From Limnomonas spitsbergensis (taxonomy: Eukaryota; Chlorophyta; Chlorophyceae; Chlamydomonadales): a stretch of DNA of 64,000 nt. Below are positions 1-64,000 of the stretch, piece by piece; within the stretch, counting starts at the first letter, position 1, and each line of letters starts with the position of its first letter. The position numbers and the translations under genes were made by a program. Where the stretch lies: assembly GCA_037349105.1 (NCBI GenBank), contig JAYJMM010000121.1:382001-446000 (forward strand), given 5' to 3'. The notes under the pieces were generated by a model. The model was not told where the DNA came from and searched no databases. It saw only the letters and a program-made list of their open reading frames with translations.

Positions 1-35
1 CTAGATCCCTCTGGTCATGCTCATTCTGCCCATTT

Positions 36-130
36 ACCTCCCCACACACTGTCACTACAGCTGCCAGGCAGAACACCTTTTACAGGATGGCAAACCCGTC
101 CATCATTAACTGTAAAGGTAGATAAAGATC
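36..130 (-). repeat. Junction echo of transporter exon (tail end)
   Basis: On the reverse strand this stretch resembles the end of the exon at 305-189 (FCLAAVVT followed by a GT donor) but carries an in-frame stop (FAIL then TAA) and further changes. It is a decayed second copy of the exon tail, placed downstream of the intact exon in the direction of transcription. Confidence 0.65.
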
Positions 131-188
131 CCTTGATCCCCCCTGCTCATGCTCATTCTGCCCATTCACCATTCACCCCCTGACGCAC

Positions 189-2657
189 CGTAACCACAGC
201 TGCCAGGCAGAACCCCTCCTCCAGGATGGCCAGGATGGAGGAGCGGAACACAGAGCCAACACCATCAGGGTCGGCATACGGCGGCCAAAGGTTGTTGGCA
301 GGGAACTGCAATCATGCATCACAAGAGGAAGGATCGGATTAGGGAAAGAGAAACAACGTCAATAAATCATGTGTCACATGGGGAAAGGTCAGATAAGGGA
401 AGGGAACAATGTTCATCCTTCATGGCAATCAGAGCCGGCGCCATCTGGTTGACACATGGCGGCCACAGGTTGTTGGCAGCGCACTGCAATAGTGTGTCAC
501 ATGGGGGAGTGTCAGATTAGGAAAGGGAAACATTGATCATCCTTAGTGGCAATCAGAGCCAACTCCGTCAGCGTCGGCATACAGCGGCCAAAGGTTGTTG
601 GCAGGGAACTGCAATCATGTGTCGCATGGGGGAGTGCCAGATACGGACAGGCGGGGGCCGGGGGAGAGATGTCCTGAACGGTACAAAGAGCCAACACCAT
701 AAGCAGCGGCCAGCCGGCCACAGGTTAAAGGCAAGGAACTGCAATCATATTTTGGATGGAGGAGGGTCAGAGAGGGAAAGAAAGAAAACGCAGGTGTCAA
801 TGGCTTAAGTGACGCATCCCCACACTTGATCATACTCAAACCCACACTATTGGGTCTTGATCTGCGGGACCAGAGTCACGCCGATCCCTGGCTCAACTAA
901 CCCAAACTACAGTTTTGTGTCCCCACACCAAATATTTACCCACCCCACACTAGTTACACTCCCCCTGGTTATCCTCAGATCTTCACTTGGGGGGCCAGGG
1001 TAACACCGATACCTGGCTCATCCCCACACTACAGTTATATGCCCCCACACTAAATCGTACTCGACCCCACACTAGTTACTCTATCTATCGGATCTTCACC
1101 TGAGGGACCAGGGTGACACCGATACCGAGGGCCAGGCCGCAGGTGAGGATGAAGCGCTCACGACGCTTGAGGGTCCCAGCAGCCAACAGGATCTGTAACA
1201 GGGGGCCAAAGAGTTGAGGTCATTCAGAGGTGAAAGGTGAGGATGAAGCGCTTACGACGCTTGAGGGTCCCAACAGCCAACATCTGTAACAGGGGTAACA
1301 GGGGGCCAAATATTGGTGTTCATATTAAGGTGTGGAAAGGTGTGGAGAGGTCTGCTCATACAGCATGGGGACAGAGCTAAGAAGAAGGAGATAATGGCGG
1401 AGGTGACGTCTTAGCCTTGTGAGCAAGCAGCATGGCTGCCCGCACCTGGGGCCTTGCGCTGAAGACCCGAGTGCTGCTGACGTGTACTTGGGCCACGGAA
1501 AAAACCCACAGACTTAAATCCCACATGCGTTCCTGAGTTCCATCTATCTGCCTGATCCCCAAATCCCCGAATCCCACCTTCATTCCCGAAGAAAGGATCA
1601 CTGACCCCCACTCCCACCTTGGTTACCCCCAAGCAACTAACTGACCACCACTCCCACTGAAATGCCCTAAGAAACCTGACCGCCACTCCCACCTTGATTC
1701 CCGAAGAAATGACGTTGGCGAACAGGAAGGTCGTCATGCCACCCTGAATGATAAAGAGTGACGAGTAATGAGTGGTGGGTCGAAAATAGTGGCATAGAGT
1801 GACACGAGTGTGGTGACAGCGATGGAGAGTGGGCGTCAAAAGTGAGGCAGTGCAACACATTTCTCAAGTAGGACTCGATGGGATGGGCATCGTGCATTTA
1901 AGAATGTCACAAGGCAGCTATTTATTTCTGCCACATCTTACATTTTGCCAAAAGGAACTCTTCCGCTAAAAATATATTGCGGAGTGTGTCCGCAACATGT
2001 TGTCTAAGCTTAAATTGCCGCTCCACAGCCGCCAAAGGCGCGATCGTGACTAAACCTGGACCGGCCAACATTTGGTGGCCAAGGCAGCATGGCTGGCCAC
2101 AAACAGGGCCTCCGGCCAGAGGCCTGCATATAGCTGACATGCAGCTGAGTTGTAAAAAACAATTTCCCTCTCTCACCAGAATGCAATTGGGAATGGAGAG
2201 CACCCATCCGCCGAACTTGGCGAAGGCGCCCAGCAGGATCAGCCAGAAGGAGCAGGCCCATCCAGCCTGGCGTGACGCAACATTGGTCAGGGCAATGACA
2301 CCTGGGAGGGTGTCAGCAGGATCAGCGGGATCAGTAGGATCAGCAGGGTCAGCAATATCAGCTGGATCAGCTGGGTCAGCAAAATCAGAGGGATCAGCTG
2401 GGTCAGCAAGACGAGAGGGATCAGCAGGATCAGTGAGATCAGCTGGATCAGTGGGATCAGCAGGAGCAGCGGGGATAGTGGGATCAGCAGGATCAGGCAC
2501 ATGAGCCACATCAGTGGGCTTAGTGGGATCTGTGGAATTAGCAGGATCAGCCAGATCAGCGGGATCGGCAGCACTCTTACCGTTATTTTGAGCGAATGTC
2601 GTCAGGGGCATGGTGAAACTCAGCAGTTTGTCGAGACCACAGGATCCCAGGATCAGA
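189..2657 (-). CDS. NAT/NCS2-family nucleobase (xanthine/uric acid type) permease, partial
   Basis: Reverse-strand exons, in order: about 2657-2581 (start uncertain), 2301-2177, 1743-1693, 1192-1100 and 305-189. All junctions are GT-AG and the phases join. The protein reads as the C-terminal half of a NAT/NCS2 proton symporter (UapA-like): the TTFAQNNGVIALT loop, GGMTTFLFANVISSGIK, RFILTCGLALGIGVTLVP and a last visible helix SILAILEEGFCLAAVV. In this family such segments form transmembrane helices 10-14 and the substrate loop; the protein would sit in the plasma membrane and import purines. The signature QNxGxxxxT[R/K/G] here ends in N instead of a basic residue or glycine. The C-terminal exons lie left of the window. 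N-terminal exons should lie between about 2660 and 5500 but I could not place them. The family call is firm; the substrate is inferred. Confidence 0.87.
430..790 (-). repeat. Junction echoes of transporter exon acceptor (3 copies)
   Basis: Three decayed copies, spaced about 130 bp, of the acceptor and first bases of the exon at 305-189. They lie near 459-495, 587-621 and 716-750. Each keeps the order CTATTGCAG or GATTGCAG, then a version of the FPANNLWPP coding bases. They lie upstream of the true exon in the intron. Confidence 0.75.
845..1080 (-). repeat. Junction echoes of transporter exon donor (2 copies)
   Basis: Two degenerate copies of the end of the exon at 1192-1100 (coding GIGVTLVPQ) with the following donor, near 972-1021 and 855-895, on the intron side. 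Reading frames are broken. Confidence 0.65.
1217..1300 (-). repeat. Junction echo of transporter exon acceptor
   Basis: A near copy of the start of the exon at 1192-1100 (AGTLKRRERFILT region), with a TGTTACAG-like acceptor, duplicated immediately upstream of it. Confidence 0.7.
1560..1690 (-). repeat. Junction echoes of short 17-codon transporter exon
   Basis: At least two degraded copies of TCTTCGGGAATCAAG plus GTGGGAGTG, the donor end of the exon at 1743-1693, occur at about 1570-1605 and 1615-1665. Confidence 0.6.
2302..2580 (-). repeat. Intron filled by a 9-nt-type minisatellite inside the NAT signature
   Basis: The donor (AACG|GTAAGAG) and acceptor (CCTCCCAG|GTGTC) join to restore Q-N-N-G-V-I-A-L-T. 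The intron is a degenerate repeat of GATCAGCAG-like units (forward strand) of about 250 bp. Read through on the reverse strand it has no stop and would insert about 90 residues of Asp-Pro-Ala type repeats in frame, so intron retention would still be translatable. Confidence 0.8.
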
Positions 2658-2667
2658 CTGGACACAA

Positions 2668-2864
2668 ATAACTGGCAGTCACCAAATAACTGGCAGTCAC
2701 CAAATAACTGGCAGTCACCAATAACTGGCAGTCACCAAATAACTGGCAGTCACCAAATAACTGGCAGTCACCAAATAAGTGGCAGTCACCAAAAAACTGG
2801 CAGTCACCAAATAACTGGCAGTCACCAAATAACTGGCAGTCACCAAATAACTGGCAGTCACCAA
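2668..2864. repeat. 18-bp minisatellite, 11 copies
   Basis: Eleven tandem copies of ATAACTGGCAGTCACCAA with one 1-bp deletion and three substitutions. It lies just upstream (reverse sense) of the proposed acceptor of the 2657-2581 exon. Confidence 0.95.
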
Positions 2865-3144
2865 ATATCCTCACGATCTCATTTGCGTGGCCCCACACCG
2901 TTTCTGTCCCAACCTCTAAAGATATACACCAAGCAGTACGTTCATAACTAGTATATAATAACATAACAACTCAGCCCACTCGCAACTGGACACCTCCGGC
3001 CTAGTACACACCAGGGACCCCGCCACCGAACACAGGTATGGATAGTATGGACAGAGGTGTAATATTATCGACCAGTTGTAAGGGGGCAGGCATACATGGG
3101 ATATTGGGCTGCTTTTGCAATTGTGGAAGATGTCAATGACAAGC

Positions 3145-3562
3145 ACACACACCTGTGTTGCGGCTGCGTTGCGCTCCACAGCCACTGACCCAGCCGGGGT
3201 GCGCATGTGCTCCAGAGTATAAAACATGTTCCAACCCCCATTCCCCACACATGCACACGCAAACACACCTGTGTTGCGGCTGCGTTGCGCTCCACAGCCA
3301 CTGACCCAGCCGGGGTGCGCATGTGCTCCACAGTATAAAACATGTTCCAACCCCCATTCCCCACACATCCACACGCAAACACACCTGTGTTGCGGCTGCG
3401 TTGCGCTCCACAGCCACTGACCCAGCCGGGGTGCGCATGTGCTCCACAGTATAAAACATGTTCCAACCGCCATTCCTCACACATCCACACGCAAACACAC
3501 CGGTGTTGCGGCTGCGTTGCGCTCCACAGCCACTGACCCAGCCGGGGTGCGCCTGCGCTCCT
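3145..3562 (-). repeat. Four tandem ~116-bp units carrying an exon-like end and GTGTG donor
   Basis: Each unit, read on the reverse strand, carries a stretch coding TPAGSVAVERNAAATQ (one of three open frames) ending in ACACAG or ACACCG followed by GTGTG, then intron-like sequence. The copy nearest 3600 extends further upstream into coding-like sequence. It fits the junction-echo pattern for an upstream exon of the transporter or of another reverse-strand gene, but the frame is not settled. Confidence 0.7.
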
Positions 3563-5538
3563 GCTCCCCACGGGCCTCGGACAAGCGCTGGCGCAGGCCA
3601 CATACTTGAGATAAAAAGTAATGCGGGGTTGGGAGTGGTAGGGCAGGGTGAGGAGAAGTAGGGCGTGGGGTGGGGAGACTGGAGAGTAAGAGTGTGGGTT
3701 GAGGTAGGGTAGTGCTGGGAGCTCGGACAAGCGCGGACGCAGGCCGGACATATGCACATCAATTCTGCTGAAGAAAGGTAGAAGTGTGAAATCCGAGAGA
3801 TTGGCTGATAGTTCAGCAGTATTAGCGGTGCACAGACTGATACATCATGACACAGGATCCATGTCGTGATTGTGATACCCATACTGGAAGGCACAGATGG
3901 TAGGAATATACCGGTAGATGATGCCGTGTTACACGCTGTACAGTATACAGCACATCCAGGGTAACCCAATACGGGAAAAAGGAAAGGTCAAATGGGCACA
4001 GTTCAGTAAGGTCATACGGTGTTCAAGGGCCCTCACTGGCCCTGAACAGTCACTATATGGGCACTTACATCTCATGAAAAAATGATGGCAAGTCAGTGAT
4101 GCAGACCATTCAAAGCTTATTGACAAGGACGCAACCTACCAAGACCCATGCATGGGCCTAAACTGGCCCACAAGAGCCAACATGCAGGCTTGCAACTATG
4201 CCATGCAAACACCTCTCAGAGTATGGGAAACTGTACCAGGCCACTTTGCAAACTGTGCGGCAAACGGTACCCTGTATAGGTTGCAAGGTAACCCTGTATA
4301 GGTTGCAAGGTAACCCTGTATAGGTTGCAAGGTAACCCTGTATAGGTTGCAAGGTAACCCTGTATAGGTTGCAAGGTAACCCTGTATAGGGTGCAAGGTA
4401 ACCCTGTATACTGGTAAAGCGAAGCCTGAAAATGTAGCATTTCCCAGGATTGAGGCCGTGATGGTAACATAACTGTGAGGCCATGCAGGTAGATCTGCAG
4501 CTGACGCAGTATTACAAACAATACGGCACAGTCAGGCAGATTCGTAAGACGTTGCCTGCATGTCCTAGGGTAGGATCGAGGAATCGAGGACGTAACTGTG
4601 ACATTGTAAGTTCGTGTTGGCAGATATTTGTCTGATGCCTACGGTAGTCAATCACACAGGCAGGTTTATGAAGCGGAAGTATAATTGGGCTGGATCACGA
4701 TCACGGTGGTCACGATCGGTGGTCACGTTGCTGGGAGTGAATGACGTGCTATCGGTGCACGCCATGCGGATCTGGAGCTGAGGTCGTATCACAGTTTTGT
4801 CCCTCTGGCCGTTATTTTATTTAGCTGAATGAATGCATTGTAGCTGACAACGGCGTACATCACACTCGAGTCAGCGGCCCCGCCCTCACCGCGAATCCTT
4901 GCTAACGCACCTCCGGCTGTACTCCCCATTCAACACTGCTCCACGAATTTCTCCGACCGCTGAGTGTTCGAGTGGGGGCAGTTGCCTGCCTGCTAGCAAA
5001 CCGCTATTTATCCACTATCAACTCGCTGCAATTAAACCTGAATCAGTGTTCGAATACAATACAGCGATCCGTTTATAATCCGCCTGGCCGAGGTCGGGCC
5101 CTGCTGGGCCGCCGTGAGAGCCTGATGCGCAACAACAGCGTCGACAAAGCGCCAGCAGCAAGTCGGCCATCATTGTCGTAGATATCAAGTAGGTTGCAGA
5201 CGCATAATCATGCCCTGCGACAGACGCATGGCGATGCATTTTTATCGGGCTCAATTGTAGGCAGCCATGCATGGCGTTGCACACCTGCATGGCCCTTAGG
5301 CATATTCCTGGCCTGACCCATGTCGTCAGATCTCAGCTGCATGCCTCGCCCTGGCATGGATGAAGGGTCTGACTCTAAGCTCACGTACCACACGGCATAC
5401 ATCAAGTGAAATCAAATTCGTTTATACTCAGGGTTGCAACAGATGTTACTCACTAACTGACCTGCGCATCAACCCCAACCAGCCTTTTTCAAAAGGGCAA
5501 TTTCATATAAACAGGAACGAAAGTTACATACGAAGCAT
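3563..5538. other. Region without a resolved gene between the transporter and the OPR/RAP gene
   Basis: Apart from the minisatellite at 4271-4416, I see no exon I can defend. The two flanking genes diverge from here, so it probably holds the first exons of the transporter and both promoters. No convincing TATA element was identified. Confidence 0.4.
4271..4416. repeat. 22-bp minisatellite, six full copies plus a partial
   Basis: Units begin CCCTGTATAGGTTGCAAGG and repeat exactly, apart from one substitution in the last full unit. Confidence 0.95.
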
Positions 5539-8500
5539 ATGAAACCCGCCACTCTTGGGGCTGACGCCATGCCCACACCGTCCACCTCCTTGCAACTGAC
5601 ACCCTCTTGTGCATGCTGCACGCGACGCAGGTTCAGGAACTTCACTGCCCCACACGTTCCGACCATGGCCTTCAGGCTGCCATCAGCGAACCCAGCTTCG
5701 AGAAGAGGAGGCCCCACTACCACCGCTGTAAACCGTGTTCATGGCTACGGCACGCATCATGCGCTAGCAACGCAGAGCGGGCGGCAACGGGGCATGTCCA
5801 GCACCAGCCGGGCCTCCTCATCCTCATCCTCATCCTCGTCCTCCTTCCTTCGGCTGGTGATCATGGCAGCCAGCGGGGCAGCGGGAATTCAGCCGTCACA
5901 TCGCAGCCCTCTCCGCTCCCGCGGCTCCTACACTCTGTCCGGTAGCTTCGCACCGCCGCCGCTGCCGCCAGCTACGGCACTTGCAGCTCAAAGTCGTTTT
6001 TTTAGGGGAAGCAGCAGTGGGAGTGATGCGCTTCCCACTCTTCCCGCCAGCTGCAGTGGGAGTGGGAGCGGTAGTGGTGCGCTTTCCGCTCTTTCCCCCA
6101 GCTGGCAGCCGTCCTCCTCGTACAATCTCACATCCCTTGCAGAACATCGGGATAGCATCATCACCAACAGCAGCAGCAGCAGCAGCAGAAACAGCAGCAG
6201 CAACATAAATAGTAGCAGCAGCAGCGACAGCAACAGCAGCAACAATATCGACTCAAACAGCAGCAGCAAAAACAGCAACAAAAATAGGAACAGTAGTAGC
6301 TTCAATAGCAGCAGCAGCAGCAGCAGCAGCAGTGGCGGGCCAGTCACCTCCCCCGACCCGATCCGTCCTACTTTCCCGCACCGCCCAGCTGTCCTGCAAC
6401 ACGCCTCCCAGCCCGCCATCCAATCCGCGCTTGACCAACTAGATGCTCCCCACCCACCAGCAGGGCCGGCAGGGGGACAGACAGCAGCAGCGGTCTCCCC
6501 TGGGCCTGTGGACCGTCACCCAACTGCTTCCCACCCAATGGGTCCAACGGGTGGGCCGTTTGCGGGGACAAGAGCGGGGCCTAACGCTACTCGTCCAACG
6601 CCGGGGCCGACAGCGGGACCAGTAGCGGAGCCAAGAGCAGGGCCCCCCGCTCCCCGCCCCACACCAGGGCTGACAGCCGGACCTTTGGCAGGGCCAAGAG
6701 CGGGTCTTACTTATCCCCGTCCGCCGCTGGTGCCGCCTGTAGGTCTGTCAGGGTCCGCACCGCCTTCGGCCGGTCAGCTGACAAGGCTGCTGGCAAGCTG
6801 TAGATCTGAGCCTGAGCTGTGCACATTACTGCAGGCCACACTGGAGCATGCTCAACAGCAGCAGCAACAGCAGCAACAGCTGCAACAGCAGCAGCTGTGG
6901 AAACAGCAGCAGCAGCAGCCTCAACATGGGCAGCCACAGCTGGCCCTGAACGGGATCCATATTTGTGCCGCGGCTGGCGTGTTGGTGCGGCTACGAGGTG
7001 GCGCTCAGCACCTTCAGTCCGGCGTGCGCTTAACAGCGGCCGCTGGAGGAGGCTCGAAAAACGGATCAAACGCGGCAGAATGGATCTCCACCTTTGTCCT
7101 CCTCGGAGGCCGCGGCAACCCCAAGGGGGCCCTCCCGACCTCTGCTGCTGGAAGACAGCCTGCAGGACTCCTGTTGCCAAGAAGAGAACCTGCTTCAGCT
7201 GCTAGCTCTTCTAATCCCCGCTTTTCTGCTGGTGCTGCTGCCGTTCGTGCCGTTCCTTTCTCTCTCGTCTCCCCCTTCTCCTCTTCCTCCTCCTTTTCCT
7301 CTGCCGCATCTGATGGTGGGGTGCAGCCGTTCCTGTTGGTCTGCGGGATGCGAGAGCTGTCGGGAATCGCCGGCGCCATGGCCAAGCTGATGCACAACGA
7401 CTCAAGGTGCGATGGGGATGGATTAAATAGCTCCAACCCTAAACCCTAAACCCTAAACTTTAACCTATGGCTCAGGGTTAAGGGTTACAAGGTGTGATGG
7501 GGATTTCCGGCGTCATGGCCAAGCTGATGCAGAATGACCCAAGGTGCGATGGGGGTGGTGTAACAGCTACAATTAAAAACCGTTTACTAGGGTTCAGGGT
7601 TTAGGGTAACAAGGTGCGATGGGGATTGATCAAACAGCCCTCTAGCCCTAAACTTTAAGCTGTGGCTCAGGGACAAGGGCTGCTGCAAGGTGCGAAGGGG
7701 ATGGATCAATCGGCTACAACGCTTAACCCTACAATAGATTTTCATATGTTTTGCTCTTGTGTATGCCTTTTTCTCAGGTGGCCGCAGACAGTGGCGCACA
7801 CCATCCTCCACCGGCCCACGATGCAGCTGCAGTTTTCTGAACCGATACCGGTATTTAAACAAGAAACTGTTTTGCCTTTTCTTTTGTGCAGGTGGCCACA
7901 GGCAGTGGCGCATGGCACCATCCACCAGCCCGCGTCCCAGCCGTAATTTTCTGCACCGGTACTGGTACCGTCGGTAGACACAACATGTTCTCGGTTTTGC
8001 TTTTTTTGTGGCGCAGGTGGCTGCAGGCAGTAGGGCATGCCATCATCCACCGGCCCGTGACCCAGCTGTAATTTTCTGAACCGTCACCAGAATTGGTACT
8101 TTAAACAAAGAAAACGCTTTATGTTTCTCTTTTGCGCAGATAGCCACGTGCAGTAGCGCATGCCATCATCCACCGGCCCGCATCCCACCTGTAATTTTCA
8201 TCACCGGAACTGGCACCGTCGGAAGTTACACACAAAAAAGGGCTTTGCTTTTCCTTTTGCGCACGTGGCGGCAGGCAGTGGCGCACGCCATCATCCACCG
8301 GCCCGCGGCGCAGCTGTAATTTTGTGTCCCGTTTCTGATACCGGACCACTGGCAGTAAAAACGTTCCGTTTTTCTCCTTGTGCATGCCTTTTGCGTAGGT
8401 GGCCGCGGTCAGTGGCGCATGCCATCGTTCACCAGCCCGCGATGCAGCTGCAGTTATCTGAACCGTTGCCGGTACCTTTATTTCAAACAACAAAACGGTT

Positions 8501-11500
8501 TTGCCTTGTCTTTTGTGCAGGTGGCCGCAGGCAGTAGCGCATGCCATCATCCATCGGCCCGCGATGCAGCTGGAGGCTGCCTCCCCACAGAGCTTGGCGA
8601 ATCTGATGTGGGCGCTCGCGACGTGGAGCACCGGCAACAGTAACGCACGCCGCGGCGGCTATGGCGGTGACATTATATGTGCCATAGACGCGCTTGCGTC
8701 TGCGCTCTTAACCAATGTGAGGGGGAGGGGGAGTGTGTGGACAGTGTGAGTGCGTAGACAGGCCCATAGGCCCTGATGGCGTCTGCGCTCTGGACTTATG
8801 TCAGGGGGGGGGGGGAGATTGTGCAAGGACAGACTGAAGGGTGTGATGGTGACGGGTTGTTACAAGGATCGCAGTAACCTTAGGTCATACACGACATCTT
8901 GATAATTTGGTATAAGTTGTATGAACTCTTTACTCGTGCGTCCGTGGTGTGGGGAAATGTCAAAAGCGGCCTGAGCCATTGCAGTCCTCCCCCTCGTATA
9001 CTGATGTTCATATGCAATTTACAAGCCCTCACTTGATTCGCCCTGTCCTTCGACCCCCTCGTATATCTATTTAACATTCACCCTGTCCTTGGCCACACTC
9101 ATAAATATAATTAGCATGATACCAGCCTTCAAGACCGTTCTGTGACCTCATATTCAAGATTCATAACGACGACCCTTCGGTCTCCTTCCCCCCTTTAAGG
9201 CAACTCGCCCCCCTTGTTTCAATTCTCCTCCCCTAGTATACAAATGCATTTCACCCGCCCTCAAGACCTTTATTGTGGCCGCACTGCCGCAGATTGTGTT
9301 GACCTATACCCATGTCCCCTCTCCCCACAGGCAGGAAAGAAATAATGCTACGCCCCATGGGGGGCGTGAGAGTTAAGGAAACAACGCAGCCTGGGCCGAA
9401 GCCACATCCGCGCAGTTACCGCTTAGGGCTTAGGGTTAAGGGTTTAGTGTTTAGTCCCCTCTTCCCACAGTAAATTTACTGCTGTCTCTGGCCCCCTCGT
9501 TTCAACTGTCCCTTTCCTCCTCATATGTATGTCACCAGTGACCATCCCTCGCTTGATTGTCCCGTTCCTCGCCCCCAGATACATGTCACCGGCCCTCAAG
9601 ACCTTTCTGTGGCTGCCTGGTCGACTGCCCGGCTGGAGCACGTGCCTCGCCTACCCGCACCTTCCGCTCAGCTTCACGGCAGCTTCCTGCAGGCTCTCGC
9701 AGAACGGGCCCGGGCCTGCCTGCGGCGCCAGCGAGGCAACGGGGCCGATGCGGACAACCGGAGGGGCAGAAGGGCGGATGAGGCGGTCGACAGCAGGGCT
9801 GCAGCTGTCAGCAGTGGGGGTGGCGACGTTGGGCAAAGGATTGGGGCGGGCAGTCAGCAAGGTAGCATGTACGATGTCGTTGACAACAGTGCCGCAGCCG
9901 TCAGCAGCGGTGACATCAGCAGTGGTGCTGGAGGTGTCGGGCGTGGGAGCGGGGTGTGGGCCGCCAGGGGTGGCGGGACGACGTTTAGAAGCGGCGGTAG
10001 AGCAGGCACGGGCGGCGGCAGAGCGGGTAGGGGCGGCGGCGGCAGGGGCGGGGACGGCGGCGGCAGCTACAGCGGTGGAGTAGTAGCAAAGGATGAGTGC
10101 TTCTCTGCACAGGGGATTTCGAATCTGATTTGGGGTCTGGCAAGGCTAAGCTGTCTAGCTTCTCAGCCACCCACTGCCGCCTTCACTGCAGCAGCAGAAG
10201 CAGCAACTACAACAGCAGCAGCAGCAGCAGAGGTCAGGTCCTTTGCCACCCCTTCTGAATTGGACGCCGTGTCTGAGCTCGTAGCCGAAGCTTGTAGCTG
10301 TGTGCTGAGCATCACCGCAGCCACAACGCCTGCTGGGGCTGTGAGCCAGAACCAATCCTCAGCTGGAGGAACGATCGCTGCTCATGATGCTGCCGCAGCC
10401 ACTGCAGCTGCTGGTGCTGCGAGCCAGAGCTATACATCTGCTGGAGCAGCGACTGATGCTCATGATGCTGTCGCTGCTGGTGTCGCAGCTAGTGCCGGAG
10501 GACTTAGCTACACGCCAGCAGGACTTAGCTACACGCCAGCAGGACTTAGCCACACGCCAGCAGGACTTAGCTACACGCCAGAAGAGAATGACCTGGGGCC
10601 TGCTGCCGGACCGGCACCGCTGCTGCTTCTGCCGCTGTGCCGATTTAAGCCCCAGGAGTTATCGTCGTTGTTGGTGGGCCTGGCAACTATGCAGGTGAGA
10701 CGTGCTGTGGGAGAGAAGCATTTGTGGGAGGCAGGCAGGCACTGGCATGCCGTTTTAGACCCCAGGAGTTGTCGTCGTTGCTGGTGGGCCTGGCAACTAT
10801 GCAGGTGAGACACGCCCTGTGAGAGAGAAGCTTGTGCGGGGGAGTGGGAGGGATGCAGGCACTGGCCTGCCATTTCAAGCACCAGGAGCCGTCATCTTTA
10901 CTGGTATGCCTGGCAAACCTGGACGTGAGGTGTGTTGTGGCTTAAGAGGCATTTGTGCGGGAGGGAGGCAGGCACTGGCATGCCATCTCAATCCCCAGGA
11001 GCTGTTGTCGTTGCTGGTGGGCCTGGCAACTATGCAGGTGAGACATGCCCTGTGAGAGAAGTATGTACAATATATAGATGTATGTACAATGTATAGACAA
11101 TATGCAGTACAATATATAGATGTATTTATTCATTTACCCCTTCTTTTGGAATAAAATACGTCATGCTTGCCAGCTCAACATAATTATGTGTGGGAGGTAG
11201 GGAGGCACTGGCATGCCGTTTTTAACCCCAGGAGCTTTCGTCGTTGCTGGTGGGCCTGGCAGGTGACCTACAGGTGAGGTGTGCTGTGGGGGGAGGCAGG
11301 GAGGCATAGGCAAGTCACTTCAAGCACCAGGACTAGTCGTCGTTGCTGGTGGGTCTGGCGACCCTTCAGGTGAGACACGCCATGCGAAAGAAGCATGTGT
11401 GTGGGAGGTTGGGAAGCATAGGCGTGCTTATTAAGCACCAGGAGGTGTCTTCTTGACTGATGGGCCTAGGGACACTGCATGTGAGGTGTGCCGTGTGAGA

Positions 11501-14500
11501 TTGGTGGGGAGACAGGGGGGGAGGCTGGGAGGCACAGGCATGCTATTTCAAACCCCAGGACTGGTTTTTTTTGCTTGTTGGCCTAGGCGTCACTGCAGGG
11601 GTTGCATGAATTGTGCAAGGAGCGCGTGTGGGGAGGAGGCAGGGAGGAACGGGCATGCCGTTTCAAACCCATTGCGTACCTCACTACCTCAGTGTGGTGC
11701 CTCAGCCTTGCTATCAAGTTTTGTATCTTGCCCTTTGCTAGCAATGTTTTCTTGCCATATGCTGCAGGGGAACTCTCGGCGCAATTGCGTACCTCAGTGG
11801 GGTGACTCAGCCTTAAGGTAACGGCGCGGACGCGGCCTCGGTGCATGCCGAACTGTTTCCTTAACCCTCAGTTTTCTTTCTTTCTGACTCAGCCTTGCCA
11901 TGTGCTGCTTGCCATCTGCTTCAGGGGGACGCACGGCGCCTGCTCCGCCCGGCTTGGAGCGGGCGCGGGAGGCCGGGCGCGGTGGCGCTGGCTGCAGCGG
12001 CCGCGGAATGGGCGGCGGGTCAAAGGCTGGAGGGGTGGCCCCCACAGGTGAGGCTTTTTGGGAAGGTTCATGGACGTTCGTGGAAAGATTATCGCAGTTT
12101 GAGGATGTATTGGATAGTTGTAAGGTTGGGAATTTTGCGGGACAAAGGCTGGAGGGGAGGCCCCAACAGGTGAGGCTCCATGGGGGATTTATGTGGAGCT
12201 TGGATTCGAGCTCAGCGAGGATTTGGGGTGTACTGAAAGTTGTGTAGGTTCAGCGTATGGGAGACGTAGGCTGGAGGAGAGGCCTTACAGGTGATGCTAC
12301 ACCTGGGGATTAATGCTGAAGGTCTGTCCCCAGATCAGGTCAGGCTATGCCTGTAGGGTTTTGAGTTATCTGTTGGAGGGTCAGGGGTATAGGTAGCTCA
12401 TTTACGGTGAAGTGGGGGCGGATTGGCCCTGTCAATCAAGGCCGTGCAATTGGGGACGGGATGATGGCTGGAGGAGTAGCCCTGATCATGTACAGTTATT
12501 TACTTATTGTTGTAAGAGTTCAGGGGTCAGCATGTAGGCTTTCAGAGTTTAGTGATTGTAGTGGGCCCCAGTGTGCTATCCGCCGTCGCGTCGCAATATC
12601 CAGAGATGCCCTGCCCCGGCCGTGGCTGGATGCATACGTCCATGCTCTGGTCCAGTAAGTGATACAGTGCACGCTGATCGCCTGCCTTGGCCTGCCCTGC
12701 CCTTTCCAGGCTCTGGCAAAATGCGTGCTGGCGCAGGCGGTACTGAAAGCACCATATGATGGTCATGCTCTGGTTCGCTGTGTGGAAAAAATTGACACTG
12801 ATTCCCTGACCTGACCTGACCTGACCTGACCTGACCTGACCTGCCTTGCCCTGCCCTTCCCTGCCCGCCTTGCCCTGCCTGGCCTGGCCTGGCCTGGCCT
12901 GGCCCAGGCAATGACAATGGCAATGGCCAATACCATGTGGAAGCATTGGCTGCTGATTTCCTGCCCTGCCTTGCCCATATCAGGCTCTGGCCAATACCAT
13001 GTAGGCGTTGGCCACGCTGAAGGTGCCTTGCCTTGCCTTGCCTTGCCTTGCCTTGCCTTGCCTTGCCTTGCCTTGCCTTGCCTTGCCTTGCCTTGCCTTG
13101 CCTTGCCTTGCCTTGCCTTGCCTTGCCTTGCCTTGCCTTGCCTTGCCTTGCCTTGCCTTGCCTTGCCTTGCCTTGCCTTGCCTTGCCTTGCCTTGCCTTG
13201 CCTTGCCTTGCCTTGCCTTGCCTCGCCTTGCCTTGCCTTGCCTTGCCCTGCCCCTATCAGGATCAACACCATGTGGGTGTTGGCCGTGCTGATTTCCCGC
13301 CTTGCCCCTGTCCAGGCTTTGGCCAATACCACGTGGAAGCATTGGATGCTGACCTGCCTTGCCTTGCCCTATCAGGCTTTGGCCAATACCATGTGGGCAT
13401 TGGCCGTGCTGAAGGTGCCATGTGACAAACTAGTGGCGGCTGTCGCACATACTGTCAGCTCTGGGGCCTGGGAGCTTGGCTGCAGCGAAACCATCAGGAG
13501 CAACGACCGGGATGAAGACAGCAGAAGCAGCAGCAATGACAGCAGCAGCAGCAACAGCAACAACAGCAGCGGCAACAGCAGAAGCGACAACAGTGGAGGC
13601 AACCCCTGGGTCCACAGTAGAAGCAGAAGCAGCAGCCTAAATGACTATGACAGCAGCTGCAGCAAAAGCAACAGCAGCAGCAGCAAAAACAGTGACAGCA
13701 GTGGAGGCAACCCCTGGGTGAACAGCAGAAGCCGCAACCTAAACAACATCGACGACGGCAGCAACGAGAGCAACAGCAGCAGAAGCAACTCGTGGAATGA
13801 AAAAAGAAGGGACAGCGGCGGCAACAGCAGCAGTGGTGTGAGCAGCTTGCCCCTTGCTCCAGCAGGTCTGCGCTTCAACTCCCATGAGGTTGTGCAGCTG
13901 ATGTGGGCGCTGGCTACGATCAGCTCCAGGAAGAGCCCGTCCAAGCCGCAACAGCCGCCGCAACAATTGCCGCTACATCTGCAGCAACAGCGACAACAAC
14001 ACCACCACCAACAACAACAACAACAGTATGTTCTGCGGAATCTGCAACAGCAGCAGGGTCATCAGCAACAGCAACAAGAACAGCATATGCAACAGCAGCT
14101 GCAGCAGCAGCAACAGCAGCGGCAGCAACAGCAGCAACAGCTGTTGTTGGAGGTGGAGGAGCAGCAGAGAGGTGCGTGCATGGCGCGGCTGGCGGCAGCT
14201 GCCTCAGTCGGTGTGCACGCCATGACCCCTCAGGGCGTCGCCATGGCGGCATGGGCATGTGGTCGCATCAGGAGGGGTGTCACCCGCCCCCGCCAGCAGC
14301 AGCCGGGGGGGATTGGCTGGGAGGATGTGGATCCAGATCTGAGCTATGAGGATGATCTGGGCGTGGATCTAGATATGGATCTGGATCTGATATGGCGCAG
14401 TCCCCGGGCGGAGGGGTGCATGTCAGTCGCTGGAGACTCTGGCGATGATTGCGACACGTGCCGCGGCCGCACGTTTGTCGTCCCTGAGGAAGCTGCCAGG

Positions 14501-17500
14501 AATCTGCTCGTCGCCGCCCTGCGGCAGCTGCTGATCGTCGGGCCTGCCGCGATGGGCCCTGGGCCAACCTCCGCGGTTTTGTGGGCTGCGGCGGCCCACG
14601 AGGCTCCTGCGGCTGCAGCTGTCGGAAGCGGGAGCAGAAGGAAGGGGAGCCCAGTCGCCGCCGCCGCTGCTGCGGCCGCTGCTGCGGCGCGCCTATCGGC
14701 GCCTGACCCAGAATCTGTCTTCGGGGACTTTTCATGGATCGCATCAGCCTCCGCCTCCGAAACGGCAGGGAACATCGCTGAGTCAGTTGTGGGATCTGAG
14801 GCAGCTTCCTCGCAGCTTCCGCTGGGGGCGGCCATCACGCTGGCGGACTTTGTCGGCCGGTGGGGTCCGCCTACCGCCCCCATGCGGGCGCTTTCGGGCG
14901 GGCTGCGTGTCAGGGGCGGCGCTGGGAGGGGCGCTGAGGCTGGCTTGGTACCCAGTCTGCTGCATGCTGCGGGTCCTCCCAGGGGCCAAGTAGAGGACGA
15001 CCTGCGCGAGGCGCTGAAGGCAGGGGGGGGGGGAGCCTTGGAAGGAGAAAGGTGCCTGGACCCTATTTTTCAGGCTCGGGGTGCAGAGGAGGATCTGCAG
15101 GCAGCCTTGGCAGCGGCTGGAGGTTTCGGAGTGGGAAGATTAGAATTGGGAAGAAGAGGTGGCAATGGTGGGGGTGGGAGCGGTGCAGCTGGTGGGTGGG
15201 GGGTGGAGGCAACAAATGCAATGGCACGCACAGAATCCAATGTAGCAACAAACAAAGCCGCAAACGTTGCAAAAAACGCAGCAGAGATGCTCCCGATGGT
15301 GGGAATCGAGCAGCTGCAGGAATCAGCGGAGGAGCCGGTCCTGCATGCGGGCGTTGGGCGAAGCAGCCAAGACGGTGGAGGTAGCGTTACCGGGGGGAGC
15401 ATAGGAGGAGGAGGAAGCTATGGCAGTGGCAGCGAGGTAAGGCGTCAAGGTCTCGCGGTGCCTGTGCCCTGTCCCTTGCATCCACCGTTTCCTGCGCCGC
15501 CGATACAGCTGGCGCCTTTCCTTCGCGAGGTCCTGGACGCTGTGTCAGAGGCGGCACCACAGACAGAGCAGCAGCAGCAGCAGCGGCTGGCGCCTCTTCT
15601 CCGCCAGGCCCTGGATGCGGTGTCCGAGGCGGCACCAGGAGGGCTGCTGGTGGCGGCGGCTCCAAGGGAGCTTGCCGCGCTGGCTGTGGCGTGTGCCCGC
15701 CTCGGACCCGTACTGACGAGGAGCAGTTTGCTGGAGCAGCAGGAAGAGCAGCAGCAGCAGCTGCAGCAAGAGCAGCAAGCGCCGCAAAGGCGACAAAATG
15801 AGTGGGCAGGGAAACATGCGCCTGCAGATCCAGCTATTCCGGACTCAGCAGCTGTGGATCTGGTGGCTGCGGATCTTGCAGCTGCGGATCTGGCACTTGA
15901 TCTAGATCTAGATCCGTTGTGGTCCTGGAACCCGGAGCCGTTGATGGTGGCGTTGGCTGAGGCTGCCCTGGCGCCGAGCTTCCTGCGGCGTTCAAACGGT
16001 CCCGTGCTGGCAGCTGCAGCGTGGGCGACCGCAGCGGCTGGGTACCGCTGCCCCGCTCTGTTCGACGCCGCGTCGGTGGCGATCTGCGGGAGCTGGGGCG
16101 GGAGCGGGGTTGAGGGCGTCGCACCTGTGGCTGATACTGCGGGGTATAAGGTTGTGGCTCCCGTGTCGTCTTTTCGCTCTGTGCGGGGCAGTCCGGCCTC
16201 TGACGCTGCTCCTGCTGCTGCGGCGGCGTCTGGGCGGGGCGGGGTTGCTCCCGCTGCTCCTACCCCTGATGCTGTTCCTTCATTTAAGTCTGCTGCTGCA
16301 GCCGCGGCCAGGCGGGTTGGCCCCGCCCCCGCTGCTCCTGCTCCTGCTGTCGTTGTTACCTCGGCTGCTGCTGCTGCTGCTGCGTCCGGGCGGGGCGGGC
16401 TGAACCGCATGTCACCCCGCCCGCTACACCAGCTACTGACGGCGGCGGCTGTCTGCCGCTGCTACCGGCGCCAGCTGGTGACTGCATTATGTGGCAAGCT
16501 CGTGCTACATGTGGGAGAAAGCAGCAGGAAAAATACAAGCAGCAGGCACACCGACAGGGTGGGCGGCGGTGGGCGGCCGGATCTAGCGGATCTAGCGGAT
16601 TCAGATCTGGGTATGGATCCCGCCAGGCTGGCGGCCTGCCTGTGGGCGCTGGCGACCATGAGGCACTACGATGGGCCGCTCCTGGAGGCTGCATGCAGGT
16701 GGGTGGGGGGGGTCAAGTCTGGGAAGCTTTCATTTTTTTCTCGGTTGCAGGTCTGCCCTTGGTAGGCGAGCCCACAGCTGTCAGAGGCCCGATTGGGGCG
16801 AATCCTTGACCGGCACATAGACAAAGGCCCAATTTGCGTGGCTGGCCGTGCGCGTGGCCTCCAGTTGAAGGACAAGAGCTCACTGCAATGTAGCTGAACT
16901 GTAGCTGAGCCATGAAGATAAGAGTGTGCCCCAGGGTTTTAGATCACACCAGCAGGGCTTGCTGACAGAGGCCCAAGTAGCACAGCTGACCGTGCACGGG
17001 GCCTCTAGCGGGAGGCCAGGAGCTAACTTGAATGTAGCTGAATGTAGCTAAATTATAGCTTTACTGTAGCTGAGCCACACAAAATTAAGTGCGCCAAGGG
17101 TTAAATAAACCCTTCACCCGAATCCATAAGCCCTTCCAGAAACCTCAATCTAAGAATCCATAACCCGAATCCTAATCCTAGCCCTTAATCAGAAAGCCAG
17201 AACCCGTATCCATAAACCCTTCACCCGAATCCTGAAGCTCATATCCATATGCCCGATTCCATTTACCCTTGACCCATATCCATAAGCTCTTATTGATAAG
17301 CCCTGATCCCTAGACCCTTCACCCCAAATTATAAGCCCGTATCCATAAACCCTTTTTCATAAATCCGCGACCCAAATCCTTAAGCCCTGAATCATCAACC
17401 CTTATCCAGAGCCCTTATCCATGAACCTGTCAGCCCAATCGATAATCCCTTTACCCCATCACCTTGTCGTCATGTGGTCAGGCGTCTGTCATCACCACTG

Positions 17501-20500
17501 ACGCCGTCTGTGGATCCAGCGTTGGATCCGGATCTGGCACAATCCACACCTGGATCTGGATCTGGATCTACCTCTCAGGTGGCAGGTCCTGGTGTTGCTG
17601 AGATCCTGATGCAGCAGGTGAGCGTAGAAGATGCATTTATCAAACAAACAAGTTCCGATATATTTAAATTGTCTACCTCTGGTGCGAAGAATTCTTTATT
17701 TTAATGCGAAAGGAATTGAATAAAATATTTTGCCCTTAGTCCAATATTCGACCAACAAATTTGAATTCTGACTGCAAACTGATGTCAACGATCCAATATG
17801 ATGAACGTGTATATCCCTCACCCGTAAACAAGAAAGAAAGAATGCTACGCCCCGCAGGGGCCTGAGGCATCAAGGAAACAGTGCGGCATGGGCCTAGGCC
17901 GCGTCTGCGCCGTTACCATACCCACAGACAACGTTCATTATGAGGCTAGTGCCTCAAGCCTCAGGCCCAGGCCTCCAGCCTGTGTGCTGTCCTTCCCAGC
18001 ATGAGCTCCAATGCCGCCTCCCTCTGGGTAACACCTGTTAGTGGAGCAGGACCTGGCTGGTTGCATGGTTTCGGATCTGCTGCTTGCCTGTGTACTCCGT
18101 CTCCCCTGCTCTCACTTATTGGCCACACATTTACGTGGAGCTGCATCTGACAGGTGTCATGAGTCTAGAGCTGCTGCCTCCCTCTATTTCCTGTAACGCA
18201 CGCCCACACTTGAACGCCACGCTTGCAGGTGGAGCAGGACCTGGCAAGCGTCATGGTCTCGGAGCTGCTGCCCCCCTCGGATCTAGTGCAGCTCACCTGG
18301 GCTATCGGCTTCCTTGGGGCAGGCGTGTTTCAACAGGTATGAACCCAGTCTGCCGAGTATGAACATGTTTTCGGGGCTGCTTCCTCCCTTGGACCTTGTG
18401 CAGCTCAATCGGCTTATTTGGGGCAGGCGTGAATCAACAGGTATGAACACAGTCTGCCGAGTATGAACATGTTTTCGGGGCTGCTTCCTCCCTTGGACCT
18501 TGTGCAGCTCAATCGGCTTATTTGGGGCAGGCGTGAATCAACAGGTATGAACACAGCCTTCCAAGTATGAACATGGTTTGGTAGCTGTTGTCTCCCTTGG
18601 ACCTTGTGCAGCTCACCTGGGCCGTCTGCTGTCTTGGGGCAGGGATGTTTTACCAGGTATGGACACTCAACCAAACAAGTGTGAATATGCAAATGCACGA
18701 GGGGAGTGACTCAGCATATATGAATACAGCCGTACAGGTGTGAACGCAGGGCAGCCTGCTGTCCCTCTGCCCCACCACAGCGGCGGCCGCCCGTCACTCT
18801 GCCTCTCCAGGGGGCATTTCCATTGATGGGCCTACTGTATCTTTGACTTGCATACAGGCCGCCTGTCCGCGCGACCCTCTACTGTGCCCCTACCTCCCTC
18901 CCCTCTGCTAGCCACAAATATTTTATCCACCTAACTTACGTCCCCCCCCCCTTACTGCAGTGGCGGCCGCCACTCCGTGCGCTACTGGCAGCAGAGCCGC
19001 TGCTCCAAGATCACCAGGCAGTTGTACTGCTGTGGTCTCTGGCGGTACAGCAGCTTGTACTGCCTGGGAGCGGCAGCACCGACAGCGGCGGCCTCGGCGG
19101 CCGAAGCCGCGTGAAAGCAGCGGGGGTGGAGACAACAGTAGGAGATGTTTCAGCAGCTGGGGTGACCCCAGCAGCAGCAACAACAAAAGCAACAACAACA
19201 ACAATAACAACAGCAGGAGCAGCAACAACAAAAGCAACAATAGCATCAAGATCTCGTCATCTGGCATCAGTGTCTCATACAGCAGAAGCTGCGGAAGCAG
19301 AAGATGCACAAGCTGAGGAGGAGGAGGAGGAGGAAGAAGAGGAGGAAGGGGGGGATAATGGCCGTGAAGTGATGGACGTACTGTTGTACCGCTTGCTGGC
19401 ACGGCTGTACTGCTTGGATGCTGGCTTTCTGCCTCGTGGGCTTGCCTACGCGGCGGCCGAGGCGCTGGCCTGGCTGCTGGCGGGGCCGAGGGGGCCTGCC
19501 GTGTCAGCGGACGTCGATGCGGGCATGCCAGAGGAGCTGATGGAAGTGCTGGCGGAAGTGTGGGGGGGGACTGAACGGGTTGGTGTGGAGAGCGGGTCGG
19601 AAGTTTGGGGCAGGACAGAACGGGGCGGTGTGGAGAGTTTGTCGGAGGAGGAGGAAGAAGAGGAGGAAGAAATAGAGGTTGACGGAGTCGGGGCGGCTCC
19701 GTTAGTTGAGACAGAAGCAGCAGGAGCAGAAATCACGGAAGCAGCGGAGAGAAGAGTATCAAGTGCCCGGCGTCGGTTGTTTTCTAAGACGTCAGCTGGG
19801 TCAGTGGAGGCGGATGCCGCAGCAGCCGACGCAGCAGCAGCAGAGGTGGACGCAGCAAGAGCAGCAGTAGAAGAGTCGAAAGTGGCGGGCAGGGCCCGGT
19901 GGGCCCGGAGTGGGGTGTCTGCTGGAGCAGGAGCAGCGGAGGAGCTTTGCAGGTCCTGGTCGACGGCATCCGCAGAGCTGGAGTTATCAAGTTCAACCCC
20001 GGTAGAAGAGCAGCTGGTACAAGTGCTGCGCTCGCTAGGCTACCGGCCGGAGGTCACGCCCCCAACTCATCCCAAGCTGCCATTGTTCCCATCCTGTCAT
20101 GAGGGCGGAGGTGGAGAAGGAGGAGCAGGTGGGCAATTTCAGAGGAAACGTGGTACTGGTAGGCATATTTGTGTATTCAGGGCCACCGCCCGGAGGCACA
20201 GCCTCGACTCATATCAAGCTGCCTCTGTTCCTCTCCTGTCATGAGGGCGGAGGTGGAGAAGGAGGAGCAGGAAATTTATTTAAAAGGATACGTGGTAGGG
20301 AACTCGGTATTGTTTTTTCTTCAGGGCCACCGACCCGGGGCGCCGGTCCCCCCTACCCCCTACCCGTCCCCTAGCTGCCCTTGTTCCCCTCTTGTCATGA
20401 GGGCGGAGGGGGAGAAGGAGGAGCAGGTGGGCTTTTTCAGAGGATACGTGGTAGGGAACTAGGTCTAGTTTTTTCTTCAGAGCGACGGCCCCAAGGCGCA

Positions 20501-23500
20501 GGCCCCCCCCTACCCGTCCCCTAGCTGACCTTGTTCTCCTCTTGTCATGAGGGCGGAGGGGGAGAAGGAGGAGCAGGTGGGCTTTTTCAGAGGATACGTA
20601 GTAGGGATATTTCCCTATTCAAGACTACTAGTACTGCCCCGAGGCCCCCCCACCCACCCCGACTCATCCCAAGATGTCTCTGTGCCCATCCTGTTACGAG
20701 GGCAAAGGTGTACAAGGAGGATCAGACAGGCATTTCCAAAGGATGTGTACCGTGGTTAAGAATGCTTTTCCTCTAGGACCGCTGCCTTGAGGCCCCACCC
20801 CCCCGACTCATCCCAAGCTGCCTCTGTTCCCGTCCTGTAATGAAGCCAAGGGTGGTTGAGGAGAGGCAAATGGGTTAATTCAGAGGATGCTTGGTAGGGT
20901 TAAGCTCCTGACTTTTCAGCCCCAAACCCTAAACAATAAACCATGTTTCCTGCAGGCCTGCAACGGGGTGTGGTAGCGATCCCCTCTGCCGGTGTGGCCC
21001 TATTGATCGCCGGACGTGAGGATTTTGCGCGCAACCCGCCGTTCGGGGGTGCGGAGGAGCCACTGGGTCCGCTGTTTACTACCCTGCAGCTGATGCAGGT
21101 TAGTAGGGTCTGGGCAGGGGGAGGGCAGGGGGAGGGCAGGGTGGAAGGGTGGGCGGGATGGGGAGGGGGGGGGAAGGCAGGGTGGAAGGGTGGGCGGGGT
21201 GGGGAGGGGGGGGGAGGGCAGGGTGGAAGAGTGGGCAGGGGAGGGCGGTGAGGAGGGCAGGGTGGAAGAGTGGGCAGGGGAGGGCGGTGAGGAGGGCAGG
21301 GTGGAAGAGTGGGCAGGGGAGGGCGGTGAGGAGGGCAGGTTGGAAGAGTGGACAGGGTGGGGCGGGGGGGGAGGGGAGGGTGGAAGAGTGAGCAGGGTGG
21401 GGCGGGGAGGAAGGCAGCGTGGAAGAGTGGACAGGGTGGGGCGGGGGGGGAGGGGAGGGTGGAAGAGTGGGCAGGGTGGAAGACTGGGCAGGGTGGGGCA
21501 GGGGGAAGGTAAGGTGGAAGAGTGGGCAGGGTGGGATCGGGGGGGAAAGCCGGGGGGAACAGTGTGCAGGGGAGGGTGGGGAGGAGGGCAGGGTGGAAGA
21601 GTGGACAGGGTGGGATCGGGGGGGAAAGCCGGGGGGAACAGTGTGCAGGGGAGGGTGGGGAGGAGGGCAGGGTGGAAGAGTGGGCAGGGGAGGGCGGTGA
21701 GGAGGGCAGGGTGGAAGAGTGGGCAGGGGAGGGCGGTGAGGAGGGCAGGGTGGAAGAGTGGGCAGGGGAGGGCGGTGAGGAGGGCAGGGTGGAAGAGTGG
21801 GCAGGGGAGGGCGGTGAGGAGGGCAGGGTGGAAGAGTGGGCAGGGGAGGGCGGGGGGGAGGACAGGGTGGAAGAGTGGGTAGGAGGGGCAGGGGGGGAGG
21901 ACAGGGTGGAAGAGTGGGCAAGGGAGGGCAGGGAGGAGGGCAGGGTGGAAGAGTGGACAGGGTGGGGCGGGGGGGAGGGCAGGGTGGAAGAGTGGGCAGG
22001 GGGGGGGCGGGGAGGAGGGCAGGGTGGAAGAGTGGGCAGGGTGGGGTCGGGGGGGAGGGCAGGGTGGAAGTGTGGGCAGGGTGGGGGCGGGGGGGAGGGC
22101 AGGGTGGAAGAGTGGGCAGGGGGGGGGCGGGGGGGAGGGCAGGGTGGAAGAGTGGACAGGGTGGGGCGGGGGGAGGGCAGGGTGGAAGTGTGGGCAGGGT
22201 GGGGCGGGGGGGGAGGGCAGGGTGGAAGAGTGGGCAGGGGGGGGGGCGGGGAGGAGGGCAGGATGGAAGTGTGGGCAGGAGAGGGCGGGGGAGAGGGCAG
22301 GTTGGAAGAGTGGGCAGGGGGGGGCGGGGAGGAGGGCAGGTTGGAAGAGTGGGCAGGGGGGGGCGGGGAGGAGGGCAGGTTGGAAGAGTGGGCAGGGGGG
22401 GGCGGGGGGGAGGGCAGGTTGGAAGAGTGGGCAGGGGGGGGCGGGGGGGAGGGCAGGGGGGAAGAGTGTGCAGGGGAGGGTGGGGGGGAGGGCAGGGTGG
22501 AAGAGTGGACAGGGTGGGGCGGGGGGGAGGGCAGGGTGGAAGTGTGGGCAGGGTGGGGGCGGGGGGGAGGGCAGGGTGGAAGAGTGGGCAGGGGGGGGGC
22601 GGGGAGGAGGGCAGGGTGGAAGTGTGGGCAGGGGAGGGCGGGGGGAGGGCAGGTTGGAAGAGTGGGCAGGGGAGGGCGGGGAGGAGGGCAGGTTGGAAGA
22701 GTGGGCAGGGGGGGGCGGGGAGGAGGGCAGGTTGGAAGAGTGGGCAGGGGGGGGCGGGGGGGAGGGCAGGTTGGAAGAGTGGGCAGGGGGGGGGCGGGGG
22801 GGAGGGCAGGGGGGAAGAGTGGGCAGGGGAGGGTGGGGGGGAGGGCAGGGTGGAAGAGTGGGCAGGGGAGGGCGGGGAGGAGGTCAGGGTGGAACAGTGG
22901 ACAGGGTGGGGCGGGGGGGAGGGCAGGGTGGAAGAGTGGGCAGGGTGGGGCGGGGGGGAGGGCAGGGTGGAAGTGTGGGCAGGGTGGGGGCGGGGGGGAG
23001 GGCAGGGTGGTAGAGTGGGCAGGGGGGGGGCGGGGAGGAGGGCAGGGTGGAAGTGTGGGCAGGGGAGGGCGGGGAGGAGGGCAGGGTGGAAGTGTGGGCA
23101 GGGGAGGGCGGGGGGGAGGGCAGGTTGGAAGAGTGGGCAGGGGGGGGCGGGGAGGAGGGCAGGTTGGAAGAGTGGGCAGGGGAGGGTGGGGGGGAGGGCA
23201 GGTTGGAAGAGTGGGCAGGGGAGGGCGGGGAGGAGGGCAGGTTGGAAGAGTGGGCAGGGGGGGGCGGGGGGGAGGGCAGGGGGGAAGAGTGGGCAGGGGG
23301 GGGGCGGGGGGGAAAGCCGGGGGGAACAGTGTGCAGGGGGAGGGTGGGGGGGAGGGCAGGTTGGAAGAGTGGGCAGGGGAGGGCGGGGAGGAGGGCAGGT
23401 TGGAAGAGTGGGCAGGGTGGGGCGGGGGGGAGGACAGGGTGGAAGAGTGGGTAGGAGGGGCAGGGGGGGAGAACAGGGTGGAAGAGTGGGCAGGGTGGGG

Positions 23501-26500
23501 TCGGGGGGGAAAGCCGGGGGGAACAGTGTGCAGGGGAGGGTGGGGGGGAGGGCAGGTTGGAAGAGTGGGCAGGGGAGGGCGGGGAGGAGGGCAGGTTGGA
23601 AGAGTGGGCAGGGGGGGGCGGGTGGGAGGACAGGGTGGAAGAGTGGGTAGGAGGGGCAGGGGGGGAGAACAGGGTGGAAGAGTGGGCAGGGGAGGGCAGG
23701 GTGGAAGAGTGGGCAGGGGGGGGGCGGGGGGGAAAGCCGGGGGGAACAGTGTGCAGGGGAGGGTGGGGGGGAGGGCAGGTTGGAAGAGTGGGCAGGGGAG
23801 GGCGGGGAGGAGGGCAGGTTGGAAGAGTGGGCAGGGGGGGGCGGGGGGGAGGGCAGGTTGGAAGAGTGGGCAGGGGGGGGCGGGGGGGAGGGCAGGGGGG
23901 AAAAGTGGGCAGGGGAGGGCAGTGAGGAGGGCAGGGGGGAAGAGTGGGCAGGGGAGGGCGGTGAGGAGGGCAGGGTGGAAGAGTGGGCAGGGGAGGGCGG
24001 TGAGGAGGGCAGGGTGGAAGAGTGGGCCGGGGAGGGCGGTGAGGAGGGCAGGGTGGAAGAGTGGGCAGGGGAGGGCGGTGAGGAGGGCAGGGTGGAAGAG
24101 TGGGCAGGGGAGGGCGGTGAGGAGGGCAGGGTGGAAGAGTGGGCAGGGGGGGGCGGGGGGGAGGACAGGGTGGAAGAGTGGGTAGGAGGGGCAGGGGGGG
24201 AGAACAGGGTGGAAGAGTGGGCAGGGGAGGGCAGGGTGGAAGAGTGGGCAGGGGGGGGGCGGGGGGGAAAGCCGGGGGGAACAGTGTGCAGGGGAGGGTG
24301 GGGGGGAGGGCAGGTTGGAAGAGTGGGCAGGGGAGGGCGGGGAGGAGGGCAGGTTGGAAGAGTGGGCAGGGGGGGGCGGGGGGGAGGGCAGGTTGGAAGA
24401 GTGGGCAGGGGGGGGCGGGGGGGAGGGCAGGTTGGAAGAGTGGGCAGGGGGGGGCGGGGGGGAGGGCAGGGGGGAAGAGTGGGCAGGGGAGGGCGGTGAG
24501 GAGGGCAGGGTGGAAGAGTGGGCAGGGGAGGGCGGTGAGGAGGGCAGGGTGGAAGAGTGGGCAGGGGAGGGCGGTGAGGAGGGCAGGGTGGAAGAGTGGG
24601 CAGGGGAGGGCGGTGAGGAGGGCAGGGGGGAAGAGTGGGCAGGGGAGGGCGGTGAGGAGGGCAGGGTGGAAGAGTGGGCAGGGGAGGGCGGTGAGGAGGG
24701 CAGGGTGGAAGAGTGGGCAGGGGAGGGCGGTGAGGAGGGCAGGGTGGAAGAGTGGGCAGGGGAGGGCGGTGAGGAGGGCAGGGTGGAAGAGTGGGCAGGG
24801 GAGGGCGGGGGGGAGGGCAGGTTGGAAGAGTGGGTAGGAGGGGCAGGGGGGGAGGACAGGGTGGAAGAGTGGGCAAGGGAGGGCAGGGAGGAGGGCAGGC
24901 TGGAAGAGTGGACAGGGTGGGGCGGGGGGGAGGGCAGGGTGGAAGAGTGGGCAGGGGGGGGGCGGGGAGGAGGGCAGGGTGGAAGAGTGGGCAGGGTGGG
25001 GTCGGGGGGGAAAGCCGGGGGGGACAGTGTGCAGGGGGAGGGTGGGGGGGAGGGCAGGTTGGAAGAGTGGGCAGGGGAGGGCGGGGAGGAGGGCAGGTTG
25101 GAAGAGTGGGCAGGGGGGGGCGGGGGGGAGGGCAGGTTGGAAGAGAGGGCAGGGTGGGGCGGGGGGGAAAACCGGGGGGAACAGTGTGCAGGGGGAGGGT
25201 GGGGGGGAGGGCAGGTTGGAAGAGTGGGCAGGGTGGGGCGGGGGGGAGGACAGGGTGGAAGAGTGGGTAGGAGGGGCAGGGGGGGAGAACAGGGTGGAAG
25301 AGTGGGCAGGGGAGGGCAGGGTGGAAGAGTGGACAGGGTGGGGCGGGGGGGAGGGCAGGGTGGAAGAGTGGGCAGGGGGGGGGCGGGGGGGAGGGCAGGG
25401 TGGAAGAGTGGGCAGGGGAGGGCGGGGAGGAGGGCAGGTTGGAAGAGTGGGCAGGGGAGGGCGGGGGGGAGGACAGGGTGGAAGAGTGGGTAGGAGGGGC
25501 AGGGGGGGAGAACAGGGTGGAAGAGTGGGCAGGGGAGGGCAGGGTGGAAGAGTGGACAGGGTGGGGCGGGGGGGAGGGCAGGGTGGAAGAGTGGGCAGGG
25601 TGGGGTCGGGGGGGAGGGCAGGGTGGAAGAGTGGGCAGGGGGGGGGCGGGGGGGAGGGCAGGGTGGAAGAGTGGACAGGGTGGGGCGGGGGGGAGGGCAG
25701 GGTGGAAGAGTGGGCAGGGTGGGGCGGGGGGGAGGGCAGGGTGGAAGAGTGGGCAGGGGGGGGCGGGGGGGAGGGCAGGGGGGAAGAGTGGGCAGGGGGG
25801 GGCGGGGGGGACGGCAGGTTGGAAGAGAGGGCAGGGTGGGGCGGGGGGGAGGGGAGGGGGGGTGGGAAGAGGTAGGCTGGGGCAAGGGAGGGGACAGGAC
25901 GGATCAGAGGGTGCGGTGTGTGGGGCGGGGGACTCATCACATAACCGCCATTCTGGGGGGGCTGAGAAGTGTCTTGGCTTGCTGCTAATATTCCTGCAGC
26001 TGTTGCCCCCACTTCTGCAGACCTCGCTGCTCCTCATTTGCCTCACACCCTTCACTGACCCCACACACCTCCACAGGGCTTCTTAGGCCTTCCTGCGGTC
26101 TTGGACCTGTTGCGCCCTCCTTAGGTGTCCTCCCTCCTCAGATCCCTGAAACCCTTCAGACCCCGCCCCCCTCCACAGGGCTTCGTAGGTGACCGCCCTC
26201 CTCAGATCCCTGAAACCCTTCAGACCCCGCCCCCCTCCACAGGGCTTTGTAGGTGACCGCCCTCCTCAGATCCCTGAAATGCGTCGCTGACCCCACACCC
26301 CTGTACTGGGCTTGTTGGCCTTTTCTGCAGTCTTGGACCTGTCACGCACTTCTTAGGTAACCTCGCTGCGCCTCAATTTCCAAACACCCCTCACTGACCC
26401 CACCCCCCTCAACAGGGCTCCTCGGGCTTTCGCTGCAGTCGTGGACCTGTCGCGCCCTCCTAAGCTGACCTCGCTGCTCCTCAATTGCCTGACACCCTTC

Positions 26501-26932
26501 ACTGACCGCACACCCTTCCACAAGGCTTGTTGGGCCTTTGCTGCGGTACTGGACCTGTCACGTGTTTTAGGCCTTCGCGGCAGTCCTGGATCTGTCGCGC
26601 CCTCCTTAGGTGACCTCGCTGCTCCTCAATTGCCTCAAACCACTTACTGACCCCACACCCCTCCACAGGGCTTCTCGTGCTTTCGCTGCAGTCTTGGACC
26701 TGTCGCGCCCTCCTTAGGTGACCTCGCTGCTCATCAGATTCCTGAAACGCGCCACTGAACCCACCCTCTTCCTCATTTGCCTAACACCCTTCAATGACCT
26801 CACCCCCCTCCACAGGGCTTCCTGGGCCTTCGTGGCGCTGTGGTGGACTTGAGAGTGTGGGGTCAGCTGCGTGGGATGAGGGAGAGGCAGCTGTACGTGC
26901 TCAAGCTCATGGCTCACGCGACATCTTCATAG
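5539..26932 (+). CDS. Giant OPR-like, RAP-domain protein (ten exons, ~2765 aa)
   Basis: Exons: 5539-7406, 8521-8716, 9579-10694, 11925-12047, 13376-16698, 17482-17617, 18229-18336, 18961-20128, 20956-21098 and 26816-26932 (stop TAG). All introns are GT-AG, every phase joins, and the coding sum is 8298 nt. OPR/FASTK-like helical motifs recur, for example SLANLMWALATW, PQDLSVAAWSTARL, ISNLIWGLARL, FKPQELSSLLVGLATMQ, ALANTMWALAVL, VVQLMWALATI and ARLAACLWALATM. They are separated by Ser-, Gln-, Ala- and Gly-rich linkers. The C-terminus is RAP-like: LRSLGYRPE, then VALLIAGREDFARNPP and PLGPLFTTLQLMQ, then GAVVDLRVWGQLRG. Such proteins bind organellar RNA for processing, stability or translation; the target is unknown. 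The Ser/Arg-rich N-terminus suits organelle import. The ATG at 5539 is the first in frame; 5665 is an alternative start. Confidence 0.85.
7438..7462 (+). repeat. Interstitial TTTAGGG-type telomere-like repeat
   Basis: About three CCCTAAA units lie just inside intron 1. Similar short runs occur at 7590-7606, 9425-9450, 20920-20935, 50893-50965, 57122-57152, 59688-59737 and 60776-60820. Confidence 0.7.
7480..7700 (+). repeat. Echoes of OPR exon 1 donor
   Basis: Copies of the donor end of exon 1 (CAAGGTGCGATGGGG) recur near 7485, 7538, 7611 and 7686. The copy at about 7505-7560 also repeats the exon bases coding GVMAKLMQND. Confidence 0.75.
7778..8480 (+). repeat. Six echoes of OPR exon 2 acceptor
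   Basis: Six units of about 115-130 bp each hold a T-rich tract, an AG acceptor, and a version of the first 50 bases of exon 2 (WPQAVAHAIIHRPAMQL). They begin near 7781, 7893, 8019, 8139, 8265 and 8399; the true exon starts at 8521. Two neighbouring echoes remain open in the exon frame. Confidence 0.85.
8990..9560 (+). repeat. Echoes of OPR exon 3 acceptor, decayed
   Basis: Four to five degenerate copies of the pyrimidine-rich acceptor and first bases of exon 3 (CATGTCACCGGCCCTCAAGA) occur near 8990-9035, 9050-9140, 9235-9290 and 9505-9560, ahead of the true start at 9579. A hairpin-tailed dispersed element sits between copies. Confidence 0.65.
9334..9420 (+). repeat. Hairpin-tailed dispersed element, copy a
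   Basis: GAAA-rich start, then a hairpin TACGCCCC-ATGG-GGGGCG, then GAGAGTTAAGGAAACA and CAGCCTGGGCCGAAGCCACA, ending GTTACC. It is shared with copies at 17.8, 49.7, 51.9, 57.4, 58.1 and 58.6 kb. Confidence 0.8.
10740..11610 (+). repeat. Seven echoes of OPR exon 3 donor
   Basis: Units of about 105-235 bp repeat the last bases of exon 3 (coding ELSSLLVGLATMQ) plus GTGAGAC. They end near 10806, 10927, 11040, 11276, 11373, 11483 and 11605. The first echoes are nearly exact and the later ones decay, a gradient away from the exon. Confidence 0.85.
11690..11790 (+). repeat. Echoes of OPR exon 4 acceptor
   Basis: Two decayed copies of the CAGCCTTGCCATxTGCTGC tract. One is followed by an AG and GGGAACTCTCGGCGCA, resembling the exon 4 start GGGGACGCACGGCGCC. 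Confidence 0.65.
12135..12495 (+). repeat. Echoes of OPR exon 4 donor
   Basis: Three copies of the exon end AAAGGCTGGAGGGGTGGCCC plus donor, near 12140-12178, 12262-12294 and 12462-12492, increasingly diverged. Confidence 0.7.
12700..13345 (+). repeat. Five echoes of OPR exon 5 acceptor
   Basis: Copies of an AG acceptor followed by GCTTTGGCCAATACCATGTG-like bases (exon at 13376, ALANTMWALAVL) occur near 12708, 12905, 12980, 13257 and 13314. They are embedded in CCTGA, CCTGG and CCTTG pentanucleotide runs that look like expanded pyrimidine tracts. Confidence 0.8.
13024..13246 (+). repeat. (CCTTG)n pentanucleotide array, ~44 units
   Basis: An almost perfect CCTTG run with one CCTCG variant near the right end. 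It sits between two echoes of the next exon's acceptor. It is intronic and extends an artefactual reading frame in front of the true exon start. Confidence 0.97.
16700..17480 (+). repeat. Intron with degenerate repeats
   Basis: Two diverged copies of about 170 bp (16770-17100) share CAGAGGCCC, GCACGGGGCCTC-like and TGTAGCTGAGCCA blocks. They are followed by 17100-17460, a degenerate AT-richer repeat of ATCCATAAACCCTT-like words. No exon seen. Confidence 0.55.
17829..17918 (+). repeat. Hairpin-tailed dispersed element, copy b
   Basis: AAGAAAGAAAGAATGC, then CTACGCCCC-GCA-GGGGC, then CATCAAGGAAACAGTGC, ending in GCGCCGTTACC. It has the same order of blocks as copies a and f but is the most diverged. 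Confidence 0.7.
18030..18190 (+). repeat. Echoes of OPR exon 7 acceptor
   Basis: Two decayed copies of the start of exon 18229-18336: GTGGAGCAGGACCTGG near 18040, and CAGGTGTCATGAGTCTAGAG near 18152. Both are followed by a GAGCTGCTGCC-like block. Confidence 0.7.
18345..18665 (+). repeat. Three echoes of OPR exon 7 donor
   Basis: Three tandem units of about 107 bp repeat the exon's second half (coding LLPPSDLVQLxWxIGFLGAG) and the CAACAG|GTATGAA donor. The first two are nearly identical; the third is diverged. Confidence 0.85.
18768..18800 (+). repeat. Echo of OPR exon 8 acceptor
   Basis: CCCCACCACAGCGGCGGCCG resembles the true acceptor and first bases of the exon at 18961 (CTTACTGCAGTGGCGGCCG). 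Confidence 0.5.
20135..20880 (+). repeat. Five echoes of OPR exon 8 donor (start of RAP domain)
   Basis: Five units of about 125-165 bp repeat the exon end: CTCATCCCAAGCTGCC-like, CTGTCATGAGGGCGGAGG, and GGAGGAGCAGGTGGGC, the donor used at 20129. The echoes nearest the exon are best preserved; the last (about 20800-20880) is badly decayed. Confidence 0.85.
21115..25870 (+). repeat. 4.75-kb G-rich minisatellite in the intron splitting the RAP domain
   Basis: A heterogeneous array of units around 45-50 bp built from GGAGGGCAGGTTGGAAGAGT, GGGCAGGGGAGGGCGG and variants, with higher-order blocks (for example the GCCGGGGGGAACAGTGTGCA variant recurring). It starts 17 bases after the exon 9 donor, and its GCAGGTT...GGGCAGGGGGAGGGCAG words resemble that donor's surroundings. 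It is strongly G-skewed on the coding strand and has many G-runs. It contains no genes. Confidence 0.95.
26050..26810 (+). repeat. Echoes of the terminal OPR/RAP exon acceptor
   Basis: About seven units repeat CCCCTCCACAGGGCTTC, then a CCTTCGCGGCAGTC-like block, then GGACCTGTCGCGCCCTCCTT and TGACCTCGCTGCTCC. The first block matches the true acceptor and start of the last exon (CACAG|GGCTTCCTGGGCC). Confidence 0.8.
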
Positions 26933-26959
26933 TGGCAAACTGGTTGTTTATAATCATTG

Positions 26960-27560
26960 ATTAAAAGGCCTTCGCGGCTGTATGTGCGACGTCAATCAAG
27001 AGGCAAACAAGATATTGTTGACTAATAAAATAAATGGCCTCGCGGCGCTGGTGTGGACCTTGGAGACTCGGAGTGCGGGGCCAGCTGCGTGGAATGAGGG
27101 AGAGACAGCTTTAGGGCTGAGGCACACGCGACATCTATATCTAGAGCAGAGAGATGCTGCTTTGGTATCTTTCGTACCGGTATTTCAGTGGGAAAATGTC
27201 TCTTTGGCGATGTCGTGGACTTAAAGGTTGGCTTCTATCTGTTACAGGTGGTGAGGGATAGGCAGCATTATGTGCTTGGCACACGTGACACACGTGACAG
27301 CTTCCTAGAGAGGAGAGGGGCTGCTTTTGGCAAAAAGGCTCGACCGGGGGGGTGTGCTTAACTGTCCCGTTGGGAGAAAACAAAAGGAACTTGAGGGGGA
27401 CCTGAGGGTGTGGGGTCTGTTGCAGGTGGTGAGGGAGAGGTAGCTTCATTTGCTTAAGCTCATGTCACACGTGTCATCAGCCTGGGGGAAGAGGTTTTTT
27501 ATTTGCGAGCGAGTAAATGTCTCCTGGGCAAAGTCGTGGATCTGAGGGTCAATGACATTA
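26960..27560 (+). repeat. Echoes of the terminal RAP exon downstream of the stop codon
   Basis: Decayed copies of the last exon (GGxxTTGAGAGTGTGGGGTC, GGGAGAGGCAGCTxTATGTG, CTCATG-CACACGTGACA) recur at about 27033-27135, 27205-27305, 27385-27480 and 27530-27560, past the TAG at 26930-26932. Frames are broken. Confidence 0.75.
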
Positions 27561-28379
27561 CACCTCTGGGCCCTGCTCAAACAGGCTGGGCTGCGTGGGC
27601 GCCCAACTGTCCCGTAGGGAGAAAATAAAAGGAGATAAGTTTCGCGCCGGTTTCATCCCAACCAGGCTTGCCAGGGGACATTAACGTCGGAATCGTGGTG
27701 CAAGCTTTTTGCATTCACAGATCTATGCACGAGACCCTTTACCGTAATTTGATTTCAGCCAATCCGCCGCTCTAAATTTGGCATCTGCCTGGGTCTGGAG
27801 GGTGGCTGATGGTAGCAGAGGGAATTGTGAAATGGGAGTGTGGGTGATGGGATCTGAGGGATATGAGATAGTGAGATGGGACCCCTACAGGTAACTACAA
27901 AAAATAACAGGTAAATCAACTAATCAAGCAGTAGAGGTATGTATGGTTTTTTGACTTGAGTGGCTACGGTGGGAACAGATAGAGAAATCTGGCTGAGATA
28001 CTGAAGTTCAAAGTACAGTTCGAGCCAGAGGGTATAGCTATAATAAATATCGTTGGTGGGCATAATTGCGGCTACCAATAGTTGCTTTATATATTTTCTT
28101 GCTATGTTGGCTTGGGTAAACTGGGCAGTCAAGGCTTAGCCTTCCTTCCGGTTTTGCACAGCAGCTCTGTGGCTCAGACGACTGGTTAAGCAATTTGCAG
28201 GCTATGGACAAACTGAGGGGTAATCGTATCTGCTCAGATCAGTCTGCGGGCGTGCAGAAACGGTGCAGGCGGTGGTGGCTTACACAGTTTTACCCCCTGG
28301 GTATACATACGGATGAGTACGATAGATGCCTGGACAATGTACAATGCTGAACACAGCAATATACATATATGATACAAGC

Positions 28380-28510
28380 AAGCACGCACCGACTTTATAA
28401 GCAAGCATGCTCGCACAAGCAAGCACTCTCGCACAAGTAAGCACGCACAATACAAGCGAGCATGCTCGCACAAGCAAGCACGCACAATACAAGCAGCCTG
28501 ATACAAGCAA
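28380..28510. repeat. CAAGCA-type microsatellite
   Basis: A run of CAAGCAAGCACGCACAATA and CATGCTCGCACAAG variants. The matching position in copy B (35265-35360) has a different length. Confidence 0.85.
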
Positions 28511-28917
28511 GCACGAGGACGGAAACAAGTATAACTAACAGGGCATGTACCGTATGTCTTTTATGTACACAGTCAAGTTTTAAGTGCAGGGACTGCCTGC
28601 AACAGAAACGGCAGACTGGATGGCTGAGTGGAGCGACACTGAGAGAGTCAAAAATGGAAAGGAAAATTTCATCGAAAAAATTTACCTCAGGCCATGCAAC
28701 ACTGTCAGGAATTTCACCTCGCCGGTTATTCAGCAATAAGATCGCCTCAGGCCATGCAGCACAGTCAGAGAAACGATTGCTTCAGGTAAAAATTGAGAGG
28801 GATTGCCAATATAAAATACATCATTTGCGGTGGTAGACAGCCTCTTCAGATTGCAGTCACAGACCCTTATGTACCTATTGATCATTGGGGACTATATATA
28901 TTAATATATCACATCAG

Positions 28918-29225
28918 ACACAAGACCCGCTGTGGAACGGAAGCCATAAATCACACAAGACCTGCCGTGGACCGGAAGCCATAAATCACACAAGACCCGC
29001 CGTGGAACGGAAGCCATAAATCACACAAGACCTGCCGTGGAACGGAAGCCATAAATCACACAAGACCCGCCGTGGAACGGAAGCCATAAATCACACAAGA
29101 CCTGCCGTGGAACGGAAGCCATAAATCACACAAGACCTGCCGTGGAACGGAAGCCATAAATCACAAAAAGACCCGCCGTGGAACGGAAGCCATAAATCAC
29201 ACAAGATCTGCCGTGGAACGGAAGA
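28918..29225. repeat. 35-bp minisatellite, eight to nine copies
   Basis: Units contain AAGACCTGCCGTGGAACGG followed by AAGCCATAAATCACAC. Copy B has only one equivalent unit (35940-35975), so the array expanded after the segmental duplication or collapsed in B. Confidence 0.93.
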
Positions 29226-29311
29226 GCCACACAACGCCTCAAACTGACAGGCACAAATACTGCACGCACACCCTTCAGCAGGCAGATCTGCCTTCAAACC
29301 AATCATGCTGA

Positions 29312-31628
29312 TCAGACAGGGATGACGCCCTTGTCGTTCCAGTTCTTGAGGATGTTGCAGACAGCATCTACCCGGAAGCTGCCGTGCTGGTCGTAGCTGT
29401 TACCGTAAATCCCGGCTATGTCCCACGAGGCGACGTTCCAGAGAAAGGCAGCAGACACGGGGTACTCGTACACCACCTGCTGTACTCCGGCCCACGACAC
29501 AAACTGAGAGAAATAGGTAACGAGGCCATCGTGCATGACAGGTGTGCGCCAGGGGCTGGGGCCGGCGAACACGCCCTGGTATGGCGCCACTGTGGCTTGC
29601 GCAAAAGTGGTCGCCAGGCAGTCACCGCCGTCGCACGTGCCGCCACCCACGCCAGCCTCAGAGAAGTGCAGCTCGTAGCCCGGTTGCTGCAGCAGCTGCC
29701 CAAGATCCACGCCCATAACTGCCAGCTCGGCCGCCTGTTCAGAGTTGGAAGCAATCGTTTGAAACAAGAAGAGCATTATGCATGTAAATTGAATCCAATG
29801 ACTCTAGATTGATCGCTGGAAGGCTTTTTATATTGCTTGATACCTGTGACATTGCAGTAATTGCGCCATTGGCATCATAAATATAATGGGACGCATCAAC
29901 ATTTGACTAAATGAATCAGAATGGATCTTCATAAGTCATGCAGTCTCATCCTGGTTTCATTAAGAACAGTATCATTTTCTCCCGTACCATATTGAAGATG
30001 GCCCTGGAGAACTGCCACAGCTTGGGCACGGCGTCCATTTCGGGGTAGTTGGACATGCCGATGAAATCGACGCCGTGGAACAAGCTGCTGATCCCCGAGG
30101 CATCGAACTGGGGCGCTATCGTCGCGTCACAGGCCACCAACCCACACAGGCTGTTCATATTCAGGCTGATCCCGATATGCAGGTCCGGGCTGTGGTCCGA
30201 ACGGTTCCCGATGATCTCCCTGACCGTCTCTGACATCTGCAGGAACTGGCTAGGGTAGCTGAACACCATGAGGCTCATCTCGCCCTGCATGCACATGTAC
30301 ACCTGCGTCTCCGGCTTGACCGCGTCCATCAGCGCCAACGCTAAAGGCTGCACCATGATCTGGAAGTAGGTCTGGCCAGAGTAGTTGGCCAGAGGGTTCA
30401 TGCTGAGTGCATTGCGCCAGAGGCCTTGGCCGCCTGCAGCGTCACCGTCGTCTAGGTGGGGAGTGACCTCGATGTGGGAGAAGCCCATCTCAATCGCGGC
30501 CACAAAGCAGAGCTGCATACCGTTGCGGAAGTCTAGGATGTCCTGTTCAGTAATGGCCTGGCAATCGCCCGAGGTTCCCTTGTAGCAGAAGGATGTCGGG
30601 ACGTTGGTGGCGTTGTTTGTCTGCAGGCTGCTGTCGATGATGAAATTGGCGGTAACCACAAAGTTGATCTTGGAGCCGCCGCAGTACTGGCGCACACGTT
30701 CGACAGAGGCGATGCACGGGGAAGGCGCTGCGGAAACAGAGGAGGAGGAGGAGGAGGAGGAGGAGGAAGAGGTGGAAACATAGTCTCCCTCATCAGCTGC
30801 TTGGGCTGCTGTACCTCCGTCGCTGCCAGCCTCAGAGCTGTTAGGCTTGAAGGCCCAGTCGTTGATGCCATCCACAAAAACTGAGCAGGCGATCTCCAGC
30901 CGGGGTTGGCCGTGAGACAAAAGCTCGACCACCGACTCAAGGGGCGGCAAGGCAGTGGTGTTGGAGCTAGCTGGGAGTGAAGCCTGGGTGTTGTTGCTAG
31001 GGCTGGTAGCGGCATCAGGATCCTCGGAGCTGCTGTCTTTAGCAGGTGTCTCTGTCGTCGACTGCTTGGTGATGTTGTTCTCAACAGCAATGTTGGTGCT
31101 GTTTGTTCCTGCAGGCGGCTGAGGGGTATCACCCTCCGGGCTGGGGCTGGGGCTGCCTACAGGCGGCTCAGGGGTGTTATCCTCGGGGCTGGGGCTGGGG
31201 CTGTCCACAGGCGGCTGAGGGGTATCACCCACAGGGCTGGGGCTGGGGCTGCCTACAGGCGGCTCAGGGGTGTTATCCTCGGGGCTGGGGCTGGGGATGC
31301 CTACAGGCGGCTCAGGGGTGTTATCCTCGGGGCTGGGGCTGGGGATGCCTACAGGCGGCTCAGGGGTGTTATCCTCGGGGCTGGGGCTGGGGCTGCCTAC
31401 AGGCGGCTCAGGGGTGCTATTCTCAGGGCTGGGGTTAGGGCTGCCTTCAGCTAGGGTAGAGCGGCCTGGACCTCGCTGGGTGCTGCTACGATCAGCAGTA
31501 ACATATCTGTTGGGGCCATGTTTTGATTTGGCAGCTCCAGACACGCCCTGTGGGGCCCAGCCAGTCATCAGCAGCAGAGACAGCAGCAACAGATGCTGGA
31601 AGCAAGAATATTTGTTTGAACAACCCAT
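29312..31628 (-). CDS. Secreted proline-rich, glycosidase-like protein, copy A (687 aa)
   Basis: Exon 1 is 31628-29988 and exon 2 is 29734-29312, joined in phase 0 across a 253-bp GT-AG intron (AATATG|GTACGG; GAACAG|GCGGCC). Residues 1-32 form a signal peptide with a Leu-rich core. Then comes a Pro-rich segment of seven SPSPEDNTPEPPV-type repeats, as in hydroxyproline-rich algal wall proteins; then an NxT/S-rich linker with a poly-Ser run near residue 290; then a compact domain of about 370 residues. That domain has VDFIGMSNYP, YELHFSEAGVGGG and YEYPVSAAFLW, which look like late strands of a clan GH-A TIM-barrel glycosidase, with the Glu of HFSEAG as a possible nucleophile. The exact GH family is not recognised and catalysis is unproven. 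Expected location is cell wall or extracellular matrix. Confidence 0.78.
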
Positions 31629-33609
31629 TGGGGCAATAAAGCTTCAGCACAAGTGAAACAGGTAGATCCAAGGCCGCAGGTGCTGCTGGAGGCGGAGGTG
31701 CAAAAGCCTGTGCGCAGATCAGGAACGTGGGATCGGGGTTTACGTCGGGATGGAGGCTGGGATGGAAACAGATTCGGATGTGCAGCTTGGATTGATAGAC
31801 GAAAAGAAGTGGCAGATCAAGCAATCGTGACAGAAATCAGGTTGACATTGGCTGAGAAGCTGATCGGCATCGTTTAGGAGGCTCTTTAGCTAGGCGATTC
31901 AAAATGGCGAGCGGGTGGTGAGGAGTCAAAGAAGATAAGAGACACGTGTAAGCTCCTACCGCAATTCAAACATGAAACATACCTTGAAAGCGGCTACTGG
32001 GAGAGAGCGACGCGAAGAATGGAAATTGTACTCAGTGAGATAGTTTGAACGCGTGATCGCTGCAGCTTAAATAAAATGAGACCTGATCCATAGCTGACTT
32101 CCAAGGCATGCCCAACTACCGCCAGCTCACATGGCCGCCAGCGCACAGCAGGTGTTGTTCAGAACAACCGACAGGCGTGGACGCTGCAAAATTCGCTGCA
32201 ACAGACAACGTCCAAACGAGTCATAAGATCCGCCGATGTGCCAGCAAGTGCTCGCGACTGGATCGGTAACGCGGCGATCCAGGCAGCAATCACGTACCGG
32301 TACCTTCATTTCGGCCGCACAATACAATATTTATGTAGATCTTTCGGTGGAGTTCAGTAATCATACCAGCAGGCAGAGCAGGAGCCCAGGAGGCAGGAGG
32401 CAGGAGCCCAGCAGCCGCCAGGAGCCCAGGAGGCCGGATGTTTTCAAATTTGGTACTTCAATAAGAAATCAGTATTGAATCAGGAGCGAGGATTTTGAGC
32501 AGATCAAGGTCAGGTCTCTCAGTAAGTCAGGACGTGTTTCAGCAGACCAGGACAGCTGGCCAGGAGGTTAGGAGAGAACAGAGAGGAAGGAGGCCAGGAG
32601 GCTTTTCAGGACATCAGACCTGGAGACCAGGAGATTCAGGAGGTCAGGACAAGGAAATTATAACTGGAGTGGGGAACGAACGCAGTTATTTAGGCAGTGC
32701 AGTCAGTCCTCAGCCGGGGCATCAGTGTTTTTTCAGAACTCCAGGCCATCCAGGAAGTCAGGAAGTTCAGATTGTTTTTCTTGAAGATCAGGTCACGGGA
32801 CAAAGGCCCACCCCCCAAGCGACAGTGTGGGAAGCCGAAAATGTGTCAAAAAACGAGGTTGGGGGTGGGGGACAGAGGAGACCAAGGGAGACAATGGAGG
32901 AGACAATGGAGCCAGCGTGATATTTTAGCAGATCCGCAAGCCAGGAGGTCAAAAAGTAAGGAACCTGAATTTAAAAGATCACCCAGTTCATAAAGCAGAG
33001 GATAGCCTTTTCAGCACTAACTAATAGGACATCAGGCGGGGGGAAAATCGCTTAGGGCAAGCAACGAACACAGAACCACGTATGGTGCCATATGCATGAA
33101 GATGGACCAGATCAGGGGGGCCAGATAGTGCAGAAGATGAACACCAATCACAAAACATAACATCAGGGCAGGAGGGCAGGAGGCTTGAAATTATAATTTA
33201 GATCAGGTCGGGCAGCCAGACAGCTTCTGCTGCTTGACCGAATGACCACCTGTCAGCTTCATGGCCTCCTTACCTGATCTGCTTTCTCCAGCAAATCTGG
33301 CCAAAAAGCCATGACCCTTTTCAGAAGCAGATCAGACTAGAAGGATTCAGCTTGGTAGCAGGCCTGAGTGCCTGACGAAACGGACTCTCGCTGCTGGCCG
33401 GATATTGGATGATAGCCAGATTGTCTGGGACAGGGGGGGGCAACCAGCGGTTCCGGGGCGGGAAATTTTGTCAAGGCGTGTAATTTGCGAATTGGAAGCT
33501 AGGACATGAAAGATATTATTATATGAAACTTGTCTAAGCCAGGCTTGAGCCAGGCGAAAGTCGATTTGGTACCCTCGATATGGCGCGTCCGAACTAGGCT
33601 GTCATACGA

Positions 33610-33690
33610 CCTCGAGGCCACATTTGCCAGTTCGTAGCCTTACATTATACCATGCTATTTTGCTCTACCAACTGAGTTAAGCGAGTGATT
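33610..33690 (-). other. tRNA-like fragment (A-box region)
   Basis: On the reverse strand GCTTAACTCAGTTGGTAGAGC matches a tRNA D-arm and A box very well. A weak B-box-like GTGGCCTCGAGGTC follows about 50 bases on. No complementary acceptor stem is present, so this is not an intact tRNA. It may be a tRNA pseudogene or the head of a tRNA-derived SINE. Confidence 0.4.
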
Positions 33691-34029
33691 GCTGATTCAC
33701 GGACAGCTGGCCTGTGCCAGGGACGTCAGGTCGCAGAACTTTTTGGTCCCCTACTTCCTGCTCTCGGAATTCAAAACATTAGAAACGTGTGTCATATCCG
33801 AGCGTAAATGTAATAGTGTGATAGGTGCTTGCGGGTGCTTGCGTCTTCAAGCGGGCCTACCAGTTGACCTAGCACAGCCAGAGGGCGTAGCTGGCCGAGG
33901 GAGCAGCCCTCTAGGTTAATGAGCCCCATGGCAAACAAATGGAGGACAACAAGGTAATTAACAAGGGAAATAATATGCTGTATGCGGTGGACTGCAGTTC
34001 TCGCCCTGCCATTTCCTCTAGCCCCTGCC

Positions 34030-34770
34030 TGAAGATATCATGGCGCAGCATGACGCATGGCCGGCTTAACCCTACCTCGCAAGGCAGATGCAACAGTTCA
34101 ATCATACGGCTGACCGGCTTGCCCAGCATGGGCAGCCAGTTCAGCTGCATGGCAACGGTCATGTGTTATTGTTGCTCCGGCTTCTGCTATTGTTGCTGAT
34201 GCTGCAGCTCGCGCGGTAGCCGGTGAAACAACAGCCGCACGTCCGGAGGCAGTCCCCCCCTCAGTATTTCTTGGATTTTCTGGTTGCTGCTCTTGCTCTG
34301 GCTCTTGCTGCTGCAATTCCTGCTGTTGCTGCTGCTAGTGTTGTTGCTGCTCCTGCTGCCCCTGTCGTGTTGCCTCTGATGATCTTGCTGCATACGTTAG
34401 AACCGCAGCTGCATTGAGGTGTAGCTTGACCAATGACCATTGCAGTCTCGTGCTGCCCATGCTCCTAATACTCGGAGATAAATACCTGCGTCACGCAGCG
34501 AAACTTCGGATCCTTAGCTGCGTGCAAAAGAGCAAACTCAGCGAGCTTCTCGAGGGGCATGCGCTGGAGATCGAACTAGCTGACATAGAGGCGAGGCTAT
34601 CGCTGCTGTTGTTGCTGTTGCTGCTTATGCTGCTGATGCTTTGACTTTTGTTGTTGCTGTTGCTGCTGATGCTCAGGCTGTTGTTGTGGTGGTGGTGGTT
34701 GCTGCTCCGGCTCATGCAGGTCATGCAGCAGCCGCTTCGGCTCTGCTTAAGAAACATCGCGGTCAGCAAC
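34030..34770 (-). pseudogene. Gln-rich coding-like remnant
   Basis: Reverse-strand stretches resemble protein coding, for example KIQEILRGGLPPDVRLLFHR and LNWLPMLGKPVSRMIELLHL, joined by CAG/CAA runs. Stops and frame changes interrupt them and no gene model joins. Family not recognised; it could also be exons of an unresolved gene. Confidence 0.3.
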
Positions 34771-34839
34771 CAAGGGAAGCAAGCGCATCAAATCTTTCTG
34801 CTTGGGGCCACCGGCAGTAAACCTCTCTTTTGAGTCCTA

Positions 34840-37800
34840 ACTTTAGTGGCTACGGTGGGAACATATAGAGAAATCTAGTTGAGATACTGAAGTTAAAGGT
34901 ACAGTACAAGCCAGAGAGTATGGTTATTATTAATATCGTGGACTGATGGTGGACTTAATTGCGACTACTGGTAGTTTCTTTCTATATTTTCTCGCTGTGT
35001 CGACTTGGGTAAACTGGGCAGTCAAGGCTAGTGCTTCATTCCGGTTTCGAACTGCCCTGTGGCTCAGGCGACTGCTGGTTAAGCAATTATGTAAGCTATG
35101 GACAAAGTGAGGGGTAATCGTATCTGCTCAGATCAGTCAGCGGGTGTGCAGAAACGGTGCAGGCGGTGGTGGCTTACACAGTTATACTCCCTGGTTATAC
35201 CTACGGATGAGTATGATAGATACCTGAACAATTCACAATGCTGAAACACAGCGATTTAAAGAAGTATGATACAAGCAAGCATGCTCGCACAAGCAAGCAC
35301 GCACCGACAAAACAAGCAAGCAAGCACGCTTGCACAAGCAAGCACGCACAATACAAACAAGCAAGCTTAACAAGGATGGAAATAAACTAACACGCGTTAC
35401 TAACGGGGCCTGTACCATATGTCTTATCTACAAAGTTAAGTCCGAAGTGCAGTTACTGCCTGCCTGCAGAAACGGCAGACTAGATGGTTCGGCGTCCTGA
35501 GTGCAGACTATGGGGTCTGAATTCTAGTAATCACAACGAGTGAGTCAAAATTGGAAAGGAAATATTCACCGATAAATTTACCTCAGGCCATGCAGCACCG
35601 TCAGGCGACTCACCTGGCCAAAACTTTCACCAATAAATTCACCTCAGGCCATGCAGCACCGTCAGAGAAACAATTGCTTCAGGTAAAAATGGAGAGAAAT
35701 TGCAGGATTGGCAGGCATCGTGAAATTTGCAAAATATTCGGGCAGCCTAGAAATTGTAGAATGGGCGTACTGCAGGAGAGGCCAATATAAAATACATCAT
35801 TTATTCATTTGAAGTAAAAGACAGCCTCTTCAGATTGCAGTCACAGTCCCTAATCTACCTATTGATCATTGGGGACAATATATATTTATATATCACATCA
35901 GACAGTAGACCAAGGGGGGGGTGACCTGGGGGAACCGAAAGTAGACCCGCCGTTGAACGGAAGAGCCATAAATCACACAAAAAGCCTCAAACTGGCAGGC
36001 ACAAATATTGCACGCACACCCTTCAGCAGGCAGATCTGCCTTCAAACCGATCATGCTGATCAGACAGGGATGACGCCCTTGTCGTTCCAGTTCTTGAGGA
36101 TGTTGCAGACAGCATCTACCCGGAAGCTGCCGTGCTGGTCGTAGCTGTTACCGTAAATCCCGGCTATGTCCCACGAGGCGACGTTCCAGAGAAAGGCAGC
36201 AGACACGGGGTACTCGTAAACCACCTGCTGCACGCCGGCCCACGACACAAACTGAGAGAAATAGGTAACGAGGCCATCGTGCATAACAGGCGTGCGCCAG
36301 GGGCTGGGGCCGGCGGACACGCCCTGGTACGGCGCCACTGTGGCCTGCGCAAAAGTGGTTGCCGGGCAGTCACTGCCGTCGCACGTGCCGCCACCCACGC
36401 CAGCCTCAGAGAAGTGCAGCTCGTAGCCCGGTTGCTGCAGCAGCTGCCCAAGATCCACGCCCATAACCGCCAGCTCGGCCGCCTGTTCAGAGTTGGAAGC
36501 AATCGTTTGAAACAAGAAGAGCATAATGCATGTAAATTGAATCCAATGACTCTAGATTGATCGCTGGAAGGCTTTTTATATTGCTTGATACCCGTGACAT
36601 TGCAGTAATTGCGCCATTGGCATCATAAATATAATGGGACGCATCAACATTTTAATAAATGAATCAGAATAGATATTCATAAGTCATGCAGTCTCATCCT
36701 GGTTTCATTAAGAACAGTCTCATTTCTCCCGTACCATATTGAAGATGGCCTTGGAGAACTGCCACAGCTTGGGCACGGCGTCCATTTCGGGGTAGTTGGA
36801 CATGCCGATGAAATCGACGCCGTGGAACAAGCTGCTGATCCCCGAGGCATCGAACTGGGGCGCTATCGTCGCGTCACAGGCCACCAACCCACACAGGCTG
36901 TTCATATTCAGGCTGATCCCGATATGCAGGTCCGGGCTGTGGTCCGAACGGTTCCCGATGATCTCCCTGACCGTCTCTGACATCTGCAGGAACTGGCTAG
37001 GGTAGCTGAACACCATGAGGCTCATCTCGCCCTGCATGCACATGTACACCTGCGTCTCCGGCTTGACCGCGTCCATCAGCGCCAACGCTAAAGGCTGCAC
37101 CATGATCTGGAAGTAGGTCTGGCCGGAGTAGTTGGCCAGAGGGTTCATGCTGAGTGCATTGCGCCAGAGGCCTTGGCCGCCTGCAGCGTCACCGTCGTCT
37201 AGGTGGGGAGTGACCTCGATGTGAGAGAAGCCCATCTCAATCGCGGCCACGAAGCAGAGCTGCATACCGTTGCGGAAGTCTAGGATGTCCTGTTCAGTAA
37301 TGGCCTGGCAATCGCCCGAGGTTCCCTTGTAGCAGAAGGATGTCGGGACGTTGGTGGCGTTGTTTGTCTGCAGGCTGCTGTCGATGATGAAATTGGCGGT
37401 AACCACAAAGTTGATCTTGGAGCCGCCGCAGTACTGGCGCACACGTTCGACAGAGGCGATGCACGGGGAAGGCGCTGCGGAAACAGAGGAGGAGGAGGAG
37501 GAGGAGGAAGAGGAAGAGGTGGAAACATAGTCTCCCTCATCAGCTGCTTGGGCTGCTGTACCTCCATCGCTGCCAGCCTCAGAGCTGTTAGGCTTGAAGG
37601 CCCAGTCGTTGATGCCATCCACAAAAACTGAGCAGGCGATCTCGAGCCGGGGTTGGCCGTGAGACAAAAGCTCGACCACCGACTCAAGGGGCGGCAAGGC
37701 AGTGGTGTTGGAGCTAGCTGGGAGTGAAGCCTGGGTGTTGTTGCTAGGGCTGGTAGCGGCATCAGGATCCTCAGAGCTGCTGTTTTTAGCAGGTGTCTCT

Positions 37801-39942
37801 GTCATCGACTGCTTGGTGCTGTTGTACTCATCAGCAATGTTAGTGCTGTTTTTACCTGCAGGCGGCTGAGGGGTATCACCCTCTGGGCTGGGGCTGGGGC
37901 TGGGGCTGTTGACTGGCGGCTCCGGGGTGTTATCCTCCGGGCTGGGGCTGGGGCTGTCGACTGGCGGCTGAGGGGCATCACCCTCAGGGCCGGGACTGGG
38001 GCTGTCTGCAGGTGGCTGAGGGGCAACACCCTCAGGGCTGGGGCTGCTGGGGCTATCTCCGGGCGGCTGAGGGCTGTCACCCTTGGAATTGGGGCTGGGG
38101 CCATCAGCAGGCTTACTGTTGCTGCCTTCAGCTAGGGTAGAGCGGCCCGGACCTCGTTGGGTGCTGCTAGGATCATCAGCAGCAGATCTGTTAATACCAT
38201 ATTTTGATTTGGCAGCTCCAGACACGCCCTGTGGGGCCCAGCTAGCAAACAGCAGCAGAGGCAGCAGCAACAGGAGCTGGAAGCAAGCAGATTTGTTTGA
38301 ACAGGCCTTTGCGGCTATAAAGCTTCGTTCAGAGAAAATGAAACGGGCAGATCTGAGGCTGCAGGTGCTGCTGGAAGCGGAGATGCAAAAGCCTGTGCGC
38401 AGATCAGGAAGGTGGGATCGGAGTTTACGTCAGGATGGAGGCTGGGATGGAAGCAGATTCGAATTTGCAGGTTGGATTTGAAGACGACTGTATGAGGCAT
38501 ATCAAGCAATAATGACAGAAATCAGGCTGCAATTGGCTGAGACGCTGATCGGTATCGTTTAGGAGGCTCTTTAGCTAGGCGATTCAAAATGGCGAGCGGG
38601 TGGTGAGGAGTCAGAGGGACACGTGTAAGCTCCTACCGCAATTCAAACATGAAACATACCTTGAAAGCGGCTACTGGGAGAGAGCGACGCGAAGAATGGA
38701 AATTATACGCAGAGAGATAGTTTGAACGCGTGATCGCTGCAGCTTAAATAAAATGAGACCTGATCCATAGCTGACTTCCAAGGCATGCCCAACTACCGCC
38801 AGCTCACCTGGCCGCCAGCGCACAGCAGGTGTTGTTCGGAACAACCGACAGGCTTTGGACGCTGCGAAATTCGCTGCAACAGACAACGTCCAAACGAGTC
38901 ATAAGATCCGCCGATGTGCCAGCACGTGCTCGTGACTGGATTGGTACTAGGGCAATCCTGGCAGCAATTATCACGGATCTTCAATTCTGCCAGATCCATC
39001 CGTTAAAGGAATCCAGTAGTAATCATACCAGGAGAACCAGGAGAACATTTCCCCCCAAATTCGGCAGCTGATCAAGAAATCAGTATTGAATCAGGAGCGA
39101 GGATTTTGAGCTGATCAAGCCAGGAAGTCACGATTCTCAGGAAATCAGGGTCGTTTTAGACCGGGACCAGGACCAGGACAGCCGGCCAGGAGGTTACGAT
39201 GCAGGGAAGGAGGCTAGGAGGCTTTTCAGCACATCAGGCATGGATTCCAGGAGGTTCATGAGACCAGGACAAGCAAATTAGAACTGGTGTGGGTAACAAG
39301 GGCAGTAATTCAGGCAGTGCCGACCGCGACATTAGGCTTTATCAGCATACCTGGCCAAAAAGAAATAGGGAGGTTCAGATTATTTTCCCTCTAGATCAGG
39401 TAAGGGGACAGAGGAGACAATATAGCCAGCGAGGAAATTTGAACAGATCGTCAAGCCAGGATGGAGGTCAGAAGGTAGGGAGCCTGGATTTTCAAAAATA
39501 CCCGTTTATTTAACAGAGCATTGCATTTTCAGCACTAATTAAATAGGACATCAGGCAGGAGAAAATAAACGCTTAGGGCAAGCAAAGTACACGGAACCAC
39601 GTGTGGTGCTGCGGTACCATATGCATGGACCAGATCAGGGGGGCCAGATAGGATAGAAGATGAGCACCAATCACAAAACATAAGATCAAGGCAGGAGGGC
39701 AGGAGGCTTGAAATTATTATTTAGATCAGGTCGGGCGGCCAGACAGCTTCTGCTTGACCGCCTGACAGCTTCATGGCCTCCTTACCTGATATGCTTTCAC
39801 CAGCAAATCTGGCCAGGAAGCCATGACCCTTTTCAGAAGCAGATCAGACTAGGCGGGTTCAGCTTGGTAGCTGGCCTGAGTGCCTGACAAATCTGACTCA
39901 GGCTGCTGACCGGATATTGGATGATAGCCAGATGTTTTGGGA
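34840..39942. repeat. Segmental duplication, copy B
   Basis: Second copy of 27950-33432 in the same orientation. It differs by point changes and by the length of the 35-bp minisatellite, the CAAGCA microsatellite, the proline-repeat region and the CAGGAGG-rich stretch upstream of the gene. Confidence 0.9.
36060..38309 (-). CDS. Secreted proline-rich, glycosidase-like protein, copy B (start codon lost)
   Basis: Exon 2 is 36482-36060 and exon 1 ends at 36735, with the same splice sites as copy A. The catalytic-like domain is almost identical to copy A. The codon aligned with copy A's ATG (38309-38307) is AAG, although the frame stays open through the signal peptide (QLLLLLPLLLFASWAPQG). No upstream in-frame ATG was seen; the next one lies after the Pro-rich segment (SMTETPAKN). 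The Pro-rich segment has about five repeats of more varied type. Either the copy is a recent pseudogene, or it starts from an unseen upstream exon or a non-AUG codon. Confidence 0.65.
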
Positions 39943-41085
39943 CCTGATGATTTTGACCTGAAATTATAGGCAGATTTTCAGACAGCAGGATTTCACCAAC
40001 CTTCCAGGTAAGTCAATGACACCAAACGTCTGGGCCCTGCTAAAAAATAACTGGGTTATGCAGGCACTCTACTCTACACCCAACATTCCATTTGGGGAAG
40101 ACAAAAAATGTTACATCATTCCACTCTGTAGATCTATCAGGGCATCCGGCTCAGCTGCGGCCTCGGCATAATATGACGCCATGACGGTCATACAGGCAGT
40201 CAACATCACGTTTCCGGACTAAAGGCGCGCCGCCTACATTCCTGAGGTGAGTGGTATCACATTTCACACCTGATATTCACTCAGTAGATCAGGGTGCCTG
40301 GACCTCTGGCTTCACCGCTGATCTACTGAGCAATTTATGATGGCCAGGGCTGCTGCAAATTGTTTACTGCCAGGATACTTCCCATCCAGCAAATAACGGC
40401 TGGGTATCTGACTCAGCTTCTTACTTGTCACACGTTATTTCCGTGACCGTGATAAGTCCGAAGAGCTGACAAATTGTGCTTAATAGGGTCATTGCTCGAG
40501 TGGCACCAGGGGCATACCAGGGGTGGCCCAATTCCAACTATCCGTGCATGCCTTTATTTAGCCGATCTTGCCTAGGCTTAATCTGGGCTTGCCAATCTTA
40601 TTAGCTCGTAGTACGGAAAGATAATTCAGGATTTCGCCATCCCTGAATTTGAATTATGCAGGCGAGGGGAAAACTCAAGCTGTAAGTCTCTTCATTAGCT
40701 TGTTTGCATGCATGACACTTGCACTTGCATAAACCATTCCAACTGCAGTTTCAATTTCCCCCCAAGATCTAGATCAGTGTGTTTGAAACCACAGGATTTG
40801 GGGTAAGGCTGACGAGTATTTGCTTGAAAGACCGCAGTGGCAGCGGAACATATGCTGGCGGTCGCTGACTAAAGCAAGCAAAGATACCACTCAATTGAAG
40901 CGTGGGAGCCCCCCACCAGCCGTTTGCTATGTCCCTGTTTGATGGAAACCTGAACCTTCCTGAAAGAAAATATACTATGCCTCGCCAGGAGCCAGGGACC
41001 CCCCCTGCCAGCCTGAGGCAAGCTCATTGAGAAGGCTTGCGCCCGGCAAGCTTTCCGCTTCTGGCAGGAAAGACGCCGAGTCAGC
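39943..41085. other. Region without recognised genes
   Basis: About 1.1 kb of less GC-rich sequence following the duplication. No exon, array or RNA gene is recognised; it probably includes the 3' UTR of the reverse-strand membrane protein gene. Confidence 0.4.
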
Positions 41086-44000
41086 TTAGGTAGAAGGAGA
41101 GGCAGCTGAGGCGGCTATTTGCGAGTAGGCAGATGATGATAACGAAGCAGTGTAATACCTGGACGCCGCGGCCGCCTTCTCGTGAATAGCACCTGCTGCA
41201 GGGGCCCCGGAGATCGCAGGCGAGGCCGGAGGGGTGGGGGTGGCAGCAGAAGCGGCAGCGCAAGCAGCTTCCGCAGTCTCCTGAGCAGCTCGTGCCGCAG
41301 AAGCCACAAAGGCGGAAGATGCAGCAGCTGTTGACGAGCAGGCAGATAAAGAGGAGGAGGCAGCAACGGCCTCGTCGTGATCCGAACGAGCTGTGGAGGC
41401 AGCGAGGGCGACGGCAGGGCCTGGAGGCGCTGCAGCGGACGATGCGGCAGCGGCGGCAGCAGCGCATGACTTGGAAGAAGCTTCCACTTTCCCTTGCGTT
41501 GTGCGTGCTGCATTGGCCACGAAGGCGGAGGCAGCAGCAGCTGTTGACGAGTACACAGATAACGAGGAGGCAGCTGCTATCTCCTCGGAAGTCACACGCT
41601 CCTGCAGCTGATGCTGCGGTAGCCCACCCTGCATCTGGCGCTCCACAACATCCCGCTGACTGACCAGCTCCTGGTGCTGCTTCTGGTGCTGCTGTTGTAG
41701 GCAGACAAGCTCCCGCTGCATCACATCCCGCTGACTGCGCAACTTGTGCATGCGCTCCTCAAGGCAGCGATCGGCTTCGTCGTCCCGCCGCTGCAGTTCC
41801 TGCTGCTCACGCTCCTGAAGCTGTTGCTGCTGCTTCACTTGGTGCTTCACCTGCTCTTTTCCCTGCAGCGGCGGCACCGGCTTCTGCGGTGGTGACGGCA
41901 GCTCCCTCTCCTCCTCCATCAATGCCTGCAAGCTCCTTGTCACCTGTTGTTGCAGCTCATACTGTTGCAGCTGCGTGCCCTCCTCCTCCATCCACTTTGT
42001 CGACAGCTCCTCCAACAGCTCCACTATAGGTCCATTCAACTGACTGACAGTGTTAGTCGTCTGGTGCTCCAATGGCGCCCCCATTGGCACCTTCATATCT
42101 TGCTTAGCGATAAAAGTCTGCTTCTCCAACGGGTTCGCTGCAGGTCCCTGTTGCTGTTGCTGCTGCACTTGCGGCTCACGGGATGGCTGCTTCAAGTCTA
42201 CTCGCCTCCCTGGCTTCATGACGGATTTTGGCACCACATACCTGTAACAAAAACATTACAATGACAAGGGGTCAAAATACACAAGGTAACAGCTACATCA
42301 GGGGGGTCACAGCTACATCAGGGGGGTTACAGCAACACCAGGGGGGTAACAGCTGCACCAAGGAGTTACAAAAAGGCATGCAAGTTACACAGGGTTACAC
42401 CTACATCAGGGGGGTTACAGCTGCATCAAGGAGTTACAACAATGCACTTAAATAACACGGGGTTACAGCTTCATCAGGGGGGTTACAGCGACATCAGGGG
42501 GGGTACAGCTTCATCAAGGAGTTACAACAAGGCACGAAAGTTACACGGGGTTACAGCTACATCAGGAGGGGTTATAGCCACACCAGGGGGTACAGCTACA
42601 CCAAGGGGGTTACAGCTACACCAGGGGGGTTACAGCTACATCAGGAGGGTTTATAGCCACACCAGGGGAGTTATAGCCACACCAGGGGGGTTACAGCCAC
42701 ACCAGGGGGGTACAGCTACACCAGGGGGGTTACAGCTACATCAGGAGGGTGTATAGCCACACCAGGGGGGTTACAGCCACACCAGGGGGGGTACAGCTAC
42801 ACCAGGGGGGTTACAGGTACATCAGGAGGGGTTGTAGCCACACCAGGGGGGTACAGCTACACCAGGGGGGTTACAGCTACACCAGGGGGGGTACAGCTAC
42901 ACCAAGGGGGTTACAGCTACACCAGGGGGGTTACAGCTACATCAGGAGGGTTTATAGCCACACCAGGGGGGTTACAGCCACACCAGGGGGGTACAGCTAC
43001 ACCAGGGGGGTTACAGCTACATCAGGAGGGGTTGTAGCCACACCAGGGGGGTACAGCTACACCAGGGGGGTTACAGCTACACCATGGGGGTTACAGCTAC
43101 ATCAGGAGGGTTTATAGCCACACCAGGGGGGTGATAGCCACACCAGGGGGGTTACAGCTACACCAGGGGGGTTACAGCTACACCAGGGGGGTTACAGCTA
43201 CATCAGGGGGGTACAGCTACACCAGGGGGGACAGCTACACCAAGGGGGTTACAGCTACACCAGGGGGGTTACAGCTACATCAGGAGGGTTTATAGCCACA
43301 CCAGGAGGGTTTATAGCCACACCAGGGGGGTTACAGCCACACCAGGGGGGTTACAGCTACATCAGGGGGGTACAGCTACACCAGGGGGGTACAGCTACAC
43401 CAAGGGGGTTACAGCTACACCAGGGGGGTTACAGCTACATCAGGAGGGTTTATAGCCACACCAGGGGGGTTACAGCCACACCAGGGGGGTACAGCTACAC
43501 CAGGGGGGTTACAGCTACATCAGGAGGGGTTGTAGCCACACCAGGGGGGTACAGCTACACCAGGGGGGTTACAGCTGCACCAGGGGGGTTACAGCTACAT
43601 CAGGAGGGTTTATAGCCACACCAGGGGGGTACAGCTACACCAGGGGGGTTACAGCTACACCAGGGGGGTTACAGCTACATCAGGAGGGTTTATAGCCACA
43701 CCAGGGGGGTGATAGCCACACCAGAGGGGTTACAGCCACACCAGGGGGGTTACAGCCACACCAGGGGGGTTACAGCTACATCAGGAGGGGTTATAGCCAC
43801 ACCAGGGGGGTTACAGCTACACCAGGGGGGTTACAGCTACATCAGGAGGGGTTATAGCCACGCCAGGGGGGTTATAGCCACACCAGGGGGGTTACAGCCA
43901 CACCAGGGGGGTTACAGCTACATCAGGAGGGGTTATAGCTACACCAGGGGGGTTACAGCTACATCAGGAGGGGTTATAGCCACACCAGGGGGGTTACAGC

Positions 44001-45544
44001 TACACCAAGGGGTTGCAGCTGCTTGAAAGAGTTACCACCAGCCAGGTGCGCAGCAGGGGACGCACATGTGACTGCTGTGTTTAAAAGTAATCCCTATTCT
44101 AGGCGCTTTGCCCATTCAGCCGTCATCCATGCTGTTCAGAACCAGAAGGCACACCATGCACCAGTGCTACAGCCATCGTGCCTTATCCACCCCAATGCTC
44201 TTTTAACCCCACATGCCCTACGTTTTCAAAACTTACCCAAGTAAGCCCCATGCGAGGCGTTTGGCCCATTGAGCTGCCATAACAGCTGCCCAGCACCAGA
44301 AGGTGCCCCATGCACCAGCGAAGGCCAGGCAACCTGCCATGCAGGAGAGACCACCGAGGACGATGCCCATGCAGAACAGAGAGGCAACTGCAGCGCTCAG
44401 GACACCTGTGTACGTGTGTGTGGGGGAGGAGAGAAAGAAGGGGAGGCCGTGAGGCTCAGGATCCAGAAAGCCTTGAAGGAGGGAGGAGGAGGAGCAGACA
44501 TGCCATGCGTTGAGAAACTCAGGAGCCAGACAACTTTTGGTAGAGAGAGGGAGGAGCAGACATGCCATGAGATGAGAAACTCAGGGGCAAGACAACTTTC
44601 AGTAGAGAAGGGCAGGAGCAGACATGGCAAGCAGGGGAATCCTGCAGGGAAGACTGCCATGTAGAACAGAGAGGCAACTGCAGCGCTCAGGACACCTGCG
44701 TGCATGTGGTGGGGGTGGGGGTGGGGGGGGGAGGGGAGGAGGAGAAGGCTCGGAATACAGAAAGCCTTGAAGGAGGGAGGGAGCAGACGTGCCATGCAGG
44801 AGGGGCCCGCCAAGACGACACCTACATATAGAAGCCAGGCAATGGCAGTTCTCAGATGACATTTTTGAGGGTACCGGGGAGGAAGAACAAATGTTGGCAT
44901 GAACAAATGCTAGGCAGACATTCAGCCAGGCAGGCCACCCAGGATGAAACCTGGCAGCATACACGACTGAGGTGATGGCAGCGCTCAGGCCTGTGGGGGG
45001 GAGGTATGAGGCTCGAACAAACGGACATACCATTTGGTGAGGGCAGAATGAATTATAACCGCCCTTGTGAGAGTGCTAGCCGCTAGGTGTATGTGTCGGT
45101 CTGAGTCCTCAACAAACGGGCATTAAATTTGGAAAGAGCAGAATACCATGCAGCCGGTCACACAAGAGGTCATCAAGGACAATCCCCCTACTGGAAAGAG
45201 AGGAGATGCCACTCGGCAGGATGTCTGTGTGTGGGGGAGGTCTGAAGTACCCTCTTTCAAACCCTACTTTGCACACCTGCCAACAAGAAGGAGACAGCAC
45301 ACCCATATTCTCTTTCTCACCCTCCTTCACACCCTCTTTCAAACCCTACTTTGCACACCTGCCAACAAGAAGGAGACAGCACACCCACACCCTCCTTCAC
45401 AGTTTACGGTCCTTTACACCCTCTTTCAAACCCTACTTCACACACGCTTTCAAACCCTACTCACACACCTGCCAACAAGAACGAGACGATGCATGCCGCT
45501 GCTGTCCCCATCCAGCACATTGCACATATCAGTGACGCTTGAGC
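41086..45544 (-). CDS. Membrane protein with coiled-coil/Ala-rich tail, 3' part (family unknown)
   Basis: Reverse-strand exons 45544-45469, 44405-44237 and 42241-41086 (stop) join as GT-AG with matching phases (sum 1401 nt, 466 aa visible). The first two exons encode three hydrophobic stretches: LICAMCWMGTAAACIVSFLL, LSAAVASLFCMGIVLGGLSC and LAFAGAWGTFWCWAAVMAAQ. A basic segment (YVVPKSVMKPGRR) follows, and then a cytosolic-type tail: a Gln/Glu-rich coiled coil (about residues 160-300) and two Ala/Ser-rich repeats around SSTAAAxSAFVAxAAR. Earlier exons must lie above 45.6 kb but are hidden among decayed echoes. I do not recognise the family and assign no function. The model rests on the phase agreement and on the echoes of each exon. 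Confidence 0.65.
42290..44015. repeat. 1.7-kb minisatellite of 21-22 bp units (~80 copies)
   Basis: The unit is close to GGTTACAGCTACACCAGGGG with an extra GG or GT. Variants carry CATCAGGAGG or TTATAGCCACACC, arranged in short higher-order blocks. It fills most of the intron between the last two membrane-protein exons. Confidence 0.95.
44080..44170 (-). repeat. Echo of membrane-protein exon 44405-44237, donor side
   Basis: The forward-strand blocks CGCTTTGCCCATTCAGCCG and ACCAGAAGGCACACCATGCA parallel the exon's GCGTTTGGCCCATTGAGCTG and ACCAGAAGGTGCCCCATGCA. Confidence 0.75.
44660..45240 (-). repeat. Four echoes of membrane-protein exon 44405-44237, acceptor side
   Basis: Copies of the acceptor plus GGTGTCCTGAGCGCTGCAG-like exon start appear near 44670-44706, 44815-44870, 44945-45000 and 45140-45235. 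They are progressively degraded but still encode hydrophobic stretches. Confidence 0.75.
45245..45465 (-). repeat. Echoes of membrane-protein exon 45544-45469, donor side
   Basis: Two 78-bp units repeat the exon end (forward-strand CACACCTGCCAACAAGAAGG) with its GTGTG donor, plus short CCCTCTTTCAAACCCTAC words. Confidence 0.75.
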
Positions 45545-45879
45545 CTGAGTGGATGCAACAGAGAAGATATGTTTAAAACGGTGCATACCTGCTGGGCCCT
45601 GCTGAACGCTCGGCCGCATGCCCCAAGCAAAGAAAGAGGGGGATTTTAAAAAAAGTCGCTTTTACGCTAAGGCAAAATCTTGCGCCCCTGCTTGGGGGCC
45701 CAAGAACCCCCCCAAAGGGGGGGCTGGTAGGGAATGACTAGGCTCAATTCCAGCTACCATGCATAGCCTGGGCCATGGTGCAGTCATGCCATCCTCCTAT
45801 GTGAGGGGGCAGGAACATGAAACCGGCGTCTTGAGGAGATACGTAAATGCATCCAGTTAAAATTCATGTGCAATGGAAT

Positions 45880-46535
45880 TGGAAGAGCGCACCATCCAGC
45901 ACATGGCACATATCAGCGGCAGGGTTACCCTGTACGGAAATACGGTGCGGTGACAGGGTACAGTACGGAACTACGGATACAAACACGGTACAGCCAAAAT
46001 GGCCAGACAGGTACGAAAATGGCCGACACGGTGTTTTAACACGGCACCGTTATGTTAAACGGTGCGATACGATACGGAAACGGTACGGGATTTGGACCCA
46101 AACGGTCGAACTGGGTAACCCTGATCAGCGGCACTTGAGCCTACATGGATGCAACAGAGGCGACAGGGGGATTGATAGTGCATTCAACCAACAGTCATGC
46201 AAAATTGAACTGGCAGCGCGAACCAGCACATGACAAGTGTCAGTGACGCTGAAGCCTGCATGGATGCAACAGAGGAGACAGGGGGGATGATATATTGTTA
46301 ATGCATTCAAACAACAGTCCTCTTAAAAAGGATCAAGCATTACGAACAAGCATATAGCGCATATCCATGACACTTGGGCCTGCATGGATGCAACAGAGGA
46401 GACATTATGGCTGGTATGATGCCATTGATGCGTATGCATCCAATCCACCTTTGTGTGAAAAGGAACAGACAGTGCAAACCAGCACATGGCATGTTTCAGT
46501 GAGAATTTAGTCAAGGGTAGCCCGATGCAGCACAT
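45880..46535 (-). repeat. Echoes of membrane-protein exon 45544-45469, acceptor side
   Basis: Four to five copies of the acceptor TCTGTTGCATCCATGCAG followed by GCTTCAGCGTCACTGACAC-like exon starts occur near 45890, 46125, 46245, 46385 and 46495. Between them (45930-46110) lies a run of ACGGTAC/ATACGG words. Confidence 0.75.
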
Positions 46536-46539
46536 CACA

Positions 46540-48354
46540 CAGGTTTACCTAAATTGCACTGCCTAGGTGGCACGATATGGCACAGGTTTGTACCACCACC
46601 TCAAGGCAGCAAGATACGGCACGGCACGGCACGGGTTTGCCGGTTTGTGCTACCATGCATGGTATATATTAAAATGTATACGTGACACTTGAGCGTAGGT
46701 GGAACCAACAGAGAGACAGGGATATTGAAATTTAGTGGCGTTCAGAAGTATTCTAGGGTCTGACCGGCGTTCAGCCTGAAAGAAGTCGCCAGCGTTTCAG
46801 CACCCTTAGGTACAAAGTGCTACAGAGGGGGGGTTGAATTCAAATTTTGAAATGTTGCAGTGATGATCATTTGCCATTGCTGCAGAGACAGGTAGACTTC
46901 ACAGCCGTCAAATCAAGGATCATGGTGGCTTACAGCCAAGCAGAGCCATGAACTTTTCCATGCAGCAATCACCGGGAACCCCCTAATTTAATTTCCCTGC
47001 TGAAGTTGGTGGGGTCCACAGCTGGGGTAACAGCCTGCTACTGGCAGGGCTACATGAACGGGGCTAGGAAAGGGATGGCTTAGGGGATTACTTGAGGGAT
47101 AACAAATTAAATGAAAAGGACAAATACCATTGTATTGTTTTGCCTCGGCGAACGAGAACTAAACAAAGTTTTTAGCTAAAGCGTGCTTGACTTGAAAGCT
47201 TGTCTTGAGAGACGTCCCAAAAGTTGCGCGTTTTCAAAAGGCGCGACGGCGGGAAAACATCTATATCTTGCAGAGGCTAAGAACGTCTACGTAGTTGGAT
47301 TGCTGAAGGGATCAGTAAGTCACCCAACGCGCATGCACTCAGCGCTAGCCTCTAGGAATCACCATGCAGCAGTGGCAAAGACAGCTGCATGAGGGTTTCC
47401 CGGTTTGTGTTCTACTGTTCTTGCTAAGCTTTTTAAGGACTGTTGTAAGGTCTTTGCGTATCTCGTCACACTAGGCTCATAACCGTGATGACTTGAAGCA
47501 CCCCTGGTGCATATGCATCGAGTGACACAAGCATGATGCAGCGGAAACTTATAGGGTGGGCCATGCCATTTCCACGGGATAAGAGGGCATACCGGTACAG
47601 AGGGCTAATGAAATTGACAGCAGGAAACACCCCAGATGCACATGCCACGAGCGCTACTCAGTAGCATGTAACATCAAAACTACCAAAGTAGAGTAGGCAG
47701 TGCCTTTCTTTTGTGCCCGAGGGGCAGCGTAATAGAGGACGCATCAACAAACAGGGGATTTGGGGCCGCAAAATAAAGATTCGACTGTCTCTCCTATGAA
47801 AGTTGTTGCTCATTTTATGATTGTCTCACCGTGAGGCGCAGCGCATGTGTGGGCAAGTGCTCCTCGAGCGCCTGCTTCGCTGAGCTCCAAGCGAGGTGCA
47901 GATCTGCTGAGCTGACCATGACGGAGTCTGCTTGGACTATTTGAAATTACCCAGTGTTTCGCGTGCAATTGTCTGTCCCACTGAGCATTTGCTACAACGG
48001 CTTTCTCACTGGCCGAGGGGATGAGTGCAACCCTCTCGGAAGGGTTGCTCTCGGGTGCAATCCCAGTATATCTGCCGTACACATCGCCAGCGTGGCAATT
48101 GGCCGGGGGGGCAGGAAGCGAACTGCAGAGATCGAGTGCTGGAGCAGCATGTAAAGCAGATCAGAAAGACACCCCCAGTGACCATGCCCTCTTGATTTTT
48201 TGTATCGTGTGTTACCAAAACCAGCGCTCAGGAGCACGCAGGTATAGCCACGCCTGTGCCGGCTCCGCCACCCATCCTCTCTTTCCCCCTCGCTCTACAA
48301 CGTCCAGCGGTACACCCTGAGCGGTATCATCCATATTCAATTTAGATCGTCCTA
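46540..48354. other. Region without resolved genes
   Basis: It separates the convergently unresolved 5' part of the membrane-protein gene from the uL1 gene; these two genes diverge. Scattered ATACGGCACGG repeats lie at 46550-46670. I could not support an exon here. Confidence 0.4.
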
Positions 48355-51300
48355 ATGGCTTGCTGCTCCCGGATTAGCGCCCTGCTTGCCGGAGGCCTGC
48401 AACGGACGCTAATCGCGGATGGGTGCCCAGCTGCCCTCAGCTCGCTGACCGCTGGGAGCAGCAGCAGTAGCAGCTTCATCAGCGCTTCTTTGATGAAGAT
48501 TAAGTTTTTTCCTCTTCACCGCACCCTCAGCAGCAGCAGCAATGTGTATCAGGTAGGGAGCTGGAACGCATGGGGTCCACATGGTCTTAAGAGCGCTGCA
48601 TGGGGGTATGGGAAGGGCCACATGGGGAGGACTGACGGTTAACACGTACCAATACAGGCGAGTTGGGTAAGGAGACAGTGTTAGACGTCTAACGCTTTAG
48701 AGGGCTTCAGGGTCCGTAGGGGCGCCAGCCGAGGAAGAGTGACAGACTTCTAAGGAATACGCCCGCATATGTTGCTTTAAGCTTACACATGTTATGCCTA
48801 TATATTTTGCATGTAAGCATATATGCCGATCCCTAACCATGTACCTACATTAGGGTGGCATGGGATGCACTTCATCTTGAGAGCACCGCATGGAGTTCAG
48901 CTGTTACAATGAAGGGAGCTTACCGCCTGCATGTTAAGGCTGCATGGGATGCACTTCATCTTGATTGCACCGCATGGAAGTCCAGCTGTTACAATGAAGG
49001 TAGCTTCCCGCCTGCATGTTAAGGCTGCATGGGATGCACCTCATCTTGAGTGCAACACTTGAGTTCAGCTGTTACAATGAAGGGAGCTTCCCGCCTGCAT
49101 GTTAAGGCTGCATGGTATGCACTTCATCTTGAGTGCACCGCATGGAGTTCAGCTGTTACAATGAAGGGAGCTTCCCGCCTGCATGTTAAGGCTGCATGGT
49201 ATGCACTTCATCTTGAGTGCAACACTTGAGTTCAGCTGTTACAATGAAGGGAGCTTCCTGCCTGCATGTTAAGGCTGCATGGTATGCACTTCATCTTGAG
49301 TGCAACACTTGAGTTCAGCTGTTACAATGAAGGGAGCTTCCCGCCTGCATGTTAAGGCTGCATGGTATGCACTTCATCTTGAGTGCAACACTTGAGTTCA
49401 GCTGTTACAATGAAGGGAGCTTCCTGCCTGCATGTTAAGGCTGCATGGTATGCACTTCATCTTGAGTGCAACACTTGAGTTCAGCTGTTACAATGAAGGG
49501 AGCTTCCCGCCTGCATGTTAAGGCTGCATGGTATGCACTTCATCTTGAGTGCAACACTTGATTTTAGCTGTTGAAGGGACCTTCCCGCCTATATGATTGC
49601 ATGGGGGTATGTGACAAAGCCATATGGTGATTAATAACTGATTAATAACAACATGTACTGTGTAGCTGTACATAAATGGCTCCCCAAACGGCTCCCTAAG
49701 CTGCGCTGTTTCCCTAACCTCCACGCCCCAATGGGGCGTAGTTTCTTTCCTTCTTTCTTACCTAAAAGGCTGTTGAGTGAAGGGAAATTCCCGCCCGCAT
49801 GTTCGCTCTGCAGGCTGCTGCTGAGACCAAACCGTCGGAGAGTGGGGGAGACGGCGAGTCAGAGGCTTCCGGGTCAACGTCGAGCTCACAGGGCATGCGA
49901 TGGGGCAGAGGAGGGAAGCTGAAGGTGGGAGGGGGTAGAGCTGGGGGGGGAGGGGGGGGGAGGGGGGGGAGGGAAACTGAAGGTGGGAGGGGGGGGGAGG
50001 GGGGGAGGGGTATAAACTGAAGGTGGGAGGGGGGGGAGGGGGGGGGATGGAAACTGAAGGTGGGAGGGGGAGGGGGGGGGGGGGGGGCAACTGAAGGTGG
50101 GAGGGGGGGGGGGGGGGGGCTGAAGGTGTGGAGAGCTGAGGAGGGGGGGGAGGACAACTGAAAGTGGGGAGAGCTGGGGAGGGGGGGGAGAGGACAACTG
50201 AAGGTGGGAAGAGCTGGGGAGTGGGGGGGGGGGGGGGGGGGGCAACTGAAGGTGGGAGGGGGTGGGGATGAGGCAGGGGAGGAAAGCTGAAGGTGGGAGG
50301 GGGGGGGAGGGGAGGGCAACTGAAGGTGGGAGGGGGGGGGGAGGGCGAAAGGGAGGAAAGCTGAAGGTGTGTGTGGGGGTGGGGATCGGGGGGGGTTTCC
50401 GCAGGGGAGAAAAACTGAAGGTGGGAGGGAGGGGACTGACCATGGGGTCAAGATAAGGAGACGAAATGAGCGTGGGGACTGTGAGGCTTGTGCTTGGGGG
50501 GAAATCGTGACTGTAGTAAGGGGGAGGGAAACCGAGGGTGGGAAGGGGTGGGTTGAGGGTTGTATCTGAACAAAGGGAAACATATGGAGCAGCAGCAGGT
50601 GTGGGTGCATCATCTCCACCACTGCGCCATGGCCCTTTGTGGTTCTGTATTCCGTATGGGGAGTTCATCAGTTCAGCTGTTTTAATTATTCCCTCGTTTC
50701 CATGTCACAGGCCCCCCCCAGTGGCCGCATCATCTCCACCACTGCGCCGTGGCCCTTCGTGGATCCCGCCCGCCCCATGGTACTACCTCTGTACATCAAT
50801 GCATCTGCCACTGCAGACAAGCGCAAGCCTGTGGACCTCTTGTCGGCCCTAAGGGAGATGAAGGTGGGTTATGGGCACCTGGGAGCGCCTTTTAGGGTTT
50901 AGGGTTACGGCGCTCCCAGAAGGGTACCTAGGAGCGCCTAAACCCTAAACCCTTAACCCTCAGAGATGGGCACCTGGGAGCGCTTAAAAGACGGAAATGC
51001 TGAGGAACGGCTGACGTCTTGGCGCTCTTTCAGAGGTCACACAGAGCTATCAAGGGGGGGTGGGGGGGCTAGAGCTGTGATTCACTCTGGGTGCTATTTC
51101 AATGAGCTAGTTCAGGATTTGAGGTCGGAATATGCATCGGTCAAATCTTTTCCCTGCATATGATGCGGTGACACCATTGGTTACGTTCATGACCCAAATT
51201 TACCACCAAATTACCAGTATATCACAGTATGTCACAGTATGTCACAGTATGTCACAGTATTGATGTGGAATAGGATTACCGTGATATAAGTCGGATAATA

Positions 51301-54300
51301 TTCGAAATGTGTTGATTCTGGCTGGTTTATTTGGGGGCCTGTAGGCCTAGGATCAGTGCTTCCTTACGGTTCTTGAAATTTCAGTTTACGCTTTCGGTGC
51401 AAATTGCGCGCAAGGTACCAGGACCGCCCAGAATGTACCGCAATCACGAGTTGCTTACAGCGTAACCACAGACAAAACCCTGGTGACGGACCGCAAATGG
51501 GGTTTTGGCTCGGAACCTACCCGCCGATTGACGAAAATTTGTGACTTTTAAACGTGCAAGTTGTTCTGATCGTCACGATTTGTCCCTACGGGTTAACGCA
51601 CAACAATGTGCAACTTCCCACCTTCGCAGATGTATGACTGATGTCCCCAAAGCCAGAAATCCACCAGGACGTGCTTACGGTCTAGATTACAGCTCGCTCT
51701 TACTTGCGTGTGAGCTAAAAAGCCTGACTTGCACGCAATTACGTGTTACACCGTACCGTAATTGACCGTAATTTATTACACAAAAACGGATTACTGTGTA
51801 ATCGCACAGCACTTCCTCGGACACCATATACTTTACAGCCTGAACAGCAATCCCAAGCTTGATCAAATTCAGTATGGTGCACTCCACAGCCACTGCATCG
51901 ATCCTTAACTCTCACGCCCCTGCGGGGCGTAATTTTTTTTCTTTTTTTTCTTTGCATCGACGCTGAGATTTTCTGGATTTGTCTCTGATCTATATGGGGG
52001 TGTGCGGCAACTGTCAAACCCCATGCATAGCGGTATAAGCCAGCTATGTGCACAGCACAGACAGAGCTGTCAGTGTCCCTTAAAATCCAAACAATCGCCT
52101 ATTCAAAAAAAAAATGCCACCTCACTGGCCGAACAGCCCGTGGTCTGGTCCTGATCTGGACCAGCTTTGGAGGCGACCAAGGCAGGGATTTAAAGTGACT
52201 TCCGGAATAAATTTTTGGTTTCCAGAAGCAGCCAGTTCAAAAGTTCTTGGTGAAGAGCTACCGGCATTTTCCCGATAATTGATTTCGTCGGTTTTCGTTA
52301 CCGCGCCACTGAACCTATGCTTCGCCGAATTAAATTGTTTGGTTTCCACTTAAGATACGACTCGTTACCAGCAACCACTAAAACTATCCCTCGACCAAGA
52401 TGGCTTCCTCAATCTGAATGGTAGGGTGAGACCTGTTAACAAGAGTCATCACCAGTGAGCGACAAAATCGTGTTCCTTGCCTCCCCACGGACAGGCCAAC
52501 ACTACCGCCCGTGTGTCTGGTCCGGAACCATACCAGCTTTCGGGGCGGCGAAGATGGCTTCCTCAATCTGAATCAAAGGGTATATGACCGGGAAAAAATG
52601 ATTTGTCTCCTGTATGTCACCAATGGTTGTTCCTTGCTCAACCCGGACAGGCCAACGCTACCGCCCGTGTGTCTGGTACGGAACGTGACCTCAAGTCGGG
52701 GCGCCCAAGGTGCCGCTCGGATTTCGACGAGACTGTTGAGTTCATGACCAACCTGTCCGTCAATCCACGCAAGGCTGACCAGGTAAGAGAACTTCAGATA
52801 TTCTCATTTATTATTACAAGGGGATGACTGGTCACAGTGTATAGTGAGTGGTGACAGTGTATGGTGAGTGGTGGCAGTGGATGGTGAGTGGTGGCAGTGG
52901 ATGGTGAGTGGTGGCAGTGGATGGTGAGTGGTGACAATGTATGGTGAGTGGTGGCAGTGGATGGTGAGTGGTGGCAGCGGATGGTGAGTGGTGGCAGTGG
53001 ATGGTGAGTGGTGGCAGTGGATGGTGAGTGGTGGCAGTGGATGGTGAGTGGTGGCAGTGGATGGTGAGTGGTGGCAGTGGATGGTGAGTGGGGGCAGTGG
53101 ATGGTGAGTGGGGGCAGTGGATGGTGAGTGGTGACAATGTATGGTGAGTGGTGGCAGTGGATGTTGAGTGGTGGCAGTGGATGTTGAGTGGTGGCAGTGT
53201 ATGGTGAGTGGTGGCAGTGGATGGTGAGTGGTGACAGTGGATGGTGAGTGGTGGCAGTGGATGGTGAGTGGTGACAGTGGATGGTGAGTGGGGGCAGTGG
53301 ATGGTGAGTGGTGGCAGTGGATGGTGAGTGGTGGCAGCGGATGGTGAGTGGGGGCAGTGGATGGTGAGTGGGGGCAGTTGATGGTGAGTGGTGTCAGTGG
53401 ATGGTGAGTGGTGGCAGTGGATGGTGAGTGGTGGCAGTAGATGGTGAGTGGTGGCAGTGGATGGTGAGTGGTGGCAGTGGATGGTGAGTGGTGACAATGT
53501 ATGGTGAGTGGTGGCAGTGGATGGTGAGTGGTGGCAGTGTATGGTGAGTGGTGGCAGCGGATGGTGAGTGGTGACAGTGGATGGTGAGTGGTGGCAGTGG
53601 ATGGTGAGTGGTGACAGCGGATGGTGAGTGGTGACAGTGGATGGTGAGTGGTGGCAGTGGATGGTGAGTGGTGACAGTGGATGGTGAGTGGGGGCAGTGT
53701 ATGGTGAGTGGTGACAATGTATGGTGAGTGGTGGCAGTGGATGGTGAGTGGTGGCAGTGGATGGTGAGTGGTGGCAGCGGATGGTGAGTGGTGACAGTGG
53801 ATGGTGAGTGGTGGCAGTGGATGGTGAGTGGTGACAGTGGATGGTGAGTGGGGGCAGTGTATGGTGAGTGGTGACAATGTATGGTGAGTGGTGGCAGTGG
53901 ATGGTGAGTGGTGGCAGTGGATGGTGAGTGGTGGCAGTGGATGGTGAGTGGTGGCAGCGGATGGTGAGTGGGGGCAGTGGATGGTGAGTGGGGGCAGTTG
54001 ATGGTGAGTGGTGTCAGTGGATGGTGAGTGGTGGCAGTGGATGGTGAGTGGTGGCAGTAGATGGTGAGTGGTGGCAGTGGATGGTGACTGGTGGCACTGG
54101 ATGGTGAGTGGTGGCAGTGGATGGTGAGTGGTGGCAGTGGATGGTGAGTGGTGACAATGTATGGTGAGTGGTGGCAGTGGATGGTGACTGGGGACAGTGG
54201 ATGGTCAGTGGTGGCAGTGGATGGTGACTGGTCACAGTGTATGGTGAGTGGGGGCAGTGGATGGTGAGTGGGGGCAGTTGGTGGTGAGTGGTGTCAGTGG

Positions 54301-57300
54301 ATGGTGAGTGGTGACAGTGGATGGTGAGTGGCGGCAGTGGATGGTGAGTGGTGGCAGTGGATGGTGAGTGGTGGCAGTGGATGGTGAGTGGTGGCAGTGG
54401 ATGGTGAGTGGTGGCAGTGGATGTTGAGTGGTGGCAGTGGATGGTGAGTGGTGGCAGTGGATGGTGGGTGGTGGCAGTGGATGTTGTGTGGTGGCAGTGG
54501 ATGGTGAGTGGTGGCAATGGATGGTGAGTGGTGGCAGTGGATGGTGAGTGGTGACAGTGGATGGTGAGTGGTGGCAGTGGATGGTGAGTGGTGGCAGTGG
54601 ATGGTGTGTGGTGGTAGTGGATGGTGAGTGGTGGCAGTGGATGGTGAGTGGTGGCAGTGGATGGTGAGTGGTTGCAGTTGATGGTGAGTGGTGGCAGTGG
54701 ATGGTGAGTGGTGGCAGTGGATGGTGAGTGGTGGCAGTGGATGGTGAGTGGTGGCAGTGGATGGTGTGTGGTGGCAGTGGGTGGTGAGTGGTGACAGTGT
54801 ATGGTGAGTGGTGGCAGTGTATGATGAGTGGTGGCAGTGGATGGTGAGTGGTGGCAGTGGATGGTGAGTGGTGGCAGTGGATGGTGGGTGGTGGCAGTGG
54901 ATGGTGAGTGGTGGCAGTGGATGGTGAGTGGTGGCAGTGGATGGTGAGTGGTGGCAGTGGATGGTGAGTGGTGGCAGTGGATGGTGAGTGGTGGCAGTGG
55001 ATGGTGAGTGGTGGCAGTGGATGGTGAGTGGTGGCAGTGGATGGTGAGTGGTGGCAGTGGATGGTGAGTGGTGGCAGTGGATGGTGGGTGGTGGCAGTGG
55101 ATGTTGTGTGGTGGCAGTGGATGGTGAGTGGTGGCAATGGATGGTGAGTGGTGGCAGTGGATGGTGAGTGGTGACAGTGGATGGTGAGTGGTGGCAGTGG
55201 ATGGTGAGTGGTGGCAGTGGATGGTGTGTGGTGGTAGTGGATGGTGAGTGGTGGCAGTGGATGGTGAGTGGTGGCAGTGGATGGTGAGTGGTTGCAGTTG
55301 ATGGTGAGTGGTGGCAGTGGATGGTGAGTGGTGGCAGTTGATGGTGAGTGGTGGCAGTGGATGGTGAGTGGTGGCAGTGGATGGTGTGTGGTGGCAGTGG
55401 GTGGTGAGTGGTGACAGTGTATGGTGAGTGGTGGCAGTGTATGATGAGTGGTGGCAGTGGATGGTGAGTGGTGGCAGTGGATGGTGAGTGGTGGCAGTGG
55501 ATGGTGAGTGGTGGCAGTGGATGGTGAGTGGTGGCAGTGGATGGTGAGTGGTGGCAGTGGATGGTGAGTGGTGGCAGTGGATGGTGAGTGGTGGCAGTGG
55601 ATGGTGAGTGGTGGCAGTGGATGGTGAGTGGTGGCAGTGGATGGTGAGTGGTGGCAGTGGATGGTGAGTGGTGGCAGTGGATGGTGAGTGGTGGCAGTGG
55701 ATGGTGAGTGGTGGCAGTGGATGGTGAGTGGTGGCAGTGGATGGTGAGTGGGGACAGTGGATGGTGAGTGGTGGCAGTTGGTGATGAGTTGTGTCAGTGT
55801 ATGCTGAGTGGTGGCAGTGGATGGTGAGTGGTGGCAGTGGATGGTGAGTGGTGACAGTGTATGGTGAGTGGTGGCAGTGGATGGTGAGTGGTGGCAGTGG
55901 ATGTTGAGTGGTGGCAGTGGATGTTGAGTGGTGGCAGTGGATGGTGAGTGGTGGCAGTGGATGTTGAGTGGTGGCAGTGTATGGTGAGTGGTGGCAGTGG
56001 ATGGTGAGTGGTGACAGTGGATGGTGAGTGGGGGCAGTGTATGGTGAGTGGTGACAGTGGATGGTGAGTGGTGGCAGTGGATGGTGAGTGGTGGAAGTGT
56101 ATGGTGAGTGGTGACAGTGGATGGTGAGTGGTGGCAGTGGATGGTGAGTGGTGGAAGTGTATGGTGAGTGGTGACAGTGGATGGTGAGTGGTGGCAGTGG
56201 ATGGTGAGTGGTGGAAGTGTATGGTGAGTGGTGGCAGTGTATGGTGAGTGGTGGCAGTGGATGGTGAGTGGTGGCAGCGGATGGTGAGTGGTGGTAGTGG
56301 ATGGTGAGTGGTGGCAGTGGATGGTGAGTGGTGGCAGTGGATGGTGAGTGATAGCAGTGGATGGTGAGTGATGGCAGTGGATGGTGAGTGGTGACAGTGG
56401 ATGGTGAGTGGTGGCAGTGGATGGTGAGTGGTGGCAGTGGGGATGGTGGGTGGTGGCAGTGGATGGTGAGTGGTGACAGTGGATGGTGAGTGGTGGCAGT
56501 GGATGGTGCGTGGTGGCAGTGGGTGGTGCGTGGTGACAGTGGATGGTGAGTGGTGGCAGTCGATGGTGAGTGGTTGCAGTGGATGGTGAGTGGTGACAGT
56601 GGATGGTGAGTGGTGGCAGTGGATGGTGAGTGGTGGCAGTGGATGATGAGTGGTGGCAGTGGATGGTGAGTGGTGGCAGTGGATGGTGAGTGGTGGCACT
56701 GGATGGTGAGTGGTGGCAGTGGATGGTGGGCACCTGTCGGATTTCATCGAGACGACGGAGCTCATGGCCAACCTGTCGGTCAATCCAGCAAGGCTGACCA
56801 GGCAAGAGCACTTAGGTCATGCCTTTGCTTACAACCGTCAAGTCTGAACCCTAAACTCTCCCGGGCGGTACATGGCGTGGTTGTACTGCCTCACTGTATA
56901 CTCTCCCGGATGGTACATGGTGGTTGTACTGCCTGACTGTACCCTAAACTCTCCCGGGCGGTACACAATGTGGTTGTACTGCTTCACTGTGCCCTAAATT
57001 CTCATGAGCGGTACATGGTGTGGTTACACTGCCTCACTGTACCCTGCAGCTTTCACCCCGTACCCGCACCTTCCTACTCAAGGCTTCCAGGTTATATGCG
57101 GTGGTCTTGATTCCCCTATCTTCAACCCTGAACCCTAAACGTTAAGCCCTAAACCACGAACCCTCCCAGGCGGTGCGTGGTGCGGTCGTACTGCCTTACG
57201 GTACCGGAAAGAAGGTCAGCATCTGTGTGTTCGCGCGTGGTGCCGAGGCGGAAGCGGCCAGGCAAGAAGGTGCGTGGACAATTATCCAGGTTTGCCCCCT

Positions 57301-60300
57301 TCCCTCCGTTAGCCCCCTTCCCTCCGTTTGCCCCTTCCCTCCGTTTACCCCCTTCCCTACGTTTGCCCCCTCTCTCCCCTTTTACTGCCCTTAACTCCCA
57401 AGGCACACTCTCTTCACCCCTGCCCCCTGCTCTTTACTTCCTGAACCTCCACGCCCTAGTAGGGCGTAGCTTTCTTTCTTTCACCCCCCACCTCATTCCG
57501 CAGGTGCTGACGTCATTGGGGACGATGAGTAATTGCCGCTATAGTGGAGAGCAGAGGCAAGGCGGTCACGTTCGACATTTATTGGCCTCCTCCGAACAAA
57601 CAATCCGTTTGTCCCCCGCCCTCCGCTCTTTCCCGCCCCCCCACCCAACACACGCTCCCTACAACCCCTCCCCTTGTTTCATGGCCCCTTCCTCCCAACA
57701 CACATTCCCTTCACCTCCCGCCTCATTCCGCAGGTGCCGACGTCATTGGGGACGAGGAGTTAATCGCAGCGATAGTGGAGAGCGGGGGCAAGGCGGTCAC
57801 GTTCGACAAGCTGATCGCGACACCAGAATTCATGAGGCCTTTGGCCAAGGCCGGAAAGGTCCTGGGACCCAAAGGCATGATGCCAAATGTCAAGGTAAGG
57901 GCATGTTGCCAAATGTCAAGGTATGTGTATGCGGAGATACCCAAAGGGGGGAGAAAGGGAGTGGGATAAGGGAAGGAGCCTATTTGCCGTTGAACCCTCG
58001 AGATTGTGAGCTCAGCATTGCCTCCTGAGCATGAGTTTCTAGAGTTTTTCGGTGTCCTGGCCAAGGTGGGAAACTTCCAGGGGCCCAAGGGCATGAAAGG
58101 AAGAATGAAAGCTACGCCCCGTGTGGGGCGTGAGAGTTAAGGAAACAGCGCAGCCTGGGCCGAAGCCACATCTGCGCCCGTACCTTGACATTTGGCAGGA
58201 GAGGTCCAGAGGCCCAGGGGCATGATCCCTTACGCCTACGTCAAGAGCATTTAGGCATCCCAGTGTCTTGAACTTCGAGAGGGGAACAGGATAGTTAGGC
58301 AAAATCCCTTTATTTCCTTCAAACAATTCCCTTACCTGCCTCCCACTTCACCATTTCCCTCAAGCATGGCCTCGCAAACCCTGTCAAGCCTGCTGGGCCT
58401 ACAGCCTGCTGCCCTCCCGTATGGGCTTGCCGACCCGCGATACATTTAGTACCCTTGCCGTCTCACCCTCCTGAAGCCTGTGCGCCTAAAACATGATACT
58501 TCCCCATATGGGCTTGCTGACCCGCGATGCATTAGCGATACCCATAAGAGAAAAACGCCGTGAGGAAGTAGGCGCTTCTTTCTTGTTTGCATCATGGTAG
58601 CGATGCGGATGTGGCTACGGCCCCAAGCTCCGCTGTTTCCTGCACGTCCACGCCCTAGTAGGGCGTAGCTTTCTTTCTTTCTCAGGCACCCTTGTCGGCA
58701 CACCCTTCTGTGGGCCTACAGCATGATGCTTTCCCTCACGGGCGTGCTGACCAGCGATACATTAACAATACCCTTACGATCTTACTCAGACACCCGTCCC
58801 ACACTCCTGAAGCCTGTATTCCTACAGGCTGTCGCCTTCCCAGATGGGCATAACAATCAATCAGTGATCCCTGTCATTGGAAATTTGGTTGAAGTATGAA
58901 TCTTTGCCGTGTTTTACTGCCTTGCTCAGTTGGGCACGCTGACCAGTGATCACTGTCATTGGAAATTTCAAATTTGGTTGAAGTATGGATCTTTGCCGTG
59001 TTTTACTGCCTTGCACAGTTGGGCACGCTGACCAGTGATCACTGTCATTGGAAATTTCAAATTTGGTTGAAGTATGGATCTTTGCCGTGTTTTACTGCCT
59101 TGCACAGTTGGGCACGCTGACCAGTGATCACTGTCATTGGAAATTTCAAATTTGGTTGAAGTATGGATCTTTGCCGTGTTTTACTGCCTTGCACAGTTGG
59201 GCACGCTGACCAGTGATCACTGTCATTGGAAATTTCAAATTTGGTTGAAGTATGGATCTTTGCCGTGTTTTACTGCCTTGCACAGTTGGGCACGCTGACC
59301 AGTGATCACTGTCATTGGAAATTTCAAATTTGGTTGAAGTATGGATCTTTGCCGTGTTTTACTGCCTTGCACAGTTGGGCACGCTGACCAGCAATCACTG
59401 TCGTTGGAAATTTCAAATTTGGTTGAAGTATAAATCGTTGCCATGTTTTACTGCCTTGCACAGTTGGGCACGCTGACCAGCGATCACTGTCATTGGAAAT
59501 TTCAAATTCGGTTGAAGTATGGATATTTCCCGCGTTTTTCTGCCTTGCGCAGCTCGGCACGTTGACCAACGACGTGGTTGGTGCCATTCGGGACATGAGG
59601 CGAGGCCGCATGGATTTCCGCGTAGACCGGGACGGCATTGTGCATGCAGCTCTGGGCAAGGTGTGTGTGTGGAGGGGGGGGGGGGAGTAGGGTTTGGGGT
59701 TAAGGGTAAACGGTTTGGGGTTAAAGGTTTAGGGTAGGTAGGAGGGAGTAGAAGGGGAGAGGGGGGGGGCAGAGAGGGTGTGGCACACAGCCGCATGGAT
59801 TTCCGAGTAGATAGGGGCGGGATCGTACATACAGCTCTGAGCAAGGTGGGAGGGGGAGAAGGGGGAGGCAGAGAGGGTGTGGCACACAGCCGCATGGATT
59901 TCTGAGTAGATAGGGGCGGGATCGTACATGCAGCTCTGGGCATAGTGGGAGGGGGTAGAAGAGGGGGGGAGGGAGGGGGGGAGACACAGCCGCATGGATT
60001 ACCGAGTAGATAGGGACAGGATCGTACATGCAGCTCTGGGCATAGTGGGAGGGGGAGAAGGGGGGGGGAGGGAGGGGGGGAGACACAGCTGTGTGGATTA
60101 CCGAGTAGATAGGGACAGGATCGTACATGCAGCTCTGGGCATAGTGGGAGGGGGTAGAAGAGGGGGGGAGGGAGGGGGGGAGACACAGCTGTGTGGATTA
60201 CTGAGTAGGGACGGGATTTTGAATACAGCTCTAAGCAAAGTGAGAGGGGGGCAGAAGGAGGGTTGGGATCTGCAGAACTGGGCAAAGCAGGAGGAGGGAG

Positions 60301-60942
60301 AGGTCAGGCAGGAGGGATACTCCAGGTCCTATCATGACTCCCTTACTCCTGTACCAGCTATACCCCACCTGAATGTGTAGTTGAGCCTATCCCCCCCCCC
60401 ACACACACCCAGCAACAGCCTGTGAATGCGAGGCTGTTGTACGGCCCACGCTCCGCATTTATTCATGTGGCTGTCAGTCATTGTAAAGGAGCTGCCCCCC
60501 CCCTTCAGACACACACAGCAGCTTGAATCGAGCGCAACGGGTGCTCTTCCAATTCATGCCCCGTCGGAATGTTCTTGTCTCTGTAGATTTTAATTCCCCC
60601 TTGCCTGCTTGTGTCGGTGAGCTTTCCTTTTCTCCCCAGCAACAGCGTGAAGCGAGAACATTGGATGCTTCCCCAATCCACCTCTTGTAGGAATTTGTAC
60701 GTTGGTAGTGTTTTTACTTTTCCCGCCTGCCTGCCTGGTGAACTTCCCCCCCCAGCAGCTCGCGGAGAACATTGGAGCCCTAACCCTAAACCCTTAACCC
60801 CTTAACCCTAAACCCTTAGTTACTTCCCGTCTGCCTGCGCAGGTGAGCTTTCCCCCCCAGCAGCTCGCGGAGAACATTGGAGCGCTCATGAACGCATTGC
60901 TGAGTCAGCGACCCCGGTCTGTTGCCGGGTCAGGCATCCAAG
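48355..60942 (+). CDS. RPL1: Organellar 50S-type ribosomal protein uL1, 5' part to window edge
   Basis: Exons 48355-48552, 50711-50863, 52651-52782, 57170-57269, 57734-57894, 59553-59660 and 60843-60942 join with consistent phases (317 codons plus one base); the C-terminal exon(s) lie beyond 64000. uL1 hallmarks follow in order: [90 protein letters not shown] and [13 protein letters not shown]. uL1 binds 23S-type rRNA at the mobile L1 stalk and helps tRNA exit from the E site. The first 66 residues look like a targeting peptide; HRTLSSS resembles a mitochondrial cleavage site, but plastid import cannot be excluded. Coding sequence is 7.6% of the span; the rest is mostly junction-echo and minisatellite introns. 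Confidence 0.92.
48850..49570 (+). repeat. ~80-90-bp tandem array in uL1 intron 1 (about nine units)
   Basis: Units contain GGCTGCATGGTATGCACTTC, ATCTTGAGTGCAACACTTG, and GTTACAATGAAGGGAGCTTC. The first units carry GAGAGCACCGCATGG, resembling sequence just after the exon 1 donor (AAGAGCGCTGCATGG), so the array may derive from that donor region. Confidence 0.9.
49698..49762 (-). repeat. Hairpin-tailed dispersed element, copy c
   Basis: In reverse orientation relative to copy a: GCTGCGCTGTTTCCCTAAC, then CACGCCCC-AAT-GGGGCGTAG, then a T-rich (CTTT-like) tail. Confidence 0.8.
49905..50440 (+). repeat. G-rich imperfect minisatellite in uL1 intron 1
   Basis: Repeats of CTGAAGGTGGGAGGGGG separated by variable G-runs, some longer than 15 G. 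It has quadruplex-forming potential. No coding content. Confidence 0.9.
50590..50642 (+). repeat. Echo of uL1 exon 2 acceptor
   Basis: CATCATCTCCACCACTGCGC followed by CATGGCCCTTTGTGG duplicates the exon 2 start ([12 protein letters not shown]) about 140 bp upstream of it. Confidence 0.8.
50870..50985 (+). repeat. Telomere-like repeats with an echo of uL1 exon 2 donor
   Basis: GGGCACCTGGGAGCGC after the exon 2 donor recurs at 50966-50982. Between lie TTTAGGGTTTAGGG and then CCTAAACCCTAAACCC, in inverted arrangement around GGCGCTCCCAGAAGGGTACC. Confidence 0.75.
51904..51955 (-). repeat. Hairpin-tailed dispersed element, copy d (truncated)
   Basis: CCTTAACTCTCACGCCCC-TGC-GGGGCGTAA followed by a T-rich tail. 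The part upstream of CCTTAAC is missing. Confidence 0.75.
52470..52540 (+). repeat. Echo of uL1 exon 3 acceptor
   Basis: GGACAGGCCAACACTACCGC plus CCGTGTGTCTGGT repeats the acceptor and first bases of exon 3 (52651) with a single change, about 160 bp upstream. Confidence 0.85.
52841..56735 (+). repeat. 20-bp minisatellite with donor-like unit, ~195 copies, in uL1 intron 3
   Basis: The unit is GGTGAGTGGTGGCAGTGGAT, which contains the strong donor word GGTGAGT. From about 52861 to 56440 the register never slips; variants are substitutions only. A 2-bp insertion occurs near 56441. Higher-order structure is visible, with a 620-bp (31-unit) period. Confidence 0.98.
56736..56800 (+). pseudogene. 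Second, decayed copy of uL1 exon 3
   Basis: TCGGATTTCATCGAGACGAC onward matches exon 3 ([17 protein letters not shown] becomes [17 protein letters not shown]). An indel follows, and the donor GTAAGAG has become GCAAGAG. It closes the right side of the 20-bp array, so the array lies between two exon 3 copies. Confidence 0.88.
56855..57060 (+). repeat. Four echoes of uL1 exon 4 acceptor
   Basis: Copies of CTCCCGGGCGGTACATGGCG, then TGGTTGTACTGCCTCACTGT, resemble the exon 4 start (CTCCCAG|GCGGTGCGTGGTG, then CGTACTGCCTTACGGTACC). Each is about 45-50 bp and precedes the true exon at 57170. Confidence 0.85.
57290..57372 (+). repeat. CT-rich short repeat in uL1 intron 4
   Basis: Five units of about 17-19 bp of the type CCCCCTTCCCTCCGTTTG, close after the exon 4 donor. 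Confidence 0.9.
57436..57484 (-). repeat. Hairpin-tailed dispersed element, copy e
   Basis: CTGAACCTCCACGCCCT-AGT-AGGGCGTAGC followed by TTTCTTTCTTTC. The stem pair at the loop end is T-A here, versus C-G in copies a, c, d and f. Confidence 0.8.
57498..57577 (+). repeat. Echo of uL1 exon 5 acceptor with in-frame stop
   Basis: It repeats the acceptor CCTCATTCCGCAG and the next ~75 bases of exon 5, but GACGAGGAGTTAATC has become GACGATGAGTAATT, giving a stop. The true exon starts at 57734. Confidence 0.88.
57900..58100 (+). repeat. Echoes of uL1 exon 5 donor
   Basis: GGCATGTTGCCAAATGTCAAGG at 57900-57921 and a diverged CCTGGCCAAGGTGGGAAACT ... GGGCCCAAGGGCATG at 58056-58095 copy the exon end. 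A third, inverted piece (CCTTGACATTTGGCAG) follows element copy f near 58183. Confidence 0.8.
58095..58185 (+). repeat. Hairpin-tailed dispersed element, copy f
   Basis: GAAAGGAAGAATGAAAGC, then TACGCCCC-GTGT-GGGGCGTG, then AGAGTTAAGGAAACAGCGC and AGCCTGGGCCGAAGCCACA. It matches copy a over its whole length. It sits inside an exon 5 echo, directly after GGGCCCAAGGGCATG. Confidence 0.85.
58602..58682 (-). repeat. Hairpin-tailed dispersed element, copy g
   Basis: GATGCGGATGTGGCTACGGC, then CTCCGCTGTTTCCTGCACGT, then CCACGCCCT-AGT-AGGGCGTAGC and a CTTT tail. It is a full-length reverse-orientation copy. Confidence 0.85.
58870..59548 (+). repeat. Seven echoes of uL1 exon 6 acceptor (~88-bp units)
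   Basis: Each unit ends in a branch/pyrimidine region, CTGCCTTGCACAG, then TTGGGCACGCTGACCAG, which corresponds to the exon 6 start CTCGGCACGTTGACCAACG. Five or six units are nearly identical. The true exon begins at 59553. Confidence 0.93.
59780..60240 (+). repeat. Five echoes of uL1 exon 6 donor (~100-bp units)
   Basis: Units repeat GCATGGATTTCCGAGTAGAT, then GGGATCGTACATGCAGCTCT, then GAGCAAG or GGCATAG plus GTGGGAGG. They match the exon end coding [18 protein letters not shown] and its donor. The later units have CATAGTGGG instead of CAAGGTGTG at the donor. Confidence 0.93.
60630..60790 (+). repeat. Echoes of uL1 exon 7 acceptor
   Basis: Two copies of GTGAGCTTTCC...CAGCAGCTCGCGGAGAACATTGGA: diverged at about 60625-60665 and close at 60739-60779. 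The second is followed by telomere-like CCCTAAA words. Confidence 0.85.
60776..60822 (+). repeat. Interstitial telomere-like repeat
   Basis: CCCTAACCCTAAACCC followed by TTAACCCC and CCCTAAACCC units, directly before the exon 7 acceptor. Confidence 0.75.
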
Positions 60943-63880
60943 GTGGGGCTGGTGGGGGAGGGGGGGCAGGTGTGTGAGCAACCCCATGCTTGTGTTGCTG
61001 AGTCAGGGGCCCTGGTCTGTTGCCGGGTCAGGCATCCAAGGTGGGGCTGGTGGGGGAGGGGGGGCAGGTGTGTGAGCAACCCCATGCTTGTGTTGCTGAG
61101 TCAGGGGCCCTGGTCTGTTGCCGGGTCAGGCATCCAAGGTGGGGCTGGTGGGGGAGGGGGGGCAGGTGTGTGAGCAACCCCATGCTTGTGTTGCTGAGTC
61201 AGGGGCCCTGGTCTGTTGCCGGGTCAGGCTTCCAAGGTGGGGCTGGTGGGGGAGGGGGGGCAGGTGTGTGAGCAACCCCATGCTTGTGCTGCTGAGTCAG
61301 GGGCCCTGGTCTGTTGCCGGGTCAGGCATCCAAGGTGGGGCTGGTGGGGGAGGGGGGGCAGGTGTGTGAGCAACCCCGTGCTTGTGTTGCTGAGTCAGGG
61401 GCCCTGGTCTGTTGCCGGGTCAGGCATCCAAGGTGGGGCTGGTGGGAGAGGGGGGGCAGGTGTGTGAGCAACCCCATGCATGTGTTGCTGAGTCAGGGGC
61501 CCTGGTCTGTTGCCGGGTCAGGCATCCAAGGTGGGGCTGGTGGGGGAGGGGGGGCAGTGTGTGAGCAACCCCATGCTTGTGTTGCTGAGTCAGGGGCCCT
61601 GGTCTGTTGCCGGGTCAGGCATCCAAGGTGGGGCTGGTGGGGGAGGGGGGGCAGGTGTGTGAGCAACCCCATGCTTGTGTTGCTGAGTCAGGGGCCCTGG
61701 TCTGTTGCCGGGTCAGGCATCCAAGGTGGGGCTGGTGGGGGAGGGGGGGCAGGTGTGTGAGCAACCCCATGCTTGTGTTGCTGAGTCAGCGGCCCTGGTC
61801 TGTTGCCGGGTCAGGCATCCAAGGTGGGGCTGGTGGGGGAGGGGGGGCAGGTGTGTGAGCAACCCCATGCTTGTGTTGCTGAGTCAGGGTCCCTGGTCTG
61901 TTGCCGGGTCAGGCATCCAAGGTGGGGCTGGTGGGGGAGGGGGGGCAGGTGTGTGAGCAACCCCATGCTTGTGTTGCTGAGTCAGCGGCCCTGGTCTGTT
62001 GCCGGGTCAGGCATCCAAGGTGGGGCTGGTGGGGGAGGGGGGGCAGGTGTGTGAGCAACCCCATGCTTGTGTTGCTGAGTCAGGGGCCCTGGTCTGTTGC
62101 CGGGTCAGGCATCCAAGGTGGGGCTGGTGGGGGAGGGGGGGCAGGTGTGTGAGCAACCCCATGCATGTGTTGCTGAGTCAGGGGCCCTGGTCTGTTGCCG
62201 GGTCAGGCATCCAAGGTGGGGCTGGTGGGGGAGGGGGGGCAGGTGTGTGAGCAACCCCATGCATGTGTTGCTGAGTCAGGGGCCCTGGTATGTTGCCGGG
62301 TTAGGCATCCAAGGTGGGGCTGGTGGGGGAGGGGGGGCAGGTGTGTGAGCAACCCCATGCTTGTGCTGCTGAGTCAGCGGCCCTGGTCTGTTGCCGGGTC
62401 AGGCATCCAAGGTGGGGCTGGTGGGGGAGGGGGGGCAGGTGTGTGAGCAACCCCATGCTTGTGCTGCTGAGTCAGCGGCCCTGGTCTGTTGCCGGGTCAG
62501 GCATCCAAGGTGGGGCTGGTGGGGGAGGGGGGGCAGGTGTGTGAGCAACCCCATGCTTGTGTTGCTGAGTCAGGGGTCCTGGTCTGTTGCCGGGTCAGGC
62601 ATCCAAGGTGGGGCTGGTGGGGGAGGGGGGGCAGGTGTGTGAGCAACCCCATGCTTGTGTTGCTGAGTCAGCGGCCCTGGTCTGTTGCCGGGTCAGGCAT
62701 CCAAGGTGGGGCTGGTGGGGGAGGGGGGGCAGGTGTGTGAGCAACCCCATGCATGTGTTGCTGAGTCAGGGGCCCTGGTCTGTTGCCGGGTCAGGCATCC
62801 AAGGTGGGGCTGGTGGGGGAGGGGGGGCAGGTGTGTGAGCAACCCCATGCATGTGTTGCTGAGTCAGGGGCCCTGGTCTGTTGCCGGGTCAGGCATCCAA
62901 GGTGGGGCTGGTGGGGGAGGGGGGCATATGTGTGAGCAACCCAATGCATGTGTTGCTGAGTCAGGGGCCCTGGTCTGTTGCCGGGCCAGGCATCCAAGGT
63001 GGGGCTGGTGGGGGAGGGGGGGCAGGTGTGTGAGCAACCCCATGCATGTGTTGCTGAGTCAGGGGCCCTGGTCTGTTGCCGGGTCAGGCGTCCAAGGTGG
63101 GGCTGGTGGGGGAGGGGGGGCAGGTGTGTGAGCAACCCCATGCATGTGTTGCTGAGTCAGGGGCCCTGGTCTGTTTCCGGGTCAGGCGTCCAAGGTGGGG
63201 CTGGTGGGGGAGGGGGGGCAGGTGTGTGAGCAACCCCATGCATGTGTTGCTGAGTCAGGGGCCCTGGTCTGTTGCCGGGTCAGGCATCCAAGGTGGGGCT
63301 GGTAGGGGAGGGGGGGCAGGTGTGTGAGCAACCCCATGCATGTGCTGCTGAGTCAGGGGCCCTGGTCTGTTGCCGGGTCAGGCATCCAAGGTGGGGCTGG
63401 TGGGGGAGGGGGGCAGGTGTGTGAGCAACCCCATGCATGTGTTGCTGAGTCAGTGGCCCTGTACTGTTGCCGGGTCAGGCATCCAAGGTGGGGCTGGTGG
63501 GGGAGGGGGGCAGGTGTGTGAGCAACCCCATGCATGTGTTGCTGAGTCAGGGGCCCTGGTCTGTTGCCGGGTCAGGCATCCAAGGTGGGGCTGGTGGGGG
63601 AGGGGGGGCAGGTGTGTGAGCAACCCCATGCTTGTGTTGCTGAGTCAGGGGCCCTGGTCTGTTGCCGGGTCAGGCATCCAAGGTGGGGCTGGTGGGGGAG
63701 GGGGGCAGGTGTGTGAGCAACCCCATGCTTGTGCTGCTGAGTCAGGGGCCCTGGTCTGTTGCCGGGTCGGGCGTCCAAGGTGGGGCTGGTGGGGGAGGGG
63801 GGGCAAGGGGAGGGGGGGAGGGGGAGGGCAAGGGAGGGGGGCAGGTGTGTGAGCACCCCCTTGCCTGCGTTGATGAGTCA
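60943..63880 (+). repeat. ~30 echoes of uL1 exon 7 donor (98-bp units, nearly identical)
   Basis: Every 98 bp the exon end recurs (TTGCTGAGTCAGGGGCCCTG, GTCTGTTGCCGGGTCAGGC, ATCCAAG) with its donor GTGGGGCTGG, then G-rich spacer and GCAGGTGTGTGAGCAACCCC. Unit-to-unit differences are only a few bases, so homogenisation is recent. The array consensus differs from the functional exon at GGGGCCCTGG versus GCGACCCCGG. Confidence 0.97.
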
Positions 63881-64000
63881 GCGGCCCACGTCTGTTGCCG
63901 GGTTGGGCGTCCAAGATGGGGCATGGGGATGGGGGGGACGTCAAGGGGTGGAGGAGGTTTTTGGGATGAATTTGAAGGTGAGATAAAACCTGGACCGGCC
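63881..64000 (+). other. Right edge of uL1 intron 7
   Basis: The last degenerate unit, then unique sequence. The final exon of uL1 is not reached. The window ends in AAACCTGGACCGGCC, a word also present at about 2046-2060. Confidence 0.5.

Follow-up and report, generated by a model that had tools for sequence, protein, structure and literature searches.

The window, the whole 64,000-nt stretch of DNA analysed here, contains a permease gene, an OPR/RAP-type gene, a piece of a membrane-protein gene, a uL1 gene and glycosidase-like genes. The transporter matches Xan_ur_permease (PF00860, E=9.3e-11). The OPR/RAP gene consists of 10 exons in one open frame of 2,792 codons; the Pfam search with two of its pieces found no family, and no second genomic copy of 1 kb of its exon O5 was found. 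The uL1 gene is of the bacterial type with 7 exons (PF00687, E=3.6e-50), and its best named matches are from Edaphochlamys (60%) and Gonium (58%). The glycosidase genes have short introns. When 7,998 candidates were scored as homologues of the glycosidase-like exon, none reached E<=1e-5, and two pieces gave nothing above the cut-off against Pfam. No RNA family reached its gathering score within the window. Copies of an exon edge located on the intron side of the same exon are called echoes here. The genes and echoes are as follows.

189..3604, minus strand: permease gene (exon models)
Minus strand: permease exons T1 3501-3604 (weak), T2 2581-2657, A 2177-2301
Minus strand: permease exons B 1693-1743, C 1100-1192, D 189-305
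3720..3760, minus strand: T1 acceptor-side echo
3139..3500, minus strand: T1 donor-side echo array, 116-bp unit, 3 intron copies
1570..1692, minus strand: B donor-side echoes, 3 copies
860..1310, minus strand: exon C echoes on both sides, one acceptor copy and two donor copies
310..770, minus strand: D acceptor-side echoes, 3 copies
45..90, minus strand: D donor-side echo
5459..26932, plus strand: OPR/RAP-type gene, single open frame
Plus strand: OPR exons O1 (ORF from 5459) to 7406, O2 8521-8716, O3 9579-10694, O4 11925-12047
Plus strand: OPR exons O5 13376-16698, O6 17482-17617, O7 18229-18336
Plus strand: OPR exons O8 18961-20128, O9 20956-21098, O10 26816-26932
7500..7700, plus strand: O1 donor-side echoes
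7764..8500, plus strand: O2 acceptor-side echo array, about 125-bp unit, 6 copies
8763..8805, plus strand: O2 donor-side echo
9110..9290, plus strand: O3 acceptor-side echoes, 2 copies
10695..11500, plus strand: O3 donor-side echo array, about 113-bp unit, 6 copies
12130..12300, plus strand: O4 donor-side echoes
12690..13375, plus strand: O5 acceptor-side echoes, 5 copies
18040..18180, plus strand: O7 acceptor-side echoes, 2 copies
18337..18660, plus strand: O7 donor-side echo array, 104-bp unit, 3 copies
20129..20900, plus strand: O8 donor-side echo array, 142-156-bp steps, 5 copies, similarity dropping with distance
26060..26815, plus strand: O10 acceptor-side echo array, about 145-bp unit, 5 copies
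27065..27478, plus strand: three copies of the last about 80-90 OPR coding nt, 3' of the stop codon
44237..46800, minus strand: membrane-protein piece, two exons (M0 45469-45544, M2 44237-44405); M0 has echoes on both the acceptor and the donor side, M2 on the acceptor side
44070..44200, minus strand: echo past the 3' end of M2 (donor, or gene end)
49800..60942, plus strand: uL1 gene (exon models)
Plus strand: uL1 exons U0 49800-49924, U1 50711-50863, U2 52651-52782, U3 57170-57269
Plus strand: uL1 exons U4 57734-57894, U5 59553-59660, U6 60843-60942
48858..49572, plus strand: 83-bp array, 8.6 copies, unit matching the sequence around the uL1 start codon
49925..50395, plus strand: U0 donor-side echo array, about 37-bp unit, 10 copies
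50595..50650, plus strand: U1 acceptor-side echo
52481..52570, plus strand: U2 acceptor-side echo
56737..56813, plus strand: U2 donor-side echo, about 4 kb downstream, past a 20-bp array (52835-56728)
56844..57045, plus strand: U3 acceptor-side echoes, about 50-bp unit, 4 copies
57480..57600, plus strand: U4 acceptor-side echo
57895..57920, plus strand: U4 donor-side echo, 26-bp duplication
58881..59552, plus strand: U5 acceptor-side echo array, 89-bp unit, 7 intron copies
59754..60250, plus strand: U5 donor-side echo array, about 99-bp unit, 5 copies
60613..60790, plus strand: U6 acceptor-side echoes, 2
60943..63805, plus strand: U6 donor-side echo array, 98-bp unit, about 30 copies

The initial annotation described exon edges of four genes as copied tandemly on the intron side, and this observation is confirmed. 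The outer 36 exon nt of each edge were aligned to the adjacent intron, and the score was compared with those of 60 dinucleotide shuffles and 60 segments from introns of other genes. In the four genes, with exon models that keep open frames, the adjacent-intron copy scored above every null at 32 of 47 splice edges (15/23 acceptors and 17/24 donors), against 3/47 for reverse-complement probes. When exon T1 and the membrane gene, whose models are the weakest, were left out, 26/41 edges remained above all nulls. Echoes are present on at least one side of 21 of the 25 exons; T2, A, O6 and O9 have none on either side in this strict test. The U5 acceptor array falls below the threshold because each copy holds only about 20 exon nt. 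A second scan with a different threshold detected copies at 34/48 edges, the OPR stop being counted among the edges. The glycosidase-like genes were described as free of echoes, and none of their four edges has one, nor do their introns show duplications.

The number of copies per edge ranges from 1 to 30, the same range as reported initially, and divergence from the exon is 0-31%, in most copies 5-25%. They are concentrated at the very edge. Probes with a copy decreased from 32/48 at an exon offset of 0 nt to 22/46 at 18, 11/46 at 36, 6/42 at 54, 1/34 at 72 and 0/21 at 90 nt, and reach past 70 nt into the exon is rare. The exon portion of the nearest copy is 14-100 nt (median 45), and the step from exon to nearest copy has quartiles of about 100-160 nt. 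The share of exon in the unit departs from a uniform distribution (mean 0.40, KS p=0.004, n=28), to which detection limits contribute. Where alignable, GT is kept in 70/75 donor copies and AG in 31/40 acceptor copies, and the copies extend across the junction, as had been noted. A fall of fidelity with distance, also proposed, was assessed in the 11 arrays that have 4 or more copies and is significant in two, the O8 donor and M0 acceptor arrays; a general similarity gradient along arrays can thus be rejected.

Duplication is not restricted to splice junctions. Tiles of 36 nt from intron interiors are duplicated at 0.48-0.65 in bins below 1 kb and at 1.00 beyond, about equal to the edges (32/48 = 0.67, OPR stop included). 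Exons also carry tandem arrays, and their periods are filtered by frame. When arrays with a period of at least 7 were counted and overlapping rows collapsed, the period was divisible by 3 in 16/16 arrays in modelled exons (glycosidases included), in 5/20 in introns and in 2/8 at junctions (Fisher, 6e-7). Some gene ends without splicing have copies as well. The copies after the OPR stop codon show 70-89% identity, and the uL1 start region recurs in the preceding array, although a coding-only probe of the uL1 start did not match that array (48858..49572). Five further gene ends were tested and no echo was found.

It is likely, with a probability of roughly 0.65, that the introns grew via frequent small tandem duplications occurring gene-wide, with selection on the protein and splicing acting as filters. 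Small tandem duplications would arise throughout the gene, in exons and introns alike. Within an exon, only multiples of three would survive, while any length could survive within an intron. A duplication crossing a junction would copy either the intron tail with the exon head or the exon tail with the intron head. The spliceosome would continue to recognise the copy that is contiguous with the remaining exon, whereby the duplication survives, and the other copy would turn into intron sequence as an echo that brings along an AG or GT. Slippage or unequal exchange, if repeated, could expand such echoes into arrays, and mutation would erode the copies. That splicing ignores the echoes is an inference, as are the sequence of events and the mechanism that generates the duplications. 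In simulations with no targeting, starting introns of 80 bp gave copies at 0.60 of edges and 0.61 of the interior; with starting introns of 150 and 250 bp the fraction of edges was 0.52 and 0.40, short of the 0.67 observed, and further settings with foreign insertions gave 0.25-0.63.

Echoes are also present outside the window. They were detected at 9/82 and 17/92 edges (11-18%) in two samples that share genes, on eight other contigs in the first sample and three more in the second. The first sample used 27/30 tRNA-synthetase matches (leaving out two on C113 and one on C36), 67/72 chaperonin matches (C61:563247, C82, C97 and two on C102 left out) and 6/10 uL1 matches (two on C28 and the window's two left out); 6 exon pairs without consistent splice sites were dropped. 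Foreign-intron controls were 0 in these other genes. In these sampled genes echoes recur against zero controls at 11-18% of edges, so that the window is extreme by comparison. Intron interiors in the second sample were duplicated at 0.24. Because other genes are low in both edges and interiors, edges appear to follow the overall level of duplication. The background itself is heterogeneous, since the tandem share in random genome stretches varied widely (1.00, 1.00, 0.27 and 0.14).

Three duplicated gene pairs allow the history of individual junctions to be compared. Echoes occur at 7 junctions in both members, at 3 in one member and at 36 in neither (p=2e-6); the echoed junctions are 7/10 in one member and 7/7 in the other. 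In the C84/C114 pair, conserved blocks near 3530 and 5643 are unmodelled, and two "introns" there contain an exon; in the C39/C99 pair, one exon has unequal lengths (226/229). The exon structure common to the paired genes speaks for longer introns rather than new ones. Only 4/305 derived echo changes are shared, and echoes at the same junctions with so few shared derived changes are not predicted by random placement. At 3/7 shared junctions the two members are 70-82% identical over the 120-nt intron flank, a stretch in which the echo itself may lie, and fourfold sites of these pairs differ by 0.47-0.49, a combination that neutral decay does not predict. The same-junction echoes suggest that some junctions have been repeatedly re-duplicated or homogenised. 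It is a tentative possibility that particular junctions are standing sources of duplication, which re-duplicate over and over or homogenise their copies with the exon; introns would then lengthen outward, and echoes at the same junctions would be independently renewed in separated gene copies.

Amplification aimed at splice junctions as such, in which borders would duplicate repeatedly through R-loops or G-rich donor flanks, stalled replication or splicing-linked breaks and introns grow outward, appears rather unlikely. The gene pairs, with their hint of renewal, speak for it, a number of the large donor-side arrays have a G-rich coding strand, and C. reinhardtii and Volvox are reported to have tandem repeats close to junctions of introns and exons (PMC3887541). 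An approximately two-fold junction preference was also needed in the simulation with ancestral introns of 150-250 bp, that is, unless these were very short; the preference hinges on the assumed ancestral length and on foreign insertions, and no value is claimed. On the other hand, intron interiors are duplicated about as often as edges, exons carry in-frame arrays, and copies lie at some gene ends without splicing. At sites where paired exons differ, the two echoes agree with each other 17 times and with their own exon 9 times, which is compatible with shared descent. The initial interpretation, a recurrent local process making introns grow outward from exons, is thus partly supported: copies are local, introns are longer and other genes are affected too, but an aim at junctions as such is not supported.

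Retention of echoes as decoy or regulated unproductive splice sites, whose use on the intron side would cause a frameshift or stop and mRNA decay, is improbable. In its favour, certain echo flanks are better conserved in the gene pairs than most other introns (0.82, 0.75 and 0.70, echo-less junctions averaging 0.50 with a highest value of 0.68), 10/15 donors and 8/15 acceptors have one or more echoes whose score is no lower than that of the real site, and the nearest echo lies at a multiple of three in just 6/32. Real sites are nevertheless stronger than echoes on average (p=0.003 and 0.047), and one shared echo has an 8-nt deletion in one gene copy. Identity at the donor GT is 0.92 versus 0.86 at neighbouring positions (p=0.11), and at the acceptor AG 0.85 versus 0.86 (p=0.76); with no depletion and no clear retention of the splice dinucleotides, selection to destroy echo splice sites is rejected. 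An assembly artefact is very improbable. Long tandem arrays are hard to assemble, but the divergence of copies from their exons, their recurrence on other contigs and their presence at matching junctions of duplicated genes argue against it. The insertion of a mobile element or introner family at junctions is hardly credible. Introners are reported in green algae (PMC9860276), and this genome holds a dispersed ~90-bp element. The echo units, however, hold the adjacent exon's own sequence, and edge probes matched introns of other genes in 0/460 cases. Two units searched, those of the U6 donor and O2 acceptor arrays, match only their own junction in the 260-Mb genome, in a search that skips simple repeats and very common words; for these two a mobile origin is contradicted, in agreement with the initial annotation.

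Long introns are usually attributed to transposons and small insertions. Tandem exon duplication copies exon sequence locally, as here, but an echo carries a portion of an exon with a single splice site and not the complete exon with the sites at its two ends. Arrays of head-to-tail copies of 10-100+ bp, as in minisatellites (VNTRs), were found by TRF, and many echoes are single copies. Human minisatellites reportedly change exon-intron structure, tandem arrays altering gene structure or splice-site content (PMC2812944), and human introns are reported to have arisen from tandem arrays (Zhuo 2007, cited in PMC3488318). In the RdRp gene of potato, a tandem duplication spans the border of an intron and an exon, and through splicing some of the copied sequence becomes intron (PMC4974935). 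The local duplication that copies splice signals is alike (see also the review PMC3443670), but here existing introns appear lengthened, with up to 30 copies per array and with the majority of edges affected in several genes. In the related algae C. reinhardtii and Volvox, a survey reports tandem repeats densest in introns and CDS and more frequent near intron ends, with in-frame periods favoured in CDS (PMC3887541). Its units are 1-50 bp, against steps of mostly 100-160 nt here, and in the passages concerned the question whether a unit repeats the edge of its neighbouring exon is not raised.

If the introns grew by gene-wide duplication, they keep a readable record of junction-crossing events, from which growth rate, direction and tolerance could be measured edge by edge. 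Gene predictors are likely to be misled by echo copies. Each copy of the U6 donor array, for which no other locus was found in the genome search, holds about 46 nt of exon end plus GT. About 30 donors almost identical to that of U6 follow it, yet the reading frame needs the first one; seven similar acceptors precede that of U5, yet the last is needed. Exon definition, the recognition of splice sites across the exon, would solve both choices, and this genome is a natural test of it. Array length also varies between paralogues in the glycosidase genes, where a 3'UTR array counts 8.7 copies in one paralogue but just about a single copy in the other.

Echoes, the intronic copies of an exon edge and its splice site, are a real phenomenon. 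The outer 36 nt of each exon edge were aligned to the adjacent intron, and an edge was scored positive when it exceeded all of 60 dinucleotide shuffles and 60 foreign-intron segments. The 52 edges comprised 47 splice edges from the four genes, the OPR stop and four edges from the glycosidase-like genes. In this test, 33 of the 52 edges were above every null, as were 3/52 of the reverse-complement probes. The transporter contributed 7/12, the OPR gene 11/18 plus its stop, the membrane-protein gene 4/4 and uL1 10/13. The initial annotation had described echoes at most exon edges in these genes and none in the glycosidase-like genes; it was borne out on both counts, with 32/47 splice edges positive (26/41 when transporter exon T1 and the membrane-protein gene are removed) and 0/4 glycosidase edges. 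A separate scan with junction-spanning probes and a different threshold found copies at 34/48 edges.

The exon share of the copies fades with depth, from 32/48 edges at 0 nt to 22/46 at 18, 11/46 at 36, 6/42 at 54, 1/34 at 72 and 0/21 at 90 nt. The nearest copy lies at a median distance of 122 nt, and its exon part has a median length of 45 nt (range 14-100). Among alignable sites, GT is retained in 70/75 donor copies, 30 of which come from one array, and AG in 31/40 acceptor copies. Pyrimidine-rich or acceptor-like arrays at 2313-2571 and 2665-2867, before transporter exons A and T2, repeat the intron end and not the exon. Two giant intron arrays, at 21111-25858 (39-bp unit) and 52835-56728 (20-bp unit), are G-rich on the coding strand, and no clear exon-edge copy was found inside them.

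The exons were read off the sequence and joined at GT/AG sites. In these predicted models, the OPR gene has a single open frame across ten exons (2,792 codons), the seven exons of uL1 give 292 codons, and transporter exons T2 to D are in phase and open. The two exons of the membrane-protein gene give 81 codons when joined and are open in two frames; its model, like that of T1, draws its support solely from splice signals and the reading frame. Pfam searches detected Ribosomal_L1 in uL1 (E 3.6e-50) and Xan_ur_permease in the transporter (E 9.3e-11), and found no family for the two pieces of the OPR gene tried. We take this ten-exon gene to be an OPR/RAP gene. The best matches to the uL1 protein are from Edaphochlamys (60%) and Gonium (58%), which suggests a green alga of the Chlamydomonas group. 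The genome is 260 Mb in 124 contigs, and in the window (C121:382001-446000) GC content in 2-kb steps is 0.73-0.75 inside the largest array and 0.49-0.66 elsewhere.

The 98-bp unit on the donor side of uL1 exon U6 and the 125-bp unit on the acceptor side of OPR exon O2 matched the genome only at their own junctions, in a search that leaves simple repeats and the most frequent words aside. This contradicts, for the two units searched, a mobile-element origin, which the initial annotation had already disfavoured. A dispersed element of ~90 bp is also present in the window, with several copies in introns.

9328-9420, copy of the dispersed ~90-bp element
17829-17917, copy of the same element
58092-58184, copy of the same element
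58596-58681 (-), copy of the same element
49695-49762 (-), copy of the same element

There were 2,372 first-look candidates for this element in the genome; among the 40 scored, non-self matches were 91-95% identical. It had no match in Rfam.

Duplication is not confined to exon edges. In distance bins lying within 1 kb of an exon, 0.48-0.65 of the 36-nt tiles in intron interiors of the four genes have a second copy within 1 kb, which puts duplication at edges and in interiors at about the same frequency. The share is 1.00 for tiles over 1 kb from an exon, in the giant arrays, 0 in the glycosidase introns, and 0.24, 0.02, 0.21, 0.01 and 0.01 in five nongenic stretches. Periods divisible by three were found in 16/16 arrays in modelled exons, against 5/20 in introns and 2/8 across junctions (exon vs. 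intron plus junction, Fisher 6e-7), and in 4/13 outside. Downstream of the OPR stop codon are three copies of the final 80-90 coding nt (70-89% identity). An 83-bp array before uL1 resembles the uL1 start region plus 5' flank (score 24, null maximum 14) and shows no match to the coding sequence alone (score 8). No echoes were seen at five further gene ends (the OPR start, and the stops and approximate starts of both glycosidase-like genes). The interior density, the in-frame exon arrays and the gene-end copies therefore point to a single duplication process, filtered by selection, over a splice-junction process. When random duplications in growing introns were simulated from starting lengths of 80, 150 and 250 bp, the share of echo-bearing edges was 0.60, 0.52 and 0.40 without junction preference and 0.69, 0.65 and 0.60 with a two-fold preference. 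Since introns of relatives have reported median lengths of 198-343 bp (PMC8226300), duplication may have a mild junction preference. Most of the data can be explained without the junction-targeted process proposed initially, although the comparison of paired genes keeps it alive.

This comparison used three chaperonin gene pairs on other contigs (L027/L028, L031/L032 and L033/L034), duplicated copies with a common exon structure, conserved exons and fast-changing introns. They may derive from an old genome duplication or a hybrid origin. Exon identity is 86-93%, fourfold sites differ by 25-49%, and intron flanks are mostly near chance identity. Echoes occur at 17/92 edges (foreign intron 0/460, reverse complement 1/92). 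Among 46 paired junctions, 7 have an echo in both copies, 3 in one and 36 in none (Fisher 2.2e-6). At sites differing between paired exons, the echoes agree with each other in 17 cases and each with its own exon in 9, with 9 others; a change common to both echoes was found at 4/305 exon-identical sites. Therefore, the junctions are common to both copies, and the echoes look little older than the gene split, or renewed since. They may reflect renewal, homogenisation with the exon, or constraint. Flank identity averages 0.62 at 7 shared-echo junctions and 0.50 at 32 junctions without an echo (p=0.02), an excess due to three flanks (0.82, 0.75 and 0.70); the echo itself may fall inside the 120 nt compared. 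In a first genome sample of 41 introns from 18 conserved genes on contigs other than that of the window, echoes were found at 9/82 edges (foreign intron 0, reverse complement 1/82). The phenomenon thus recurs elsewhere among the genes of this genome, with the window as an extreme case.

A duplication crossing a junction would leave one copy attached to the exon body. If the splice site of that copy were used, the protein would be unchanged and the intron longer by one unit. The mean strength of real sites exceeds that of echo sites (donors p=0.003, acceptors p=0.047). At least one echo equals or outscores the real site at 10/15 donors and 8/15 acceptors, so site strength alone is insufficient to guide splicing everywhere. 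In the predicted models the true donor is the first of its array and the true acceptor the last. A first-come rule would therefore fail for acceptors and a last-come rule for donors. Recognition across the exon would account for both choices.

Introns are known to arise by tandem duplication (PMC3443670, PMC2891723). In two related algae, tandem repeats with units of 1-50 bp are reported as densest in introns and commoner near intron ends (PMC3887541). The case described in a potato gene (PMC4974935) is a single boundary-crossing tandem duplication, whereas the window has echoes at most edges of several genes. Genes in which most junctions carry arrays copied from the neighbouring exon edge were not found among the titles and abstract openings searched, where subscription journals are thinly covered.

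The gene first called glycosidase-like is present as a tandem duplicate (27928-33431 and 34814-39943). Two pieces of it matched no Pfam family above the cut-off, and its long exon had no homologue at E<=1e-5 among the candidates scored. A 35-bp array of 8.7 copies (28918-29224) lies ~90 bp past the stop of one gene. It probably expanded after the gene duplication, because the paralogue, which is 96% identical, carries roughly a single copy of the unit. A neighbouring locus (L039, C121:372000-377500) contains matches to the N-terminal region of a further Xan_ur_permease gene, ~7 kb from the transporter of the window and on the same strand.
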